Source: a bacterium
GTDB taxonomy: Bacteria; Patescibacteriota; Microgenomatia; UBA12405
Direction: 5' to 3'
Assembly (NCBI GenBank): GCA_021817905.1
Contig: JAKAFM010000006.1
Coordinates: forward strand, 1 to 47,579
DNA length: 47,579 nt
In this document: piece by piece, positions 1-47,579 of the stretch
Layout of the letters: every line of letters begins with the position of its first letter
Numbering within the stretch: the first letter of the stretch is position 1
Notes under the pieces: model-generated
Seen by the model: the letters and a program-made list of their open reading frames with translations, nothing else
Database searches by the model: none
Told to the model about the DNA's origin: nothing
Translations under genes and position numbers: made by a program

Positions 1-651
1 TTTGCCATCATATAAACCTTCTTCTGGTTTTTGAGTTATCGCTTGATTAAATTGACTAACATCCTGATTAAGATTCCTGACTTGGTTGTCATAATTATGG
101 GCAGATAAGTTGTATTCTTGAGCCCGCGCGTTGAGGGAGTCACCTTCTGTCTTAAGGGCTTTTTGTTCGGCAATGAGGCTGGCATAAACATCAGGAGTGG
201 CTCCGCCAGATTGGTTAACCTGGTTAACACGATTATTAAAATTAGCCAGTTTTTGTTCAAAGGCGGCAACGTCGGCCTTATAAGCGTCAATCTGTTGAAC
301 TAGGGTAGTACTTTTTTTATCTAGCTGGTTTTGAAGTTGATTAATTTGGGCATTAAGAGCAGAGCGTTGGTCGTAAACAAAATTAATGGTTAATTTGGCG
401 CTAGATGTGGCAATAAAAAGTGGTTTGCCATAATCGTTACTCCAGATGGCAATAGCATCGCTGATATCGGCAGTTACTTTTTTATTGTCTAGTCCAAACT
501 TTGGATCAATTGTCCCGAGTTTATAGGCAATGGGAGTGTCACATGAACTAAGTGAAAAATGTTTTATTAATGTGGAACGCAAGGAAGGATTAATAACAAC
601 TATACCTCCCAAAAAAAGTATTATTACGGTTAACAGTGTTGAGAATTTCAT
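1..651 (-). CDS. Membrane-anchored coiled-coil protein, C-terminus beyond the window
   Basis: The frame is open from an ATG at 651 to the first base of the window, so 217 N-terminal residues are visible and the 3' end is missing. Residues 4-21 form one hydrophobic segment, either an anchor or an uncleaved signal. Residues 40-95 look like a small folded domain (IAYKLGTIDPKFGL, ISDAIAIWSNDYGKPLF). Residues 98-200 are rich in Q, N, K and A in a coiled-coil pattern. An AAAGGG stretch a few bases upstream may be the ribosome site. This domain followed by a coiled coil reminds me of membrane-bound matrixin-like zinc peptidases of this phylum, whose HExxH would lie beyond the edge; that is a guess. 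The coding call is firm, the function is not. Confidence 0.75.
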   Translation of the reverse strand, partial: MKFSTLLTVIILFLGGIVVINPSLRSTLIKHFSLSSCDTPIAYKLGTIDPKFGLDNKKVTADISDAIAIWSNDYGKPLFIATSSAKLTINFVYDQRSALNAQINQLQNQLDKKSTTLVQQIDAYKADVAAFEQKLANFNNRVNQVNQSGGATPDVYASLIAEQKALKTEGDSLNARAQEYNLSAHNYDNQVRNLNQDVSQFNQAITQKPEEGLYDGK

Positions 652-689
652 TTTGATACCCTTTTTAAGGATATCAGGAAATTAAAAAT

Positions 690-704
690 AAGATAATTTA
701 TCTT
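690..704 (-). terminator. Weak AT-only hairpin downstream of the DUF2079 gene
   Basis: A perfect AAGATAA-T-TTATCTT inverted repeat lies just past the stop of the DUF2079 gene. On the minus strand it is followed by ATTTTT. The stem has little GC, so termination here would be weak. Confidence 0.3.
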
Positions 705-710
705 TTGATA

Positions 711-2093
711 CTAATTTAGTTTTTGAAAAAGGTAGTATGGTTCTGATTCATAAAGCACCAGATAGTGGGGGTTATTTTTGAGTGAGGCAATTAATTGCGT
801 TTCATAAGGTTTAGGGCTGGTATCGGTTAACAATCGGCTGCGACTAATCATGGCAATATAATCAACCTGGCTGGCGCCATCGGGAAGATTGTAGGAAAGT
901 GGGTGATCAATAACATGTGGCCTGACCTCGGCTGAGGCGGCAACTGTGGCTTGTTTGGGTATTTTTTCGAGGGCTTTTTCAAAATCACGTTCCTGACTAT
1001 CAATCTGGTACATGTTTTGCCAAGGAATAGTAGAAGTCGGAAGCGGAGAGTAGAGGTAATTTTGACGAATAGCGCAAAAAAGTAAGGCAATTACGGCAAT
1101 GATTCGGATTGTATGGTGATGACGAAGGTAATAGAGAGCCATGATAAGGGATATGGTTAACATAATAATCGTCAAAGACTGGTAATGATAAATAAGACTT
1201 CTCATCTCCGGATGCTCGCTGGTAAGGTTGATAAAAATATCTGGAAAAGCTGGTAAAAGCCAAGGTATGGCTAAAATTGGTAAGAAGCCATAAGGCACTA
1301 ACAGATCACGATAATAAGCAATGGCATCTGCATTTGTCAGACTGTTCCAAACTCGGGTGATAAGACCGGGAGAGAAATTATACCAACTAAGCGCCCAATG
1401 CTGTTGACCATTGGCAAATAAGGGCATGACGACTTTGATGGCAATTAGAGAAAACGAAACACCAATCAGGAATAGAGCAATGCCGATTTTGTGCTCTTTG
1501 TATTTAAAAAAGGCTATAAGTCCAAGCATAGCGACAAATGCCCCGACATTTTCTTTGGTAAGTAAACTTAGTCCAATCATTATCCACATGCCTAGCCATT
1601 TTTTTTCTAAGAGAAAATAAATGGCAAAAAAAAGTAGTGGAATTGCCAAAACAACTGGATGAAAATCGTAAACATTAGCCCAGAGGGTGTTGGGACTAAG
1701 GAGAAAAACTGTAGCTATTAAAATGCCAAAAAAATTATTTTTAAGGATTTTTTTGGTGATTAAATATATAGGAATAACACTAACACCAATAGCGAAGGCT
1801 TGTACCATTAATAACACATTGGGGCTGGTGTAAAGTTTATAAAGCGGCACCAGCAGTACCAAAATAATGTCGGTATGGATAGTAAATCGGGAAATTAGAC
1901 CGTTGGCTCCGGTTAGAGAAAAAAAATGACCTTGGGAGGTTTGCCATACTGTATCGGCCATATTGGCCAAGTCAAATCCGGAATTGAATGCCATTGATCG
2001 CCGGATACAAAGATAGGACATAAAGATGGTGTAGGCAAGCACCATTGATCCTAAAAGAAGAGGTATATTGTATTTACGGAGTAGTTGTAACAA
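711..2093 (-). CDS. DUF2079 family polytopic membrane protein
   Basis: The 460-residue protein has about ten or more hydrophobic helices. The N-terminal part has the DUF2079 look: FDLANMADTVWQT followed by a conserved FTIHTDIILVLLVPLYKLY stretch, then a multi-pass core with DFHPVVLAIPLLFFAIYF. The family is unassigned; it resembles GT-C glycosyltransferases in topology and probably acts on lipid-linked sugars in the membrane. The start is uncertain: the only standard candidate I see in frame is a TTG at 2093, with no Shine-Dalgarno sequence, and a stop lies seven codons upstream. An extended -10 (TGGTAAAAT, 2127 down to 2119) sits upstream. The soluble C-terminal segment is about 110 residues long. 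Confidence 0.85.
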   Translation of the reverse strand: MLQLLRKYNIPLLLGSMVLAYTIFMSYLCIRRSMAFNSGFDLANMADTVWQTSQGHFFSLTGANGLISRFTIHTDIILVLLVPLYKLYTSPNVLLMVQAFAIGVSVIPIYLITKKILKNNFFGILIATVFLLSPNTLWANVYDFHPVVLAIPLLFFAIYFLLEKKWLGMWIMIGLSLLTKENVGAFVAMLGLIAFFKYKEHKIGIALFLIGVSFSLIAIKVVMPLFANGQQHWALSWYNFSPGLITRVWNSLTNADAIAYYRDLLVPYGFLPILAIPWLLPAFPDIFINLTSEHPEMRSLIYHYQSLTIIMLTISLIMALYYLRHHHTIRIIAVIALLFCAIRQNYLYSPLPTSTIPWQNMYQIDSQERDFEKALEKIPKQATVAASAEVRPHVIDHPLSYNLPDGASQVDYIAMISRSRLLTDTSPKPYETQLIASLKNNPHYLVLYESEPYYLFQKLN

Positions 2094-2118
2094 ATATGAT
2101 GAGAAATTAATTCATATA

Positions 2119-2166
2119 ATTTTACCAGTAGATAGTATATTTTAATACTGAAAGTTTGCTTATAAT
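2119..2166. promoter_or_regulatory. Divergent promoter pair between the DUF2079 gene and the sensor-like gene
   Basis: On the minus strand TGGTAAAAT (2127-2119) is an extended -10 for the DUF2079 gene. On the plus strand TATAAT (2161-2166) is a -10 about 22 bases before the ATG at 2189. I see no good -35 for either. Confidence 0.45.
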
Positions 2167-2188
2167 TAGTAGGGGTATACTTAATTAT

Positions 2189-3223
2189 ATGAAAAATAAA
2201 GGTTACGTCATGGGGTTATTGATGGGAATTACAAGTATTGCAGGAATATTGCTTACAAATATTATTATTCCCCAATGGCCAGATAGTAAAGGGTTAATGC
2301 TCCTGACAGTGGCTTTTTTTCTATTATTTTTTATGTGGGCAGGTTTTTGGGAATTCCAACAGCACGGGAAATTAAAACAATCGATTCTCTCGGGTACTTA
2401 TTGTGCAATTATCGGCTTAACTTTAATGATGATTGGTTATTTTGTTATCGATAACGTTTTTCTTGATATCGTTAAGCAACAACCGGATAAAATTTGGGGA
2501 TTAGCACACAGTAATCTAGGCACGATGCGGGCTTATGTTAACGACGGATTGATACGAGGTACTTTTTTTATTCTTCCTTTGGGGGCAATTATGGGAACCT
2601 TTATGGGATGGTTAGGGGCGATGTTGGCTTTATTCTTAAAAAGAATTAAAGGATTTAAGAGTACACGATTTTATTGGACGGTAACCAAGCGGTGGGTAAC
2701 CATGATGGTAGTGGTTACATTGGCTGCAAGTTTTGTATATGGAGGCATACAGCAAGTGTTGCGACAATCAGTCAATGACCCTCAAATTCAGGCAGCACGC
2801 GATATGGCAGTCGATTTGGGAAACGGTGCAGACATGGCTACGGTTATTCCGCCAAATACTGTAGATATTACCAAAAGTCTGGCAGCACATGTATCGATTT
2901 ATAATGATCAAGGGAAATTGGTTGCCTCTTCGGCTGTTTTGGATGGAGTGGCACCTGAGGTTCCCAGCGGAGTACTTGATTATACGAGGCAAAATGGTGA
3001 GGACCGAGTTACCTGGCAGCCAAAAACCGGTGTTCGACAAGCGCTGGTAGTTGAGCGGATTAGCGGGCCAAAGCAAACAGGCTTTGTGGCAGTAGGAAGA
3101 TCAATGTCGGAACAGGAAAAAAGGATTGATGACTTAGGAAAGAAAATGTTGTTGGGTTGGTTATTGTCACTAATGGTTACGCTAGCAACAAGTGTTGTTT
3201 TAGGGATTGCTGATCAGCTATAA
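2189..3223 (+). CDS. Six-helix membrane protein with an extracytoplasmic sensor-like domain, no output domain
   Basis: I chose the ATG at 2189 rather than the in-frame TTG at 2156, because a TATAAT box lies between them. That gives 344 residues. There are four hydrophobic helices in the first 160 residues, a fifth at about 176-195 (MMVVVTLAASFVYGG), an extracytoplasmic stretch at about 200-315, and a last helix at the C-terminus. The layout of the last two helices around HVSIYNDQGKLVASS and later GFVAVGRSM recalls the periplasmic input domain of a histidine kinase. No HAMP, kinase or other signalling domain follows. I do not recognise a named family. The stop overlaps the stop of the convergent LCP gene by 6 bases. 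Confidence 0.8.
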   Translation: MKNKGYVMGLLMGITSIAGILLTNIIIPQWPDSKGLMLLTVAFFLLFFMWAGFWEFQQHGKLKQSILSGTYCAIIGLTLMMIGYFVIDNVFLDIVKQQPDKIWGLAHSNLGTMRAYVNDGLIRGTFFILPLGAIMGTFMGWLGAMLALFLKRIKGFKSTRFYWTVTKRWVTMMVVVTLAASFVYGGIQQVLRQSVNDPQIQAARDMAVDLGNGADMATVIPPNTVDITKSLAAHVSIYNDQGKLVASSAVLDGVAPEVPSGVLDYTRQNGEDRVTWQPKTGVRQALVVERISGPKQTGFVAVGRSMSEQEKRIDDLGKKMLLGWLLSLMVTLATSVVLGIADQL

Positions 3224-4390
3224 TGGTTTTCTGGTGGGACGAGGGGTAAGCGTTGGTGTGGGGCTAATAACGCTATCAGGAGCGGTAATATATTGTTGTA
3301 TTTCCTGCCAGTTACCAATACCGACTCGAGGAATGAGAATAAATTGGCCGTCTGTAGAAGTGCTATCTTTTAAAACATTAGTATCAGTCAGGGCAGTTTG
3401 AGTAATCGTAAATTGATTATAAAGATTGGCTTTAGTAATTAATTTTTCCATGGTAGCCAGGTCAATATCTGTTTGAATATGTTTTGAAAGAGTTTGAATA
3501 GTGGGGATAATTTTGGGGATAAACCCGATTGTCATAATCTTCTTTTTGACCGCTTCAACAACGATTCGTTGACGAGCAGCGCGGTTAAAATCGCCTCCAT
3601 CAAGTAAGCCATGTCGGGAACGGGCATATTTAAGTGCAGTAACCCCATCCATTTGTTGTAAACCGGGGTCAAAATGAAGGTGTTCGTAACGACAAGTAAA
3701 TTGTTGCTCCAATTTGTCACCAGACATGGTAGCGGTTAGGGCGGCGACCTCGGCATCTGATTTACCACAAGTATCCTTAGTTTTTTCCTCAATAGGATAA
3801 AAAGGATCGTCAAGTGTTTTGGCGACGGGGACGGAAATATCACCTAAATCATCAATGACTTTCTGAAATCCAGAAAAATCAATAGCGACAAAATAATCAA
3901 CCGGTTGCCCAACTATTTGGGCAACAACATCTTTGGCCATTTGGCCGCCGCCAGCGGGGCCGGTATATTGTACTGGTTTATTGGGATACGTTTTGTCGTC
4001 ACTGCCATCAGCGTAAGCAGCGTTTATCTTAGACATTAAAGTAGTACCATTACCTATTGGAAGTGGAACCCATAAATCACGGGGAATAGAAATGAGATTG
4101 ATGAGTTGCTTTTTGGGATTGATACTCACAAGCATCATGGAGTCGGTTAATAAACCACCATCGTGCATTTGCTTAGTATTGCCATAGTAACCGCCATATC
4201 CTAACATTAGGATTGAAAATGGTTGATTAGGATCAGGTGTCGGGGTGGGTGTTATATTAGGGAGTGGAGTAGGAAGTCGGGGAATGACACTAATTGATTG
4301 CCAGGTTTTTAGACCAAAATAACCAATACCGGCAAGAGATACTAAAAGCAAACTGATTATGAAAGCCAACCACCTATACTTTATGGGCAT
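3218..4390 (-). CDS. LytR-CpsA-Psr (LCP) family wall-polymer transferase
   Basis: The 390-residue protein has one N-terminal membrane helix (about 8-28), a Pro/Thr linker (about 40-56) and then an LCP domain. Visible LCP hallmarks are FSILMLGYGG, the acidic and Arg-rich stretch TDSMMLVSINPKK with ISIPRDLWV, a SKINAAYADG motif, and DGVTALKYARSRHG near residue 250, where the conserved Arg residues that bind the pyrophosphate sit. LCP enzymes transfer polymers from undecaprenyl pyrophosphate to the wall on the outer face of the membrane. A second Pro/Thr tail ends the protein. Its start overlaps the end of the upstream membrane-protein gene by 17 bases, so it is co-transcribed with the GT2-GtrA gene. 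Confidence 0.93.
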   Translation of the reverse strand: MPIKYRWLAFIISLLLVSLAGIGYFGLKTWQSISVIPRLPTPLPNITPTPTPDPNQPFSILMLGYGGYYGNTKQMHDGGLLTDSMMLVSINPKKQLINLISIPRDLWVPLPIGNGTTLMSKINAAYADGSDDKTYPNKPVQYTGPAGGGQMAKDVVAQIVGQPVDYFVAIDFSGFQKVIDDLGDISVPVAKTLDDPFYPIEEKTKDTCGKSDAEVAALTATMSGDKLEQQFTCRYEHLHFDPGLQQMDGVTALKYARSRHGLLDGGDFNRAARQRIVVEAVKKKIMTIGFIPKIIPTIQTLSKHIQTDIDLATMEKLITKANLYNQFTITQTALTDTNVLKDSTSTDGQFILIPRVGIGNWQEIQQYITAPDSVISPTPTLTPRPTRKPL

Positions 4391-4973
4391 GGTTATGATT
4401 ATAACTCATGGCACGATTAATCAAGAAATTGCCCACAAGATATAAAACAATAAAACTAATTATTTCAAAAGCATACGTCCAAGGGTTGGTAATGTGATCA
4501 ATAAATATTAATTCCAGATTGTTAAAGGTTTTGTGAGCGATGGTGACCCAAAAACAATAACTAAATAGTCTCCCCAAAAAAAATGAGAGACCGATAAGTT
4601 TTAGGTTGGTATTAATAAGTCCGACAGCAATAAAAAATTGGTTTGAGGGGATGGGTGAAAAAGCATAAAAAAGCATGAGTAAAGGTAGAGCAATAATCCG
4701 TTTAGTTTCAATAAAATTACCTAACGCTATAAATTTTAATTGTTGGGCAATCGGCAAGTGCGGCTTTATAAAGCGCTTTGAAAAATAGGCTAGACTGACT
4801 CTTCCCAAAGTGGCGGCAGTGGCACCAATAATGACGGTTGGGATAAGCGGAAGGTCATCTTTTATATAAAAAAAGGCTAACACCATCCATGTCGGTGGCA
4901 TAAACAAAGGGAAAAGATTGAGACCGTAGACAACTAACCAAAGTAATCCCAAACCAGCCAAAAGGGTAATCAT
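4374..4973 (-). CDS. Small polytopic membrane protein, VTT/DedA-like
   Basis: The 199-residue protein has four to five hydrophobic helices and ends in a His-rich tail. The central part (PTVIIGATAATLGRVSLAYFSKRF, then YAFSPIPSNQFFIAVGLI) resembles the short VTT/DedA-like proteins (SNARE-associated family), which have a small-residue and proline-rich re-entrant region. The match is by eye and partial. It overlaps the glycosyltransferase stop by 4 bases (ATGA) and the LCP start by 17, so the three genes form one translationally coupled unit. A transport or flippase-related job in envelope building would fit the context, but this is inference. Confidence 0.75.
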   Translation of the reverse strand: MITLLAGLGLLWLVVYGLNLFPLFMPPTWMVLAFFYIKDDLPLIPTVIIGATAATLGRVSLAYFSKRFIKPHLPIAQQLKFIALGNFIETKRIIALPLLMLFYAFSPIPSNQFFIAVGLINTNLKLIGLSFFLGRLFSYCFWVTIAHKTFNNLELIFIDHITNPWTYAFEIISFIVLYLVGNFLINRAMSYNHNHAHKV

Positions 4974-6166
4974 GGGTTAGATTTTTTTTTCCAGATTAAT
5001 CTATTGTAAACAATCCAGTTAAGCGGAACCGTTAACCCAAAGATGGCGATAACCTGAAAAATAAAAAGATGGTCTCCAAAAATACTGGTAAGAATACCAA
5101 TAACAACCGAGGGAATGACAATACCGGTGATAATCGAGGAGAGGTTGAAGGCAAAAAACTTAGAAATAAGTTGAGACAGATTGGTAATTTTCTCTTTGGA
5201 AAAAGTCCAGATATTATTAAAGACAAAATTGGAAAGTATGGCAATTTCTGAACCTATAGCGTTGGCAACTCCATTAAGAATACTGAGGTTTGAAGTCGGT
5301 GTAATTAACAAATTTTTAAATATTTTGGCGCCGACAATGTTGATGACAAAGCCAACACCACCGACAATGCCAAACTTAAGGAATTTTTGAGTAAATTCAT
5401 CGTACCAACGAAGTTTAAGGGCAACGAGTAAAATTTCCTTGGCTGTTTGTGGCTCAATCTTGGATTCCCCTTGGGTACGGATTTGAAATATAAGGGGAAT
5501 TTCTTTGTATTTGGCACCCAGTTTAAGGGTTTCAAAAAGCAGTTGGAGTTTATAGCCAAAACTTCGAGAATAAAGGTGTTTAAAATCGGTAAGTGGAAAT
5601 TGATCAACAAAGCCTTTGACGCGGGTTAATTTAAGACCAGTGGTCGGATCAGTTACTCTCCAAAAATTCTTAAATGGAAAAAACATAATAAAGCGGGCGG
5701 TAAAACCTCCAACCTCACTAAAGAAGACACGTTTAAAGCCCCAACCTTTGGGGTTGGATCCACCTTTTATTTTGCGAGAACCAATAATATAGTCGTAACC
5801 TTTTTCGGCTTCTGAAAGCATTACGGGAATGGTTTCTGGAGGATGTTGAAGGTCGCTATCGAATTCAAAAATAAAATCGGCACCTAATTTATCAATGGCG
5901 TATTTAAAGCCCTTGAAATAGGCAGCTCCGATACCATCTTTACTCGTTTCGGTTAGTAAATAAACATCTTTATATTTTTTAGCAGCAACTTTGACTACTT
6001 GGCTGGTACCATCCGGAGAATTGCCGTCGACTACTAAAATTTTGAGTTGCCAATTTTTGATGGGAGGAAAGGTTTTGGTGGCTAAGTACTCGATCGTCCG
6101 GCCGATATTTTTGGCCTCGTTGTAGGTAGGAATAACTACAACTGCTGTTTGAATAGTATTTTTCAT
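4970..6166 (-). CDS. Family 2 glycosyltransferase (DPM1-like) fused to a GtrA membrane domain
   Basis: Residues 5-240 are a GT2 domain: VVIPTYNEAKNIG at the N-terminus, ILVVDGNSPDGT near 43-54 and the metal-binding DSD at 103-105, as in polyprenyl-phosphate mannose synthases. From about residue 262 a four-helix GtrA domain begins (KFLKFGIVGGVGFVINIVG). The fusion would make a polyprenyl-phosphate sugar on the cytoplasmic face and help flip it. It heads an operon with the VTT-like and LCP genes, consistent with glycan assembly outside the membrane. The ATG at 6166 lies 5 bases after an extended -10 box (TGGCATAAT, 6180-6172), so the mRNA is probably leaderless. Confidence 0.93.
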   Translation of the reverse strand: MKNTIQTAVVVIPTYNEAKNIGRTIEYLATKTFPPIKNWQLKILVVDGNSPDGTSQVVKVAAKKYKDVYLLTETSKDGIGAAYFKGFKYAIDKLGADFIFEFDSDLQHPPETIPVMLSEAEKGYDYIIGSRKIKGGSNPKGWGFKRVFFSEVGGFTARFIMFFPFKNFWRVTDPTTGLKLTRVKGFVDQFPLTDFKHLYSRSFGYKLQLLFETLKLGAKYKEIPLIFQIRTQGESKIEPQTAKEILLVALKLRWYDEFTQKFLKFGIVGGVGFVINIVGAKIFKNLLITPTSNLSILNGVANAIGSEIAILSNFVFNNIWTFSKEKITNLSQLISKFFAFNLSSIITGIVIPSVVIGILTSIFGDHLFIFQVIAIFGLTVPLNWIVYNRLIWKKKSNP

Positions 6167-6171
6167 AGCAT

Positions 6172-6203
6172 ATTATGCCACAAACTTATCAATCGGCTAT
6201 AAT
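6172..6203. promoter_or_regulatory. Divergent leaderless-type promoters (glycosyltransferase / M3 peptidase)
   Basis: The minus strand has TGg-CATAAT with the hexamer at 6177-6172, ending 5 bases before the ATG at 6166. The plus strand has TATAAT at 6198-6203, ending 5 bases before the ATG at 6209. No Shine-Dalgarno sequence fits in either gap. Confidence 0.6.
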
Positions 6204-6208
6204 CAGTG

Positions 6209-7981
6209 ATGAATCCAATTGAAACTACCTGGAACCTTGAAGCGCTTAAACCTAATAATTTTGAGGATGAGTTGCGGTTGATTAAAATCTCTGCTGATAA
6301 TTTGGCCAAAAAATGGAAAAAGAATAAAAGTTATTTAAAAGACAACAACATTTTACTAGAAGCTTTGGAGGAGTTTGAAGAGTACGGAAGCGTATGGGGA
6401 GGTGGCGGAAAATTGGCTTATTATTGTTGGCTAAAACTTAGTCTTGATCAGACAAGCCCGGAAAATAGAGCACAAAATAATCTAGTGGAGCAGGTATTAA
6501 TTGAAAATGCTAATAAACTGCGTTTTTTTGATCACCAACTGATGAAGTTACCTTTAAAACAGCAACGTGTTTTTTTGGAAAGTAAAAACTTGAGTCACTA
6601 TCACTATTATCTGCAAAAATTATTTTCATTGGCTAAATATGAATTATCAGAAAAAGAAGAAAATATACTGGCATTAAAAGATAAAACTGCCCGTGATAAC
6701 TGGGAAACATTGACGGCAAGTTTGTTGTCTAAGGAAAAGGTTGGGGGTAAAACTTTTGAGGAATTGTTGACGGCTCTTAAGGATCAAGATAAAGTAAAGC
6801 GAGATGCGGCGGCGGTTGATTTCAATGGAGTGCTGGAAAAGTATAGTGATGTGGCAGAAATGGAGCTAAATTCAATTTTGGCTGATAAAAAAGTTGACGA
6901 TACTTTACGTAAAATATCGCGACCTGATACCATACGACACCTAAGTGATGATATTGAAACTGAAGTGGTCGATCGGATGTTGGATAGTGTGACGGCACGA
7001 AATACGATTGCCCATGAATACTATCGACTAAAAGCTGATTTGTTGGGATTGCCAAAACTTGCTTATCACGAACGGAGTGTTACTTATGGATCAATTGACA
7101 GAGAATACTCGTTTAAAGATGGAGTTGCTGTGGTAGCTTCGACGTTTTCAAAACTTGATTCACATTTTTGGGAGATTACTTCACATTTTATTGAACACGG
7201 ACAGATCGATGTCTATCCTAAGGTAGGTAAACACGGAGGAGCATTTTGTGCACATTTGAATATTAGCCTACCAACATTTATCCTGCTAAATTGGACAAAT
7301 AGTTTTCGCGATGTAACGACGTTGGCCCACGAACTAGGCCATGGGATTAATAACGAAATAATGCGACAAAAACAGAGCAGTATTTATTGGCGGTCGCCAA
7401 TGTCGACTGCTGAAGTGGCTAGTACTTTTTTTGAGGATTTTACCGTCGATACTTTAGCCGAGGAGGTGGATGATGAAACTAAATTGTCAATCATGATGGC
7501 CAGACTTGATGATAGTGTGGCTACCATATGGCGCCAAGTGGCCTGCTATCGTTTTGAGCAAAGTCTTCATAGTAAAATAGCATCCGAAGGATATTTATCT
7601 AAAGATCGGATTGGAAAACTGTTTCAAGCGTCGATGAGTAGCTATATGGGGGAAGCCGTTGAACAATCACCAGGGTCAGAAAATTGGTGGATTTATTGGA
7701 GCCATATTCGTAATTATTTTTATGTTTATTCCTATTCCAGCGGATTACTAATTTCCAAAGCGATGCAGAATGCGGTACGGAAAGATCATGGTTTTATTGA
7801 AAAAGTGAACTATTTTTTGGGGGCAGGAGCATCGGAATCTCCAAAAACACTATTTAAAACAATGGGGATTGACATCACCAGTGAGGATTTTTGGGACCAG
7901 GGAATGGATGAGGTGGCGGCAATGATAACAGAAGCTAAAAAATTGGCTTATAAATTAGGTAAAATCAAAAAGGCGATATAA
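6209..7981 (+). CDS. pepF: M3 family oligoendopeptidase
   Basis: The 590-residue protein is close to the usual length of PepF/M3B oligopeptidases (about 600). The zinc motif HELGH is at residues 374-378 inside TTLAHELGHGINNEI, and the downstream Glu ligand fits EVASTFFEDF. The all-helical N-terminal half and the C-terminal SYSSGLLISKAM stretch are also typical. It cleaves short peptides in the cytosol and would help recycle amino acids. A GTG at 6206 directly precedes the ATG at 6209; I prefer the ATG because it is 5 bases after TATAAT (6198-6203), leaving no room for a leader. trmD follows 11 bases downstream. Confidence 0.93.
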   Translation: MNPIETTWNLEALKPNNFEDELRLIKISADNLAKKWKKNKSYLKDNNILLEALEEFEEYGSVWGGGGKLAYYCWLKLSLDQTSPENRAQNNLVEQVLIENANKLRFFDHQLMKLPLKQQRVFLESKNLSHYHYYLQKLFSLAKYELSEKEENILALKDKTARDNWETLTASLLSKEKVGGKTFEELLTALKDQDKVKRDAAAVDFNGVLEKYSDVAEMELNSILADKKVDDTLRKISRPDTIRHLSDDIETEVVDRMLDSVTARNTIAHEYYRLKADLLGLPKLAYHERSVTYGSIDREYSFKDGVAVVASTFSKLDSHFWEITSHFIEHGQIDVYPKVGKHGGAFCAHLNISLPTFILLNWTNSFRDVTTLAHELGHGINNEIMRQKQSSIYWRSPMSTAEVASTFFEDFTVDTLAEEVDDETKLSIMMARLDDSVATIWRQVACYRFEQSLHSKIASEGYLSKDRIGKLFQASMSSYMGEAVEQSPGSENWWIYWSHIRNYFYVYSYSSGLLISKAMQNAVRKDHGFIEKVNYFLGAGASESPKTLFKTMGIDITSEDFWDQGMDEVAAMITEAKKLAYKLGKIKKAI

Positions 7982-7982
7982 T
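7977..7982 (+). promoter_or_regulatory. -10 box for trmD overlapping the peptidase stop codon
   Basis: TATAAT lies over the TAA stop of the M3 peptidase gene and ends 10 bases before the trmD ATG. It could give trmD its own transcript with a leader of only a few bases. Confidence 0.4.
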
Positions 7983-7992
7983 TTGAATACTT

Positions 7993-8691
7993 ATGCAATT
8001 TGATGTGATAACGCTTTTTCCGTCAATGTTTGAGTCCCCTTTTGCGGAAAGCATGATAAAACGGGCAATAGGAAAAGGGCTTATTAAACTTAACCTTCAC
8101 GATCTACGGCAATGGGCGGTTGATGAATACGGGGCGGTTGACGACAGGCCGTTTGGAGGTTCAGTGGGAATGTTGTTGCGACCGGAACCGGTTTACGAGG
8201 CGTTACAAGCGATCCATGGGGAAGTCGATTTGTCACCTCAAAAAAAACGAGTTGTAAATTCTAAAAAGCGAATTGTCTTGATGACGGCCGGAGGGACGGT
8301 TTTTGATCAGGCTAAGGCTGAGGAATTAAGTAATCTTGAACAAATAACCATTATTAGTGGCCACTACGAGGGCTATGATCAACGGATCCATGATTATATG
8401 GTAGACGAAGAACTGTCGATTGGTAAATATGTTTTGACGGGGGGTGAATTGCCAGCGATGGTGGTAATTGATGCAGTGTCGAGGTTATTGCCGGGAGTGC
8501 TAGGAAAAGATGCCTCGAGTAAAACTGAAAGTTATAGCGAAGTGGAAATAGAAGGTCAAAAAAAAAGATTAATTGAGGAACCTCAATATACCCGCCCCAG
8601 GGATTTTAAGGGATTGGTGGTGCCTGAAGTCTTGTACAGTGGAGATCCAAAGAAAATTGAGGCATGGAAGGTGATTAATCGAAAGTCATAA
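7993..8691 (+). CDS. trmD: tRNA (guanine-N1-)-methyltransferase
   Basis: The 232-residue protein is the usual TrmD length. It starts MQFDVITLFPSMF, contains DDRPFGGSVGMLLRPEP, and carries the knotted SAM-binding core ISGHYEGYDQR, LSIGKYVLTGGELPA and VSRLLPGVLG. TrmD methylates G37 of tRNAs whose anticodon ends in G, using SAM. The tRNA-Pro(GGG) at 36471 is a natural substrate since it has G37. The stop is followed closely by the convergent end of an 85-residue membrane protein gene. Confidence 0.97.
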   Translation: MQFDVITLFPSMFESPFAESMIKRAIGKGLIKLNLHDLRQWAVDEYGAVDDRPFGGSVGMLLRPEPVYEALQAIHGEVDLSPQKKRVVNSKKRIVLMTAGGTVFDQAKAEELSNLEQITIISGHYEGYDQRIHDYMVDEELSIGKYVLTGGELPAMVVIDAVSRLLPGVLGKDASSKTESYSEVEIEGQKKRLIEEPQYTRPRDFKGLVVPEVLYSGDPKKIEAWKVINRKS

Positions 8692-8707
8692 GTCAAATGT
8701 CTACAAT

Positions 8708-8965
8708 CTAAAGTAAAGTGCCGGTTATGAGTAGAGCGGCAAAAAGCGCCACAAGAAGATATTCAACAACTAGGGAAAATTGAAGATCTCCTTTTTGATA
8801 GTGATGGTATAGGCTCCAGAGGAAGTAGAAGACTGCGGTTCCATAAATTACCCGGCGCTGATAGTGAGGATCGTAAGAAAAATAGAAAAAAACTAATAAA
8901 GCGATGAGTAATCCAAAAAAAAGAAGCAAGAAACTCAACAAGTGTCGTTTTATTTCAGTAATCAT
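8708..8965 (-). CDS. Small three-helix membrane protein
   Basis: The 85-residue protein has three hydrophobic segments (about 9-29, 38-50 and 63-84) with short charged loops. I do not recognise the family. Its ATG overlaps the last base of the CAP-gene stop codon (TAATG), so translation is coupled to the CAP protein and the two may work together at the membrane. Confidence 0.75.
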   Translation of the reverse strand: MITEIKRHLLSFLLLFFGLLIALLVFFYFSYDPHYQRRVIYGTAVFYFLWSLYHHYQKGDLQFSLVVEYLLVALFAALLITGTLL

Positions 8966-9813
8966 TAAAAAAGAGTCCCCTGGCGGGTAAACAATAATAA
9001 AATGAAAATTATAAGCAAAAAAGAAATATGACCAAGAGAGGATCCGGCGATTCGGAATGTCTTTCGCCGCATAGTGATGACGGCATCAACAATAAGGACA
9101 ATTAAGATGACAGCAAACATTATGCCACTGACGACTTTGGAAACAGTTAAGGGGTTAATAATCGTCTGAGTAGAGGCCAACACTTGTGGTATCGGAACTT
9201 CGGCAACGGCGCCAGGTGGATAGGAGGCGTCACTTACGGCCGGATTAAGCGGGGTGCCAAAGTGCTGAACAACCAGGGTAGTTTCGGTTCCATTTAAAAC
9301 TCCGTTAACTACACCTATACCGATTTCCTGGTATTTTGGGTTGATAATATTGGCCCGATGAGTCGGAGAATTCATCCAGGCTCTCATAACTGAATCGGTG
9401 TCATAAAAGTCTTTAGCTAAATTTTCACCGGCAATTGAATATTGGTAATTGACCGCCTTAAAAAAGTCCCACGGAGTTTTGCCTTGGGGGGAATTATGAG
9501 CCCAATAATTATTGGCAAACATATCGTTGGCCTTGGCGGTGGCTGACTTTGATAATAAGGGACTATATTTAAGCGGGGTTAAACCGGCTTTAATTCTCTC
9601 GGCATTGGTTAACTCATAAACTTTTGACCAGGTTATCTCGGAAGAATATCCTAAAATGCCCGGCTTTATTATTGAAAGTGATTTTAAAACAGACTGATTT
9701 AGTAAATACAGAGCAATGAGAATAGCGATAAAGCCTGGCTGGATAAGTAAAGCGCGGTGGTTATTTTTTTCGTGGGGTAAAAACAAAAGATGAAGGCGAT
9801 GCAATATTTTCAC
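8965..9813 (-). CDS. CAP (SCP/PR-1 type) domain protein with membrane helices at both ends
   Basis: The 282-residue protein has an N-terminal helix at about 25-50, a CAP domain at about 65-185, and two more helices near 220-245 and 260-280. CAP hallmarks are LTNAERIKAGLTPLKYSP, NDMFANNYWAHNSPQGKTPWDFF, AGENLAKDF and SPTHRANIINPKYQEIGIG. The His and Glu positions of the CAP cleft are present. Bacterial CAP proteins of this type act outside the cell and have no single known activity. The start is a GTG at 9813, 5 bases after TATACT (9824-9819), so the message is probably leaderless. The flanking helices suggest the domain is held at the outer membrane face. Confidence 0.9.
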   Translation of the reverse strand: MKILHRLHLLFLPHEKNNHRALLIQPGFIAILIALYLLNQSVLKSLSIIKPGILGYSSEITWSKVYELTNAERIKAGLTPLKYSPLLSKSATAKANDMFANNYWAHNSPQGKTPWDFFKAVNYQYSIAGENLAKDFYDTDSVMRAWMNSPTHRANIINPKYQEIGIGVVNGVLNGTETTLVVQHFGTPLNPAVSDASYPPGAVAEVPIPQVLASTQTIINPLTVSKVVSGIMFAVILIVLIVDAVITMRRKTFRIAGSSLGHISFLLIIFILLLFTRQGTLF

Positions 9814-9837
9814 AGAAAAGTATAACCTAAATCAGAG

Positions 9838-11028
9838 TTAATGTTTTAGTTTAGTAATGATGAGAGGTACACAGAGTAACAATCCGCCAAATCCAATTAA
9901 TATAAACGGGAGTGCCCCGGCCAAAGAAGATTTTGATTTGGAAGCTGTTGGGGTCAATACTGGAGTTATTTGATCAGTGGCCGATACTCCCTGAACCAGA
10001 CCATTGTCACCAGTGGTAACTGAAGGTTCGAAGGTGGGTGACGGGACATCAGTGGGAGTGATGTTAGGATCGTCGGTGGGAGTGGGAATGGGAGTGTTAA
10101 TAATAGGAGTTGGGGTGGGAGTGGGATTGGGAGCTTGAATGTTTACTGTATAGTCGGAAGTATTGCTGCAATCGTTACCAGTAGTAATATCGCGACATTT
10201 AAAATGAAGGGAAGCTGAACCGGTTGGTTCGTCAGATTTAACTCTAAATACTCCGGAGTTATTGATGGTATTATTTTGAGTATTGTAGGTAGTGTAGCTT
10301 GACCAGTCGCTGGTATAATTTTCCCAATTAGACCCCTCCTGATTTTCAAAACCATAATTATCGTTAACGCCTCCATAAGCTTTGACAGCGTAATTATCGC
10401 CATTAACAGCAGAGGTAATTGAGAATGTGTAACTATAGTTTTGACTAATTTTAAAAGTACTTGCGGAAAGATTGATGGAAATATGGGCAAGCGGAACTGA
10501 GGTGGCGGATGGTTGAGTGGTTGGAGTAGGTGTTAGGGTGGGAATTGGAGTTAAGGTTGGAGTTGGAAAAACACCAGACATATAGCAAAGGTCAACATTA
10601 TCACTGGCCTGCCAAGTACTGCTATTTGGTGGTAGATAGCCACAAAACATGTTGGTCATATCTATTCCCGAGCAACTTCCAATACAATAACTAGTGTCTT
10701 CAATTGTAGTACTCGTGTCTTTTTTTAGGTAAACCGTATCGCCTTTGCTGTTAAGGTAATTTTGAAAATGAAAAATTGCTTTGGCACTTGGACCTAGCGA
10801 CCCGTAAAGATTCATTTGATTGGTGGCGGTTGAGTCTACCAAAAGATAATTGGTTAAATCGATCGTGCTGGTGCCAGTATTTATTACTTCAACATAACTC
10901 TGATTTACTGGAATGTTTAAAATAGTGCTTCCGGTAGAATTATTTGGCCAAAAACGGTTGAGATGTATATCTTCTGCAAAAACTTGGCGAGGCAATAATA
11001 GGGCTACTAAAAAGAAAAGAAAAAACAT
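9838..11028 (-). CDS. Surface protein with lamin-tail-like domain and Thr/Pro stalk
   Basis: The 396-residue protein begins with a signal peptide (FFLFFLVALLLPRQVFA). A lamin-tail-like (LTD) beta domain follows at about 20-125, with YVEVINTGTSTIDLTNYLL and AKAIFHF. Then come a Thr/Pro linker, a second beta-rich domain at about 178-295, another long Thr/Pro linker and a C-terminal membrane helix at about 368-390. Cysteines in both domains (for example CIGSCSG, and CRDITTGNDC) could form disulfides. The layout is that of a stalked, membrane-tethered surface protein. The ATG overlaps the last base of the gltX stop, which is an odd partner for a surface protein. Function is unknown. Confidence 0.85.
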   Translation of the reverse strand: MFFLFFLVALLLPRQVFAEDIHLNRFWPNNSTGSTILNIPVNQSYVEVINTGTSTIDLTNYLLVDSTATNQMNLYGSLGPSAKAIFHFQNYLNSKGDTVYLKKDTSTTIEDTSYCIGSCSGIDMTNMFCGYLPPNSSTWQASDNVDLCYMSGVFPTPTLTPIPTLTPTPTTQPSATSVPLAHISINLSASTFKISQNYSYTFSITSAVNGDNYAVKAYGGVNDNYGFENQEGSNWENYTSDWSSYTTYNTQNNTINNSGVFRVKSDEPTGSASLHFKCRDITTGNDCSNTSDYTVNIQAPNPTPTPTPIINTPIPTPTDDPNITPTDVPSPTFEPSVTTGDNGLVQGVSATDQITPVLTPTASKSKSSLAGALPFILIGFGGLLLCVPLIITKLKH

Positions 11029-12458
11029 TATAAATTTGCTTCCAGTGCTTGTAAGCGGGCAATAATTTTTTCTTTTGACAAAAAAGCCAAAGACTCGATA
11101 ATCGGAGGGGTAAAACGTGAGCCGGTGATAGCCACCCGCAAGACCATAAAAAAATCGCCTGTTTTCCAGTTATTATTTTTTATACTATCCAAACATTGGG
11201 ATTGCAGTTTGGCAGTATCTTTGGGGTCTGAAATTTGTTTCATTATGGTAACCATTGCTTGAACCATGGCCTTTGCAATTGGTGGAGTGATTTTATCAGA
11301 TAGAAATAATTTTGGATCAGCCTGAATATCAGTAAAAAGGAAGGCAATCATTTGGGCGGTTGATTTGAGGGTTGAGGAGCGTTCCTTGATTAACGGACAA
11401 AGCGCTTTAAGTGTTTGAGTATCTGCTTGAGGAATAAAAGGTTGGAGACGACTAATATATTCATTGTCACTTAATTGACGAAGATAGAGTCCGTTTAAAT
11501 AGTCGAGCTTGGCACGATCAAAAATTGGCTGTTTTTTGTGGACATGTTCAAGACTAAATATTTTGACAAATTCCTCAAGACTAAAAATTTCTTGGTTAGT
11601 GCCCGGATTCCAACCAAGGAGCATTAAAAAATTTAGTAAGGCTTCGGGAAGGTAACCATCATCCAAAAAACTGCGGGCCGAGACAGTCCCCTTCCGTTTG
11701 CTCATTTTACCTTGCCCACTTGGATCAAGAAACACCGGTAAATGGGCAAATACGGGTAGTTCCCAACCAAAATAGCGATAGATGAGAATTGCCTTAGGAG
11801 TTGATGATATCCATTCATCCCCTCTCAAAATATGAGTAATATTCATTAGATGATCATCAACGGCAGCAGCAAAATGGTAGGTAGGAATACCGTCAGATTT
11901 TATCAAGACCTGATCGTCGATTTCAGTTGTATTTATTTTTATAGTGCCACGGATGGCATCAGTAAAGATAATATCTTCGTTATCTGGGACTTTTAGTCGT
12001 ATCACATAGGGAACGTTGTTATCTAAATTAGTTTGAATTTCCTGAGGGTTAAGATGAAGGCAGTGACGATCGTATTTTGGGAGTTGCTTTTGAGCTTTTT
12101 GATCCTGATGCATTTTAGCTAAGCGGTCAGGAGTGCAGAAACAGTAATAGACTTTTTCTTTAGCCAACAGTTCTTGAATGTGGCGTTGGTAGATAGGAAG
12201 TCGGTCTGTTTGGATATAGGGCTGATAAGGACCACCAATATCGGGACCTTCGTCCCACGATAACCCATAATCTTTAATAACTTGCAAAATTGCCTCAGTA
12301 GCACCGGGAACAAGCCGTTTTTGATCGGTATCTTCAATTCGGATAATAAACTGACCATTTTGTTGGCGGGCCAAAGCATAATTATAGAGGAGGGTGCGGA
12401 TGTGGCCGATATGGTATTCACCAGTAGGACTGGGAGCCATGCGAGTTCTGACTGTCAT
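11028..12458 (-). CDS. gltX: Glutamyl-tRNA synthetase
   Basis: The 476-residue class I synthetase has HIGH at residues 16-19 (APSPTGEYHIGHIRTLLYNYALA), IRIEDTDQ just after it, and KMSKRKG near residue 251. A helical anticodon-binding domain follows. It charges tRNA-Glu; in organisms without GlnRS it may also mischarge tRNA-Gln for a GatCAB step, which cannot be judged from this window. The ATG at 12458 comes 6 bases after an extended -10 (TGGTAAAAT, hexamer 12470-12465), so the message is probably leaderless. It heads a minus-strand unit with the lamin-tail gene. Confidence 0.97.
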   Translation of the reverse strand: MTVRTRMAPSPTGEYHIGHIRTLLYNYALARQQNGQFIIRIEDTDQKRLVPGATEAILQVIKDYGLSWDEGPDIGGPYQPYIQTDRLPIYQRHIQELLAKEKVYYCFCTPDRLAKMHQDQKAQKQLPKYDRHCLHLNPQEIQTNLDNNVPYVIRLKVPDNEDIIFTDAIRGTIKINTTEIDDQVLIKSDGIPTYHFAAAVDDHLMNITHILRGDEWISSTPKAILIYRYFGWELPVFAHLPVFLDPSGQGKMSKRKGTVSARSFLDDGYLPEALLNFLMLLGWNPGTNQEIFSLEEFVKIFSLEHVHKKQPIFDRAKLDYLNGLYLRQLSDNEYISRLQPFIPQADTQTLKALCPLIKERSSTLKSTAQMIAFLFTDIQADPKLFLSDKITPPIAKAMVQAMVTIMKQISDPKDTAKLQSQCLDSIKNNNWKTGDFFMVLRVAITGSRFTPPIIESLAFLSKEKIIARLQALEANL

Positions 12459-12464
12459 TTTGTT

Positions 12465-12490
12465 ATTTTACCATTACAATCATGTAGAAT
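12465..12490. promoter_or_regulatory. Divergent leaderless-type promoters (gltX / 348-residue protein)
   Basis: The minus strand has TGg-TAAAAT with the hexamer at 12470-12465, 6 bases before the gltX ATG. The plus strand has TAGAAT at 12485-12490, 6 bases before the ATG at 12497. The two promoters lie within 30 bp. Confidence 0.55.
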
Positions 12491-12496
12491 AATCTA

Positions 12497-13543
12497 ATGA
12501 CGACCCTGACTGAGGCTGCTTATTATGCTCGAAATATCATTAAATATGGAGGGGTAGGACTGATCGTGTTGATAGTTGGGCAATGGGGCATATCATCAGC
12601 GATAAGAGCTTATAACTTGGCTCACCCGCCATATTATCCGCCAACAATGACTTATGGTAAATTACCACCGATTGTTTTTCCAGAAAAAACAAATCCGCCA
12701 GTTACCTTTAGTTTGCAATTACCTAATGATGGGTTTCCCAAGATGAGTGATCAGGCAAAAGTATACTTAGTTTATCAACCGGTTGATAGTTTATTGGCGT
12801 TGGAAGATGGGACAAAAACAGCTAAATCTTTGGGTTTTGATGGCCAACCGACGGAGACAAAAACTGGCGTTTATCAGTGGACTAATGGAGTAACCAACCA
12901 AACATTAACTATTAATGTCTTGGATGGTAGTTTTCATATCAAGTATCCCTATGAGAATGACCAACTTTTGCAAAATCCTGATGTTATGCCAACCAATAGT
13001 GCGGCTATAGCAATGGCTCAATCATTTTTACAACAGGCAAATAAACTGGCTCCGGATCTGAAGGACGGTGAGGCAAAGGTTAGTTATTACAAAATAAGTT
13101 ATACCGGACTTAAACCAGCAGCATCATTGTCGGAATCTAATATTATAAAAGTGGATATTTTTCGAAAGGCAACTGATGATGGAATAAAAATTCTTCCATC
13201 AGATCCGACATCGGCGTCAGTTTCATTTTTGATTAGCGGTTCGACCGTTGAAAGTAAAAAAATTGTTGAAGTAAATTATAGTTATGCTCCAATTGACCGT
13301 CAATCTTTTTCGACGTATCCTATCAAAACACCACAACAGGCCTGGAGCGAGGTTCAGAGTGGAAACTATTGGACAGCGGAAGCAGCAACTGGAACGAGTA
13401 CGGTCATTAGAAAAATATATATTGCTTATTTTGAGCCGGCAACGTTGACTAATTACATGCAACCGATATATGTGTTTGAGGGGGATGGCAATTTTGTTGG
13501 TTATGTGCCTGCAGTTAATTCATCGGAGCTATTACAAAAATAG
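12497..13543 (+). CDS. Membrane-anchored extracytoplasmic protein of unknown function
   Basis: The 348-residue protein has one helix at about 15-36 followed by a long proline-containing linker (HPPYYPPTMTYGKLPPIVFP) and an extracytoplasmic region of about 290 residues. The C-terminal part (TPQQAWSEVQSGNYW, then YMQPIYVFEGDGNFVGYVPAV) has the feel of a PepSY/YycI-type beta-sheet domain, but I would not assign it. The start has no leader: TAGAAT ends 6 bases before the ATG. It converges on the carboxypeptidase gene, with one base between the two stops. Confidence 0.8.
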   Translation: MTTLTEAAYYARNIIKYGGVGLIVLIVGQWGISSAIRAYNLAHPPYYPPTMTYGKLPPIVFPEKTNPPVTFSLQLPNDGFPKMSDQAKVYLVYQPVDSLLALEDGTKTAKSLGFDGQPTETKTGVYQWTNGVTNQTLTINVLDGSFHIKYPYENDQLLQNPDVMPTNSAAIAMAQSFLQQANKLAPDLKDGEAKVSYYKISYTGLKPAASLSESNIIKVDIFRKATDDGIKILPSDPTSASVSFLISGSTVESKKIVEVNYSYAPIDRQSFSTYPIKTPQQAWSEVQSGNYWTAEAATGTSTVIRKIYIAYFEPATLTNYMQPIYVFEGDGNFVGYVPAVNSSELLQK

Positions 13544-13544
13544 A

Positions 13545-14465
13545 TTACCAAAAGACATTAGCTTTTAGCCAGGTAATCAGTTGTAAGGTATCGCCAAAAC
13601 GATCTGAACTATTAGCAACAACACTAATAACTTCATGGCCCTTGATTTCGAGCAGACCAACAAAACAACCGTTGGCTTCAGGAGTCCAGCCAGTTTTTAG
13701 ACCTTTTACTTCGGGAGCGACATCTAATAATTCATTGGTTGACACTAATGAATGATGAATAGTGCCATCTAGATTAGTCACTTCCGTTTTTTTTATTTGA
13801 ACCAGTTGTCTAACAATAGGATTTTTAATAGCTAATCTTCCCAGCTGGGAAAGATCGTAGACTGAAGTGTAATGGAGCGGATCATGGATACCGTCGACGT
13901 TCATAAAGTGGGTATTATTTAAATGATATTTGTTCATTACTATATTCATTTGATCAACAAAACCACTTTCACCTTGCGGATAGTGTTGGGCTAAGGCGTG
14001 GGCGGAGTCATTGGCAGAAAAAATTAAAAGTGCGGAAACAAGCGAACGGACAGTGATCTTTTCGCCGGGTTGTAAATGCATTATTTGACCGACAGTTGTA
14101 GGATTAGTAACCGTGACAACCTCGTCGAGTGGATAAACATTGAGAGCGGTTAATACGGTAGCCAATTTAGTGGTTGAGGCCGGGTAAATTCGACTATTTT
14201 CGTTTTTAGCAATAAGGATGGTATTCGAGGCAGTGTCGATAGCAATAAATGAAGTAGCAAAAAGTTTAGGGATGGGGGCAGCAATCACTTTAGGAGAGGA
14301 TGGATATTGATAATCGGCTAATTTTTTTAGCGATGCGGAAACAGGTGTGGCCGAAGCACTGGGAACAAGTAGCCACGGATACGTTGAGGGAAGAATGGCC
14401 ACAAAAAGAATAATAGTGACAAAAAGCATGACAATATTAGTTTTAGGAATGTGAAATTTGGGCAT
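13545..14465 (-). CDS. D-alanyl-D-alanine carboxypeptidase (peptidase S11)
   Basis: All three active-site motifs of the penicillin-binding S11 fold are visible: STTK (in PASTTKLATVL, near residue 95), SAN (SANDSAHALA, near 150) and KTG (LKTGWTPEANGCFVG, near 255). The enzyme trims the last D-Ala from peptidoglycan stems outside the membrane. I use the ATG at 14465, giving 306 residues with an N-terminal helix (about 9-28); the frame is also open to a TTG at 14489. Either start overlaps the end of the YbaK-type gene, so the two are coupled. The C-terminal PBP5 stalk domain is missing, so it would be held by the N-terminal helix only. Confidence 0.92.
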   Translation of the reverse strand: MPKFHIPKTNIVMLFVTIILFVAILPSTYPWLLVPSASATPVSASLKKLADYQYPSSPKVIAAPIPKLFATSFIAIDTASNTILIAKNENSRIYPASTTKLATVLTALNVYPLDEVVTVTNPTTVGQIMHLQPGEKITVRSLVSALLIFSANDSAHALAQHYPQGESGFVDQMNIVMNKYHLNNTHFMNVDGIHDPLHYTSVYDLSQLGRLAIKNPIVRQLVQIKKTEVTNLDGTIHHSLVSTNELLDVAPEVKGLKTGWTPEANGCFVGLLEIKGHEVISVVANSSDRFGDTLQLITWLKANVFW

Positions 14466-14919
14466 AATTACCAATACATGGTTTGACAAGATTTAAATAA
14501 TCTACTGTTTTCATAATAACAGATGCGGTTCTTAATCCGGCATTAAACGCAATACTTTCATTGACAAGTAGACCCTGATCGACATAGACCTGAACCTTAA
14601 AAAGGTTACCAAAAGGGGGAACAGCGCCCGGCAGGGCACCGGTAATGCTTTCAACCTGTTCGTAAGGGACAAGTTTTAAATCTTTAAAATGGTAAGTTTT
14701 TTTAAAAAGAGAACTGTCAATTTTTTTATCACCCGATAACACTAATAGAATTGGTTGTTTATCGGCCATAAAGAGCATAGCTTTGGCTCCCTGTGAGGGT
14801 AATGTTCCCCTGACTCCGGCGGCATCTTGTGAGGTTAAGGTCGGCGGGTGCTGAATAAGTTGATAACTGATATGATTATCATCCAAAAAAGTAATTAGAC
14901 GATGATGAAGGTCGGACAT
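14443..14919 (-). CDS. YbaK/ProX-type aminoacyl-tRNA deacylase
   Basis: The 158-residue protein matches the YbaK/EbsC fold. The N-terminus has HHRLITFLDDNHISYQLIQHPP, then GAKAMLFM with the conserved Lys, and GALPGAVPPFG near residue 95. Members hydrolyse mischarged tRNA such as Cys- or Ala-tRNA-Pro. It starts one base after the aspS stop, so a translation-quality role next to a synthetase fits. The substrate cannot be read from the sequence. Confidence 0.88.
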   Translation of the reverse strand: MSDLHHRLITFLDDNHISYQLIQHPPTLTSQDAAGVRGTLPSQGAKAMLFMADKQPILLVLSGDKKIDSSLFKKTYHFKDLKLVPYEQVESITGALPGAVPPFGNLFKVQVYVDQGLLVNESIAFNAGLRTASVIMKTVDYLNLVKPCIGNYAQISHS

Positions 14920-14920
14920 A

Positions 14921-16699
14921 CTAAGGGGACGAATCCTTATCGTCTTCAGGAATAACCATAATACCGCAATCCTTTAGTTGTTGAGGGTAAAGATCACTTG
15001 GGGCATTCATCATAACATCAACTCCGTTAGAATTTAACGGAAAGGCATAAACATCACGAATGTTTGGTTCATCTATCAAAATCATGAGCAACCGGTCGAC
15101 GCCGATGGCCCAACCTCCGTGGGGAGGGGCACCATATTGGAAAGCTGTATACATTCCACCAAAACGTTTAAGAACTTCTTCTCGTGTGTAGCCGATAGTC
15201 TCAAACGCTTTTACCAAAGTTTCGGGTTCATGGTTACGGATTGATCCCGATAAAAGCTCGTAACCGTTACAGGCTAAATCATATTGGTGGCTTTTAATTT
15301 CCAACGGGTCGGCAATATCAAAGGCTTTTATCCCTCCTTGAGGCATGGAAAAAGGATTGTGACCAAAATCAAGCTTGCCATCATCATTGATTTCGTAGAA
15401 CGGAAAGTCAGTTACCCAAGTAAACGCTAAAATATTATTGTCAGTAAGACGTAGTAATTCCGCCAGTTTAAGACGGACTGCACCCAAAACCTTGTTGACT
15501 TCGGTTATCTTCCCGGCAGCAACTAATATCAGATCGCCGACCTTGGCATGAACTGCCTTAATAAGGTGCTGCTGAGTATCATCAGGGATATATTTAATAA
15601 TGTTGCTACCCTCAAGTCCATGATCAGTAACGGCCAAATTAATAAGTCCCTTGGCTCCCTTTTCTTTGGCAAACTTTTCTAGTTTTTCAAATTCTGAACG
15701 TGACCAACTCCCGCACTTAGGAGCAACAATTGCTTTAACGACAGAAGCAGTATTAAAGATACTAAATTCAGTCTTGTTTTTAACCACTTCAGTTATGTCA
15801 GATAATAGTAATTCAAAACGAGTGTCAGGTTTGTCGGAACCGTATTTATCAAGTGCTTCAGTGTAGGTAATACGGGGAAATGGAAATTGTTTTATTTTTT
15901 TCTGAGGTGCAATTACCTGATAGGTATCCTTAATCAAATTTTCACATACACTAAAAATCTCATCAACTGTGGGAAAGCTAATTTCAATGTCGATTTGATA
16001 GAATGCGCCAGCGTGACGATCGGCCCTGGGATCTTCATCCCGAAGACAAGGAGCAATCTGGAAGTAACGGTCAACTCCACCAACCATTAGCAATTGCTTA
16101 AATTGTTGGGGTGCCTGAGGAAGAACAAAAAATTTTCCCTTATGTATACGTGACGGAACGATGAAATCGCGAGCTCCTTCAGGTGAAGATACGGTTAAAA
16201 GTGGGGTCATAACTTCAGTAAAACCGGCTTTGTTCATCCAGTTACGAACCGACAACAAATAGGCGTCCTTTTGTTTTAAAATGGTAGCCAATCGACTACG
16301 ACGTAAATCAAGATATCGATATTTAAGCCTTAAATTTTCATCAAGCTCGCGGCCATCGGTGTCAAGGGGGAACGGAATGGTTTTGCTTTTGTTTAAAACA
16401 ATTATGTCGTTGGCGGCAATTTCAATTTTCCCAGTGGCCAATTTTTGGTTAATAAAACTGGTTTCTCTTTCTTTGACAGTGCCATGAATTTCTACAACCC
16501 ATTCGTTTCCGAGCCTGGTAGCTGTTTCAAAAGCAACAGGAACAATTGATTTATCAACAACTACTTGAGCTATACCTGTCCAGTCGCGTAATTCAATAAA
16601 AATGATTTGACCATGATTACGAATATTAGCAACCCAACCCTTAAGGGTTACTTTTTCACCGATTTTTTTAAGTGCTTCTAAAGCCTTAGTTCTTTGCAT
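14921..16699 (-). CDS. aspS: Aspartyl-tRNA synthetase (bacterial type)
   Basis: The 592-residue class II synthetase has an OB-fold anticodon domain at about 1-110 (KVTLKGWVANIRNHGQIIFIELRDWTG), then motif 1 and 2 regions (YLDLRRSRL, FFVLPQAPQQFKQLLMVGG, YFQIAPCLRDEDPRADR), a bacterial GAD insert at about 280-420, and motif 3 (GWAIGVDRLLMIL) near 530. It charges tRNA-Asp; whether it also charges tRNA-Asn is not visible. The tail carries a short acidic end (EDDKDSSP). The ATG at 16699 is near TATATT boxes. A 220-base structured spacer separates it from the upstream gene on the same strand. Confidence 0.97.
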   Translation of the reverse strand: MQRTKALEALKKIGEKVTLKGWVANIRNHGQIIFIELRDWTGIAQVVVDKSIVPVAFETATRLGNEWVVEIHGTVKERETSFINQKLATGKIEIAANDIIVLNKSKTIPFPLDTDGRELDENLRLKYRYLDLRRSRLATILKQKDAYLLSVRNWMNKAGFTEVMTPLLTVSSPEGARDFIVPSRIHKGKFFVLPQAPQQFKQLLMVGGVDRYFQIAPCLRDEDPRADRHAGAFYQIDIEISFPTVDEIFSVCENLIKDTYQVIAPQKKIKQFPFPRITYTEALDKYGSDKPDTRFELLLSDITEVVKNKTEFSIFNTASVVKAIVAPKCGSWSRSEFEKLEKFAKEKGAKGLINLAVTDHGLEGSNIIKYIPDDTQQHLIKAVHAKVGDLILVAAGKITEVNKVLGAVRLKLAELLRLTDNNILAFTWVTDFPFYEINDDGKLDFGHNPFSMPQGGIKAFDIADPLEIKSHQYDLACNGYELLSGSIRNHEPETLVKAFETIGYTREEVLKRFGGMYTAFQYGAPPHGGWAIGVDRLLMILIDEPNIRDVYAFPLNSNGVDVMMNAPSDLYPQQLKDCGIMVIPEDDKDSSP

Positions 16700-16726
16700 A
16701 ACAATATACTAATATATAATTATGCC

Positions 16727-16896
16727 GTAAATAAGGAGAATAGATCCGTGCTCCGAATTCCGACACACGCCAGTGTCTTTTTTATCCGTCTGAGACGGAA
16801 ATTACGGTTTTCTCTCCGTCGGGTTCTAATAGTTCCGGTCGACACCGGAGGTTTCTTCCCGAAGCTGGTGGTTGTTGGCCACTCATGACGCTTTTA
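16727..16896. ncRNA. GC-rich spacer with several hairpins; candidate structured RNA or aspS leader
   Basis: This spacer between the 109-residue gene and aspS is about 52% GC over 16741-16890, well above its surroundings. Perfect hairpins are TCCGGT-CGAC-ACCGGA (834-849 of this kilobase), GACAC-6 nt-GTGTC (762-777) followed by six T on the plus strand, and TCCGTC-TGA-GACGGA (785-799). A second TCCGTC at 815-820 could pair with the same GACGGA, so two stems exclude each other. Promoter-like boxes face inward from both ends: TATAAT 16715-16720 on plus and TATAAT 16908-16903 on minus. Two short ORFs also fit: plus 16748-16888 (GTG, with AAGGAG nine bases upstream) and minus 16782-16886. I cannot decide strand or role. 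Confidence 0.35.
16785..16799. repeat. Palindrome TCCGTCTGAGACGGA, copy 1
   Basis: A 15-base perfect hairpin (6-base arms, 3-base loop). The identical 15-mer recurs at 32511-32525. Both copies are in intergenic DNA. Confidence 0.6.
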
Positions 16897-16919
16897 AAGA
16901 TTATTATATACCAACTTGG

Positions 16920-17249
16920 CTAGAATAGTCCTTTTGCTTTTAGTGTTTGTGATAAATCGGCGACACGTTCAATCCAAGGCAATTTGGTATGGGATGGGTT
17001 TTGTAGAGTTAGGGCTTCTACTTTTTCTTTCAGTAATTTATCCCGAACCGGTAATAAACCCCGGCGCTCTAAACGTCTGGTTATTGCTGTAACTAAGTTG
17101 CCTCCAATAGTAGAGACGACTTGTTGATCGTAAACTGAAGGATCAGTTTGCTTCAAATCTAGTAATTTTAAGCGCAATATCACTGCCGAAGCATTAAAAT
17201 CTTGATTAGGCATTTCTGTTAAACCGTGATGCACAAACAATTGTATCAA
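16920..17249 (-). CDS. Small protein of unknown function coupled to recJ
   Basis: This reading frame of 109 residues is soluble, basic and mostly helical (ITRRLERRGLLPVRDKLLKEKVEAL). I do not recognise the family. The TTG start at 17249 overlaps the recJ TGA by 4 bases (TTGA), the usual mark of translational coupling; an in-frame ATG at 17213 would give 97 residues. Its constant coupling to recJ, if conserved elsewhere, would suggest a DNA repair accessory, but that is only context. Confidence 0.65.
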   Translation of the reverse strand: MIQLFVHHGLTEMPNQDFNASAVILRLKLLDLKQTDPSVYDQQVVSTIGGNLVTAITRRLERRGLLPVRDKLLKEKVEALTLQNPSHTKLPWIERVADLSQTLKAKGLF

Positions 17250-18895
17250 TAAATAATTTCTTTAATAATTAATTGAGCGGAGTGATTACCTTGCCATTCG
17301 TTGATTTCTAGACTGGCTATAATGTCGACTATTTCCCCTATTTTTAAAATTTTATCAAGCTCGCCTTTTTTAAAGGCAATGGCACTAGCCGGGATATTTT
17401 CTGGATAGGGCGTGTTCGGGTCGTCTAGCGTTAATTTCAAATGATCTCCATTTGAACCTAAAAGTCGTTTACTGGCAATTCGAGCTCCCTTAAATAAAAA
17501 AAGTGGTTGGGGATTACCGATACCAAAAGGTTCTAATTTTGATATTAATTGACAGTTACGGATAGTCGTTGCCGAAAGGGTCATTTGAGCATCGACCAGT
17601 ATTGATGGCGAAAGATCAACTTTGGCAAGCAAGGTGTTGATTTGATGGGTAAATTTCTTTTTAAAACGGGGAATATTTTTGGTTTTAATGGTAAAACCAG
17701 CGGCACTAGCATGACCACCAAGATCTTCAAATAACGGTGATAACTTTCGTAACTCTTCAATGATATTAACCTGAGGGATGGATCGACAAGAGCCTTTAGC
17801 AAAACCATCCTCAATACTCATGATAATGGTGGGCACATAATACTTTTCAAGCAGGCGACCGGCAACAAGGCCGATGATACCAGCTGAGAAATTTTTGCTA
17901 GCAAAGATGATAATCTTGTCTTGGTGTTTCTTTACTCCTTTTTCAGCTTCGGCTAGATGGTCGGATTGGAGTAGTTGGCGATCCTTATTGTAATCTTCGA
18001 GAATAGAGGCATATTTAGTAGCCTGAGCTAAGGAGGTGCTACATAGCAGGCGGAGAGCATCAGTGGGATTGGAAAGGCGACCCACGGCATTAATCCTAGG
18101 TCCAATAATAAATCCCAAGTCGGTTGCTGAAAGGGTATCTTGACGACGGTGACTTATCTCTAGTACTTTTTTTATACCTAAATTAGGGTTAACACGAAGT
18201 GATTGAAGGCCATGAACGACGATACTACGATTAGCCTTGATCAAGGGCACACAATCAGCTACGGCCCCGAGGGCAGCTAAACCAATGTCAACTGTAGGCT
18301 CGAATTCTTTGGCCACTAACCAGGCTAAAATACTTCCGGAAACACTTGTTGAGTGAATAACAATAATGGACTTGTCTAGCTGACTATCAGGAAGGTGGTG
18401 GTCAATAACGATGATTTGGCGTTTTTCTTCGACTAACTGTGACAAATCACGATGAGCAACAATACCATTATCGACAGTAATCACCAGATCGAAGCGAATA
18501 TTCTTTTCTTGTTCAAAAGCAATAAGCGATGTGTATTTAAAGCCATAGCCATCACGATGGCGATCAGGAACAAAGGGGGTAACTTTGGCTTTTTGTGAAT
18601 TTAAGGCGTGCCAAAGGAGAGCGGTTGAAGTAATACCATCAACATCATAATCACCATAAATAAGGATATTTTTGTGTTCATTAATTGCTTGATGAATGGT
18701 CACTATGGCTTTAGATAATTGTTTGCCATCAATGCCAAAATCAGTCACCGGCAATGATCGTGGATGAGGAGGATTGAAAAACTCAGTAATTTCATTGGTT
18801 TTTAGCCCCCTATTTTTGAGCAAAATGGAAAGAAATTCGTTTTGGGTGGTATGGGAAGTTATTGTTAGACCTGATTTTGATTGCACGTGGACCAT
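17246..18895 (-). CDS. recJ: Single-stranded-DNA exonuclease RecJ
   Basis: The 549-residue protein has the DHH phosphoesterase core: YGDYDVDGITSTALLWHAL near residue 78, VDNG near 135, and DHHLPDS near 163. DHHA1 signatures follow (GPRINAVGRLSNPTDALRLL, then SAGIIGLVAGRLLEKY and FEDLGGHASAAGFTI), and an OB-like C-terminal domain ends it. RecJ degrades ssDNA 5' to 3' in mismatch and recombination repair. It is a little shorter than the E. coli enzyme (577). The ATG is 7 bases after TATTAT (18908-18903). Confidence 0.95.
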   Translation of the reverse strand: MVHVQSKSGLTITSHTTQNEFLSILLKNRGLKTNEITEFFNPPHPRSLPVTDFGIDGKQLSKAIVTIHQAINEHKNILIYGDYDVDGITSTALLWHALNSQKAKVTPFVPDRHRDGYGFKYTSLIAFEQEKNIRFDLVITVDNGIVAHRDLSQLVEEKRQIIVIDHHLPDSQLDKSIIVIHSTSVSGSILAWLVAKEFEPTVDIGLAALGAVADCVPLIKANRSIVVHGLQSLRVNPNLGIKKVLEISHRRQDTLSATDLGFIIGPRINAVGRLSNPTDALRLLCSTSLAQATKYASILEDYNKDRQLLQSDHLAEAEKGVKKHQDKIIIFASKNFSAGIIGLVAGRLLEKYYVPTIIMSIEDGFAKGSCRSIPQVNIIEELRKLSPLFEDLGGHASAAGFTIKTKNIPRFKKKFTHQINTLLAKVDLSPSILVDAQMTLSATTIRNCQLISKLEPFGIGNPQPLFLFKGARIASKRLLGSNGDHLKLTLDDPNTPYPENIPASAIAFKKGELDKILKIGEIVDIIASLEINEWQGNHSAQLIIKEIIY

Positions 18896-18901
18896 ACATG
18901 C

Positions 18902-18908
18902 TATAATA
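18902..18908. promoter_or_regulatory. Symmetric TATAATA element, -10 on both strands
   Basis: TATAATA reads as TATAAT on plus and TATTAT on minus. On minus it sits 7 bases before the recJ ATG. On plus it would start a transcript about 145 bases upstream of the RRM gene. Confidence 0.4.
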
Positions 18909-19010
18909 CCCTAGATTTGGACAGCTTTAAGCCTGCTGTTTAGATTGAAGATTACACGAATGTATAAAGATATCGACTGAAAGAGAAATAATCCCCTTTT
19001 AAGCCCTTTG

Positions 19011-19016
19011 TATACT
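19011..19016 (+). promoter_or_regulatory. -10 box of the RRM gene
   Basis: TATACT (preceded by TTTG) is followed by a T-rich leader of about 33 bases and a strong AAGGAG at 19046-19051. This gene therefore has a normal leader, unlike many neighbours. Confidence 0.5.
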
Positions 19017-19055
19017 TGTGGTGTCTTTTTATTTTTGTTTTAAACAAGGAGCATA

Positions 19056-19325
19056 ATGGCTAAGAATTTATTTATCGGAAACCTTCCTTTTGGAATGACC
19101 GATGACAACATGTTACAGATTTTTTCGGCATTTGGCCAAGTAACTTCGGCTAATATCGTAAAAGATAAAATGACCGGGCGATCACGCGGATTCGGTTTCG
19201 TAGAATTTGCGAATGATGAAGATGCTGCAAAAGCAATCGAAGCATTAAACAATAGCGATCAAATGGGTAGAAATATCGTTGTCAAGGAAGCTCTTCCTCG
19301 GCCCGAAAGAACTCCTCAAATGTAA
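19056..19325 (+). CDS. Single-RRM RNA-binding protein
   Basis: The 89-residue protein is one RNA recognition motif. RNP2 is LFIGNL (5-10) and RNP1 is RGFGFVEF (44-51), with the aromatic residues that stack on RNA intact. Bacterial single-RRM proteins are often abundant, cold-responsive RNA chaperones. A strong Shine-Dalgarno sequence (AAGGAG, 4 bases before the ATG), a T-rich leader and the strongest terminator in the window suggest high, monocistronic expression. There is no Gly-rich C-terminal tail of the cyanobacterial Rbp type; the protein ends soon after the domain (LPRPERTPQM). Confidence 0.95.
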   Translation: MAKNLFIGNLPFGMTDDNMLQIFSAFGQVTSANIVKDKMTGRSRGFGFVEFANDEDAAKAIEALNNSDQMGRNIVVKEALPRPERTPQM

Positions 19326-19347
19326 AGGTTTTCAAGTAAACTTTTTG

Positions 19348-19372
19348 CCCCCGGTATATGCCGGGGGTTTTT
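19348..19372 (+). terminator. Rho-independent terminator of the RRM gene
   Basis: A 7-base GC stem (CCCCCGG / CCGGGGG) with loop TATATG is followed by five T. It lies 22 bases after the RRM stop codon. Confidence 0.93.
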
Positions 19373-19390
19373 GGTGGATTATAATCACTT

Positions 19391-19435
19391 ATGCTTGACC
19401 GAAATGTTATGCCTTATCGACAAGGGGTTACATAG
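19391..19435 (+). pseudogene. Possible remnant gene or leaderless 14-codon ORF
   Basis: TATAAT (19380-19385) ends 5 bases before an ATG that opens MLDRNVMPYRQGVT and then a TAG. After a shift of frame, an open stretch continues to about 19494 (LEEFRKIGWMKQRS). The promoter geometry matches real genes here, so this could be the start of a decayed gene, for example a NUDIX-type protein by its MPYRQGV motif. The evidence is thin. Confidence 0.2.
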
Positions 19436-19493
19436 TGTTGGAAGAGTTTAGAAAGATTGGGTGGATGAAGCAAAGAAGCATGCTGGTCTTATG

Positions 19494-20123
19494 TTAGGTA
19501 ATTCTTGACTTTATTTGGAGGTCTAGAAAATTATTAACCTGTGTCTCGGGGATCCCAATGTTCGTTAGTCGAGTGCGGATTTCCTTGAGTGGAATATCTT
19601 GACTAGTCCATTTTGCGCCGACAATATCGATAAACTCACGACGCTCATGTGGAAATACTACCCAACCATCGGTACGGAAAGCATAATAATCAGGAACCAC
19701 CAGTGATCGCGGCTTATAGCATAATGTAGCCACAACAGCTTCGGTACTACCAAGTATAGTAATGTATTCTTTGGCTTTTTTTAAGGTATTTCCAGAATCA
19801 GCGACTTCGTCAAAAATTAAAACTCTTTCACCATGGATGGGATCGGCTAGGGGTTGAAGTATTACCACCCCTTCCGACTTATTTATTCCTGAATATGATT
19901 TAAGACGAGTTGATGAAAGATGACGAACTCCAAGATAATCAACTAAGGTTCGGGCCCAGGTCCAACCACCTTTGGCAAGGGCAACTACTCTGTCGTATTG
20001 ATTGCCGGTAGCAATAATATTTTGAGCAAGTTGAAAGGTTTGGTCGCCCATTTGTTCCCAGGTGGGGCAGACATAAGTAACTCCATCATAGGTAGTTCGA
20101 GCAAATAATTCGCGGGTTGCCAT
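19494..20123 (-). CDS. Phosphoribosyltransferase, xanthine/hypoxanthine type
   Basis: The 209-residue type I PRTase has its PRPP loop in RVLIFDEVADSGNTL (about residues 99-113) and the flexible region around YDRVVALAKGGWTWARTLVDYLGV. Family members make nucleotides from purine bases and PRPP; the hood region that sets base choice is not diagnostic to me. The loop has DE where many members have DD. The ATG comes 6 bases after an extended -10 (TGtTAAACT, hexamer 20135-20130), so the mRNA is probably leaderless. Salvage fits an organism with few biosynthetic pathways. Confidence 0.85.
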   Translation of the reverse strand: MATRELFARTTYDGVTYVCPTWEQMGDQTFQLAQNIIATGNQYDRVVALAKGGWTWARTLVDYLGVRHLSSTRLKSYSGINKSEGVVILQPLADPIHGERVLIFDEVADSGNTLKKAKEYITILGSTEAVVATLCYKPRSLVVPDYYAFRTDGWVVFPHERREFIDIVGAKWTSQDIPLKEIRTRLTNIGIPETQVNNFLDLQIKSRIT

Positions 20124-20129
20124 TACGCT

Positions 20130-20185
20130 AGTTTAACAAATGATTTTAAATTATGTTTATTTATACTGAAAACATTTGGTAAAAT
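20130..20185. promoter_or_regulatory. Divergent leaderless-type promoters (PRTase / CCA enzyme)
   Basis: The minus strand has TGt-TAAACT with the hexamer at 20135-20130, 6 bases before the PRTase ATG. The plus strand has TGg-TAAAAT with the hexamer at 20180-20185, 5 bases before the ATG at 20191. Confidence 0.6.
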
Positions 20186-20190
20186 GAGGC

Positions 20191-21552
20191 ATGGACACCT
20201 ATGTTTTGCCTGTAAAAGTTACTAACTTAATGGAAAAATTTGAAAAGGCGGGGGCGGAGATTTATATTGTTGGTGGGGCGGTGAGGGATTTGATTATCGG
20301 ACGAGAAATTTATGATTGGGACTTTGCTACAAATTTGACCCCGGAGGAAATGCAAAAACTATTTCCCAAAAACGGCTTTTATAACAATGAATTCGGAACT
20401 TTTAGAATTGTAGGTAAAGACAAAGAAGTATTTGAGGTAACTACTTACCGTTCAGAAGCGGGATACGGTGATTTTCGACACCCGACAACCGTTGTTTGGG
20501 GAAAGACTATTGAGGAAGATTTAGGGAGGAGAGATTTTACTATCAATGCTATGGCCCTTCGACCCGTCAGTAGACGGGCGCAGCATGCTCAGGGTGTTAC
20601 CTTAGTTGATGTGTATGGCGGGCAAAAAGATTTGGAAGCTAAGACAATTCGGGCGGTGCGTGATGCCGATGAGCGTTTCAAGGAAGATGCCTTGCGACAA
20701 ATTAAGGCTTTCCGTATGGCGGCGCAATTAGGTTTTTTAATTGAAGAAAAAACTTTTGCAGCAATTGAAACTAACAAAGCATTAATAAAAAATATATCGG
20801 GGGAGCGAATTCGTGATGAAATGTTTAAATTATTAGCCGGCGATCATCCCGGGACGGCGCTTAGACTCATGAAAAATGCCGGGGTTTTGGAAATTGTTTT
20901 ACCAGAAATTTTGGAATCATATGGGGTGGCCCAAAAAGGACACCATATTTATGATGTTTGGGATCATAGTATAAAGGCCTTGGAAAATTGTGATAGCCGA
21001 GATCCGGTAACTCGGTTAGCGACATTGCTTCACGACGTCGCTAAACCACGGGTAATGAAAGGCGAGGGTGAGGCTAGGACCTTTTATAACCATGAGGTGG
21101 TCGGTTCACGGGTGGCTGTTAGTGTGGGCAAGCGATGGCGTTTATCTAATCAGCAGCTAGACCAACTATTCAGATTGGTTAGATGGCATATGTTTACCAC
21201 CGAGGAGACTCAAACTGATAAAGCGGTGCGGAGGTTTATTCGTAATGTGACGGTTCCTTATATTGATGAAATGATTGCCTTACGAAAGGCTGATCGAGTG
21301 GGAAGCGGTGCCAAAGAAACCAGCTGGCGATGGGAATTGTTTAAAGAGCGAATTTTAGAAGTACAAAAACAGCCGTTTAGTATTAACGACTTAAAAGTCG
21401 ATGGTAGTGATGTTATGGAGATTTTAAAAATTAAACCGGGGAAAAAAGTGGGTGAAGTCTTAAAAGCACTTTTTGCCGAAGTCGATGAAAAACCGGAACT
21501 AAATGAGCGAGAAGTCTTGTTGGAGAAGATAAAGAAATATAAAAGTGGGTAA
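20191..21552 (+). CDS. cca: CCA tRNA nucleotidyltransferase with HD domain
   Basis: The 453-residue class II nucleotidyltransferase has GGAVRD at 28-33 and the metal pair DWD at 42-44. RRDFTINAMAL, RAVRDADERFKEDALRQIKAFRMAAQLGF and the neck helices follow. An HD domain lies near residue 276 (LATLLHDVAKPRV). It adds or repairs the 3' CCA of tRNAs. This matters here because the tRNA-Pro gene at 36471 does not encode CCA. The start is leaderless by the -10 spacing (TGgTAAAAT then 5 bases). Confidence 0.95.
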   Translation: MDTYVLPVKVTNLMEKFEKAGAEIYIVGGAVRDLIIGREIYDWDFATNLTPEEMQKLFPKNGFYNNEFGTFRIVGKDKEVFEVTTYRSEAGYGDFRHPTTVVWGKTIEEDLGRRDFTINAMALRPVSRRAQHAQGVTLVDVYGGQKDLEAKTIRAVRDADERFKEDALRQIKAFRMAAQLGFLIEEKTFAAIETNKALIKNISGERIRDEMFKLLAGDHPGTALRLMKNAGVLEIVLPEILESYGVAQKGHHIYDVWDHSIKALENCDSRDPVTRLATLLHDVAKPRVMKGEGEARTFYNHEVVGSRVAVSVGKRWRLSNQQLDQLFRLVRWHMFTTEETQTDKAVRRFIRNVTVPYIDEMIALRKADRVGSGAKETSWRWELFKERILEVQKQPFSINDLKVDGSDVMEILKIKPGKKVGEVLKALFAEVDEKPELNEREVLLEKIKKYKSG

Positions 21553-21593
21553 CCGAATATTTTGGAGTCAGGCAGCTGGTGTTATAATTTGCC

Positions 21594-21932
21594 ATGTCAG
21601 CAAAAATAACAGTAACTAATGGTGAAAGAATTTATACACTAATAATTAAATATGGAGTTTTTCCAGAAGATTTGAAAAGACTGGGATTAAGAAGGGTAAT
21701 AAAGATTAGCTCGGATCGAAGTTCATCCACTGTCGTGCTTCCATCACCAGTGGCGGATAATTTGGTAGTTAAAAAAATTGGGGATGTTGATGAAATGCAT
21801 GGTAATTTTGAAGTAGGTGTTGGGGATATGGTAGAACCAAGGGCATACGAAATAAGTTTACCGGGTAATTCGGTTACTTTCACAAATAGGATAGGAACAA
21901 AAGCTGTAAAAGTAGAACATCTGGGAGAGTAA
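21594..21932 (+). CDS. Small soluble protein of unknown function
   Basis: The 112-residue protein is beta-rich with no membrane segment and no cysteines. I do not recognise it. The phrases SSDRSSSTVVLPSPVADNLVVKKIGDVD and GVGDMVEPRAYEISLPGNSVTF suggest a small beta domain. The start is well supported: an extended -10 (TGtTATAAT, hexamer 21583-21588) ends 5 bases before the ATG, so it has its own leaderless transcript. It converges on secF, 6 bases apart. Confidence 0.7.
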   Translation: MSAKITVTNGERIYTLIIKYGVFPEDLKRLGLRRVIKISSDRSSSTVVLPSPVADNLVVKKIGDVDEMHGNFEVGVGDMVEPRAYEISLPGNSVTFTNRIGTKAVKVEHLGE

Positions 21933-21938
21933 TTTATA

Positions 21939-22817
21939 TTACTTTTTTTTGGACTGAAGGTCTTTAAACAACAGTACTAAGGGAATGGCCACCCCGGTTG
22001 AAGAATACGTGCCGCAGACAACGCCAATTAAGAGTGCCATGGAAAACCAGCGGGTAGTCTCACCCCCTAAAACAACGAGAGCAAATAACATAAAGACAAC
22101 AGTCATTGAAGTATTAAAGGAACGGACAATGGTTTCAGTAAGCGCTTGATTGACCAGCGAGACCCAATCAAGTCGATATTGCTGTTTTTTTAACTCACGG
22201 ATACGGTCAAAAGTCACTACCGTGTCATGAACCGAGGCAGAAAGTGTTGTTAATAAAGCGGTAACGAATAAGGCATCTAATTCGGCACCAAAAAAATGCC
22301 CAAGCAACGAAAATGCACCAATGAGGATGATAGCGTCATGAAACATGGCCAAGATGGCACCCGCCCCGAATGTAAAATCACTAAATCGGGTACCGATAAA
22401 AATAAGTAGGGCAATAGCCGAAAGAACAACGGCAAAAAGGGTTTTTTGAAGCAATTCCTTACCCAAACTTGGTCCTAGGGTTTGAAACTGAAGAGCAGTA
22501 AAATCTTTATCGGCAATCTTGAGACTGGCATCAAGTTTAACTTTTTGGGTTTGACTAATGTCGATAAACTTAATTAAATAGGTATGAGGACCGGTTGATG
22601 AAATTGTATTTATAGCTATTTTATTGGCAGCAAATGCATTTTTAATTCCATTGGTGTTATAACTGTTCGGAAGCTTAATCTCATAAATTGAACCCCCCTT
22701 AAAATCAATTGATGGTTTAAAACCCCAAACTATAATGGAAAAAATAGAAAGGAAAATTAATGACAGTGAAAGTACAATAAAAAAGGGCCTAAATTTCATA
22801 AAGTTAATTGGATTCAT
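21939..22817 (-). CDS. secF: Protein translocase subunit SecF
   Basis: The 292-residue protein has six helices. The first is followed by the conserved WGFKPSIDFKGGSIYEIKLP, and the conserved C-terminal helices carry SVHDTVVTFDRIRE and FNTSMTVVFMLFALVVLGG. SecDF uses the proton gradient to pull proteins across the membrane after SecYEG. It overlaps secD by 4 bases (ATGA). An internal frame in the periplasmic loop is intact. Confidence 0.96.
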   Translation of the reverse strand: MNPINFMKFRPFFIVLSLSLIFLSIFSIIVWGFKPSIDFKGGSIYEIKLPNSYNTNGIKNAFAANKIAINTISSTGPHTYLIKFIDISQTQKVKLDASLKIADKDFTALQFQTLGPSLGKELLQKTLFAVVLSAIALLIFIGTRFSDFTFGAGAILAMFHDAIILIGAFSLLGHFFGAELDALFVTALLTTLSASVHDTVVTFDRIRELKKQQYRLDWVSLVNQALTETIVRSFNTSMTVVFMLFALVVLGGETTRWFSMALLIGVVCGTYSSTGVAIPLVLLFKDLQSKKK

Positions 22818-24178
22818 AGTTTTTTGACGGCAAATAAACGTAATAAGGTACGGCTAACAACAATGCTAGTAAAGAGCCCAACGAGGATTCCCAGGATGAG
22901 TGTAATAGCAAAGCCACGAACCATTCCAGAGGAATTTAAAAATGACCAATTAAAGGGGTTAAATAAAATTAGTCCGGTGATAATAGTGCAACTATTAGCA
23001 TCACGAATAGAGGTCCAGGCACGACTAAATCCCAACTCTAATGCAACCTGCCAGGGTCGACCTTTACGTAATTCTTCCTTTAATCGCTCAAATATAAGAA
23101 TATTGCCATCAACAGCCATCCCAATGGACAGTAAAAAACCGACAATTCCAGGAAAAGTTAAAGTGACGGGAATAAGCTTATAGAGAGCCAATGTTATTAG
23201 ACCGTAAATGATGAGACACAAATCTGCAATTAAGCCTAATTTACCATAATTAGCAATCATGAAAAAGGCAACAACCAGTAATCCAACAATACCTGCGGTT
23301 ACGCCTTTGGCAATTGAATCTTTACCTAAAGTGGCACCGACTTGGGTTTGTTGAATTAATTTAATCCTAACCGGCAGAGCACCGGCATTAAGTTGTGCTG
23401 ACAAAGCTTTAGCGGCCTTAATATCGAAGTTTCCCTGAATAATTGCCTTTCCATCGGGAATAACGGTATTAACTGTAGGATAAGATATTAGCTCATTATC
23501 TAAGAAAATGGCGAGACGTTTGTTAAGCATATCTTTGGTGGCGGTTTCGAATTTTTTAGCACCATCGGCATTAAATTCAAGAGATACAACCGGCTGAGAG
23601 GTGTTGGGGTCAAAACTAACGGCTGCTTTAACAAGATTAGAGCCCGTTAAGCCATAGTCTTTGGAAAATAAATCGTAAATAGTAGCACTAGCGGTAGCGT
23701 TAGCGGGAATGTTGACTTCACCTTTAAAATCAAGTTGGGCAGTTTTGCCAATTAAATCGATGGCTTGGTTAATATTTTCGACCCCAGGAAGCTCAACTAA
23801 TAGTCGGTGTTTACCATTTTGTTCAGATAGTTGAACACTTGATTCACTGACACCAAATAAGTTAACTCGACGTTCGATATTGTCTTTAAGTGAGTTAAGA
23901 GCATCAGGAATATCAGCGGATTTAAGTTTAGAAGTATCAGCCTCATAGACGAGTTGAGCGCCACCAGCAAGATCAAGACCGTATTTTAAATTTAGGTCTT
24001 TTTTAATTTCGGTGTTGCCCATTTTTAAATCAAAATCGGGTCGATAAAAAGTGTGGTCAATTTTAACGGGACCAAGATTTAACTTAACCAAAAGTGTTTT
24101 GGGCATATCAATGACTGCGGCAACAATTGTCAAAGCCACTATCATCCAAAATATTTTTAAGGTTTGGGAGCGGTTCAT
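22814..24178 (-). CDS. secD: Protein translocase subunit SecD
   Basis: The 454-residue protein has an N-terminal helix, then the signature KYGLDLAGGAQLVYEAD and a periplasmic domain of about 230 residues with NIERRVNLFGVSESSVQ and AQLDFKGEV. The C-terminal six-helix RND-like part includes IGMAVDGNILIFERLKEELRKG. The gene is in its usual order with secF. Its ATG overlaps the stop of the AbrB-like gene (ATGA), tying its translation to two small regulators. Confidence 0.96.
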   Translation of the reverse strand: MNRSQTLKIFWMIVALTIVAAVIDMPKTLLVKLNLGPVKIDHTFYRPDFDLKMGNTEIKKDLNLKYGLDLAGGAQLVYEADTSKLKSADIPDALNSLKDNIERRVNLFGVSESSVQLSEQNGKHRLLVELPGVENINQAIDLIGKTAQLDFKGEVNIPANATASATIYDLFSKDYGLTGSNLVKAAVSFDPNTSQPVVSLEFNADGAKKFETATKDMLNKRLAIFLDNELISYPTVNTVIPDGKAIIQGNFDIKAAKALSAQLNAGALPVRIKLIQQTQVGATLGKDSIAKGVTAGIVGLLVVAFFMIANYGKLGLIADLCLIIYGLITLALYKLIPVTLTFPGIVGFLLSIGMAVDGNILIFERLKEELRKGRPWQVALELGFSRAWTSIRDANSCTIITGLILFNPFNWSFLNSSGMVRGFAITLILGILVGLFTSIVVSRTLLRLFAVKKL

Positions 24179-24378
24179 GATTTGCGATTTTTAGAAGGAT
24201 TAATGAGTGATAATTGAGTGGGATGCCCAGGAAAATAATAAGAAATCCTGGCTTTTGATTTGTTAATTTTGAGCATGCAGATATCCCCTTCTTTAATATC
24301 AAGATCGGAGGAGATCTTAAAGGGAATGGTAACACATAAGCTATTACCGGTTTTGATTATTTTTCGTTGGTAAGTCAT
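24175..24378 (-). CDS. AbrB/MazE-like (SpoVT-AbrB fold) DNA-binding protein
   Basis: The 67-residue protein fits a swapped-hairpin AbrB domain: IKTGNSLCVTIPFKISSDLDIKEGDICMLKI has the typical GNS..VTIP..... LDIKEGD pattern. Such proteins are antitoxins or global regulators. No toxin gene lies next to it: the neighbours on both sides are a winged-helix protein and secD, both overlapping by 4 bases. It may regulate its own operon. The tail after residue 45 is unassigned. Confidence 0.85.
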   Translation of the reverse strand: MTYQRKIIKTGNSLCVTIPFKISSDLDIKEGDICMLKINKSKARISYYFPGHPTQLSLINPSKNRKS

Positions 24379-24971
24379 TGAACATGTGACAAATCTAGAC
24401 TCGAGCCTATTATAACAGCCGGATAGGAAAGGAAAAAGTCGATTATGAATGGATCACGTCGTGATTTGCGCAAGATAAGCTCATCTTTGTCCATTACCAT
24501 GTAGTTAATTTCCCGCCCGCGGTTTATTTCTTCAGCTTTAATGAGCATATCAAGAACTTTTAGTGTCGGGCTACCAACAAAAATAATATCGACAGAATCA
24601 GTTGTTTTTATATTTCCGGCAATGAAATCGCGATTAAATAAAACAAATTTTAGTTTCCCAAGCCTTTTTTTATGTTTAATAATTTTGGCGCCTAGACCAT
24701 ATGTTTTATGAGTAAGGAGAAGCAGATCATCGAAAAGTGAACCTCCGGGATTAGCCCAGTAATAGAGACGGTTGCCACGAACTTCGGACTCGACAATATT
24801 GCCGGCTTTGAGATTGGCTAGCTCGCGGCGAACAGAATTAATTTCTTCATTTGTGGCGCGGACTAGTTGGCGGACATAAAAGATCTCTTTTGGAGTATAA
24901 AATAATTGGTGAATGAGCTTGAGTCTGGTCGTGGAAATTACCAGTGATTTTAAGCTGCTACTAGCCTTCAT
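24375..24971 (-). CDS. Winged-helix regulator fused to a degenerate nucleotidyltransferase domain
   Basis: Residues 10-70 form a winged helix (RLKLIHQLFYTPKEIFYVRQLVRATNEEINSVRRELANL read as one region, with wing GNRLYYWAN). Residues 105-195 resemble the MNT-type nucleotidyltransferase found behind such domains in archaea and this phylum (EINRGREINYMVMDKDEL, RRDPFIIDFFLSYPAVIIGS). The catalytic GSxxxG is replaced by FNRDFIAG, and the SDxD pair is altered to DSVD, so catalysis looks lost. It is probably a DNA-binding regulator. It overlaps its neighbours by 11 and 4 bases. Confidence 0.75.
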   Translation of the reverse strand: MKASSSLKSLVISTTRLKLIHQLFYTPKEIFYVRQLVRATNEEINSVRRELANLKAGNIVESEVRGNRLYYWANPGGSLFDDLLLLTHKTYGLGAKIIKHKKRLGKLKFVLFNRDFIAGNIKTTDSVDIIFVGSPTLKVLDMLIKAEEINRGREINYMVMDKDELILRKSRRDPFIIDFFLSYPAVIIGSSLDLSHVQ

Positions 24972-26205
24972 AGGTTATTTGATTATTGAGCGGTAAGATT
25001 TCAACCCAGACCTGACCAGGAACGAAATTAACTTCTTTGCCATTTTTCTCACGGAAGATGGTTCTGGCTGTTCGGTTGGGTTTTGACCAGGTAATTTCTT
25101 GTGCAGGGGCACCATTTTGGAAAAGGACTGCTTTACCGGTACCAATAACGGCATAAAGATTGTGGCCATGTTCGTCAATGGATCGACTTTCTTTTGTATA
25201 TTCAATGACGACATTTTTGGTAGTCAAAGGAGATCCGGTGTTGAAGTCTATGTGTGGTTGACCGCCGTTATAGCGGACGTACATATTGGTGGCCGGATCA
25301 TATTTCCAGCTAACAGAATAATCTTTGTAACCAGGCCAAAAGTCAAAACTAATGGTTCCAGGTCCACCACCGACTTTTTGATCGGGTGTCTTAAACGACC
25401 ATGAAGTGAAGTTGCTGTTCCAGGCAGTACCTTTAGCTTGGGTTGTGTTAGTCAAACCACGATCCGAGGCTAAATTCCAAAGTTGTTGAGTTGAACAGTA
25501 CATAGTATGTTCGGTAGCTTTGGTGGTGCCGGTACGGTCAGGTTCCCGTCGACATATTTTATAGGACAGAGAGAACTCGTTCATATCTCCCCAAGTACCC
25601 TTATTGGTCCAGCCATAGGAATCGATTTGCTCCAAGGCGAGTGCCTTGCGATTAGTAGTACACGGTCCACCCGGAGTGGCGTTACTGCAGTTAGCTCCAC
25701 CGACGTGGGTGTAAAGTGGGTAATCAGAATATTCAGAGGCAAGATCAAGAAAATAGGTACGGGCTGACCGGACTGGTCCGACATCGTACTTATTGGATGA
25801 ACCCCTAAGGGCATTACAATAAAATACTCCCATAAATCTGGTAATGCCACCTTCGGCGACCGCTTCGTAAACGATATCAGCATTGGAAAGTCCCGATTGT
25901 GGTCTAGCATCAGCATGATTTTCAATCATAACCATTAGTGGTCGACGGGTGTTCCAAATATCGGCTTCGGCTTGGGTGTGTAATTCGCCATTAATAGGGC
26001 ATGGTACTATTTTTGGTCCACTAAAAGTTAGAATTCCTGTTTTGGTTGCGGGAGCACTGGTGGGCGTGGATGGCTGTGAGGTTAATGGTGAGTTTAGGTT
26101 GGAAACTAATGGAGAAGTAATCTTGGAAAAAACTAGATAACTTAGGCCAAAGATTAACAAAAAAGTTCCTAGATAGATAAATATTGAAGTTATTTTTGAG
26201 TTCAT
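24961..26205 (-). CDS. DUF3048 (YerB-like) membrane-anchored protein
   Basis: I use the ATG at 26205 (414 residues); an in-frame TTG lies at 26211. One helix at about 8-28 is followed by a Ser/Pro/Thr linker and the DUF3048 domain. Hallmarks are PLMVMIENHADARPQSGLSNADIVYEAVAEGGITRFMGVF read as one region, VGPVRSARTYFLDLASEY, and a C-terminal part ending ARTIFREKNGKEVNFVPGQVWVEILP. The family is extracytoplasmic and its role is not known; Firmicute members are lipoproteins. Here a plain anchor replaces the lipobox. It follows the DUF4446 gene by a few bases and overlaps the regulator gene by 11. Confidence 0.9.
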   Translation of the reverse strand: MNSKITSIFIYLGTFLLIFGLSYLVFSKITSPLVSNLNSPLTSQPSTPTSAPATKTGILTFSGPKIVPCPINGELHTQAEADIWNTRRPLMVMIENHADARPQSGLSNADIVYEAVAEGGITRFMGVFYCNALRGSSNKYDVGPVRSARTYFLDLASEYSDYPLYTHVGGANCSNATPGGPCTTNRKALALEQIDSYGWTNKGTWGDMNEFSLSYKICRREPDRTGTTKATEHTMYCSTQQLWNLASDRGLTNTTQAKGTAWNSNFTSWSFKTPDQKVGGGPGTISFDFWPGYKDYSVSWKYDPATNMYVRYNGGQPHIDFNTGSPLTTKNVVIEYTKESRSIDEHGHNLYAVIGTGKAVLFQNGAPAQEITWSKPNRTARTIFREKNGKEVNFVPGQVWVEILPLNNQITYEG

Positions 26206-26212
26206 TAACAAT

Positions 26213-26572
26213 TTAATTTTTAACCGCTTTGGCGAGGGCGACCTTTTCTTCTTTGGACAAGGTCACATTGTCTGCTTGACCGTTCCTTATAGGTTTTGCG
26301 TAAACTCGCGTTGTATCTTTGGCATGAAGTGAAGTGACAATCACACCATCGAGATGACTATCCAATAATACCAAGATAAAACTCTGATCGCCACCTAGTT
26401 CTTCAAACGGATTAAAGCGAACTAGGTTAATTTTTGGATAAGCGAGAAGATTATCTTTTTGATTTGAGGTGTTTGAGGATGATTTGTCTTTGACTTTTTT
26501 GGTGAAAAGATAGGTAAGATAGATTGACCAGCACAGATTCACGATCAGAAGGATGGCTACAACTAGGTTCAT
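26213..26572 (-). CDS. DUF4446 family membrane-anchored protein
   Basis: The 119-residue protein has one helix at 3-24, a Ser/Lys linker and a small domain matching DUF4446: INLVRFNPFEELGGDQSFILVLLD, then GVIVTSLHAKDTTRVYAKPI and LSKEEKVALAKA. Function is unknown. It is first in the operon that runs through DUF3048, the winged-helix protein, the AbrB-like protein, secD and secF. An extended -10 (TGtTACAAT, hexamer 26587-26582) ends 9 bases before the ATG, so the leader would be about two bases. Confidence 0.9.
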   Translation of the reverse strand: MNLVVAILLIVNLCWSIYLTYLFTKKVKDKSSSNTSNQKDNLLAYPKINLVRFNPFEELGGDQSFILVLLDSHLDGVIVTSLHAKDTTRVYAKPIRNGQADNVTLSKEEKVALAKAVKN

Positions 26573-26581
26573 AGTAGCTTT

Positions 26582-26606
26582 ATTGTAACAAAGATTATGT
26601 TATACT
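26582..26606. promoter_or_regulatory. Divergent extended -10 promoters (secDF operon / small-gene and rnpB side)
   Basis: The minus strand has TGtTACAAT (26590-26582) for the DUF4446-to-secF operon. The plus strand has TGtTATACT (26598-26606) for the 57-residue gene. Only 7 bases separate them. Confidence 0.6.
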
Positions 26607-26621
26607 GCCTGTGAGGAGCTT

Positions 26622-26795
26622 ATGGCTAAAAATATAAATAATACCGAAAGTTCGGAATTAAATGAGACGGTTTGGGTCAAACGCCAAATGATTAGAAGTA
26701 TCATCCTGAGTGTAATGTTATTGTTGGTAATTGTATTGGTTAGTTATCTTCTAACGCATCCATCCTTTATTACTTTGTCATTCTTAAGGAGGTGA
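26622..26795 (+). CDS. 57-residue single-helix membrane protein
   Basis: The protein has a polar, Asn/Glu-rich head of about 24 residues, one helix (IILSVMLLLVIVLVSYLL) and a short tail ending in two Arg. An extended -10 is 15 bases upstream and AGGAG lies 3 bases before the ATG, a short but usable spacing. Its last codons (TTA AGG AGG TGA) double as the Shine-Dalgarno sequence of the next gene, so the two are coupled. I do not recognise the family; it does not match SecE. Confidence 0.7.
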   Translation: MAKNINNTESSELNETVWVKRQMIRSIILSVMLLLVIVLVSYLLTHPSFITLSFLRR

Positions 26796-26802
26796 GGACT
26801 TG

Positions 26803-26979
26803 ATGGCCACCATAAAATTTTATTCGGTCAAAGCTAGAAAAGCAGTTGAAGTTGACGTTAAAAACGTTAAGAAAGTCACCCTCAAAAATGGACGTTCTGC
26901 TGCTGAAGCTATGGACCCAACAACCGGAACCAAAATGTTTAAAATCTTATCCGCTGCTGATGCAGCTTTATTAGGGTAA
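26803..26979 (+). CDS. DUF5679-like small protein without cysteines
   Basis: The 58-residue protein has the DUF5679 frame, which in family members reads roughly YCVKCK..., VTMKNGRPA, CPxCGTKMFRI. Here it reads FYSVKARKAVEV, KKVTLKNGRSAAEAMDPTTG and TKMFKIL. All four zinc-ribbon cysteines are replaced, and there are none in the protein. A C-terminal ILSAADAALLG helix is added. AAGGAGG (26786-26792) lies ten bases upstream of the ATG, and a TTG directly precedes it. The stop codon lies inside the rnpB promoter. The family link is from memory of its motif and should be tested. Confidence 0.75.
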   Translation: MATIKFYSVKARKAVEVDVKNVKKVTLKNGRSAAEAMDPTTGTKMFKILSAADAALLG

Positions 26980-26982
26980 AAT
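26977..26982 (+). promoter_or_regulatory. -10 box of rnpB overlapping the upstream stop codon
   Basis: TAAAAT includes the TAA stop of the 58-residue gene. It ends 6 bases before 26989, where RNase P RNA helix P1 begins, which is where transcription should start. Confidence 0.6.
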
Positions 26983-26988
26983 TACTGT

Positions 26989-27254
26989 GGAGAGATTGAA
27001 GGGTTGACTCCGATGTAAACCGGAGAGGAAAGTCTGGACCACAAAAAGCACAGAACCGAAAAAGGTACGGTTAGGCGTAAGCTTAAGGCTCTGCTACAGT
27101 GACGAAGATCCTTAACGCAAGTTGAGGGGAAGTGAAACGAGCATCCTTCTGGTGGAAATCTCAAAGTGGAGCGATATTACCTAGCTTTTGGAAGCCCCAG
27201 GTAGAGAGAATAGATAGATAACCCATAAACAGAATCCAGCTTATCAATCTCTCC
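26989..27254 (+). ncRNA. rnpB: RNase P RNA
   Basis: The catalytic RNA that trims tRNA 5' ends is 266 nt here, short for bacteria. An 11-bp P1 pairs 26989-26999 (GGAGAGATTGA) with 27244-27254 (TCAATCTCTCC). A P3-like hairpin pairs CTCCG 27008-27012 with CGGAG 27021-27025. Conserved region I is GAGGAAAGTCTGGACC (27025-27040) and region V is ACAGAATCCAGCTTA (27229-27243). Their pairing forms P4 with the universal bulged U at 27033. Compared with the common CCGG core, P4 shows two paired changes (U-A and A-U), which supports the fold. The hairpin at 27178-27203 ends in a TTGG loop, and I find no clear GGU tRNA-CCA-binding loop. Confidence 0.96.
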
Positions 27255-27259
27255 AAATG

Positions 27260-28249
27260 TTATTTTCGATTGGGTAACGAGAGAGGATAGAGTGTTTTGA
27301 AAATGACTTGTCCGGTGATAAATATTGGGATTGCTAGGATGGCCCCGATAATTCCGGCCAAGCGGGCTCCAGAGGTAATTACCAAGATGGTAACTAGAGG
27401 ATTAAGACCGACTGTTTCCCGCATTACTTTGGGAACGATTAAATTGTTCTCCAACTGTTGAACTATAATACCGACAACTAGTGCCAAAATTGCGGTAATG
27501 GGAGAAACTGAAAGTCCAACTAATACAGCGATTGCTGCCGAGGCTGTCGGGCCAATACTAGGAATAATTTCTAAGATACCGGCAATAACTGCTAATGGAG
27601 CAGCATAGGGCAAACCTATAATGAGAAAACCAAAGTAACACAACAGTCCAACAACGGTCATAAGAATTAATTCGGCAATTATCCATGATCCTAATCTGGT
27701 TTCCAAATTTTGGATTACCTCAAGAAATTTGTCGTTGCCTGTTTTTCCAAAAAATGGGAGCGAGTAATGGTGGATATTTTTTCTTTCCATTAATAAATAA
27801 AAGGTGATCACTAAAACGACTAATGCTGAGAATATGTTGGAAAAAAGCGAAAAAGTTAGTTGAGCAATTTCACTGGGAATAGTTTCAAGAATTTTGAATT
27901 GATTGTTGAAATCAGCAGCTGTGTATCCAAACAATTTGATATTACTAATAGTTTGAGGAAGGGTTTTAATTAGCCCGGTGCTTTGTTCGGCAATGACAGG
28001 AACGATGCCAGCGACAGCAAAGCCTATTATGGCTATAAGAATTGTATAGATTAAGAGAATAGCTAACGCACGGGGTATTTTAAATTTTTCCAGCTTAGTA
28101 ATGGTAGGGTTTAAGGCCTCCATAAAGATGAAACAAACAAAAAAGGTTAATAATATGGCGCGTAGCTCCCAGATGACAAGCAGGCTTAATAGGAAGACAA
28201 CTGAAAATACTATTGTTTTATAGGATATTTCAACACGGACAGGTTTCAT
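27260..28249 (-). CDS. AI-2E family transporter (PerM/YtvI-like)
   Basis: With the ATG at 28249, which overlaps the miaA stop by 4 bases (ATGA), the protein has 329 residues; an in-frame ATG at 28264 is also possible. It has about eight helices, with conserved FFVCFIFMEALNPTITKLEK early, the loop between helices, and the C-terminal GIVPVIAEQ, EIIPSIGPTASAAIAVLVG and LNPLVTILVITSGARLAGIIGAIL regions. Members are membrane exporters, some proton or sodium linked; the substrate cannot be named. It converges on rnpB with 5 bases between. Confidence 0.92.
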   Translation of the reverse strand: MKPVRVEISYKTIVFSVVFLLSLLVIWELRAILLTFFVCFIFMEALNPTITKLEKFKIPRALAILLIYTILIAIIGFAVAGIVPVIAEQSTGLIKTLPQTISNIKLFGYTAADFNNQFKILETIPSEIAQLTFSLFSNIFSALVVLVITFYLLMERKNIHHYSLPFFGKTGNDKFLEVIQNLETRLGSWIIAELILMTVVGLLCYFGFLIIGLPYAAPLAVIAGILEIIPSIGPTASAAIAVLVGLSVSPITAILALVVGIIVQQLENNLIVPKVMRETVGLNPLVTILVITSGARLAGIIGAILAIPIFITGQVIFKTLYPLSLPNRK

Positions 28250-29148
28250 GCCATATTGTACCATTTATCAACTATTTCCTCTATCTTTGCTTTATATTTA
28301 GCTTTGGTAATGTCGATAAAATAGTCTGGTGCTGATTTATTAAACCAGGTTTTTTGATGACGGGCGTCGCGATGTTCACGGAATTTCCATCTTTGAAGAC
28401 AGTTTTCAAGAGAAAATAGGTTTTGGAAATATGGCTGTAATTCGTGGTAAGCAGAAACTTGGAGTCCCGGTGTAGACCAGGAATAGGTTTTGAGCAATGT
28501 TTTAATTTCCTCAAGATGACCATCTTTAAGTCTTTGGTCAACACGGGCGTCAATTTTTTGATAAATAGATTTTAGTGGGGCAGTAAGCGAAAGATGGAGG
28601 AGGTTATAATTATCTAATTTCAAATTTCTAATTTTTAACTTTTGAGGAACAAGATGGATTTCGATTTTTCGAACGAGACGGCGAGGATTATTGAGGTCTG
28701 AATTATTGAGTGCACTAAAAGTCTGAAAGTCCAAAAGTCTTAAAATAAGTTGTAATTGTTTTAATGTTAATCTATTTAAAATTAGTCTAAGCAATTTATT
28801 TTGTTTGATTTTAAATGTATTTTGGGGATTAATAATGGCATCGATATATTGGCCACTTCCACCGACAATAATGGGGAGCTTGTTTTGAGACCAGAGTTCT
28901 TTTATTTTGGCAACCGCAAGACGTTGGAATTCGGCCACTGAAAATGATTGGTTGGGAGTAAGTAAATCTATAAGATGAATTGGGGTATTTTTAGGATGAT
29001 CTTTACCAACACCTGTATCCATACCTTTGTATATTTGTCGGGAATCGGCAGAAATCAATTCACCACCATATTTTTTGGCCAAGGCTACGGCAATGGCAGT
29101 TTTGCCGGTGGCAGTAGGACCAGAAATGATGAGAAGTTTATTAGACAT
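28246..29148 (-). CDS. miaA: tRNA dimethylallyltransferase
   Basis: The 300-residue protein has the P-loop GPTATGKT at 9-16, then GGELISADSRQIYKGMDTGVGKDHP, HLIDLLTPNQSFSVAEFQ and IIVGGSGQYIDAI. It prenylates A37 of tRNAs reading U-starting codons, using dimethylallyl pyrophosphate. The middle part at about 105-190 is more divergent and AT-rich than the core. It overlaps ychF by 8 bases and the AI-2E gene by 4. Confidence 0.95.
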   Translation of the reverse strand: MSNKLLIISGPTATGKTAIAVALAKKYGGELISADSRQIYKGMDTGVGKDHPKNTPIHLIDLLTPNQSFSVAEFQRLAVAKIKELWSQNKLPIIVGGSGQYIDAIINPQNTFKIKQNKLLRLILNRLTLKQLQLILRLLDFQTFSALNNSDLNNPRRLVRKIEIHLVPQKLKIRNLKLDNYNLLHLSLTAPLKSIYQKIDARVDQRLKDGHLEEIKTLLKTYSWSTPGLQVSAYHELQPYFQNLFSLENCLQRWKFREHRDARHQKTWFNKSAPDYFIDITKAKYKAKIEEIVDKWYNMA

Positions 29149-30211
29149 TGAACCTAAATTCGACTATGTCGTCGGGATGCATAACGTATTCTTTACCTTC
29201 GTGGCGCAATTTGCCTGCCTCTTTAGCTCCATTCCAGCCATTATATTTGACAAAATCATCGTAAGATACAATCTCGGCCATGATAAAACCGTGTTCAAAG
29301 TCGGTGTGGATAACTCCGGCGGCCTGGGGTGCGTTGTCGCCCTGATGAATAGTCCAGGCTCGGGTTTCTTTGACACCAGCAGTATAATACGATTGCAAGC
29401 CAAGTGTTTCGTAGGCCTTTTGAATCAGTCGCTCTAATCCAGACTTAACAACCCCAAGTTCTTTTAGATAATTTTGACGGTCTTCAGGCGGCAGCTCTGC
29501 TAATTCAAATTCAATTTTGGCGCAAATAGGAATAGGATTGGTGCCGTCTATATTGAGTTTGGAATTATCAATGTTCTTATAGGCTTCTTCATCAACATTG
29601 AGTGTAATAAAATAAGGTTTTGAAGTTAATAAGAAGAATTCTTTGACTAAAGTTTTTTCTTCGTCATTAAGGCTTATATTGATAGCTAATATCCCCTTTT
29701 CTAGTTGGCTTTTCAATTTCTCGGCAAGGAAGAATTTTTTGGATTTGTTTTCTTTGGGGTTATTCTTAGTACTACTTATATATTTATCGATAGTTTCAAG
29801 ATCTTTTATAATCAATTCTGCACAAATTACTTCAAAATCAGATTGAGGATTGACGGAGCCTTCTTTGATAATATTGGGGTCGGTAAAATTACGGACTACG
29901 TGACAAATGGCATCACAGTCGCGGATATTGGTTAAAAATTTATTACCTAAGCCTTCTCCTTGTGAGGCGCCTTTGACAAGGCCGGCAATATCAACAAACT
30001 CAACAGCTGCAGGTATTATTTTGGAGGTATTAACAATTTTGGCTAGAACAGGAAGTTTTGCGTCGGGAACTTCGACGACGCCAACATTTGGGTCGATGGT
30101 ACAAAAGGGGTAATTACTAGCATCGGCGACCTTTTTACCGAGCAAGGCGTTAAAAAGGGTTGATTTACCGACGTTAGGTAGGCCGACAATAGCGATAGAT
30201 AATTTAGACAT
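29141..30211 (-). CDS. ychF: Ribosome-binding ATPase YchF (Obg-like family)
   Basis: The 356-residue protein has the P-loop GLPNVGKST at 10-18, [37 protein letters not shown], a coiled-coil insert and a C-terminal TGS domain ([24 protein letters not shown], and [12 protein letters not shown] at the end). YchF binds ribosomes and prefers ATP to GTP. The G4 position reads NVDEE, as in the family, rather than NKxD. The ATG comes 6 bases after TAAAAT (30223-30218), which suggests a leaderless mRNA, and it heads a three-gene unit with miaA and the AI-2E gene. Confidence 0.96.
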
Positions 30212-30217
30212 ATAGGT

Positions 30218-30243
30218 ATTTTACCTTATAAATGGTATATATT
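30218..30243. promoter_or_regulatory. Divergent leaderless-type promoters (ychF / membrane gene)
   Basis: The minus strand has TAAAAT at 30223-30218, 6 bases before the ychF ATG. The plus strand has TATATT at 30238-30243, 5 bases before the ATG at 30249. Confidence 0.5.
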
Positions 30244-30248
30244 TACTT

Positions 30249-30872
30249 ATGTGGAAACGGGTAGTGATAGCACTTGGGGTGGCAGTTTTGCCGCTCTTAT
30301 GGTTTTCGCCAAGGTTTTGGTGGTTAACGCTTGTAGTAATTGGCCTGGCCTTACTGTGGTGGCTTAGTTATTTTGTGGTTAAGCATGTTTTTATAAAACG
30401 AATTCTGCTTATTCTAATGTTGGTATTGCTTAGTTTTGGCAGCTTAGTGTCAAATAGTTTGTTTAGCCTTAAAGATGGATTTGATAGAGAACGTTTTTTT
30501 TGGATCACGTATGATTTTACAAACCAAGTACAGTCTCGAGAAAATGAGTCATTTTATTTGCCCTATAGGCTAAGATTGTTGGTATATGGTATACCAACAA
30601 CAACCAATTATTGGATAACAAATTCTTTAGGACTAGTAAAAATTAATAATCTAATTAATTGTGTCGGCTTGGTGAATATTGTGCCAATGCTCATTGGACT
30701 GATTATATTACGAAAGCATAAGGGTGCCGGAATGCTCTATATTTAGGAAGCAATGGCGGTATTCTTTGGCGGATTAAATCGTTTACCAGATTGGCAAAAT
30801 AGTTTTTATATGGTCTTTCCGGTTCTCGTTTATCAGGTAGTGATTGGATGGAGAAAACTACTCAATGTCTAA
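30249..30872 (+). pseudogene. Membrane protein gene split by an in-frame TAG
   Basis: The first 165 codons encode a protein with two to three N-terminal helices and one before the TAG at 30744-30746. The same frame then stays open for 41 more codons to a TAA at 30870-30872 (GLNRLPDWQNSFYMVFP, then VYQVVIGWRKLLNV), with a hydrophobic stretch that fits one more helix. That TAA overlaps the ATG of the next gene by 8 bases (ATGTCTAA), the spacing of an operon partner. So the original gene probably had about 207 residues and was cut by a recent nonsense change, a sequencing error or, less likely, readthrough. Family not recognised. The start is leaderless by spacing. Confidence 0.65.
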
Positions 30873-32496
30873 CAAACGCTTATTATTACTAGCGCTTATT
30901 ACCGTCTTTGTTGGAGGATTATTAAGGCTTGTAGCTTTAAATAAGGTTCCACTTGATTTGTCAAATGACGAGATATCAATTGCTTATGATGCTTATTCGG
31001 TTGCGAGAACAGGGAGAGATGAACATAATCATTTTTTACCAATTTCGTTTCAATCACATAATACCTATAAAGCACCTCTTTACGCGTACATATTGGCACC
31101 TCTGACATTGTTTTTAACTAATACAGCTCAAACGGCACGATTACCTTCGGCAATTGCCGGAATTTTGACAATTTTAGTAGTTAGTAAAATCGCTTATATT
31201 TTAACAAAAAATAAGTATATAACTTTGTTTTCTTTACTTTTTATGGCGTTGTCACCTTGGCATATTTATACGTCAAGAATGGCATTAGAGGCCAATCTAG
31301 CTTTATTATTTTTGAGTGCGTCGATTTTAGGATTACTAAAAACTATTGAAAACGCAGATTGGAAATGGGGTACGGTTGGAGTTGTAAGTGGAGTTATGTC
31401 AATGTATGGATATCACACAGAATGGGCACTTTTCCCCATGATAATGCTTGGGGTTGGGCTTGTAATCTGGTCAAAAAATAAACGAAAAGTGTATCTTTTT
31501 ATGGTGATACTAGCACTAGTGCTAGCTTTTCCGTTGATCCATGATTTTATTTCAGAATTAGGGACTCATGCCCGAGCAAATACTGAAATGATATGGGATC
31601 ATCCCACTATTGCTGAGGTATTAAAAAATTCTACCTTTAGTCTGGTTACTAAAATAGAGGTATTAGGGAACGCAATTATTAATAACTATTTCGATTATCT
31701 TAGTTTGAGCTATTTATTCTTTAACGGTCTATCTTTATTTGCGTCAAATGTTTTTAACCCTGGATTATTTTTGGCACCACTATTGCCAATGTTTATTGTC
31801 GGTATGTTTAAAATAAATAACTATGTTGAAAAAAAATACGTTCGATTTTTTTGGTTTTGGTTTATGGCATCGCCGCTAATTCCGGCATTAACACTTGGGG
31901 GTACTAATATGGTGCGCAACCTAGTGTCGGTAGTGCCATATACAATATTAGTTGCTGTAGGAACAGTTTTCTTCTGGAAAAGTCCAATAATTAAAGATTG
32001 GGGACGAATAGTGTGGGTAATTTTAATGGTAATTTATTTTGGATCTTTCGGAATTACGTATTATTACCATTTACCAATTCATGACGGGGTTGGAGTGCAG
32101 GAAGGGTATCGACAGATTTCGGTATGGATTCAAAACAACTATCAAAAGTATCATGAAATTGTAGTTGACCCTAGATTTGGCGAGGCCAATCAGCTTCAAG
32201 GAGTTCCCCATTTATATTTGGCTTATTTTACGCATCTTGACCCAAAGAAAATTCTTGAACGGAGAGATACTAATTACGGTCTATTTTTTGATAAATATAC
32301 CATTCATAACATTGACTGGAAAAATGAAACTATTTCTAAAAACAATCTTTATGTAGTGCCGGTATCTAATTTACCACCAACAAGTATAAAAAACATGGAG
32401 GTAGTGAAAAGCTTTTATTTACCGGACGGAAAAGAACAATTTCGACTCTATGTAGTCGGTACCCAAAAACTCCCTCATATTATTGAGGGAGTTTGA
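30865..32496 (+). CDS. GT39/ArnT-like membrane glycosyltransferase
   Basis: I use the ATG at 30865, which overlaps the end of the interrupted upstream gene, giving 543 residues; a TTG at 30844 is in frame. The N-terminus has the GT-C pattern: a first helix, then LSNDEISIAYDAYSVARTGRDEHNHFLP, where the acidic residues of the first loop are catalytic in the family, and ALSPWHIYTSRMALEANLALL later. There are about ten helices followed by a soluble C-terminal domain of about 130 residues. It would move a sugar from a polyprenyl-phosphate donor to an acceptor outside the membrane. The GT2-GtrA protein at 4970 is a plausible source of such a donor. Confidence 0.88.
   Translation: MSNKRLLLLALITVFVGGLLRLVALNKVPLDLSNDEISIAYDAYSVARTGRDEHNHFLPISFQSHNTYKAPLYAYILAPLTLFLTNTAQTARLPSAIAGILTILVVSKIAYILTKNKYITLFSLLFMALSPWHIYTSRMALEANLALLFLSASILGLLKTIENADWKWGTVGVVSGVMSMYGYHTEWALFPMIMLGVGLVIWSKNKRKVYLFMVILALVLAFPLIHDFISELGTHARANTEMIWDHPTIAEVLKNSTFSLVTKIEVLGNAIINNYFDYLSLSYLFFNGLSLFASNVFNPGLFLAPLLPMFIVGMFKINNYVEKKYVRFFWFWFMASPLIPALTLGGTNMVRNLVSVVPYTILVAVGTVFFWKSPIIKDWGRIVWVILMVIYFGSFGITYYYHLPIHDGVGVQEGYRQISVWIQNNYQKYHEIVVDPRFGEANQLQGVPHLYLAYFTHLDPKKILERRDTNYGLFFDKYTIHNIDWKNETISKNNLYVVPVSNLPPTSIKNMEVVKSFYLPDGKEQFRLYVVGTQKLPHIIEGV
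32467..32494. terminator. Bidirectional hairpin over the GT39 stop codon
   Basis: An 11-base perfect stem (AAACTCCCTCA / TGAGGGAGTTT) with a 6-base loop ends inside the GT39 TGA. It can end plus transcripts, and it also stands downstream of HU on minus. Confidence 0.6.
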
Positions 32497-32510
32497 GGAC
32501 AGATGAATAC

Positions 32511-32525
32511 TCCGTCTGAGACGGA
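32511..32525. repeat. Palindrome TCCGTCTGAGACGGA, copy 2
   Basis: This is identical to the copy at 16785-16799 and lies between the convergent ends of the GT39 and HU genes. Outer ATGAAT and ATTCAT can extend the stem loosely. Confidence 0.6.
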
Positions 32526-32538
32526 CTCATTTCATTCA

Positions 32539-32811
32539 TTACTTAACCATTTTCTTGATCTTGGTGCCTGGGATATAGCGAGGCATCCGGCGGGCGACAA
32601 TTTTCTTGGATTCTTTTGAACCAATTGCTTTAATGGTTTTACCTTTAAACATTTTTGTTTTGAAGGTTCCAAAACCAGATAACTTTACAACTTCGCCACC
32701 AGCGAGAGCTTTCATGGTTTCATTTAAAAAGGTTTCGACAGCACCTTTGGCTGCTTTCTTGCTGAGCTTAGCTTTTTGAGCTACGACTTCGATGAGATCT
32801 TTTTTGGTCAT
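32539..32811 (-). CDS. hup: HU family DNA-binding protein
   Basis: The 90-residue protein is full length for HU. It starts MTKKDLIEVVAQKAKLSKKAA, has VKLSGFGTFKTKMF and ends with a DNA-binding arm in which ARMPRYIPGTKIK stands for the usual GRNPxTGExIxI. HU bends and compacts DNA. The usual RNPxTG is changed to RMPRYIPG, keeping the intercalating proline. It is monocistronic, with hairpins at 32467-32525 downstream. Confidence 0.96.
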   Translation of the reverse strand: MTKKDLIEVVAQKAKLSKKAAKGAVETFLNETMKALAGGEVVKLSGFGTFKTKMFKGKTIKAIGSKESKKIVARRMPRYIPGTKIKKMVK

Positions 32812-32872
32812 TGTTTAGATTAAATTTGTAATTCACTTTCTATTCTAGTGGAAGATGGGGCAAAAGCAAGTA

Positions 32873-34480
32873 TTAAGCGGTGGCTTTTACCGCATTTTTA
32901 TTGATCTTACTGCCAATTATGACACTTGAGCTGCGTGATTCACGAATACAAGTAACCCTAATTTGACCAGCCCATTTAGCTTCTTCATCAAGTTTTTCAG
33001 CGATATTTTGGCTCAAAACGGTAAGATCATTGTCGTTTACCAGTGTTGGTTCAACGATAACCATAACTTCCCTTCCAGCCTGATATGCAGCCACACTGAC
33101 AACTCCTGGGAATCCTTTGGCAACTTCTTCAATATTTTTCATTCGCTTGAGATATTCTTCATGAACTTCATAGCGAGCTCCTGGGCGTGCTCCAGAGGCG
33201 GCATCACCGATGTAAACAATAACTGATTCGACACTACTAAATTCCTGACCTTCGTGATGCTCGGCTACACAAGCAATAATTTTTTCATTAACCTTAAATT
33301 GACGGAGTAGGTCGACACCAAGATCGATATGGGTGCCCTCTTGATCAGTAACGATTTTGCCAATATCGTGAAATAATGTTCCCATTTTAACCGTGTTCAC
33401 ATCTGCATGAAGTTCGTAGGCAATGGCCGTCGCAATTTTAACGGCTTCAATGGTATGGAGAGCAAGGTTTTGTCCATAAGAAAAACGATATTTATAACGC
33501 CCGATATATTTCATTAAATCAATTGGAAGATTAAATACACCAACTTCCTGACAAATCTTTTTGCCTTCATTAAGTAAGATTTTGTCCATATCTCCGCGGG
33601 TTTGAGCAACGATCTGCTCGATGCGAAGTGGTTGAATGCGGCCATCTTTGATTAATTTTTCAAGCGTAATTTTAGCAACTTCGCGTCTTATGGGATCAAA
33701 TGAGGAAATTCGAATATCATTGGTTTCATCAAGTTCAATTTCGACACCGGTTGATTTTTCGAAGGCTCGAATATTTCTACCTTCTTTACCGATTATCTTA
33801 CCTTTGACTTTTTCATCTGCAAGGCTAATCGTGGAAACCGTGTATTCAGCAACATAATCAGTGACTGCATGGCGCATTGCTTGGACTAATATTTCTTTAG
33901 CCTCTTCTTCTTCCTGTTGTTTAATTTGATCTTTTGCTTCAGAAACTTTTTTGGCAATCCAGCTACTCATTTTTTTCTCAGTACTTGAAAGAATTAATTG
34001 CTTGGCTTTTTCGACATCAAGCCCGGAAATCTGTTCGAGTTTGTCAAGTTGTTTACGATAAAGCTCTTCGATTAATTCCTGTTTGGTCTTAAGTTCAGCA
34101 TTAATATGATCAACTGACTTTTCCTTCTGAATTACGTATCGTTCTTTTTCGTCTAAAAGGGCTAAACGCTGAAAAATTTCTTTTTCCTTGATTTTGGCGT
34201 CGGCTTCGAGCTTTCGTGCGTTTTCAAGTGCACGATCAACCATAGATTGATCAATAGTTGGCCTACTTGGAGTCTGAGCGGGTGGGGGCAAAGAGGGAGT
34301 TGGAAGTGGGTGTGATTTTAATTTTTGGCTTGTTTTTGTTTTCGCTCCAACAAAAACAGCTCGATTTTTTTCGGCTTCATCAGCACTTTCGATTATTGTT
34401 TGAGGATAGGGTGGACTGACGTCACTTGGAAGTGAGGTCGTACCAAATAAATTCTTAACCTTGGTCAAAAAATTAAACAT
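32873..34480 (-). CDS. rny: Ribonuclease Y lacking the N-terminal membrane helix
   Basis: The 535-residue protein has a coiled coil at about 75-195, a KH domain (GKIIGKEGRNIRAFEKSTGVEIELD near 228-252), and an HD domain (MGTLFHDIGK, with HD near 369-370, and CVAEHHEG). RNase Y starts mRNA decay. Usual members begin with a membrane helix; this one starts MFNFLTKVKNLFGTTS and runs into a polar, Pro-rich stretch with no hydrophobic segment. It uses a clear AAAGGAG a few bases before the ATG. A 19-codon hydrophobic ORF lies in its leader at 34500-34559. Confidence 0.95.
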   Translation of the reverse strand: MFNFLTKVKNLFGTTSLPSDVSPPYPQTIIESADEAEKNRAVFVGAKTKTSQKLKSHPLPTPSLPPPAQTPSRPTIDQSMVDRALENARKLEADAKIKEKEIFQRLALLDEKERYVIQKEKSVDHINAELKTKQELIEELYRKQLDKLEQISGLDVEKAKQLILSSTEKKMSSWIAKKVSEAKDQIKQQEEEEAKEILVQAMRHAVTDYVAEYTVSTISLADEKVKGKIIGKEGRNIRAFEKSTGVEIELDETNDIRISSFDPIRREVAKITLEKLIKDGRIQPLRIEQIVAQTRGDMDKILLNEGKKICQEVGVFNLPIDLMKYIGRYKYRFSYGQNLALHTIEAVKIATAIAYELHADVNTVKMGTLFHDIGKIVTDQEGTHIDLGVDLLRQFKVNEKIIACVAEHHEGQEFSSVESVIVYIGDAASGARPGARYEVHEEYLKRMKNIEEVAKGFPGVVSVAAYQAGREVMVIVEPTLVNDNDLTVLSQNIAEKLDEEAKWAGQIRVTCIRESRSSSVIIGSKINKNAVKATA

Positions 34481-34499
34481 AAGGTCTCCTTTAGTCTTA

Positions 34500-34559
34500 T
34501 TATTTACGCGTCAGATTACGTGCCACCGTTGAAATGAGTGAAATCAGAATTAATGACAT
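34500..34559 (-). CDS. Hydrophobic 19-codon micro-ORF in the rny leader
   Basis: The peptide would be MSLILISLISTVARNLTRK: a hydrophobic run followed by a basic tail, like a minimal membrane anchor and like the first residues of typical RNase Y. It ends 19 bases before the rny ATG. A TATACG hexamer (34570-34565) ends 5 bases before its ATG, the leaderless spacing seen elsewhere. It could be a leader peptide, a detached anchor or chance. Confidence 0.35.
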   Translation of the reverse strand: MSLILISLISTVARNLTRK

Positions 34560-34583
34560 GAGAGCGTATAGATAAGATCAAAA

Positions 34584-34589
34584 ATTATA
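34584..34589 (-). promoter_or_regulatory. -10 box of rny
   Basis: TATAAT on the minus strand would start a leader of about 97 bases that holds the micro-ORF and the AAAGGAG site. Confidence 0.4.
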
Positions 34590-34603
34590 AAGTTAGTAAT
34601 CAA

Positions 34604-35251
34604 TTAAGGTAGCCTATTGTACCGATTTTTTAGGTAGTCGTCAATAACAGATTTTGCCACACTTAAGGAAAAACCCTTTCGTAAAATAGCAGATAGGATA
34701 CGACGTTGTTGCTGATAGTCAGCCCAAAGTTGAGGGGTTAGATGTTTTTTTTGAATAAGTTTGACAATGGAAATAATCTGCTGATCTTCGGGGATAGAAG
34801 CATATTCACGAATTAAGGCTTGATCAATTCCCAATCGTTGTAATTCAAACTTAAGAAGATTAATCCCCTTCTGATGATGTTTTTTGAGATAATATTCGAT
34901 AAATTTTTGATCATTTAGATACCCTTTTTGTGAAAGGTGTTTAATAACCCGGGCAATAGTTTTTGGAGCTTTTAAGTGGTGTTTATGACAAAAAATTTGT
35001 AATTTTTGTTGGAGTAAATATTTGGTCTTGGGACTAAAAGCAATTTGGCGCAGAGCAGCCTCAGTCAACTGATAGGTAATACTTCTCTGGCGTAATTGTC
35101 GAAAATTACGAAATGATAAGTCTTGGTTACGTTTGATCTTTTTCTGTACAACATAATCTAACGGTAAAAGATAAAGTTTACCGTTAGACAGACTTACCCA
35201 ACAGCTTTGGCCAGAAGGAGTTATTTTAAGCTTCTGTACCTGGAGTTTCAT
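34604..35251 (-). CDS. recX: Recombination regulator RecX
   Basis: The 215-residue protein is helical and basic with three RecX-type helix repeats. Family phrases include [53 protein letters not shown] and [19 protein letters not shown]. RecX binds RecA filaments and limits them. The recA gene overlaps its start by 26 bases, so the two are made together. Confidence 0.92.
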
Positions 35252-36320
35252 CTTCTGGCGGATTATTTACAGCTTCTTTTAATTCTGGATTATGGGCTTT
35301 CTCCCAGATGCGTTCGCGGAGTTGTTGCATAATCTTGGGATTAAGCTTAAGAAAGGTTTTGGCAGCTTCCCGACCTTGACCTATGGTTTCATCACTATAT
35401 TTGAAAAATGACCCTGATTTAACAATTTCACCATATTGAATTGCCAAATCAACTATCCCTCCGGTTACGGAAATACCCTCGGTATTCATAATATCAAACT
35501 CAGCTTCTTTAAAAGGAGGAGCAACTTTATTTTTGACAATTCGAGCACGATGTTGAGAACCAACGGTCTCACCAGAACTCGTCTTGATATTTGCAATTTT
35601 ACGAACATCAATTCTGACCGATGCATAGAATTTCATTGCAAGACCACCAGGAGTGGTTTCGGGGTTGCCAAACATAACGCCAATTTTTTGACGTAGTTGA
35701 TTGGTAAAAATCACCGCAGTATTTGATTTTGATATGGCACCGGTTAACTTACGAAGTGCTTGAGACATTAATCTGGCTTGAACACCCATCATTGAATCAC
35801 CCATTTCGCCTTCAATCTCAGCTTTAGGAACAAGGGCGGCAACTGAATCAATGACAATTACGTCGACAGCATTTGAGCGAACTAACGTCTCGACTATTTG
35901 GAGTGCCTGTTCACCATTATCAGGCTGGGATATGAGCAAATCGTCGAGATTAACACCGATAGTGGTGGCGCGCTGAGGATCAAGAGCATGCTCGGCATCA
36001 ATAAAAGCGGCGGTGCCTCCGGCTTTTTGGGCTTCGGCAACCACATGGAGACAAACTGTGGTTTTTCCTGATGCTTCAGGTCCAAAAATTTCTGTAATTC
36101 GTCCTTTAGGAATGCCGCCAACCCCGAGAGCTAAATCGAGAGGGAGGCACCCGGAGGGAATGACATCAATTTTTTTTGTCTGCTCAACTTCGCCCATGCG
36201 CATAATGGAACCTTCACCGTAGGATTTGGTAATTTGTTCCATAGCCAGGCGAACAGCTTCAAGTTTTTTTGAAGAAATCGAATTTGAATTAGTAGTACTT
36301 ACTTTGGCGGGACGACCCAT
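35226..36320 (-). CDS. recA: Recombinase RecA
   Basis: I use the ATG at 36320 (364 residues), because AAAGGAG lies 4 bases upstream; the frame stays open upstream but that part lies in the leader. Walker A is GPEASGKTT, Walker B is [14 protein letters not shown], and the L2 region [22 protein letters not shown] is intact. RecA pairs homologous strands and drives repair. An N-terminal Ser/Asn-rich extension precedes [13 protein letters not shown]. An 18-base dyad overlaps its -35 box. The C-terminal tail is acidic ([11 protein letters not shown]), as usual. Confidence 0.98.
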
Positions 36321-36367
36321 ACAACTCCTTTTACACGTAATTTTTAATATAAGACGATAACAATTAA

Positions 36368-36397
36368 GTAATAACAAAGTTGACTAGATCATGTCAA
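36368..36397 (-). promoter_or_regulatory. recA promoter with overlapping dyad
   Basis: On minus, TTGACA (36397-36392) is a consensus -35, 18 bases before an extended -10 TGtTATTAC (hexamer 36373-36368). The -35 is part of TTGACATGATCTAGTCAA (36397-36380), an imperfect dyad with matching arms TTGAC and GTCAA. It may be an SOS-type operator. Confidence 0.5.
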
Positions 36398-36447
36398 GGA
36401 GTAAAACCGAAGAAAAGGCGAAGATAGTAAAATGATGTATGAGAGGT

Positions 36448-36453
36448 TATAAT
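36448..36453 (+). promoter_or_regulatory. -10 box of tRNA-Pro
   Basis: TATAAT ends 17 bases before the mature 5' end of the tRNA, leaving a short precursor leader. Confidence 0.5.
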
Positions 36454-36470
36454 AGCAAAGCCTAAACAAC

Positions 36471-36544
36471 CGGGGATTGGCGCAATTGGCTAGCGCGCAC
36501 GGATGGGGTCCGTGAGGCTGCTGGTTCGAATCCAGTATCCCCGA
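36471..36544 (+). tRNA. tRNA-Pro (anticodon GGG), CCA not encoded
   Basis: The cloverleaf is complete: acceptor CGGGGAT / ATCCCCG (36471-36477, 36537-36543), D stem GCGC / GCGC, anticodon stem CACGG / CCGTG with loop ATGGGGT (anticodon 36505-36507), a 5-base variable loop, and T stem with TTCGAAT loop. It has C1-G72 and discriminator A73 as in bacterial tRNA-Pro, and G37, the TrmD target. The next bases are CCT, so the CCA end must be added by the enzyme at 20191. Confidence 0.96.
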
Positions 36545-36590
36545 CCTAATCTTTAGAGCAAACAGACTTGATCCAGTAGTGAGAGAGGAA

Positions 36591-37124
36591 TTATTTATGA
36601 ACTGAATTTTGCTTTAGAAATGCCTGGTGTGACTTGAGGATGATCTTGTGGGCAACTTCTACGTCTTTCCACCCCTTCACAATAGCATGCTTGTTTTTTT
36701 CGAGCCGTTTATATTCAGTAAAGAAATGTGATATTTCTTTGAGAAAGTGTGGGGAAACATCTTTGAGACTAAAAATAGTGTCATGGATAGGGTTTTTTTG
36801 GGCTACTGCCAGAATTTTTTCATCTTCGCCATTTTCATCTTCCATCAACAGGACACCAATAGGGCGGGCAGCAATTAAGCACCCAGGGAACAGGTTTGAA
36901 TCGTTGTAAATCATAATATCCAAGTGGTCTCCATCCAAGGCAAGTGTTTCAGGAATGTAGCCATAATCGACTGGATAAAAAAAGGGGGAATGAAGAACAC
37001 GGTCGAGTCGAATGACACCATATTGTTCGTCAAATTCGTATTTGTTATGGGAGCCTCTGGGGATCTCGACAATGGCATTAACCTCTTTGGGAGCATTAGC
37101 GCCCAGCGGCAGATTGTGGTACAT
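36591..37124 (-). CDS. ppa: Inorganic pyrophosphatase (family I)
   Basis: I use the ATG at 37124 (177 residues, like E. coli with 176). Frame-matched codons further up are excluded because a TATAAT (37139-37134) lies 9 bases before this ATG. Active-site stretches are visible: EIPRGSHNKYEFDEQYG, FYPVDYGYIPETLALDGDHLDIMIY with the metal-binding aspartates, ARPIGVLLMEDENGEDEKILAV and FFTEYKRLEKNK. It pulls nucleotide polymerisation and tRNA charging forward by removing pyrophosphate. A perfect 8-base dyad covers the promoter. Confidence 0.96.
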   Translation of the reverse strand: MYHNLPLGANAPKEVNAIVEIPRGSHNKYEFDEQYGVIRLDRVLHSPFFYPVDYGYIPETLALDGDHLDIMIYNDSNLFPGCLIAARPIGVLLMEDENGEDEKILAVAQKNPIHDTIFSLKDVSPHFLKEISHFFTEYKRLEKNKHAIVKGWKDVEVAHKIILKSHQAFLKQNSVHK

Positions 37125-37135
37125 AAGTGTCGTAT

Positions 37136-37156
37136 TATACACAAAGTATGTGTATA
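37136..37156. promoter_or_regulatory. Operator-like dyad over the ppa promoter
   Basis: TATACACA and TGTGTATA form a perfect 8-base inverted repeat with a 5-base spacer. It overlaps the ppa -10 box and lies upstream of the divergent 53-residue ORF. Confidence 0.45.
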
Positions 37157-37197
37157 TGTTCAAATTGATTCTTTTTAGGTTATACTAGGTGTACCTT

Positions 37198-37359
37198 ATG
37201 AAGATTGAAGAGATAATTCAAGAGACATTGCAAAGTATTGATAACCACAACCGAACAAATAGAGAAGAAAAGCGACGCTATAAAATGCTTAGTAAGGCCC
37301 AGGCACAATGGCGCCAGCTGGTGATGGACAGAATTAATGACAGAATTGGGGACTGTTAG
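37198..37359 (+). CDS. Candidate 53-residue protein
   Basis: An ORF opens at an ATG 11 bases after TATACT (37181-37186) and ends at TAG 28 bases before the rpsI end. The protein is charged and helical (MKIEEIIQETLQSIDNH, EEKRRYKMLSKAQAQWRQ) with one Cys at the end. It is the only explanation I see for the space between ppa and rpsI. There is no good Shine-Dalgarno sequence, and no family is recognised. Confidence 0.45.
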   Translation: MKIEEIIQETLQSIDNHNRTNREEKRRYKMLSKAQAQWRQLVMDRINDRIGDC

Positions 37360-37387
37360 CGTTTCGCCCATCAATGGACGGACTACA

Positions 37388-37804
37388 CTACCGTTTCGGT
37401 GATTGTTTGGCGCGGCGAGCTTTGCCACCTGTTCCAACTTTACGACGTTCGCGAACGCGGGCATCGATGGTTAGTAAACCAGCTGCTCGAAGAACTGAAG
37501 TGTGTTCGGCACTGATCTCTTTAAGAGCCCGAGCTAGGGCAACAGTAAGGGCTTCAATTTGGCCGTGTTTACCACCGCCGAGAATGGTGGCAGTATAGTG
37601 GTATTTATCTTGGGTATGAGTGACTTCGAAAGGTAGCTCATATTGGCTATGATAAAAGACTGAGGAAAAATATTTTGCCACGGATTGATCGTTTACTTTT
37701 GACTCACCCTTGCCAGGATATAATTTTATGGTGGCAACAGCTGATTTACGTCGGCCGACAGTAAAAGTATATTGATCTTTTTTGGGAGTTGTAGTTTTTG
37801 GCAT
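37388..37804 (-). CDS. rpsI: Ribosomal protein uS9
   Basis: The 138-residue protein has TVGRRKSAVATIKLYPGKGE near the start, GGGKHGQIEALTVALARAL in the middle and the basic tail ending KVGTGGKARRAKQSPKR. The tail normally ends in KR, which contacts the P-site tRNA, and it does so here. It is the last gene of the cluster, 3 bases after rplM. Confidence 0.97.
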   Translation of the reverse strand: MPKTTTPKKDQYTFTVGRRKSAVATIKLYPGKGESKVNDQSVAKYFSSVFYHSQYELPFEVTHTQDKYHYTATILGGGKHGQIEALTVALARALKEISAEHTSVLRAAGLLTIDARVRERRKVGTGGKARRAKQSPKR

Positions 37805-37807
37805 AAT

Positions 37808-38236
37808 TTAAAGTTGCTTTGGTAATTTATCAGCGAAGGTATGTTTATCGTCAACAAAAAGTTTGAGACGAGACATTCGTTGATCACGAAGACGATTTTT
37901 GGGTATCATGCCTAAAACAGCATGATAAATAACTTTTCTCGAGTCTTTGTCGATCATTTCAGCCAAGGAAAATTCTTTCATATTACCGGAAAAAGCTGAA
38001 TGAAAATAATAGGTTTTTTGTTTTAGTTTTTTACCAGTTGACTTAAGTTTATCAGTATTGATGGCAACAACATAATCACCCTGATCAAGATGATAGGAAA
38101 ATTCAGGTTTGTTTTTTCCGATTAATAAGGCAGCAATTTTGGTAGCGACTCTTCCAAGACTATCGGTGGCAACATCGACTAGATGCCAATCACGTTTAAT
38201 ATTCTTGCCTGATTTTACGCTCGTCTTAGTTTTCAT
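37808..38236 (-). CDS. rplM: Ribosomal protein uL13
   Basis: The 142-residue protein has WHLVDVATDSLGRVATKIAALLIGK, GDYVVAINTDKLKSTGKK and VLGMIPKNRLRDQRMSRLKLF. It is an early assembly protein of the large subunit. It is paired with rpsI as in most bacteria and fused to the alpha cluster. Confidence 0.97.
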   Translation of the reverse strand: MKTKTSVKSGKNIKRDWHLVDVATDSLGRVATKIAALLIGKNKPEFSYHLDQGDYVVAINTDKLKSTGKKLKQKTYYFHSAFSGNMKEFSLAEMIDKDSRKVIYHAVLGMIPKNRLRDQRMSRLKLFVDDKHTFADKLPKQL

Positions 38237-38238
38237 AA

Positions 38239-38703
38239 TTATTTAGTATTTGGTTTTGCTTTAGCTTTGGGCTTGGAAGCAACCACTTTTTTAACGGTTT
38301 CCTTTTTAGTTTCTTTTTTGTCGACAGTTTTCTCGAGTTTAAGATTAAAAGGTTTAACGAGGGATATTTTGATAATTAGAGCATCATCACCCTGACGTCT
38401 AGTTATTTTTTGTGTAGTTACAAAACTATTTTGGTGACCGGCAAAAACATCTGTCATTCGAGAACAAAGCAAATTTACCGTTGCTTGGTTCTGAAAATAG
38501 GTGAATAATTCACGGCGTGCGGAAAGATCGCCAACGAGAGCTAATCGGCACATTTTCTCAACCAGAGGTCGGACCGCTTTGACACGGGCTTCGGTTGTTT
38601 CGATGGCCCCATAAGTAAACAAACTCAAGGCTAAGTTTTTAAACAAAGCTTTTCGTTGATTATGGTTGCGGCCAAGTTTTTTGCCAAAATTACGGTGTCT
38701 CAT
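38239..38703 (-). CDS. rplQ: Ribosomal protein bL17
   Basis: The 154-residue protein starts MRHRNFGKKLGRNHNQRKAL and keeps LFTYGAIETTEARVKAVRPLVEKM as one block. A Lys/Thr/Val-rich tail of about 35 residues follows the domain, longer than in E. coli. It lies directly after rpoA, as usual. Confidence 0.97.
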   Translation of the reverse strand: MRHRNFGKKLGRNHNQRKALFKNLALSLFTYGAIETTEARVKAVRPLVEKMCRLALVGDLSARRELFTYFQNQATVNLLCSRMTDVFAGHQNSFVTTQKITRRQGDDALIIKISLVKPFNLKLEKTVDKKETKKETVKKVVASKPKAKAKPNTK

Positions 38704-38704
38704 A

Positions 38705-39622
38705 TTATTTCCAAGTAAAACCTCGCTCTTTTAGCCAGGCATCAATAATCTTAAGTGATTTTTCACCAACATTTTTAGCTTTGCTAACTTCTAGTCTGCC
38801 GGCCTTCATCAGGGTTTCGATATTATAATAACCTGCTTTCTTGAGCGCATTGATGACCCGAAGGGGAAGTTCAATTTCTTCAATCGAGATGTCAGCACCT
38901 TGGGAGATGGGACCGGTAGAAATAGCTATGACTTCTTCTTCAAAATCTTTAGGGTCAACGATTTGTGCTAGTGAAGAAATCAAATCTTTAGTCGCTAGTT
39001 TTAGGGCGGTCAAAGGTTCAACCGAACCATCAGTCCAGATTTCAATAGTTAATTTGTCATAGTTGCTTTTTTTACCTAACCGGGTAGGTTCGACTTCGTA
39101 ATTAACTTTAGTCACCGGGGTAAAGGTGGCATCAAGAATTATTTCGCCAATTACATCACTTTTTTGCTCTTTGGCCATAGTATAACCAACACCTCGTTCG
39201 ACCGTAATTTCTGCATGAAAATGTGATTTAGTGTCAGACAGGGTGGCGATCACCTGATCCGGATTGGAAACCTTGCAGGTATCAGTATCCTGAATATCAG
39301 CCGCGGTAATGACACCAGAACCTTTTTTATCGATAACTAAATTGACTGGTTCGTCTTTGTGATAAGCAAACTTTATTTTTTTAAGATTTAAAGAAATTTC
39401 AACCAAATCTTCTTTAACTCCAGGAAGCGTAGTGAACAAATGGGTAGCACCATCAAATTTAACTCTGGTGATGGCGGCTCCGGGAATGGTGATTAAAAGA
39501 GTGCGTCGCAAACTATTGCCGACGGTGTGTCCAAACCCCCCAATCATAGGACTCATTTCAAACTTACCGTAAGTGGTAGTTTGTTTTACTGTTTTAACAT
39601 GAAATTTGCTAGTATCGAGCAT
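38705..39622 (-). CDS. rpoA: RNA polymerase subunit alpha
   Basis: The 305-residue protein has an N-terminal assembly domain (GNSLRRTLLITIPGAAITRVKFDG), an insert domain and a C-terminal domain with two helix-hairpin-helix turns (IEELELP-like start, AGYYNIETLMKAGRLEVSK, NVGEKSLKIIDAWL). The CTD binds UP elements and regulators. AAAGGAG lies 7 bases before the ATG. Slightly shorter than E. coli (329). Confidence 0.98.
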   Translation of the reverse strand: MLDTSKFHVKTVKQTTTYGKFEMSPMIGGFGHTVGNSLRRTLLITIPGAAITRVKFDGATHLFTTLPGVKEDLVEISLNLKKIKFAYHKDEPVNLVIDKKGSGVITAADIQDTDTCKVSNPDQVIATLSDTKSHFHAEITVERGVGYTMAKEQKSDVIGEIILDATFTPVTKVNYEVEPTRLGKKSNYDKLTIEIWTDGSVEPLTALKLATKDLISSLAQIVDPKDFEEEVIAISTGPISQGADISIEEIELPLRVINALKKAGYYNIETLMKAGRLEVSKAKNVGEKSLKIIDAWLKERGFTWK

Positions 39623-39639
39623 TGTTGTCTCCTTTTATT

Positions 39640-40269
39640 TTACCTTGAATAATATTCAATAATTAAATTTTCATTGATATCGTTGGCACTATCTTCGCGG
39701 TTGGGCGAACCGGTAATTTGACCTTCAATTTTTGTTTTATTAACATCGACCCATGAAGGTGACTTGAAATCCTTATCAAGTAAACGGCTGGTAGTACCTT
39801 CGATAGCTTTAGCTTTTGGAGAAACGGACACAATATCATCTTTTTTTACCTGATATGATGCGATATTTACTCTTTTGCCGTTAACTAAAATAGCACCGTG
39901 AAGGATGAGCTGACGGGCATGTGATCGTGAAAGGCCGATACCCATCTGGTAAACAGCGTTATCGAGACGTTGCTCAAGAAGGATAAGCAGGTTTTCACCA
40001 ACCTTACCTTTCATGGTTTTAGCTTTTAAATAATAGTTTTTAAATTGTGTTTCCATTACGCCATATATTCTCTTTGCCTTTTGCTTGGCGCGAAGCTGGT
40101 AGCCGTAATCAGTTTGTTTTTTGTGACCTTTGGCACCATGCATGCCTGGAGGAGTAGCTTTCTTTTCCATGGGACACTTGGGAGAAAAACAACGAGCTCC
40201 CTTTAGGTAAAGCTTTTCGCCCTCAGCACGACATAAACGACATTTTGCATCACAGAGTAATCTTGCCAT
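39640..40269 (-). CDS. rpsD: Ribosomal protein uS4, zinc-binding form
   Basis: The 209-residue protein has an N-terminal Cys cluster (CDAKCRLC, then ARCFSPKCP) of the zinc-binding type, and an S4 RNA-binding domain (LEQRLDNAVYQMGIGLSRSHARQLILHGAILVNGKRVNI as one block). It nucleates small-subunit assembly and may regulate this cluster. AAAGGAG lies 9 bases before the ATG. The C-terminus ends YYSR. Confidence 0.97.
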   Translation of the reverse strand: MARLLCDAKCRLCRAEGEKLYLKGARCFSPKCPMEKKATPPGMHGAKGHKKQTDYGYQLRAKQKAKRIYGVMETQFKNYYLKAKTMKGKVGENLLILLEQRLDNAVYQMGIGLSRSHARQLILHGAILVNGKRVNIASYQVKKDDIVSVSPKAKAIEGTTSRLLDKDFKSPSWVDVNKTKIEGQITGSPNREDSANDINENLIIEYYSR

Positions 40270-40271
40270 AG

Positions 40272-40676
40272 TTAAGCTCTCCTTTGTTTGGGAGGACGAG
40301 GCCCATTATGTGGAATAGCGGTGACATCCGAAATCATGTCGATATCGAAATCTTTTTTGGTGCGAAGAAAACGGAGAGCAGCATCGCGACCAACGCCAGG
40401 ACCTTTTAAATAAACCGATAATTTTTTAATACCATATTTTTTGGCTTCTTCAAGGGTTTTTTCAATGGCAGTGGAAGCCGCAAAGGGAGTTGACTTGCGA
40501 GCACCTTTAAAGCCGGCATTGCCAGAGCTTGACCAGCAAAGACTGTTGCCCTTACTGTCGGTGACGGTGACTAAGGTGTTATTAAAGGTAGATTTGATAT
40601 AAAGACGACCATCAACAATACTTTGATAGGTTTTCTTTTTAGTCGACTTATTGATTACTTCTTTTGGTTGGTCCAT
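40272..40676 (-). CDS. rpsK: Ribosomal protein uS11
   Basis: The 134-residue protein has YIKSTFNNTLVTVTDSKGN, WSSSGNAGFKGARKSTPFAA and GPGVGRDAALRFL, and ends HNGPRPPKQRRA. It sits on the platform of the small subunit near the E site. Gene order uS13-uS11-uS4-alpha is the normal alpha operon. Confidence 0.97.
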   Translation of the reverse strand: MDQPKEVINKSTKKKTYQSIVDGRLYIKSTFNNTLVTVTDSKGNSLCWSSSGNAGFKGARKSTPFAASTAIEKTLEEAKKYGIKKLSVYLKGPGVGRDAALRFLRTKKDFDIDMISDVTAIPHNGPRPPKQRRA

Positions 40677-40687
40677 AGGTTATTTAA

Positions 40688-41128
40688 TTACTTAGCAGCA
40701 GGTGCAGCCGGTTTAGCTGCCGTGGTGGCAGCAGAGTTTTGCTGAGCCTCAATTTTTGCCCAGGCTTCTTTGGTAAGTGAACCGACAGTTTTCTTTTTAC
40801 CTTTTCGGGTACGAGCATTAGATTTTGTCCGTTGACCATGAGCCGGAAGGCTGACAATGTGGCGAATACCACGGTAACTGCGGATAGCTTTAAGTCGATC
40901 AATGTTTTCACGAATTTCTTTTTTAAGGTCGCCCTCGACAGTGAAGCTTTCAAGGGCCTTCATTAAGGAACTGACGTCTTCGCGGCTTAAATCTTTAATA
41001 CGGGTATCAAGCTTGATTTTGGCTAATTTAGCCAAAGCTATGACATTAGTTGGTCCAATGCCGTAAAAACGGGTTAAACCGACCTGGGCACGTTCGTTGT
41101 CAGGAATATCTACTCCAGAAATTCTCAT
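40688..41128 (-). CDS. rpsM: Ribosomal protein uS13 with Ala/Pro-rich tail
   Basis: The 146-residue protein has MRISGVDIPDNERAQVGLTRFYGIGP, IRSYRGIRHIVSLPAHGQRTKSNARTRKG as continuous blocks, then an extra tail of about 30 residues rich in Ala, Thr and Pro (ATTAAKPAAPAAK). Most uS13 proteins end soon after the KGKKK stretch. It touches the P-site tRNA in the small-subunit head. It begins 2 bases after the rpmJ stop. Confidence 0.97.
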   Translation of the reverse strand: MRISGVDIPDNERAQVGLTRFYGIGPTNVIALAKLAKIKLDTRIKDLSREDVSSLMKALESFTVEGDLKKEIRENIDRLKAIRSYRGIRHIVSLPAHGQRTKSNARTRKGKKKTVGSLTKEAWAKIEAQQNSAATTAAKPAAPAAK

Positions 41129-41130
41129 AA

Positions 41131-41244
41131 TTAGCCCTGTTTTTGGGTGTGTTTTTTGGTGGAACAGATAATGCGCCTAACACCGCGGCGAATAACCACC
41201 TTACAATTTTTGCACCTCGGCTTAATACTTGATAAAACTTTCAT
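41131..41244 (-). CDS. rpmJ: Ribosomal protein bL36
   Basis: The 37-residue protein reads MKVLSSIKPRC, NCKVVIRRGVRRIICS and ends KKHTQKQG. The zinc ligands C11, C14, C27 and H32 are present, so this is the zinc form. It has its own extended -10 promoter (41268-41260) inside a palindrome, in its usual place between infA and rpsM. Confidence 0.97.
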   Translation of the reverse strand: MKVLSSIKPRCKNCKVVIRRGVRRIICSTKKHTQKQG

Positions 41245-41257
41245 AAAAAAGACTTTG

Positions 41258-41272
41258 CTATTGTAACAATAG
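41258..41272. promoter_or_regulatory. Palindrome containing the rpmJ -10 box
   Basis: CTATTGT-A-ACAATAG is a perfect 7-base dyad. On minus it contains TGtTACAAT, an extended -10 that ends 15 bases before the rpmJ ATG. Confidence 0.5.
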
Positions 41273-41302
41273 TTTGGCCTAATATCAAAGAGGAAATTGT
41301 AT

Positions 41303-41509
41303 TTAGCCCCGATAGACGATTCGGCCTTTATCTTTTTGGGGACTCAGGACCAGGGAAACATTGTCGCCAGGGATGACACGAATGTGATTTAGACGTAACT
41401 TACCGGCTAACATAGCAATAATAAGACTACCATCGGCAAGCCGGACACGAAACATGGCGTTGGGTAGACTTTCGGTAATAACACCTTTGACGGTTGGTTC
41501 TTGTTGCAT
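41303..41509 (-). CDS. infA: Translation initiation factor IF-1
   Basis: The 68-residue S1/OB protein has VKGVITESLPNAMFRVRLADG, MLAGKLRLNHIRVIPGD and ends KDKGRIVYRG. It blocks the A site during initiation and helps IF2 and IF3. It is a few residues shorter at the N-terminus than usual. The 58-base gap to rpmJ holds a separate promoter. Confidence 0.97.
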   Translation of the reverse strand: MQQEPTVKGVITESLPNAMFRVRLADGSLIIAMLAGKLRLNHIRVIPGDNVSLVLSPQKDKGRIVYRG

Positions 41510-41519
41510 TTAACGTAAA

Positions 41520-41603
41520 TTAGTAGGTAACTAGTGGTATTGTATAGGTAAAATCAAATTCTGGCAATCCACCGGTATTATTGTCTTTAGACAGTGATGC
41601 CAT
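41520..41603 (-). CDS. Candidate 27-residue ORF between the anchored protein and infA
   Basis: The frame starts at an ATG 2 bases after the stop of the upstream gene and ends 10 bases before infA. It would read MASLSKDNNTGGLPEFDFTY and then IPLVTY. The tight fit between two co-directional genes suggests translation, but there is no Shine-Dalgarno sequence or family match. It could also be a remnant. Confidence 0.3.
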   Translation of the reverse strand: MASLSKDNNTGGLPEFDFTYTIPLVTY

Positions 41604-41605
41604 GA

Positions 41606-42220
41606 TTATTGGGTGAATTTAAATGATGCAAGTATTTTTTTAACCACCTGAGATTGAAGGTTTTGAGTGTTTTGGTTTTTTATACTATAGGCGATAGAAA
41701 CAGGGGTTTGGTTAATCGTAATTCCACCGCAATCACCGCAAGTAGCGGAATAATTATCAACTTTATCAATTCCGGATGTTCTGGTGTAGCAATTTTTCTG
41801 ATGATAATTACCAATCATAGTATCCACTATTTGTCCGCCAAACGATGAACAAAGTCCACCTCCAAAACCTCCTCCTAGATAGACATGAATTTCACCCTCA
41901 AGACCGGTTAAAGAAAACGCACCTTGATAGACACCTCCATTTTTCTGAATTGGACTGTCAATTTTTACTGTCCAATTTGATGGGTATTGAAAAGTATATC
42001 CAGTGGTTGGTTCGTTATAAGTTTGCCAGCCGGAAGTAGAATCAGAAACCGATGTTGGAACTGGTGTTGGAACCGTAAGTAACCCCGTTTTTGACTGAGA
42101 TAACTGTTGACTATTTAATAAGGAATTTATTTTTTGCTGTTGGTATGCATAAACTGCAAAAATGGAAATTAACAAAATGCCGGTAAAAACAAAGGCAAGA
42201 GTTAGATTTTTGTAGTGCAT
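41606..42220 (-). CDS. Membrane-anchored protein with PsbP-like domain inside the ribosomal cluster
   Basis: The 204-residue protein has one N-terminal helix (about 7-26), a polar linker and an extracytoplasmic domain whose start (WQTYNEPTTGYTFQYPSNWTVKI) is typical of PsbP-like domains. The middle is Gly- and Cys-rich (GGGFGGGLCSSFGG, CYTRTSG, CGDCGGI), so disulfides are likely. It lies where map, methionine aminopeptidase, usually sits between adk and infA. TAAGAT (42232-42227) ends 6 bases before its ATG, so it may have its own leaderless transcript. Function unknown. Confidence 0.75.
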   Translation of the reverse strand: MHYKNLTLAFVFTGILLISIFAVYAYQQQKINSLLNSQQLSQSKTGLLTVPTPVPTSVSDSTSGWQTYNEPTTGYTFQYPSNWTVKIDSPIQKNGGVYQGAFSLTGLEGEIHVYLGGGFGGGLCSSFGGQIVDTMIGNYHQKNCYTRTSGIDKVDNYSATCGDCGGITINQTPVSIAYSIKNQNTQNLQSQVVKKILASFKFTQ

Positions 42221-42229
42221 ATATTTATC

Positions 42230-42811
42230 TTAGCGCAGTTTGTCGATTTTCTTACAGATATCTTTAAAAATGGGTTCGACTGGTCGATTACCATTGACGT
42301 CATAAAGCTTTTTTTTGGATTTGAAATATTCTTTAATAGGAACAATGGTTTCGTCATAGGATGCCTGCCGATGAGCGATGGCTTCGGGGGTATTATCGGT
42401 TCGGTCGTCTTCCTGAAACTCCTTACCAAGTTTAGCGCGGCGAGCATTTATTTCATCAAAGGTAACACTAAGGTGAATGAGTAGTGAAAAAGGATGTTGC
42501 TTAGTTTTGAGAAAATATTCAATATATTTGGCTTGATTTAGGACTCGGGGAAAACCGTCAATTATAAAATTTTGATAATTAAGTTTCTGGAGTTTACCGA
42601 CTAAAATATCAAAAATAAGGTCATCTGGAGCCCAGGTGCCATCATCAACAAAAGTCTGTACGGCGAGTCCGAGTGGAGTTTTGGCGGCCATTTCATCGCG
42701 AAGCAATTGGCCCATAGAAATGTGAGTTAACTGGTATTTTTGGGCAATTAATTCAGCTTGAGTGGTTTTGCCACAACCACTGGGGCCAATAATAAATAGA
42801 TTAAGTTCCAT
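42230..42811 (-). CDS. adk: Adenylate kinase, short-LID type
   Basis: The 193-residue protein has the P-loop GPSGCGKTT near residue 9, SMGQLLRDEM for AMP binding, NFIIDGFPRVLNQAKYIEYFL, and the LID region ARRAKLGKEFQEDDRTD, which is short and has no zinc cysteines. It interconverts ATP, ADP and AMP. TATAAT lies 16 bases upstream of the ATG. The first P-loop Gly context is PSG rather than the more common PPG or PGA. Confidence 0.93.
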   Translation of the reverse strand: MELNLFIIGPSGCGKTTQAELIAQKYQLTHISMGQLLRDEMAAKTPLGLAVQTFVDDGTWAPDDLIFDILVGKLQKLNYQNFIIDGFPRVLNQAKYIEYFLKTKQHPFSLLIHLSVTFDEINARRAKLGKEFQEDDRTDNTPEAIAHRQASYDETIVPIKEYFKSKKKLYDVNGNRPVEPIFKDICKKIDKLR

Positions 42812-42854
42812 ACTTTAGAGGTAGTTAATTATAAATGCGGATGATTGAAAAAGA

Positions 42855-44135
42855 CTAGTAGCTGATTTTTTCGTAGCGATACATTTGAACGACATTTTCA
42901 ATTTTACGAGTTAATTCGATAATAACTGAAACAACGATAAGAACACTGGTTCCACCAATTGTTAAAGAGGTTATGCCGGTTATGTTTTGAACAATTGAAG
43001 GGATAACAGCAATTAGACCTAAAAATACTCCACCAATAATCATAACCCGGTTGACTAAATATTGGAGACGTTTTTCGGTGGCAATACCAGGTCTAATACC
43101 GGGGATAAAACCACCCGATTTGCGCAATTCTTCGGCAACATCTTTGGGTTTAAAAACTACCGAGGTGTAGAAAAAAGTGAAAGCAACCACGAGCACGAAA
43201 TAGAAGACACTATAGAAGTAACTACTGGTCCTGAAAATTGAAGATATATGAATACCAATATTGGCAATGAGAGGATATGGAAGCTTAGAGGTAAATTGAC
43301 CAATGAGCGAGGGGGCGGTTGCCAAAGAAACTGCAAAGATGATAGGCATAACACCGGCAGTGTCAATTTTAATGGGCAAATAGGTAGTTTGTGAACGACG
43401 AGCATAGTTTACCGGGATGCGTATAACCGCTTCTTCAACCATAACAATACCACCTACCAAGACTAAGGCTAAACCGATAAAACCAAGGATATTAAACAAT
43501 GTTTGGGGATTGCTAAAATCTGTTACCTGCAATGTTTGGAAGATGGAAATAGGCAGTCGAGAAATAATGCCAGCAAAGATGATGGTAGATATGCCGTTAC
43601 CAACACCATAGAGGTTGATTTGTTCGCCTAAGAAAATCATAACCATAGTCCCGGCGACCATACTGGCAACCAAGGCTAAGATCAATAAAGGCGGTAGTAT
43701 AGGAATTATATTTTGTGAGCGAAGAATTCCGTACATACCTAAAGACTGGACAACTGACAAAGGAACCGTTATAAAGCGGGTATATTGGTTAATTTTGGCA
43801 CGACCATACTCCCCTTCCTTGCTTAGTTCTTCAAGTTGAGGACTGACCATGGTGAATAGTTGCAACATAACTGAAGCATTAATGTATGGATTAAGTCCGA
43901 GCGCAGCGATTGAGAAATTTGCTAGCGTACCACCAGAAAAAATATCCAAAAGTGATAGGAGTTGGTTTTGAGCAAAAAAACTATGAAGTAAGGTTAAATT
44001 GACACCAGGAACCGGAATATGGGCGATTAATCGGAATAAAATAAGGACACCAAGAGTAAAAAGTACTTTACGACGTAAAAGAGGTGTTTTTAGACCTTCG
44101 GTGTAAAGGCTAAGTAGCTCTGTCGCTTTGCTCAT
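42855..44135 (-). CDS. secY: Protein translocase subunit SecY
   Basis: The 426-residue protein has ten helices. Family landmarks are [15 protein letters not shown] in the first, the plug-like region [27 protein letters not shown], and [39 protein letters not shown] read across the C5 loop. It forms the channel used by all the secreted proteins in this window. It overlaps rplO by 4 bases and precedes adk as usual. Confidence 0.97.
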
Positions 44136-44569
44136 ACTTCGATCTTACCACCGGCCTCCGTAATTTGTTCTTTGGCTTTTTGAGTGAATAATAGACCTTT
44201 AAAGGTTAGCTTTTTGCTAAATTTTGGAGCGCTCGTAATTTTGAAGTGGGTATAAAGATCAACTTTTTTCTGGAGCTTAGCGATGGTAACAATCTCCTCG
44301 GACTTAAACCATTTTTCTATGTAACCGAGATTGACCGCAAATGGTTTAGATTTGGCCAAGACACGATGTTTACCTCGAAGGAAAGGGGTTCTTTTGATCC
44401 ATGATTTTTTGATTTTGGAACCGTCAAATGTTAGTTTGTTGGTGCCGCGAACTTTGTCACCTTTGGCACCACGACCAGTAGTATGGCCGCCAACACCTGA
44501 GCCGTAACCACGACCGACACGTTTCTGACTTTTAGCAACAATTTTGAATAATGAGTTTAGGATTGTCAT
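44132..44569 (-). CDS. rplO: Ribosomal protein uL15
   Basis: The 145-residue protein has [27 protein letters not shown] and a C-terminal domain ending [12 protein letters not shown]. Its start lies 1 base after the rpsE stop; the gene for uL30 that normally lies between them is absent. It overlaps secY by 4 bases. Confidence 0.97.
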
Positions 44570-44570
44570 A

Positions 44571-45047
44571 TTATTTCTTTAAAACTGATAGCGCTTTTAG
44601 GGCAGCCCAAACATTGAGTGATTTATTTCGGGTACCAATAATTTTACTGACTATATCTTTAATACCGGCAACTTCAACTACAGCACGAACAGGCCCACCG
44701 GCAATCAAACCGCTTCCAGCTTTACCTGGGCGTAATAAGATAACAGCAGCTTTATATTTGATGCGAACACTATGAGGAATAGTGCCATTAACTACAGGGA
44801 CGAGAATCATATCTTTGTGGGCTTTTTTAGTGCCTTTAGCGATAGCATCGGCGACACTTTTAGCCTTACCTAGTCCGACTCCAACTTTATTCTTCTTGTC
44901 TCCAGAGACAACTAGTGCAGTAAAGGAAATTTGGTTGCCACCCTTAGTTTTATTGGAGACGCGCTTAATTTGAACGACTTTGTCGGTAAATTCCGAATCA
45001 CGCTCTTTGGTAAATTTTTTATCAATGGTTATTTCAGAAATTGGCAT
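44571..45047 (-). CDS. rpsE: Ribosomal protein uS5
   Basis: The 158-residue protein has DKVVQIKRVSNKTKGGNQISFTALVVSGD, GVGLGKAKSVADAIAKGTKKA and GSGLIAGGPVRAVVEVAGIKDI, each in its normal place. It helps keep decoding accurate and lines the mRNA entry. rplO follows with a 1-base gap. Confidence 0.97.
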   Translation of the reverse strand: MPISEITIDKKFTKERDSEFTDKVVQIKRVSNKTKGGNQISFTALVVSGDKKNKVGVGLGKAKSVADAIAKGTKKAHKDMILVPVVNGTIPHSVRIKYKAAVILLRPGKAGSGLIAGGPVRAVVEVAGIKDIVSKIIGTRNKSLNVWAALKALSVLKK

Positions 45048-45053
45048 ATACGA

Positions 45054-45395
45054 TTAAAATTTTAAACCATTTAAACGGGCCCCATTAGCCAAGGCTTTAA
45101 CCCTGCCGTGATAGCGGAATAATCCTCGATCAAAACGAACTAGGATTATTTTGGCAGCAGCGGCTTTGGTAGCAATATCTTTGCCAACGGAAGTGGCAAT
45201 TTCGGTTTTTGTGCCTTTTGATTTAAGCGCTTTAGAAGAGCTGGCGACTAAGGTTCGCCCGTGTTTGTCATCAATGATTTGAGCCCAAATATTTTTATTG
45301 GTGCGATGAACTGAAAGACGAGGAATACCAAGATTGGTTTTTAGTTTACCCCTAACGCGCTGTTGACGGCGTAAACGTATGTTTTGACTAATCAT
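45054..45395 (-). CDS. rplR: Ribosomal protein uL18
   Basis: The 113-residue protein has RLSVHRTNKNIWAQIIDD, AKIILVRFDRGLFRYHGRVKALANGAR and ends LNGLKF. It binds 5S rRNA with uL5. Order uL6-uL18-uS5 is normal. Confidence 0.97.
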   Translation of the reverse strand: MISQNIRLRRQQRVRGKLKTNLGIPRLSVHRTNKNIWAQIIDDKHGRTLVASSSKALKSKGTKTEIATSVGKDIATKAAAAKIILVRFDRGLFRYHGRVKALANGARLNGLKF

Positions 45396-45397
45396 AA

Positions 45398-45937
45398 TTA
45401 GGTTTTAGCGGTCTTTCCCGGCTTTAACTTAATAACTTCAGAGAGATAGCGAATACCTTTGCCCTTATAGGGCTCGGGGGGTTTAATTTTGCGAATATTA
45501 CTTCCCATTTGACCGACTATGGTTTTGTCGCAACCGGTAACGAGAATTTTGGTGTCTTCAGTAACAGTAAACTGAACGCCGTCAGGAGCGGTGATAACTA
45601 CGGGATGAATATAGCCAGCGATGACTGTAAGTTTATTACCGGCGACAGAGGCTTTGTATCCAGTGCCACGAATTTCGAGTTCTTTTTTCCAAGGAGTGAC
45701 TACCCCGGTAATCATGTTATTTAAATGCGCCCGGATAGCACCATGTTGAGCGCGAGTGCGGCGATCTTCACCGATACGGATAACGTGGAGTTCTTTATCT
45801 TTAATTTCGATTGATAATCGATCAGGAACAATGAGCGCTAATTCGCCCTTGGGACCCTTAACAACTACCTGGTTACCATTGACGGTAACAGTAACTGATT
45901 CGGGGATAGTGATTAGAAGTCGGCCGATGCGGGACAT
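45398..45937 (-). CDS. rplF: Ribosomal protein uL6
   Basis: The 179-residue protein has two similar alpha-beta halves and ends with the signature IRKIKPPEPYKGKGIRY. MSRIGRLLITIPESVTVTV is the usual start, with L in place of the common KPI. It contacts the sarcin-ricin loop region. Confidence 0.97.
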   Translation of the reverse strand: MSRIGRLLITIPESVTVTVNGNQVVVKGPKGELALIVPDRLSIEIKDKELHVIRIGEDRRTRAQHGAIRAHLNNMITGVVTPWKKELEIRGTGYKASVAGNKLTVIAGYIHPVVITAPDGVQFTVTEDTKILVTGCDKTIVGQMGSNIRKIKPPEPYKGKGIRYLSEVIKLKPGKTAKT

Positions 45938-45942
45938 AGTGT

Positions 45943-46323
45943 TTAATAAATTTCAGCAATAACCTCACCACCAAGATGGGCTTTAACGGCTTGGCGTTGT
46001 GACATAAACCCTTTGGAAGTAGAAACAATAATAAGTGAATGATTAGTTTTTCCCCAAGGTAAGCTAGTAACGCGGTGATAAACACGACGACCTGGTGTAG
46101 AAAAAAAGGAGACGGAGGTCAATTTCGGCTCACGGTGGTCATATTGAAGGTTGACTGTTAATGTTCTATCTTCAACTGAAAAACCGTCAATAAAATCGTT
46201 TTTCTTTAAAACCTCAGATAAGGCCACTTTTACCTTTGAAGTCGGGGCGGTAACAGTAAGACGACCGGCCAAATAGCCATTTTTGATGCGGATAAGAAAA
46301 TCATGTAAGGGACTGTTTGTCAT
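45943..46323 (-). CDS. rpsH: Ribosomal protein uS8
   Basis: The 126-residue protein starts MTNSPLHDFLIRIKNGYLAG and has the C-terminal signature SLIIVSTSKGFMSQRQA followed by GGEVIAEIY. The usual GG in STSKGxM is kept. It is an early small-subunit assembly protein and in E. coli represses the spc operon. Confidence 0.96.
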   Translation of the reverse strand: MTNSPLHDFLIRIKNGYLAGRLTVTAPTSKVKVALSEVLKKNDFIDGFSVEDRTLTVNLQYDHREPKLTSVSFFSTPGRRVYHRVTSLPWGKTNHSLIIVSTSKGFMSQRQAVKAHLGGEVIAEIY

Positions 46324-46329
46324 AGTTGT

Positions 46330-46515
46330 TTACCAGCTTGATTTTTTAACTCCAGGTAATGAGCCGGCATGAGCTAACTTACGAAAACATAAACGGCATA
46401 GACCAAACATACGTATATATCCACGAGGACGACCACAGAGCTGACAACGGTTGTGATATTGTACTTTATGCTTTAGTGTTTTGAGTTCACGGGCAATTTT
46501 TGCTTTATTGGCCAT
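46330..46515 (-). CDS. rpsN: Ribosomal protein uS14, zinc-binding type Z
   Basis: The 61-residue protein is the short zinc form: [20 protein letters not shown] has both CxxC pairs, and it ends [11 protein letters not shown]. The type Z form does not need the longer N-terminal domain of E. coli S14. Confidence 0.97.
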
Positions 46516-46517
46516 AC

Positions 46518-47051
46518 TTATTTTTCAAATGGAAAACCTAGGGCAGATAGTAACATTTTTGCTTCGTTTTGAGAAGAGGCAGATAGTGAAAGTGTGATTT
46601 GAACACTGCGAATTTTGTTGATTTTATCTAGATCAATTTCGGGGAAATAGGTCTGGTCCTTGATGGTTAAATTGTAGTTTCCTTCTTGGTCAAATGCTGA
46701 TTGAGGCATACCTCTAAAATCGCGAAGGCGAGGAAGAACTAAATTAAACAACTTGTCAACAAAATCGTACATGTGTTGGTTACGAAGGGTAACTTTGAGA
46801 GCTAGAGGGTCACCTTGGCGAAGTTTGAAACTGGAAACAGCTTTTTTGGCTTTACATAGTTTTGGCTTCTGACCAGTAATAGCCATAATTTCGGTTTTTG
46901 CGGCAGCAAGAGATTCCTGACTCTCACGGGCATCCGGAACTCGGTAATTGATGACGACTTTGTTGAGATGAGGAAGGGCAAAAACATTGGTAATGCCGAG
47001 ATCTTTGCCAAGTTTTTCTTTAATTTGATTTGTAATGTCGTTTTTAAGCAT
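46518..47051 (-). CDS. rplE: Ribosomal protein uL5
   Basis: The 177-residue protein has [11 protein letters not shown], the [23 protein letters not shown] block, [26 protein letters not shown] and FPEIDLDKI near the end. It binds 5S rRNA and the P-site tRNA. It starts 2 bases after the rplX stop. Confidence 0.97.
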
Positions 47052-47053
47052 AC

Positions 47054-47377
47054 TTATTTACCTACCTTAACGTCTAATACGGTTTTACATTTTTTACAAA
47101 TTCGGTGTTTTGAACCAGAGGTATCGATTTGATAGCCTATACGAGTGAGCTTCTTACAATGAGGACATACTAGGGCAACTTTGGATACGAGAATTGGACG
47201 CTCATGCTCAATAATTCCACCCTTTTGGTCCCCTTGGGCTTTGGTATGTTTTTTAAAAAGATTTAAACCCTTGATAACAATGGTATTTTGTTTAGGAAAG
47301 GCGACAGTGATGGCCCCTGATCGACCCTTATCTTTTCCGGTAGTTATAGTGACAGTGTCACCTTTAATCAGTTTCAT
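47054..47377 (-). CDS. rplX: Ribosomal protein uL24 with zinc ribbon
   Basis: The 107-residue protein has a KOW motif (KGDTVTITTGKDKGRSGAI) and a C-terminal ribbon with CPHC and CKKC pairs. It starts large-subunit folding. The order uL14-uL24-uL5 is normal for the spc operon. Confidence 0.97.
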   Translation of the reverse strand: MKLIKGDTVTITTGKDKGRSGAITVAFPKQNTIVIKGLNLFKKHTKAQGDQKGGIIEHERPILVSKVALVCPHCKKLTRIGYQIDTSGSKHRICKKCKTVLDVKVGK

Positions 47378-47379
47378 AC

Positions 47380-47579
47380 CTAATAGACCTCTTTTGCCAT
47401 TGAAGCAATTTTGGCAAATCCTAAATCTTTAATTTCACGGGCAATTGGTCCAAATATGCGAGTTCCGCGAGGATTATTTTGACTGTCAATGACAACTCCA
47501 GCATTGTCGCTGAAGCGAATATAGGAACCATCATTTCGGCGAAATTCTTTACGGGTGCGAACAATGACCATTTTAACTT
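47380..47579 (-). CDS. rplN: Ribosomal protein uL14, N-terminus beyond the window
   Basis: About 66 C-terminal codons are visible and the frame stays open to the window edge, so the internal ATG at 47571 is not the start. [19 protein letters not shown] and [28 protein letters not shown] are the usual C-terminal blocks. uL14 forms the bridge to the small subunit next to uL19. Confidence 0.96.

Follow-up and report, generated by a model that had tools for sequence, protein, structure and literature searches.

A −10-like hexamer 5 to 6 nt before start codons points to many leaderless mRNAs in a Patescibacteria genome

Leaderless genes with a close −10 element were found in 207 of 953 bacterial genomes (Zheng 2011, PMC3160421), and a GeneMarkS-2 survey, as cited in PMC9581028, placed leaderless genes in 21.6% of bacterial species. 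The arrangement is reported as experimentally established in Mycobacterium and Deinococcus (PMC3898074, PMC12340547). In Deinococcus-Thermus, a TANNNT hexamer lies ~6–7 bp before roughly one-third of ORFs and was shown by experiment to be a promoter (Zhong 2025, PMC12340547; Zheng 2011, PMC3160421). In Mycobacterium and Actinobacteria, much of the transcriptome is described as leaderless, as mapped by RNA-seq (PMC3898074, PMC4633059). The TA-led genes of Lactococcus, a low-GC genome, have TAtAAT with a strong TG and an apparently missing −35 (Zheng 2011, PMC3160421). The bacteria-wide scan of Zhong 2025 excluded symbiotic and unclearly classified species (PMC12340547). In the open-access full-text literature we found no report of leaderless close −10 genes in CPR/Patescibacteria (an earlier report elsewhere is possible), and no open-access work that mapped promoters in Patescibacteria or studied how translation begins there. 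The kind of gene is thus known and the lineage appears to be new.

The genome described here, that of a tiny uncultured bacterium (GenBank assembly GCA_021817905.1; Patescibacteriota, Microgenomatia, UBA12405), resembles Deinococcus-Thermus in that no −35 is needed and that −10-adjacent ORFs coexist with genes carrying GGAG-type ribosome binding sites. It differs in that the box has more A and T and often a TGn extension, can overlap the stop codon of the upstream gene, and sits in a low-GC, reduced CPR genome. As in Mycobacterium, whose leaderless transcripts have the same −10 geometry, the leaderless share would be large; there it is described as RNA-seq-mapped, whereas here, as in the comparison with Deinococcus-Thermus, it is inferred from sequence alone. 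Low GC, a TG-extended −10 and the lack of a −35 are shared with the Lactococcus TA-led genes. In contrast, the sampled Clostridia-dominated Firmicutes show no peak and use Shine-Dalgarno (SD) sites, while the CPR genome scarcely uses SD.

Position of the hexamer in the window and in the genome

The window is the whole 47,579-nt stretch of contig JAKAFM010000006.1. An earlier note on it had named ten starts with a TANNNT-like hexamer ending 5 or 6 nt upstream, five of them with TGn. Direct reading found the hexamer at 10/10 starts and TGn at all five sites (20191, 21594, 6166, 12458, 20123). On the minus strand, the extended −10 TGG-CATAAT (6172..6180; 7.3 bits with the tRNA-derived matrix described below) lies 5 nt before ATG 6166 of a glycosyltransferase family 2/GtrA-type protein (Pfam PF00535, PF04138). 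The divergent gene across the 42-bp intergenic space, an M3 oligoendopeptidase, has TATAAT on the plus strand (6198..6203; 9.5 bits with the same matrix) 5 nt before ATG 6209. TATACT (9819..9824, minus) is found 5 nt before GTG 9813, the putative start of a CAP/YkwD-domain protein; a gene caller working without upstream signals put this start at TTG 9786. The gltX gene (glutamyl-tRNA synthetase) has the extended −10 TGG-TAAAAT (12465..12473, minus; 10.9 bits) 6 nt before ATG 12458. Its divergent neighbor across 38 bp, a 348-aa protein with no Pfam match, has TAGAAT (12485..12490, plus) 6 nt before ATG 12497; the gene caller picked a different start, and ATG 12497 is backed independently by relatives. 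The extended −10 TGT-TAAACT (20130..20138, minus; 8.4 bits) lies 6 nt before ATG 20123 of a phosphoribosyltransferase gene, and TGG-TAAAAT (20177..20185, plus; 10.9 bits) 5 nt before ATG 20191 of the CCA-adding tRNA nucleotidyltransferase gene; the divergent region between these two genes measures 67 bp. TGT-TATAAT (21580..21588, plus) precedes by 5 nt ATG 21594, the putative start of a 112-aa ORF that has no Pfam match and is absent from the gene caller's output. The ychF gene has TAAAAT (30218..30223, minus; 8.9 bits with the tRNA-derived matrix) 6 nt before ATG 30211. On the plus strand, TATATT (30238..30243) lies 5 nt before ATG 30249 of a 165-aa ORF without a confident family, for which the caller gave the same start. 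The starts at 9813, 21594 and 30249 are assigned solely from the motif and the open frame.

These ten were selected for the list, and the window also has first genes that carry no box. Such hand-picking, together with AT-rich intergenic DNA and start codons selected behind TA-rich hexamers, could in principle create the pattern by composition. The genome (817 kb in 31 contigs) was examined in stretches totaling ~811 kb, with gene calls based on coding statistics and start-codon type; upstream motifs were never used. TANAAT ends 5–7 nt before 108 of 760 starts (14.2%) genome-wide, vs 7.6 expected (Poisson p ~5e-83), and the control gaps at the same 760 starts average 1.0%. Counted without gene calls, TGNTANAAT-N5/6-ATG occurs 45 times vs 7.4 expected (p ~8e-21); gaps of 5, 6 and 7 nt before ATG gave 22, 23 and 13 occurrences of TGNTANAAT, and other gaps ~3.7. 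Expectation maximization seeded with TGNTATAAT and left free in position peaked at a gap of 5–6 nt in every gene class. The first T of the −10-like box peaks ~10–12 nt before the start, above control positions, as expected of TA-led genes. An alignment of all first genes, the check that the earlier note had proposed, bore it out with a −10 peak 5–6 nt upstream. Since the gene caller is simple and makes start errors, the percentages are lower bounds. The signal-free calls, the annotation-free count, the control gaps within the same sequences, and the geometry kept in relatives with diverged flanks (see below) refute a chance or composition artefact, to which we give practically no credence. The observation is confirmed as genome-wide and far beyond chance.

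Gaps of 7–9 nt form a tail beyond the peak and would leave leaders of 1–4 nt. This tail, and the uncertainty of individual starts read from sequence alone, would fit real promoters with translation often beginning at a downstream start or after a few-nt leader, so that "leaderless" would be an overstatement. We regard this as improbable, as the peak sits at 5–6 nt, and few-nt leaders are usually classed with leaderless mRNAs anyway.

Probable promoter identity of the box

The same element is found upstream of 38 tRNA and tmRNA genes, at distances of 7 to 42 nt from the mature RNA. None lies closer than 7 nt, and the most distant of these fits may be spurious. One example in the window is TATAAT (36448..36453, plus), 17 nt before the mature tRNA-Pro at 36471, a non-translated RNA. 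A second non-coding gene, class A RNase P RNA (26988..27259, plus; RF00010, 104 bits), has the −10 TAAAAT (26977..26982, plus) with a gap of 5 nt to the RNA start as defined by Rfam. It serves as an internal calibrator of the distance from −10 to 5′ end, and the spacing matches that at protein-gene starts. A weight matrix trained only on the 38 tRNA/tmRNA upstream regions peaks 5–6 nt before protein-gene starts. A search for a −35-like hexamer upstream of the motif starts genome-wide showed no enrichment. TG precedes the hexamer at 40 of 108 motif starts (37%) vs 17 of 100 background TANAAT. The box thus has the features of an extended −10, with TG one base upstream of the hexamer and a −35 that is dispensable, judged by its lack of enrichment. 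Sigma factor is known to contact the TGn extension. The base at −1 is a pyrimidine at 76% of motif starts and 63% of others (p = 0.009); this bias and the RNase P spacing lend indirect support to putative 5′ ends at the start codon.

An AT-rich, non-SD translation-initiation element within a normal 5′ leader would also place a conserved hexamer before start codons. Elements of this kind have been proposed for Bacteroidota and for S1-dependent sites, and AT-rich non-canonical ribosome binding sites are known in the FCB group (PMC9581028). The low SD use of this genome and the generally A-rich region just before its starts would suit such an element. It is nevertheless an unlikely account of the data, because TGnTATAAT-type elements precede most tRNA genes and the tmRNA gene, where start-codon recognition plays no part, because the matrix built from those genes recovers the start-codon peak, because TGn is contacted by sigma factor, and because RNase P RNA shows the same spacing. 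The evidence from sequence supports the box as a promoter −10 element and not a translation signal.

With the same tRNA/tmRNA matrix, the excess over background at gaps of 4–9 nt was 24.2% for divergent genes, 26.1% for co-directional genes spaced 0–60 nt, 16.2% for spacing >60 nt and 1.4% for overlapping genes. The contrast that the earlier note had drawn between first genes and operon-internal genes does not hold in this form: the box is no rarer before co-directional genes spaced 0–60 nt than before divergent genes (26% vs 24%), and a lack of the box in operon genes is true only of those that overlap. Within gaps of 0–25 nt the box was found before 33 of 180 genes. TAA or TAG stop codons could create TANNNT by themselves, and in the 0–14 nt bins 17 of 19 motif matches overlap the upstream stop codon. 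In the 15–25 nt bin only 1 of 14 matches does so while the box rate is still 26%, and on this ground we reject a stop-codon artefact. The boxes in tight gaps would mark either independent units that are tightly packed or internal promoters.

The best explanation, which we hold to be very probable, is that the hexamers are real −10 elements placed such that many mRNAs are leaderless; the exact transcription start and the mode of translation are what we infer from the layout. The housekeeping sigma factor presumably recognizes these promoters, which would be −35-independent and often TGn-extended. RNA polymerase would start at the first base of the start codon, its A, or at most two bases away. 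About 16–26% of non-overlapping gene starts, as a lower bound, would give rise to leaderless mRNAs, and these would be translated by recognition of the 5′-end AUG rather than by SD pairing. Overlapping genes would presumably depend on translational coupling. Leaders with AAAGGAG sites would persist at a minority of genes, among them recA, rny, rpoA and rpsD.

Shine-Dalgarno sites and leaders

The earlier note had assigned AAGGAG-type sites to operon-internal genes. The sites are real at rpsD, rpoA, recA, rny and the gene at 19056 (plus strand; presumably the "RRM" gene of that note), but the spacing of recA, rny and 19056 does not place them inside an operon, and these three look like leadered first genes. 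As counter-examples to the close −10 layout, a AAAAGGAG-type SD region (39623..39637, minus) precedes ATG 39622 of rpoA, a AAAAGGAG region (36321..36335, minus) precedes ATG 36320 of recA, and an AAAGGAG region (34481..34496, minus) precedes ATG 34480 of rny (RNase Y). Nor are SD sites the rule inside operons; they are a minority everywhere (4.5% of starts vs 1.6% background). The anti-SD tail of the 16S rRNA is intact (CCTCCTTT), and IF3 and an S1-domain protein are encoded in the genome. Together with the minority of genes that have strong SD sites, this indicates that SD initiation has not been lost. No riboswitch or T-box was found at Rfam cut-offs in ~811 kb, and the L10 leader was the one structured mRNA leader in the same ~811 kb. 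The near-absence of structured leaders fits a genome in which many mRNAs start without a 5′ UTR, although riboswitches may be missing from reduced genomes on other grounds.

Conservation, breadth and meaning in Patescibacteria

The gltX locus was compared among 30 loci, from this genome and from relatives of the same genus, family, order and class; 28 were usable, with an ATG near the expected start. TG.TA.AAT lies 3–9 nt before the gltX start in 26 of 28 usable loci and the gap is 5–7 nt in 24 of 28. Among the loci the GltX N-terminus differs by several codons, and the box shifts with the start codon; most alignment columns immediately upstream of the box are 30–60% identical. In these relatives no downstream start is plausible because the ATG directly precedes the conserved RTR-APSPTG N-terminus. 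In 19 of 25 loci the start of the divergent neighbor (~346 aa) is preceded by TANNNT at a gap of 5–7 nt, and the distance between the two genes is typically 31–38 bp. The boxes on both sides suggest two back-to-back leaderless-type promoters in one tiny intergenic space. Conservation among orthologues, as expected of TA-led genes, was thus found for both gltX and its divergent neighbor. Among named relatives, GltX has its best match on a contig of Ca. Shapirobacteria (58%), with 51% on one of Ca. Pacebacteria; by this single protein the genome would be placed in Patescibacteria, probably in Microgenomates. YchF is mixed across the phylum: some starts have a close −10 and others have SD leaders.

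In 192 Patescibacteria genomes, TATAAT-N5-7-ATG was counted 10,772 times vs 6,687 for TATAAT-N15-17-ATG. It was elevated in 15/15 genomes of the same class (1,123 vs 521) and, at p < 0.01, in 79 of 182 testable Patescibacteria genomes. Some CPR families show no excess of TATAAT-N5-7-ATG (e.g., 469 vs 476 in family f18). At the gene level, 40 CPR genomes were surveyed at 40 kb each, which gives too few genes per genome for other than pooled figures: 8.5% vs 1.2% background in the same class and 6.4% vs 1.5% in other CPR classes. With the same pipeline the Clostridia-dominated Firmicutes gave no peak (0.8% vs 1.9% background; SD 39%), and in Proteobacteria the box was found at 0 of 142 starts. 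Deinococcus plasmid MP1 was included as a positive control, for which TANAAT is too strict at 63% GC. The close −10 layout is found in many, not all, CPR families and is patchy across the phylum.

More tentatively, leaderless expression may be widespread and possibly ancestral in Patescibacteria, with a quarter to half of the transcription units in some lineages, promoters compressed into divergent gaps of 30–60 bp and into upstream stop codons, and a reduced CPR ribosome routinely loaded by 5′-end AUG recognition; we consider this broader proposal possible, at somewhat less than even chances. Patescibacteria are a very large bacterial radiation. If leaderless expression of this kind is true of them, gene callers that reward SD sites would misplace many of their start codons, their promoters would be predictable from sequence alone, and −10-only leaderless cassettes would be the ones to choose for genetic tools. 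SD-independent initiation would then have a natural test in one of the most reduced ribosomes known among bacteria.

TATAAT-N5-7-ATG counts by family and the ychF promoter

In the survey of Patescibacteria genomes, the TATAAT-N5-7-ATG pattern was found 187 times in genome G109 (40 for the control) and 185 times in G157 (61 for the control), both from family f19. These very high counts suggest a still heavier load of leaderless genes in the f19 lineage. In several f28 genomes (e.g., G071, G113 and G127), the control pattern read backwards (GTA-N5-7-TAATAT) is approximately 1.4- to 2.2-fold commoner than the forward pattern.

The ychF gene (window 29141-30211, minus strand) is preceded by a leaderless-type -10. 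In E. coli, YchF has been reported as an inhibitor of leaderless mRNA translation (PMC9031893, citing Landwehr 2021); the gene for this reported inhibitor itself carries a leaderless-type -10 here.

-10 hexamers at stop and start codons

Among co-directional gene pairs of the source genome with gaps of 0-14 nt, the -10 hexamer overlaps the stop codon of the preceding gene in sites such as TATAATAG or TAAAATAG, so that the stop codon would also serve as promoter sequence. In six gltX relatives (L168, L169, L170, L173, L176 and L180), an additional ATG lies in frame, 5' of the probable start codon; in several of them it arises from the TGn that extends the -10 (AATGCTAAAAT). This additional ATG may cause the start to be mis-annotated.

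Structured RNAs, bS21 and tRNA promoters

A whole-genome Rfam scan found the L10 leader (L004:15181-15292) as the sole structured mRNA leader; riboswitches and T-boxes were absent at Rfam cut-offs, and SRP RNA and 6S RNA were not detected at gathering thresholds. Ribosomal protein bS21 (G000:C21:68862-69020, minus strand) is recognizable only marginally, at 23 bits and under the Pfam cut-off, and is perhaps divergent in this lineage.

In the tRNA/tmRNA upstream regions of the genome, a TGgTATAAT-type promoter is recognizable shortly 5' of the mature tRNA in most tRNA genes (loci L014, L018, L010, L011, L021, L050, L008 and others). The tRNA upstream regions thus provide a clean training set for the promoters of an uncultured lineage.
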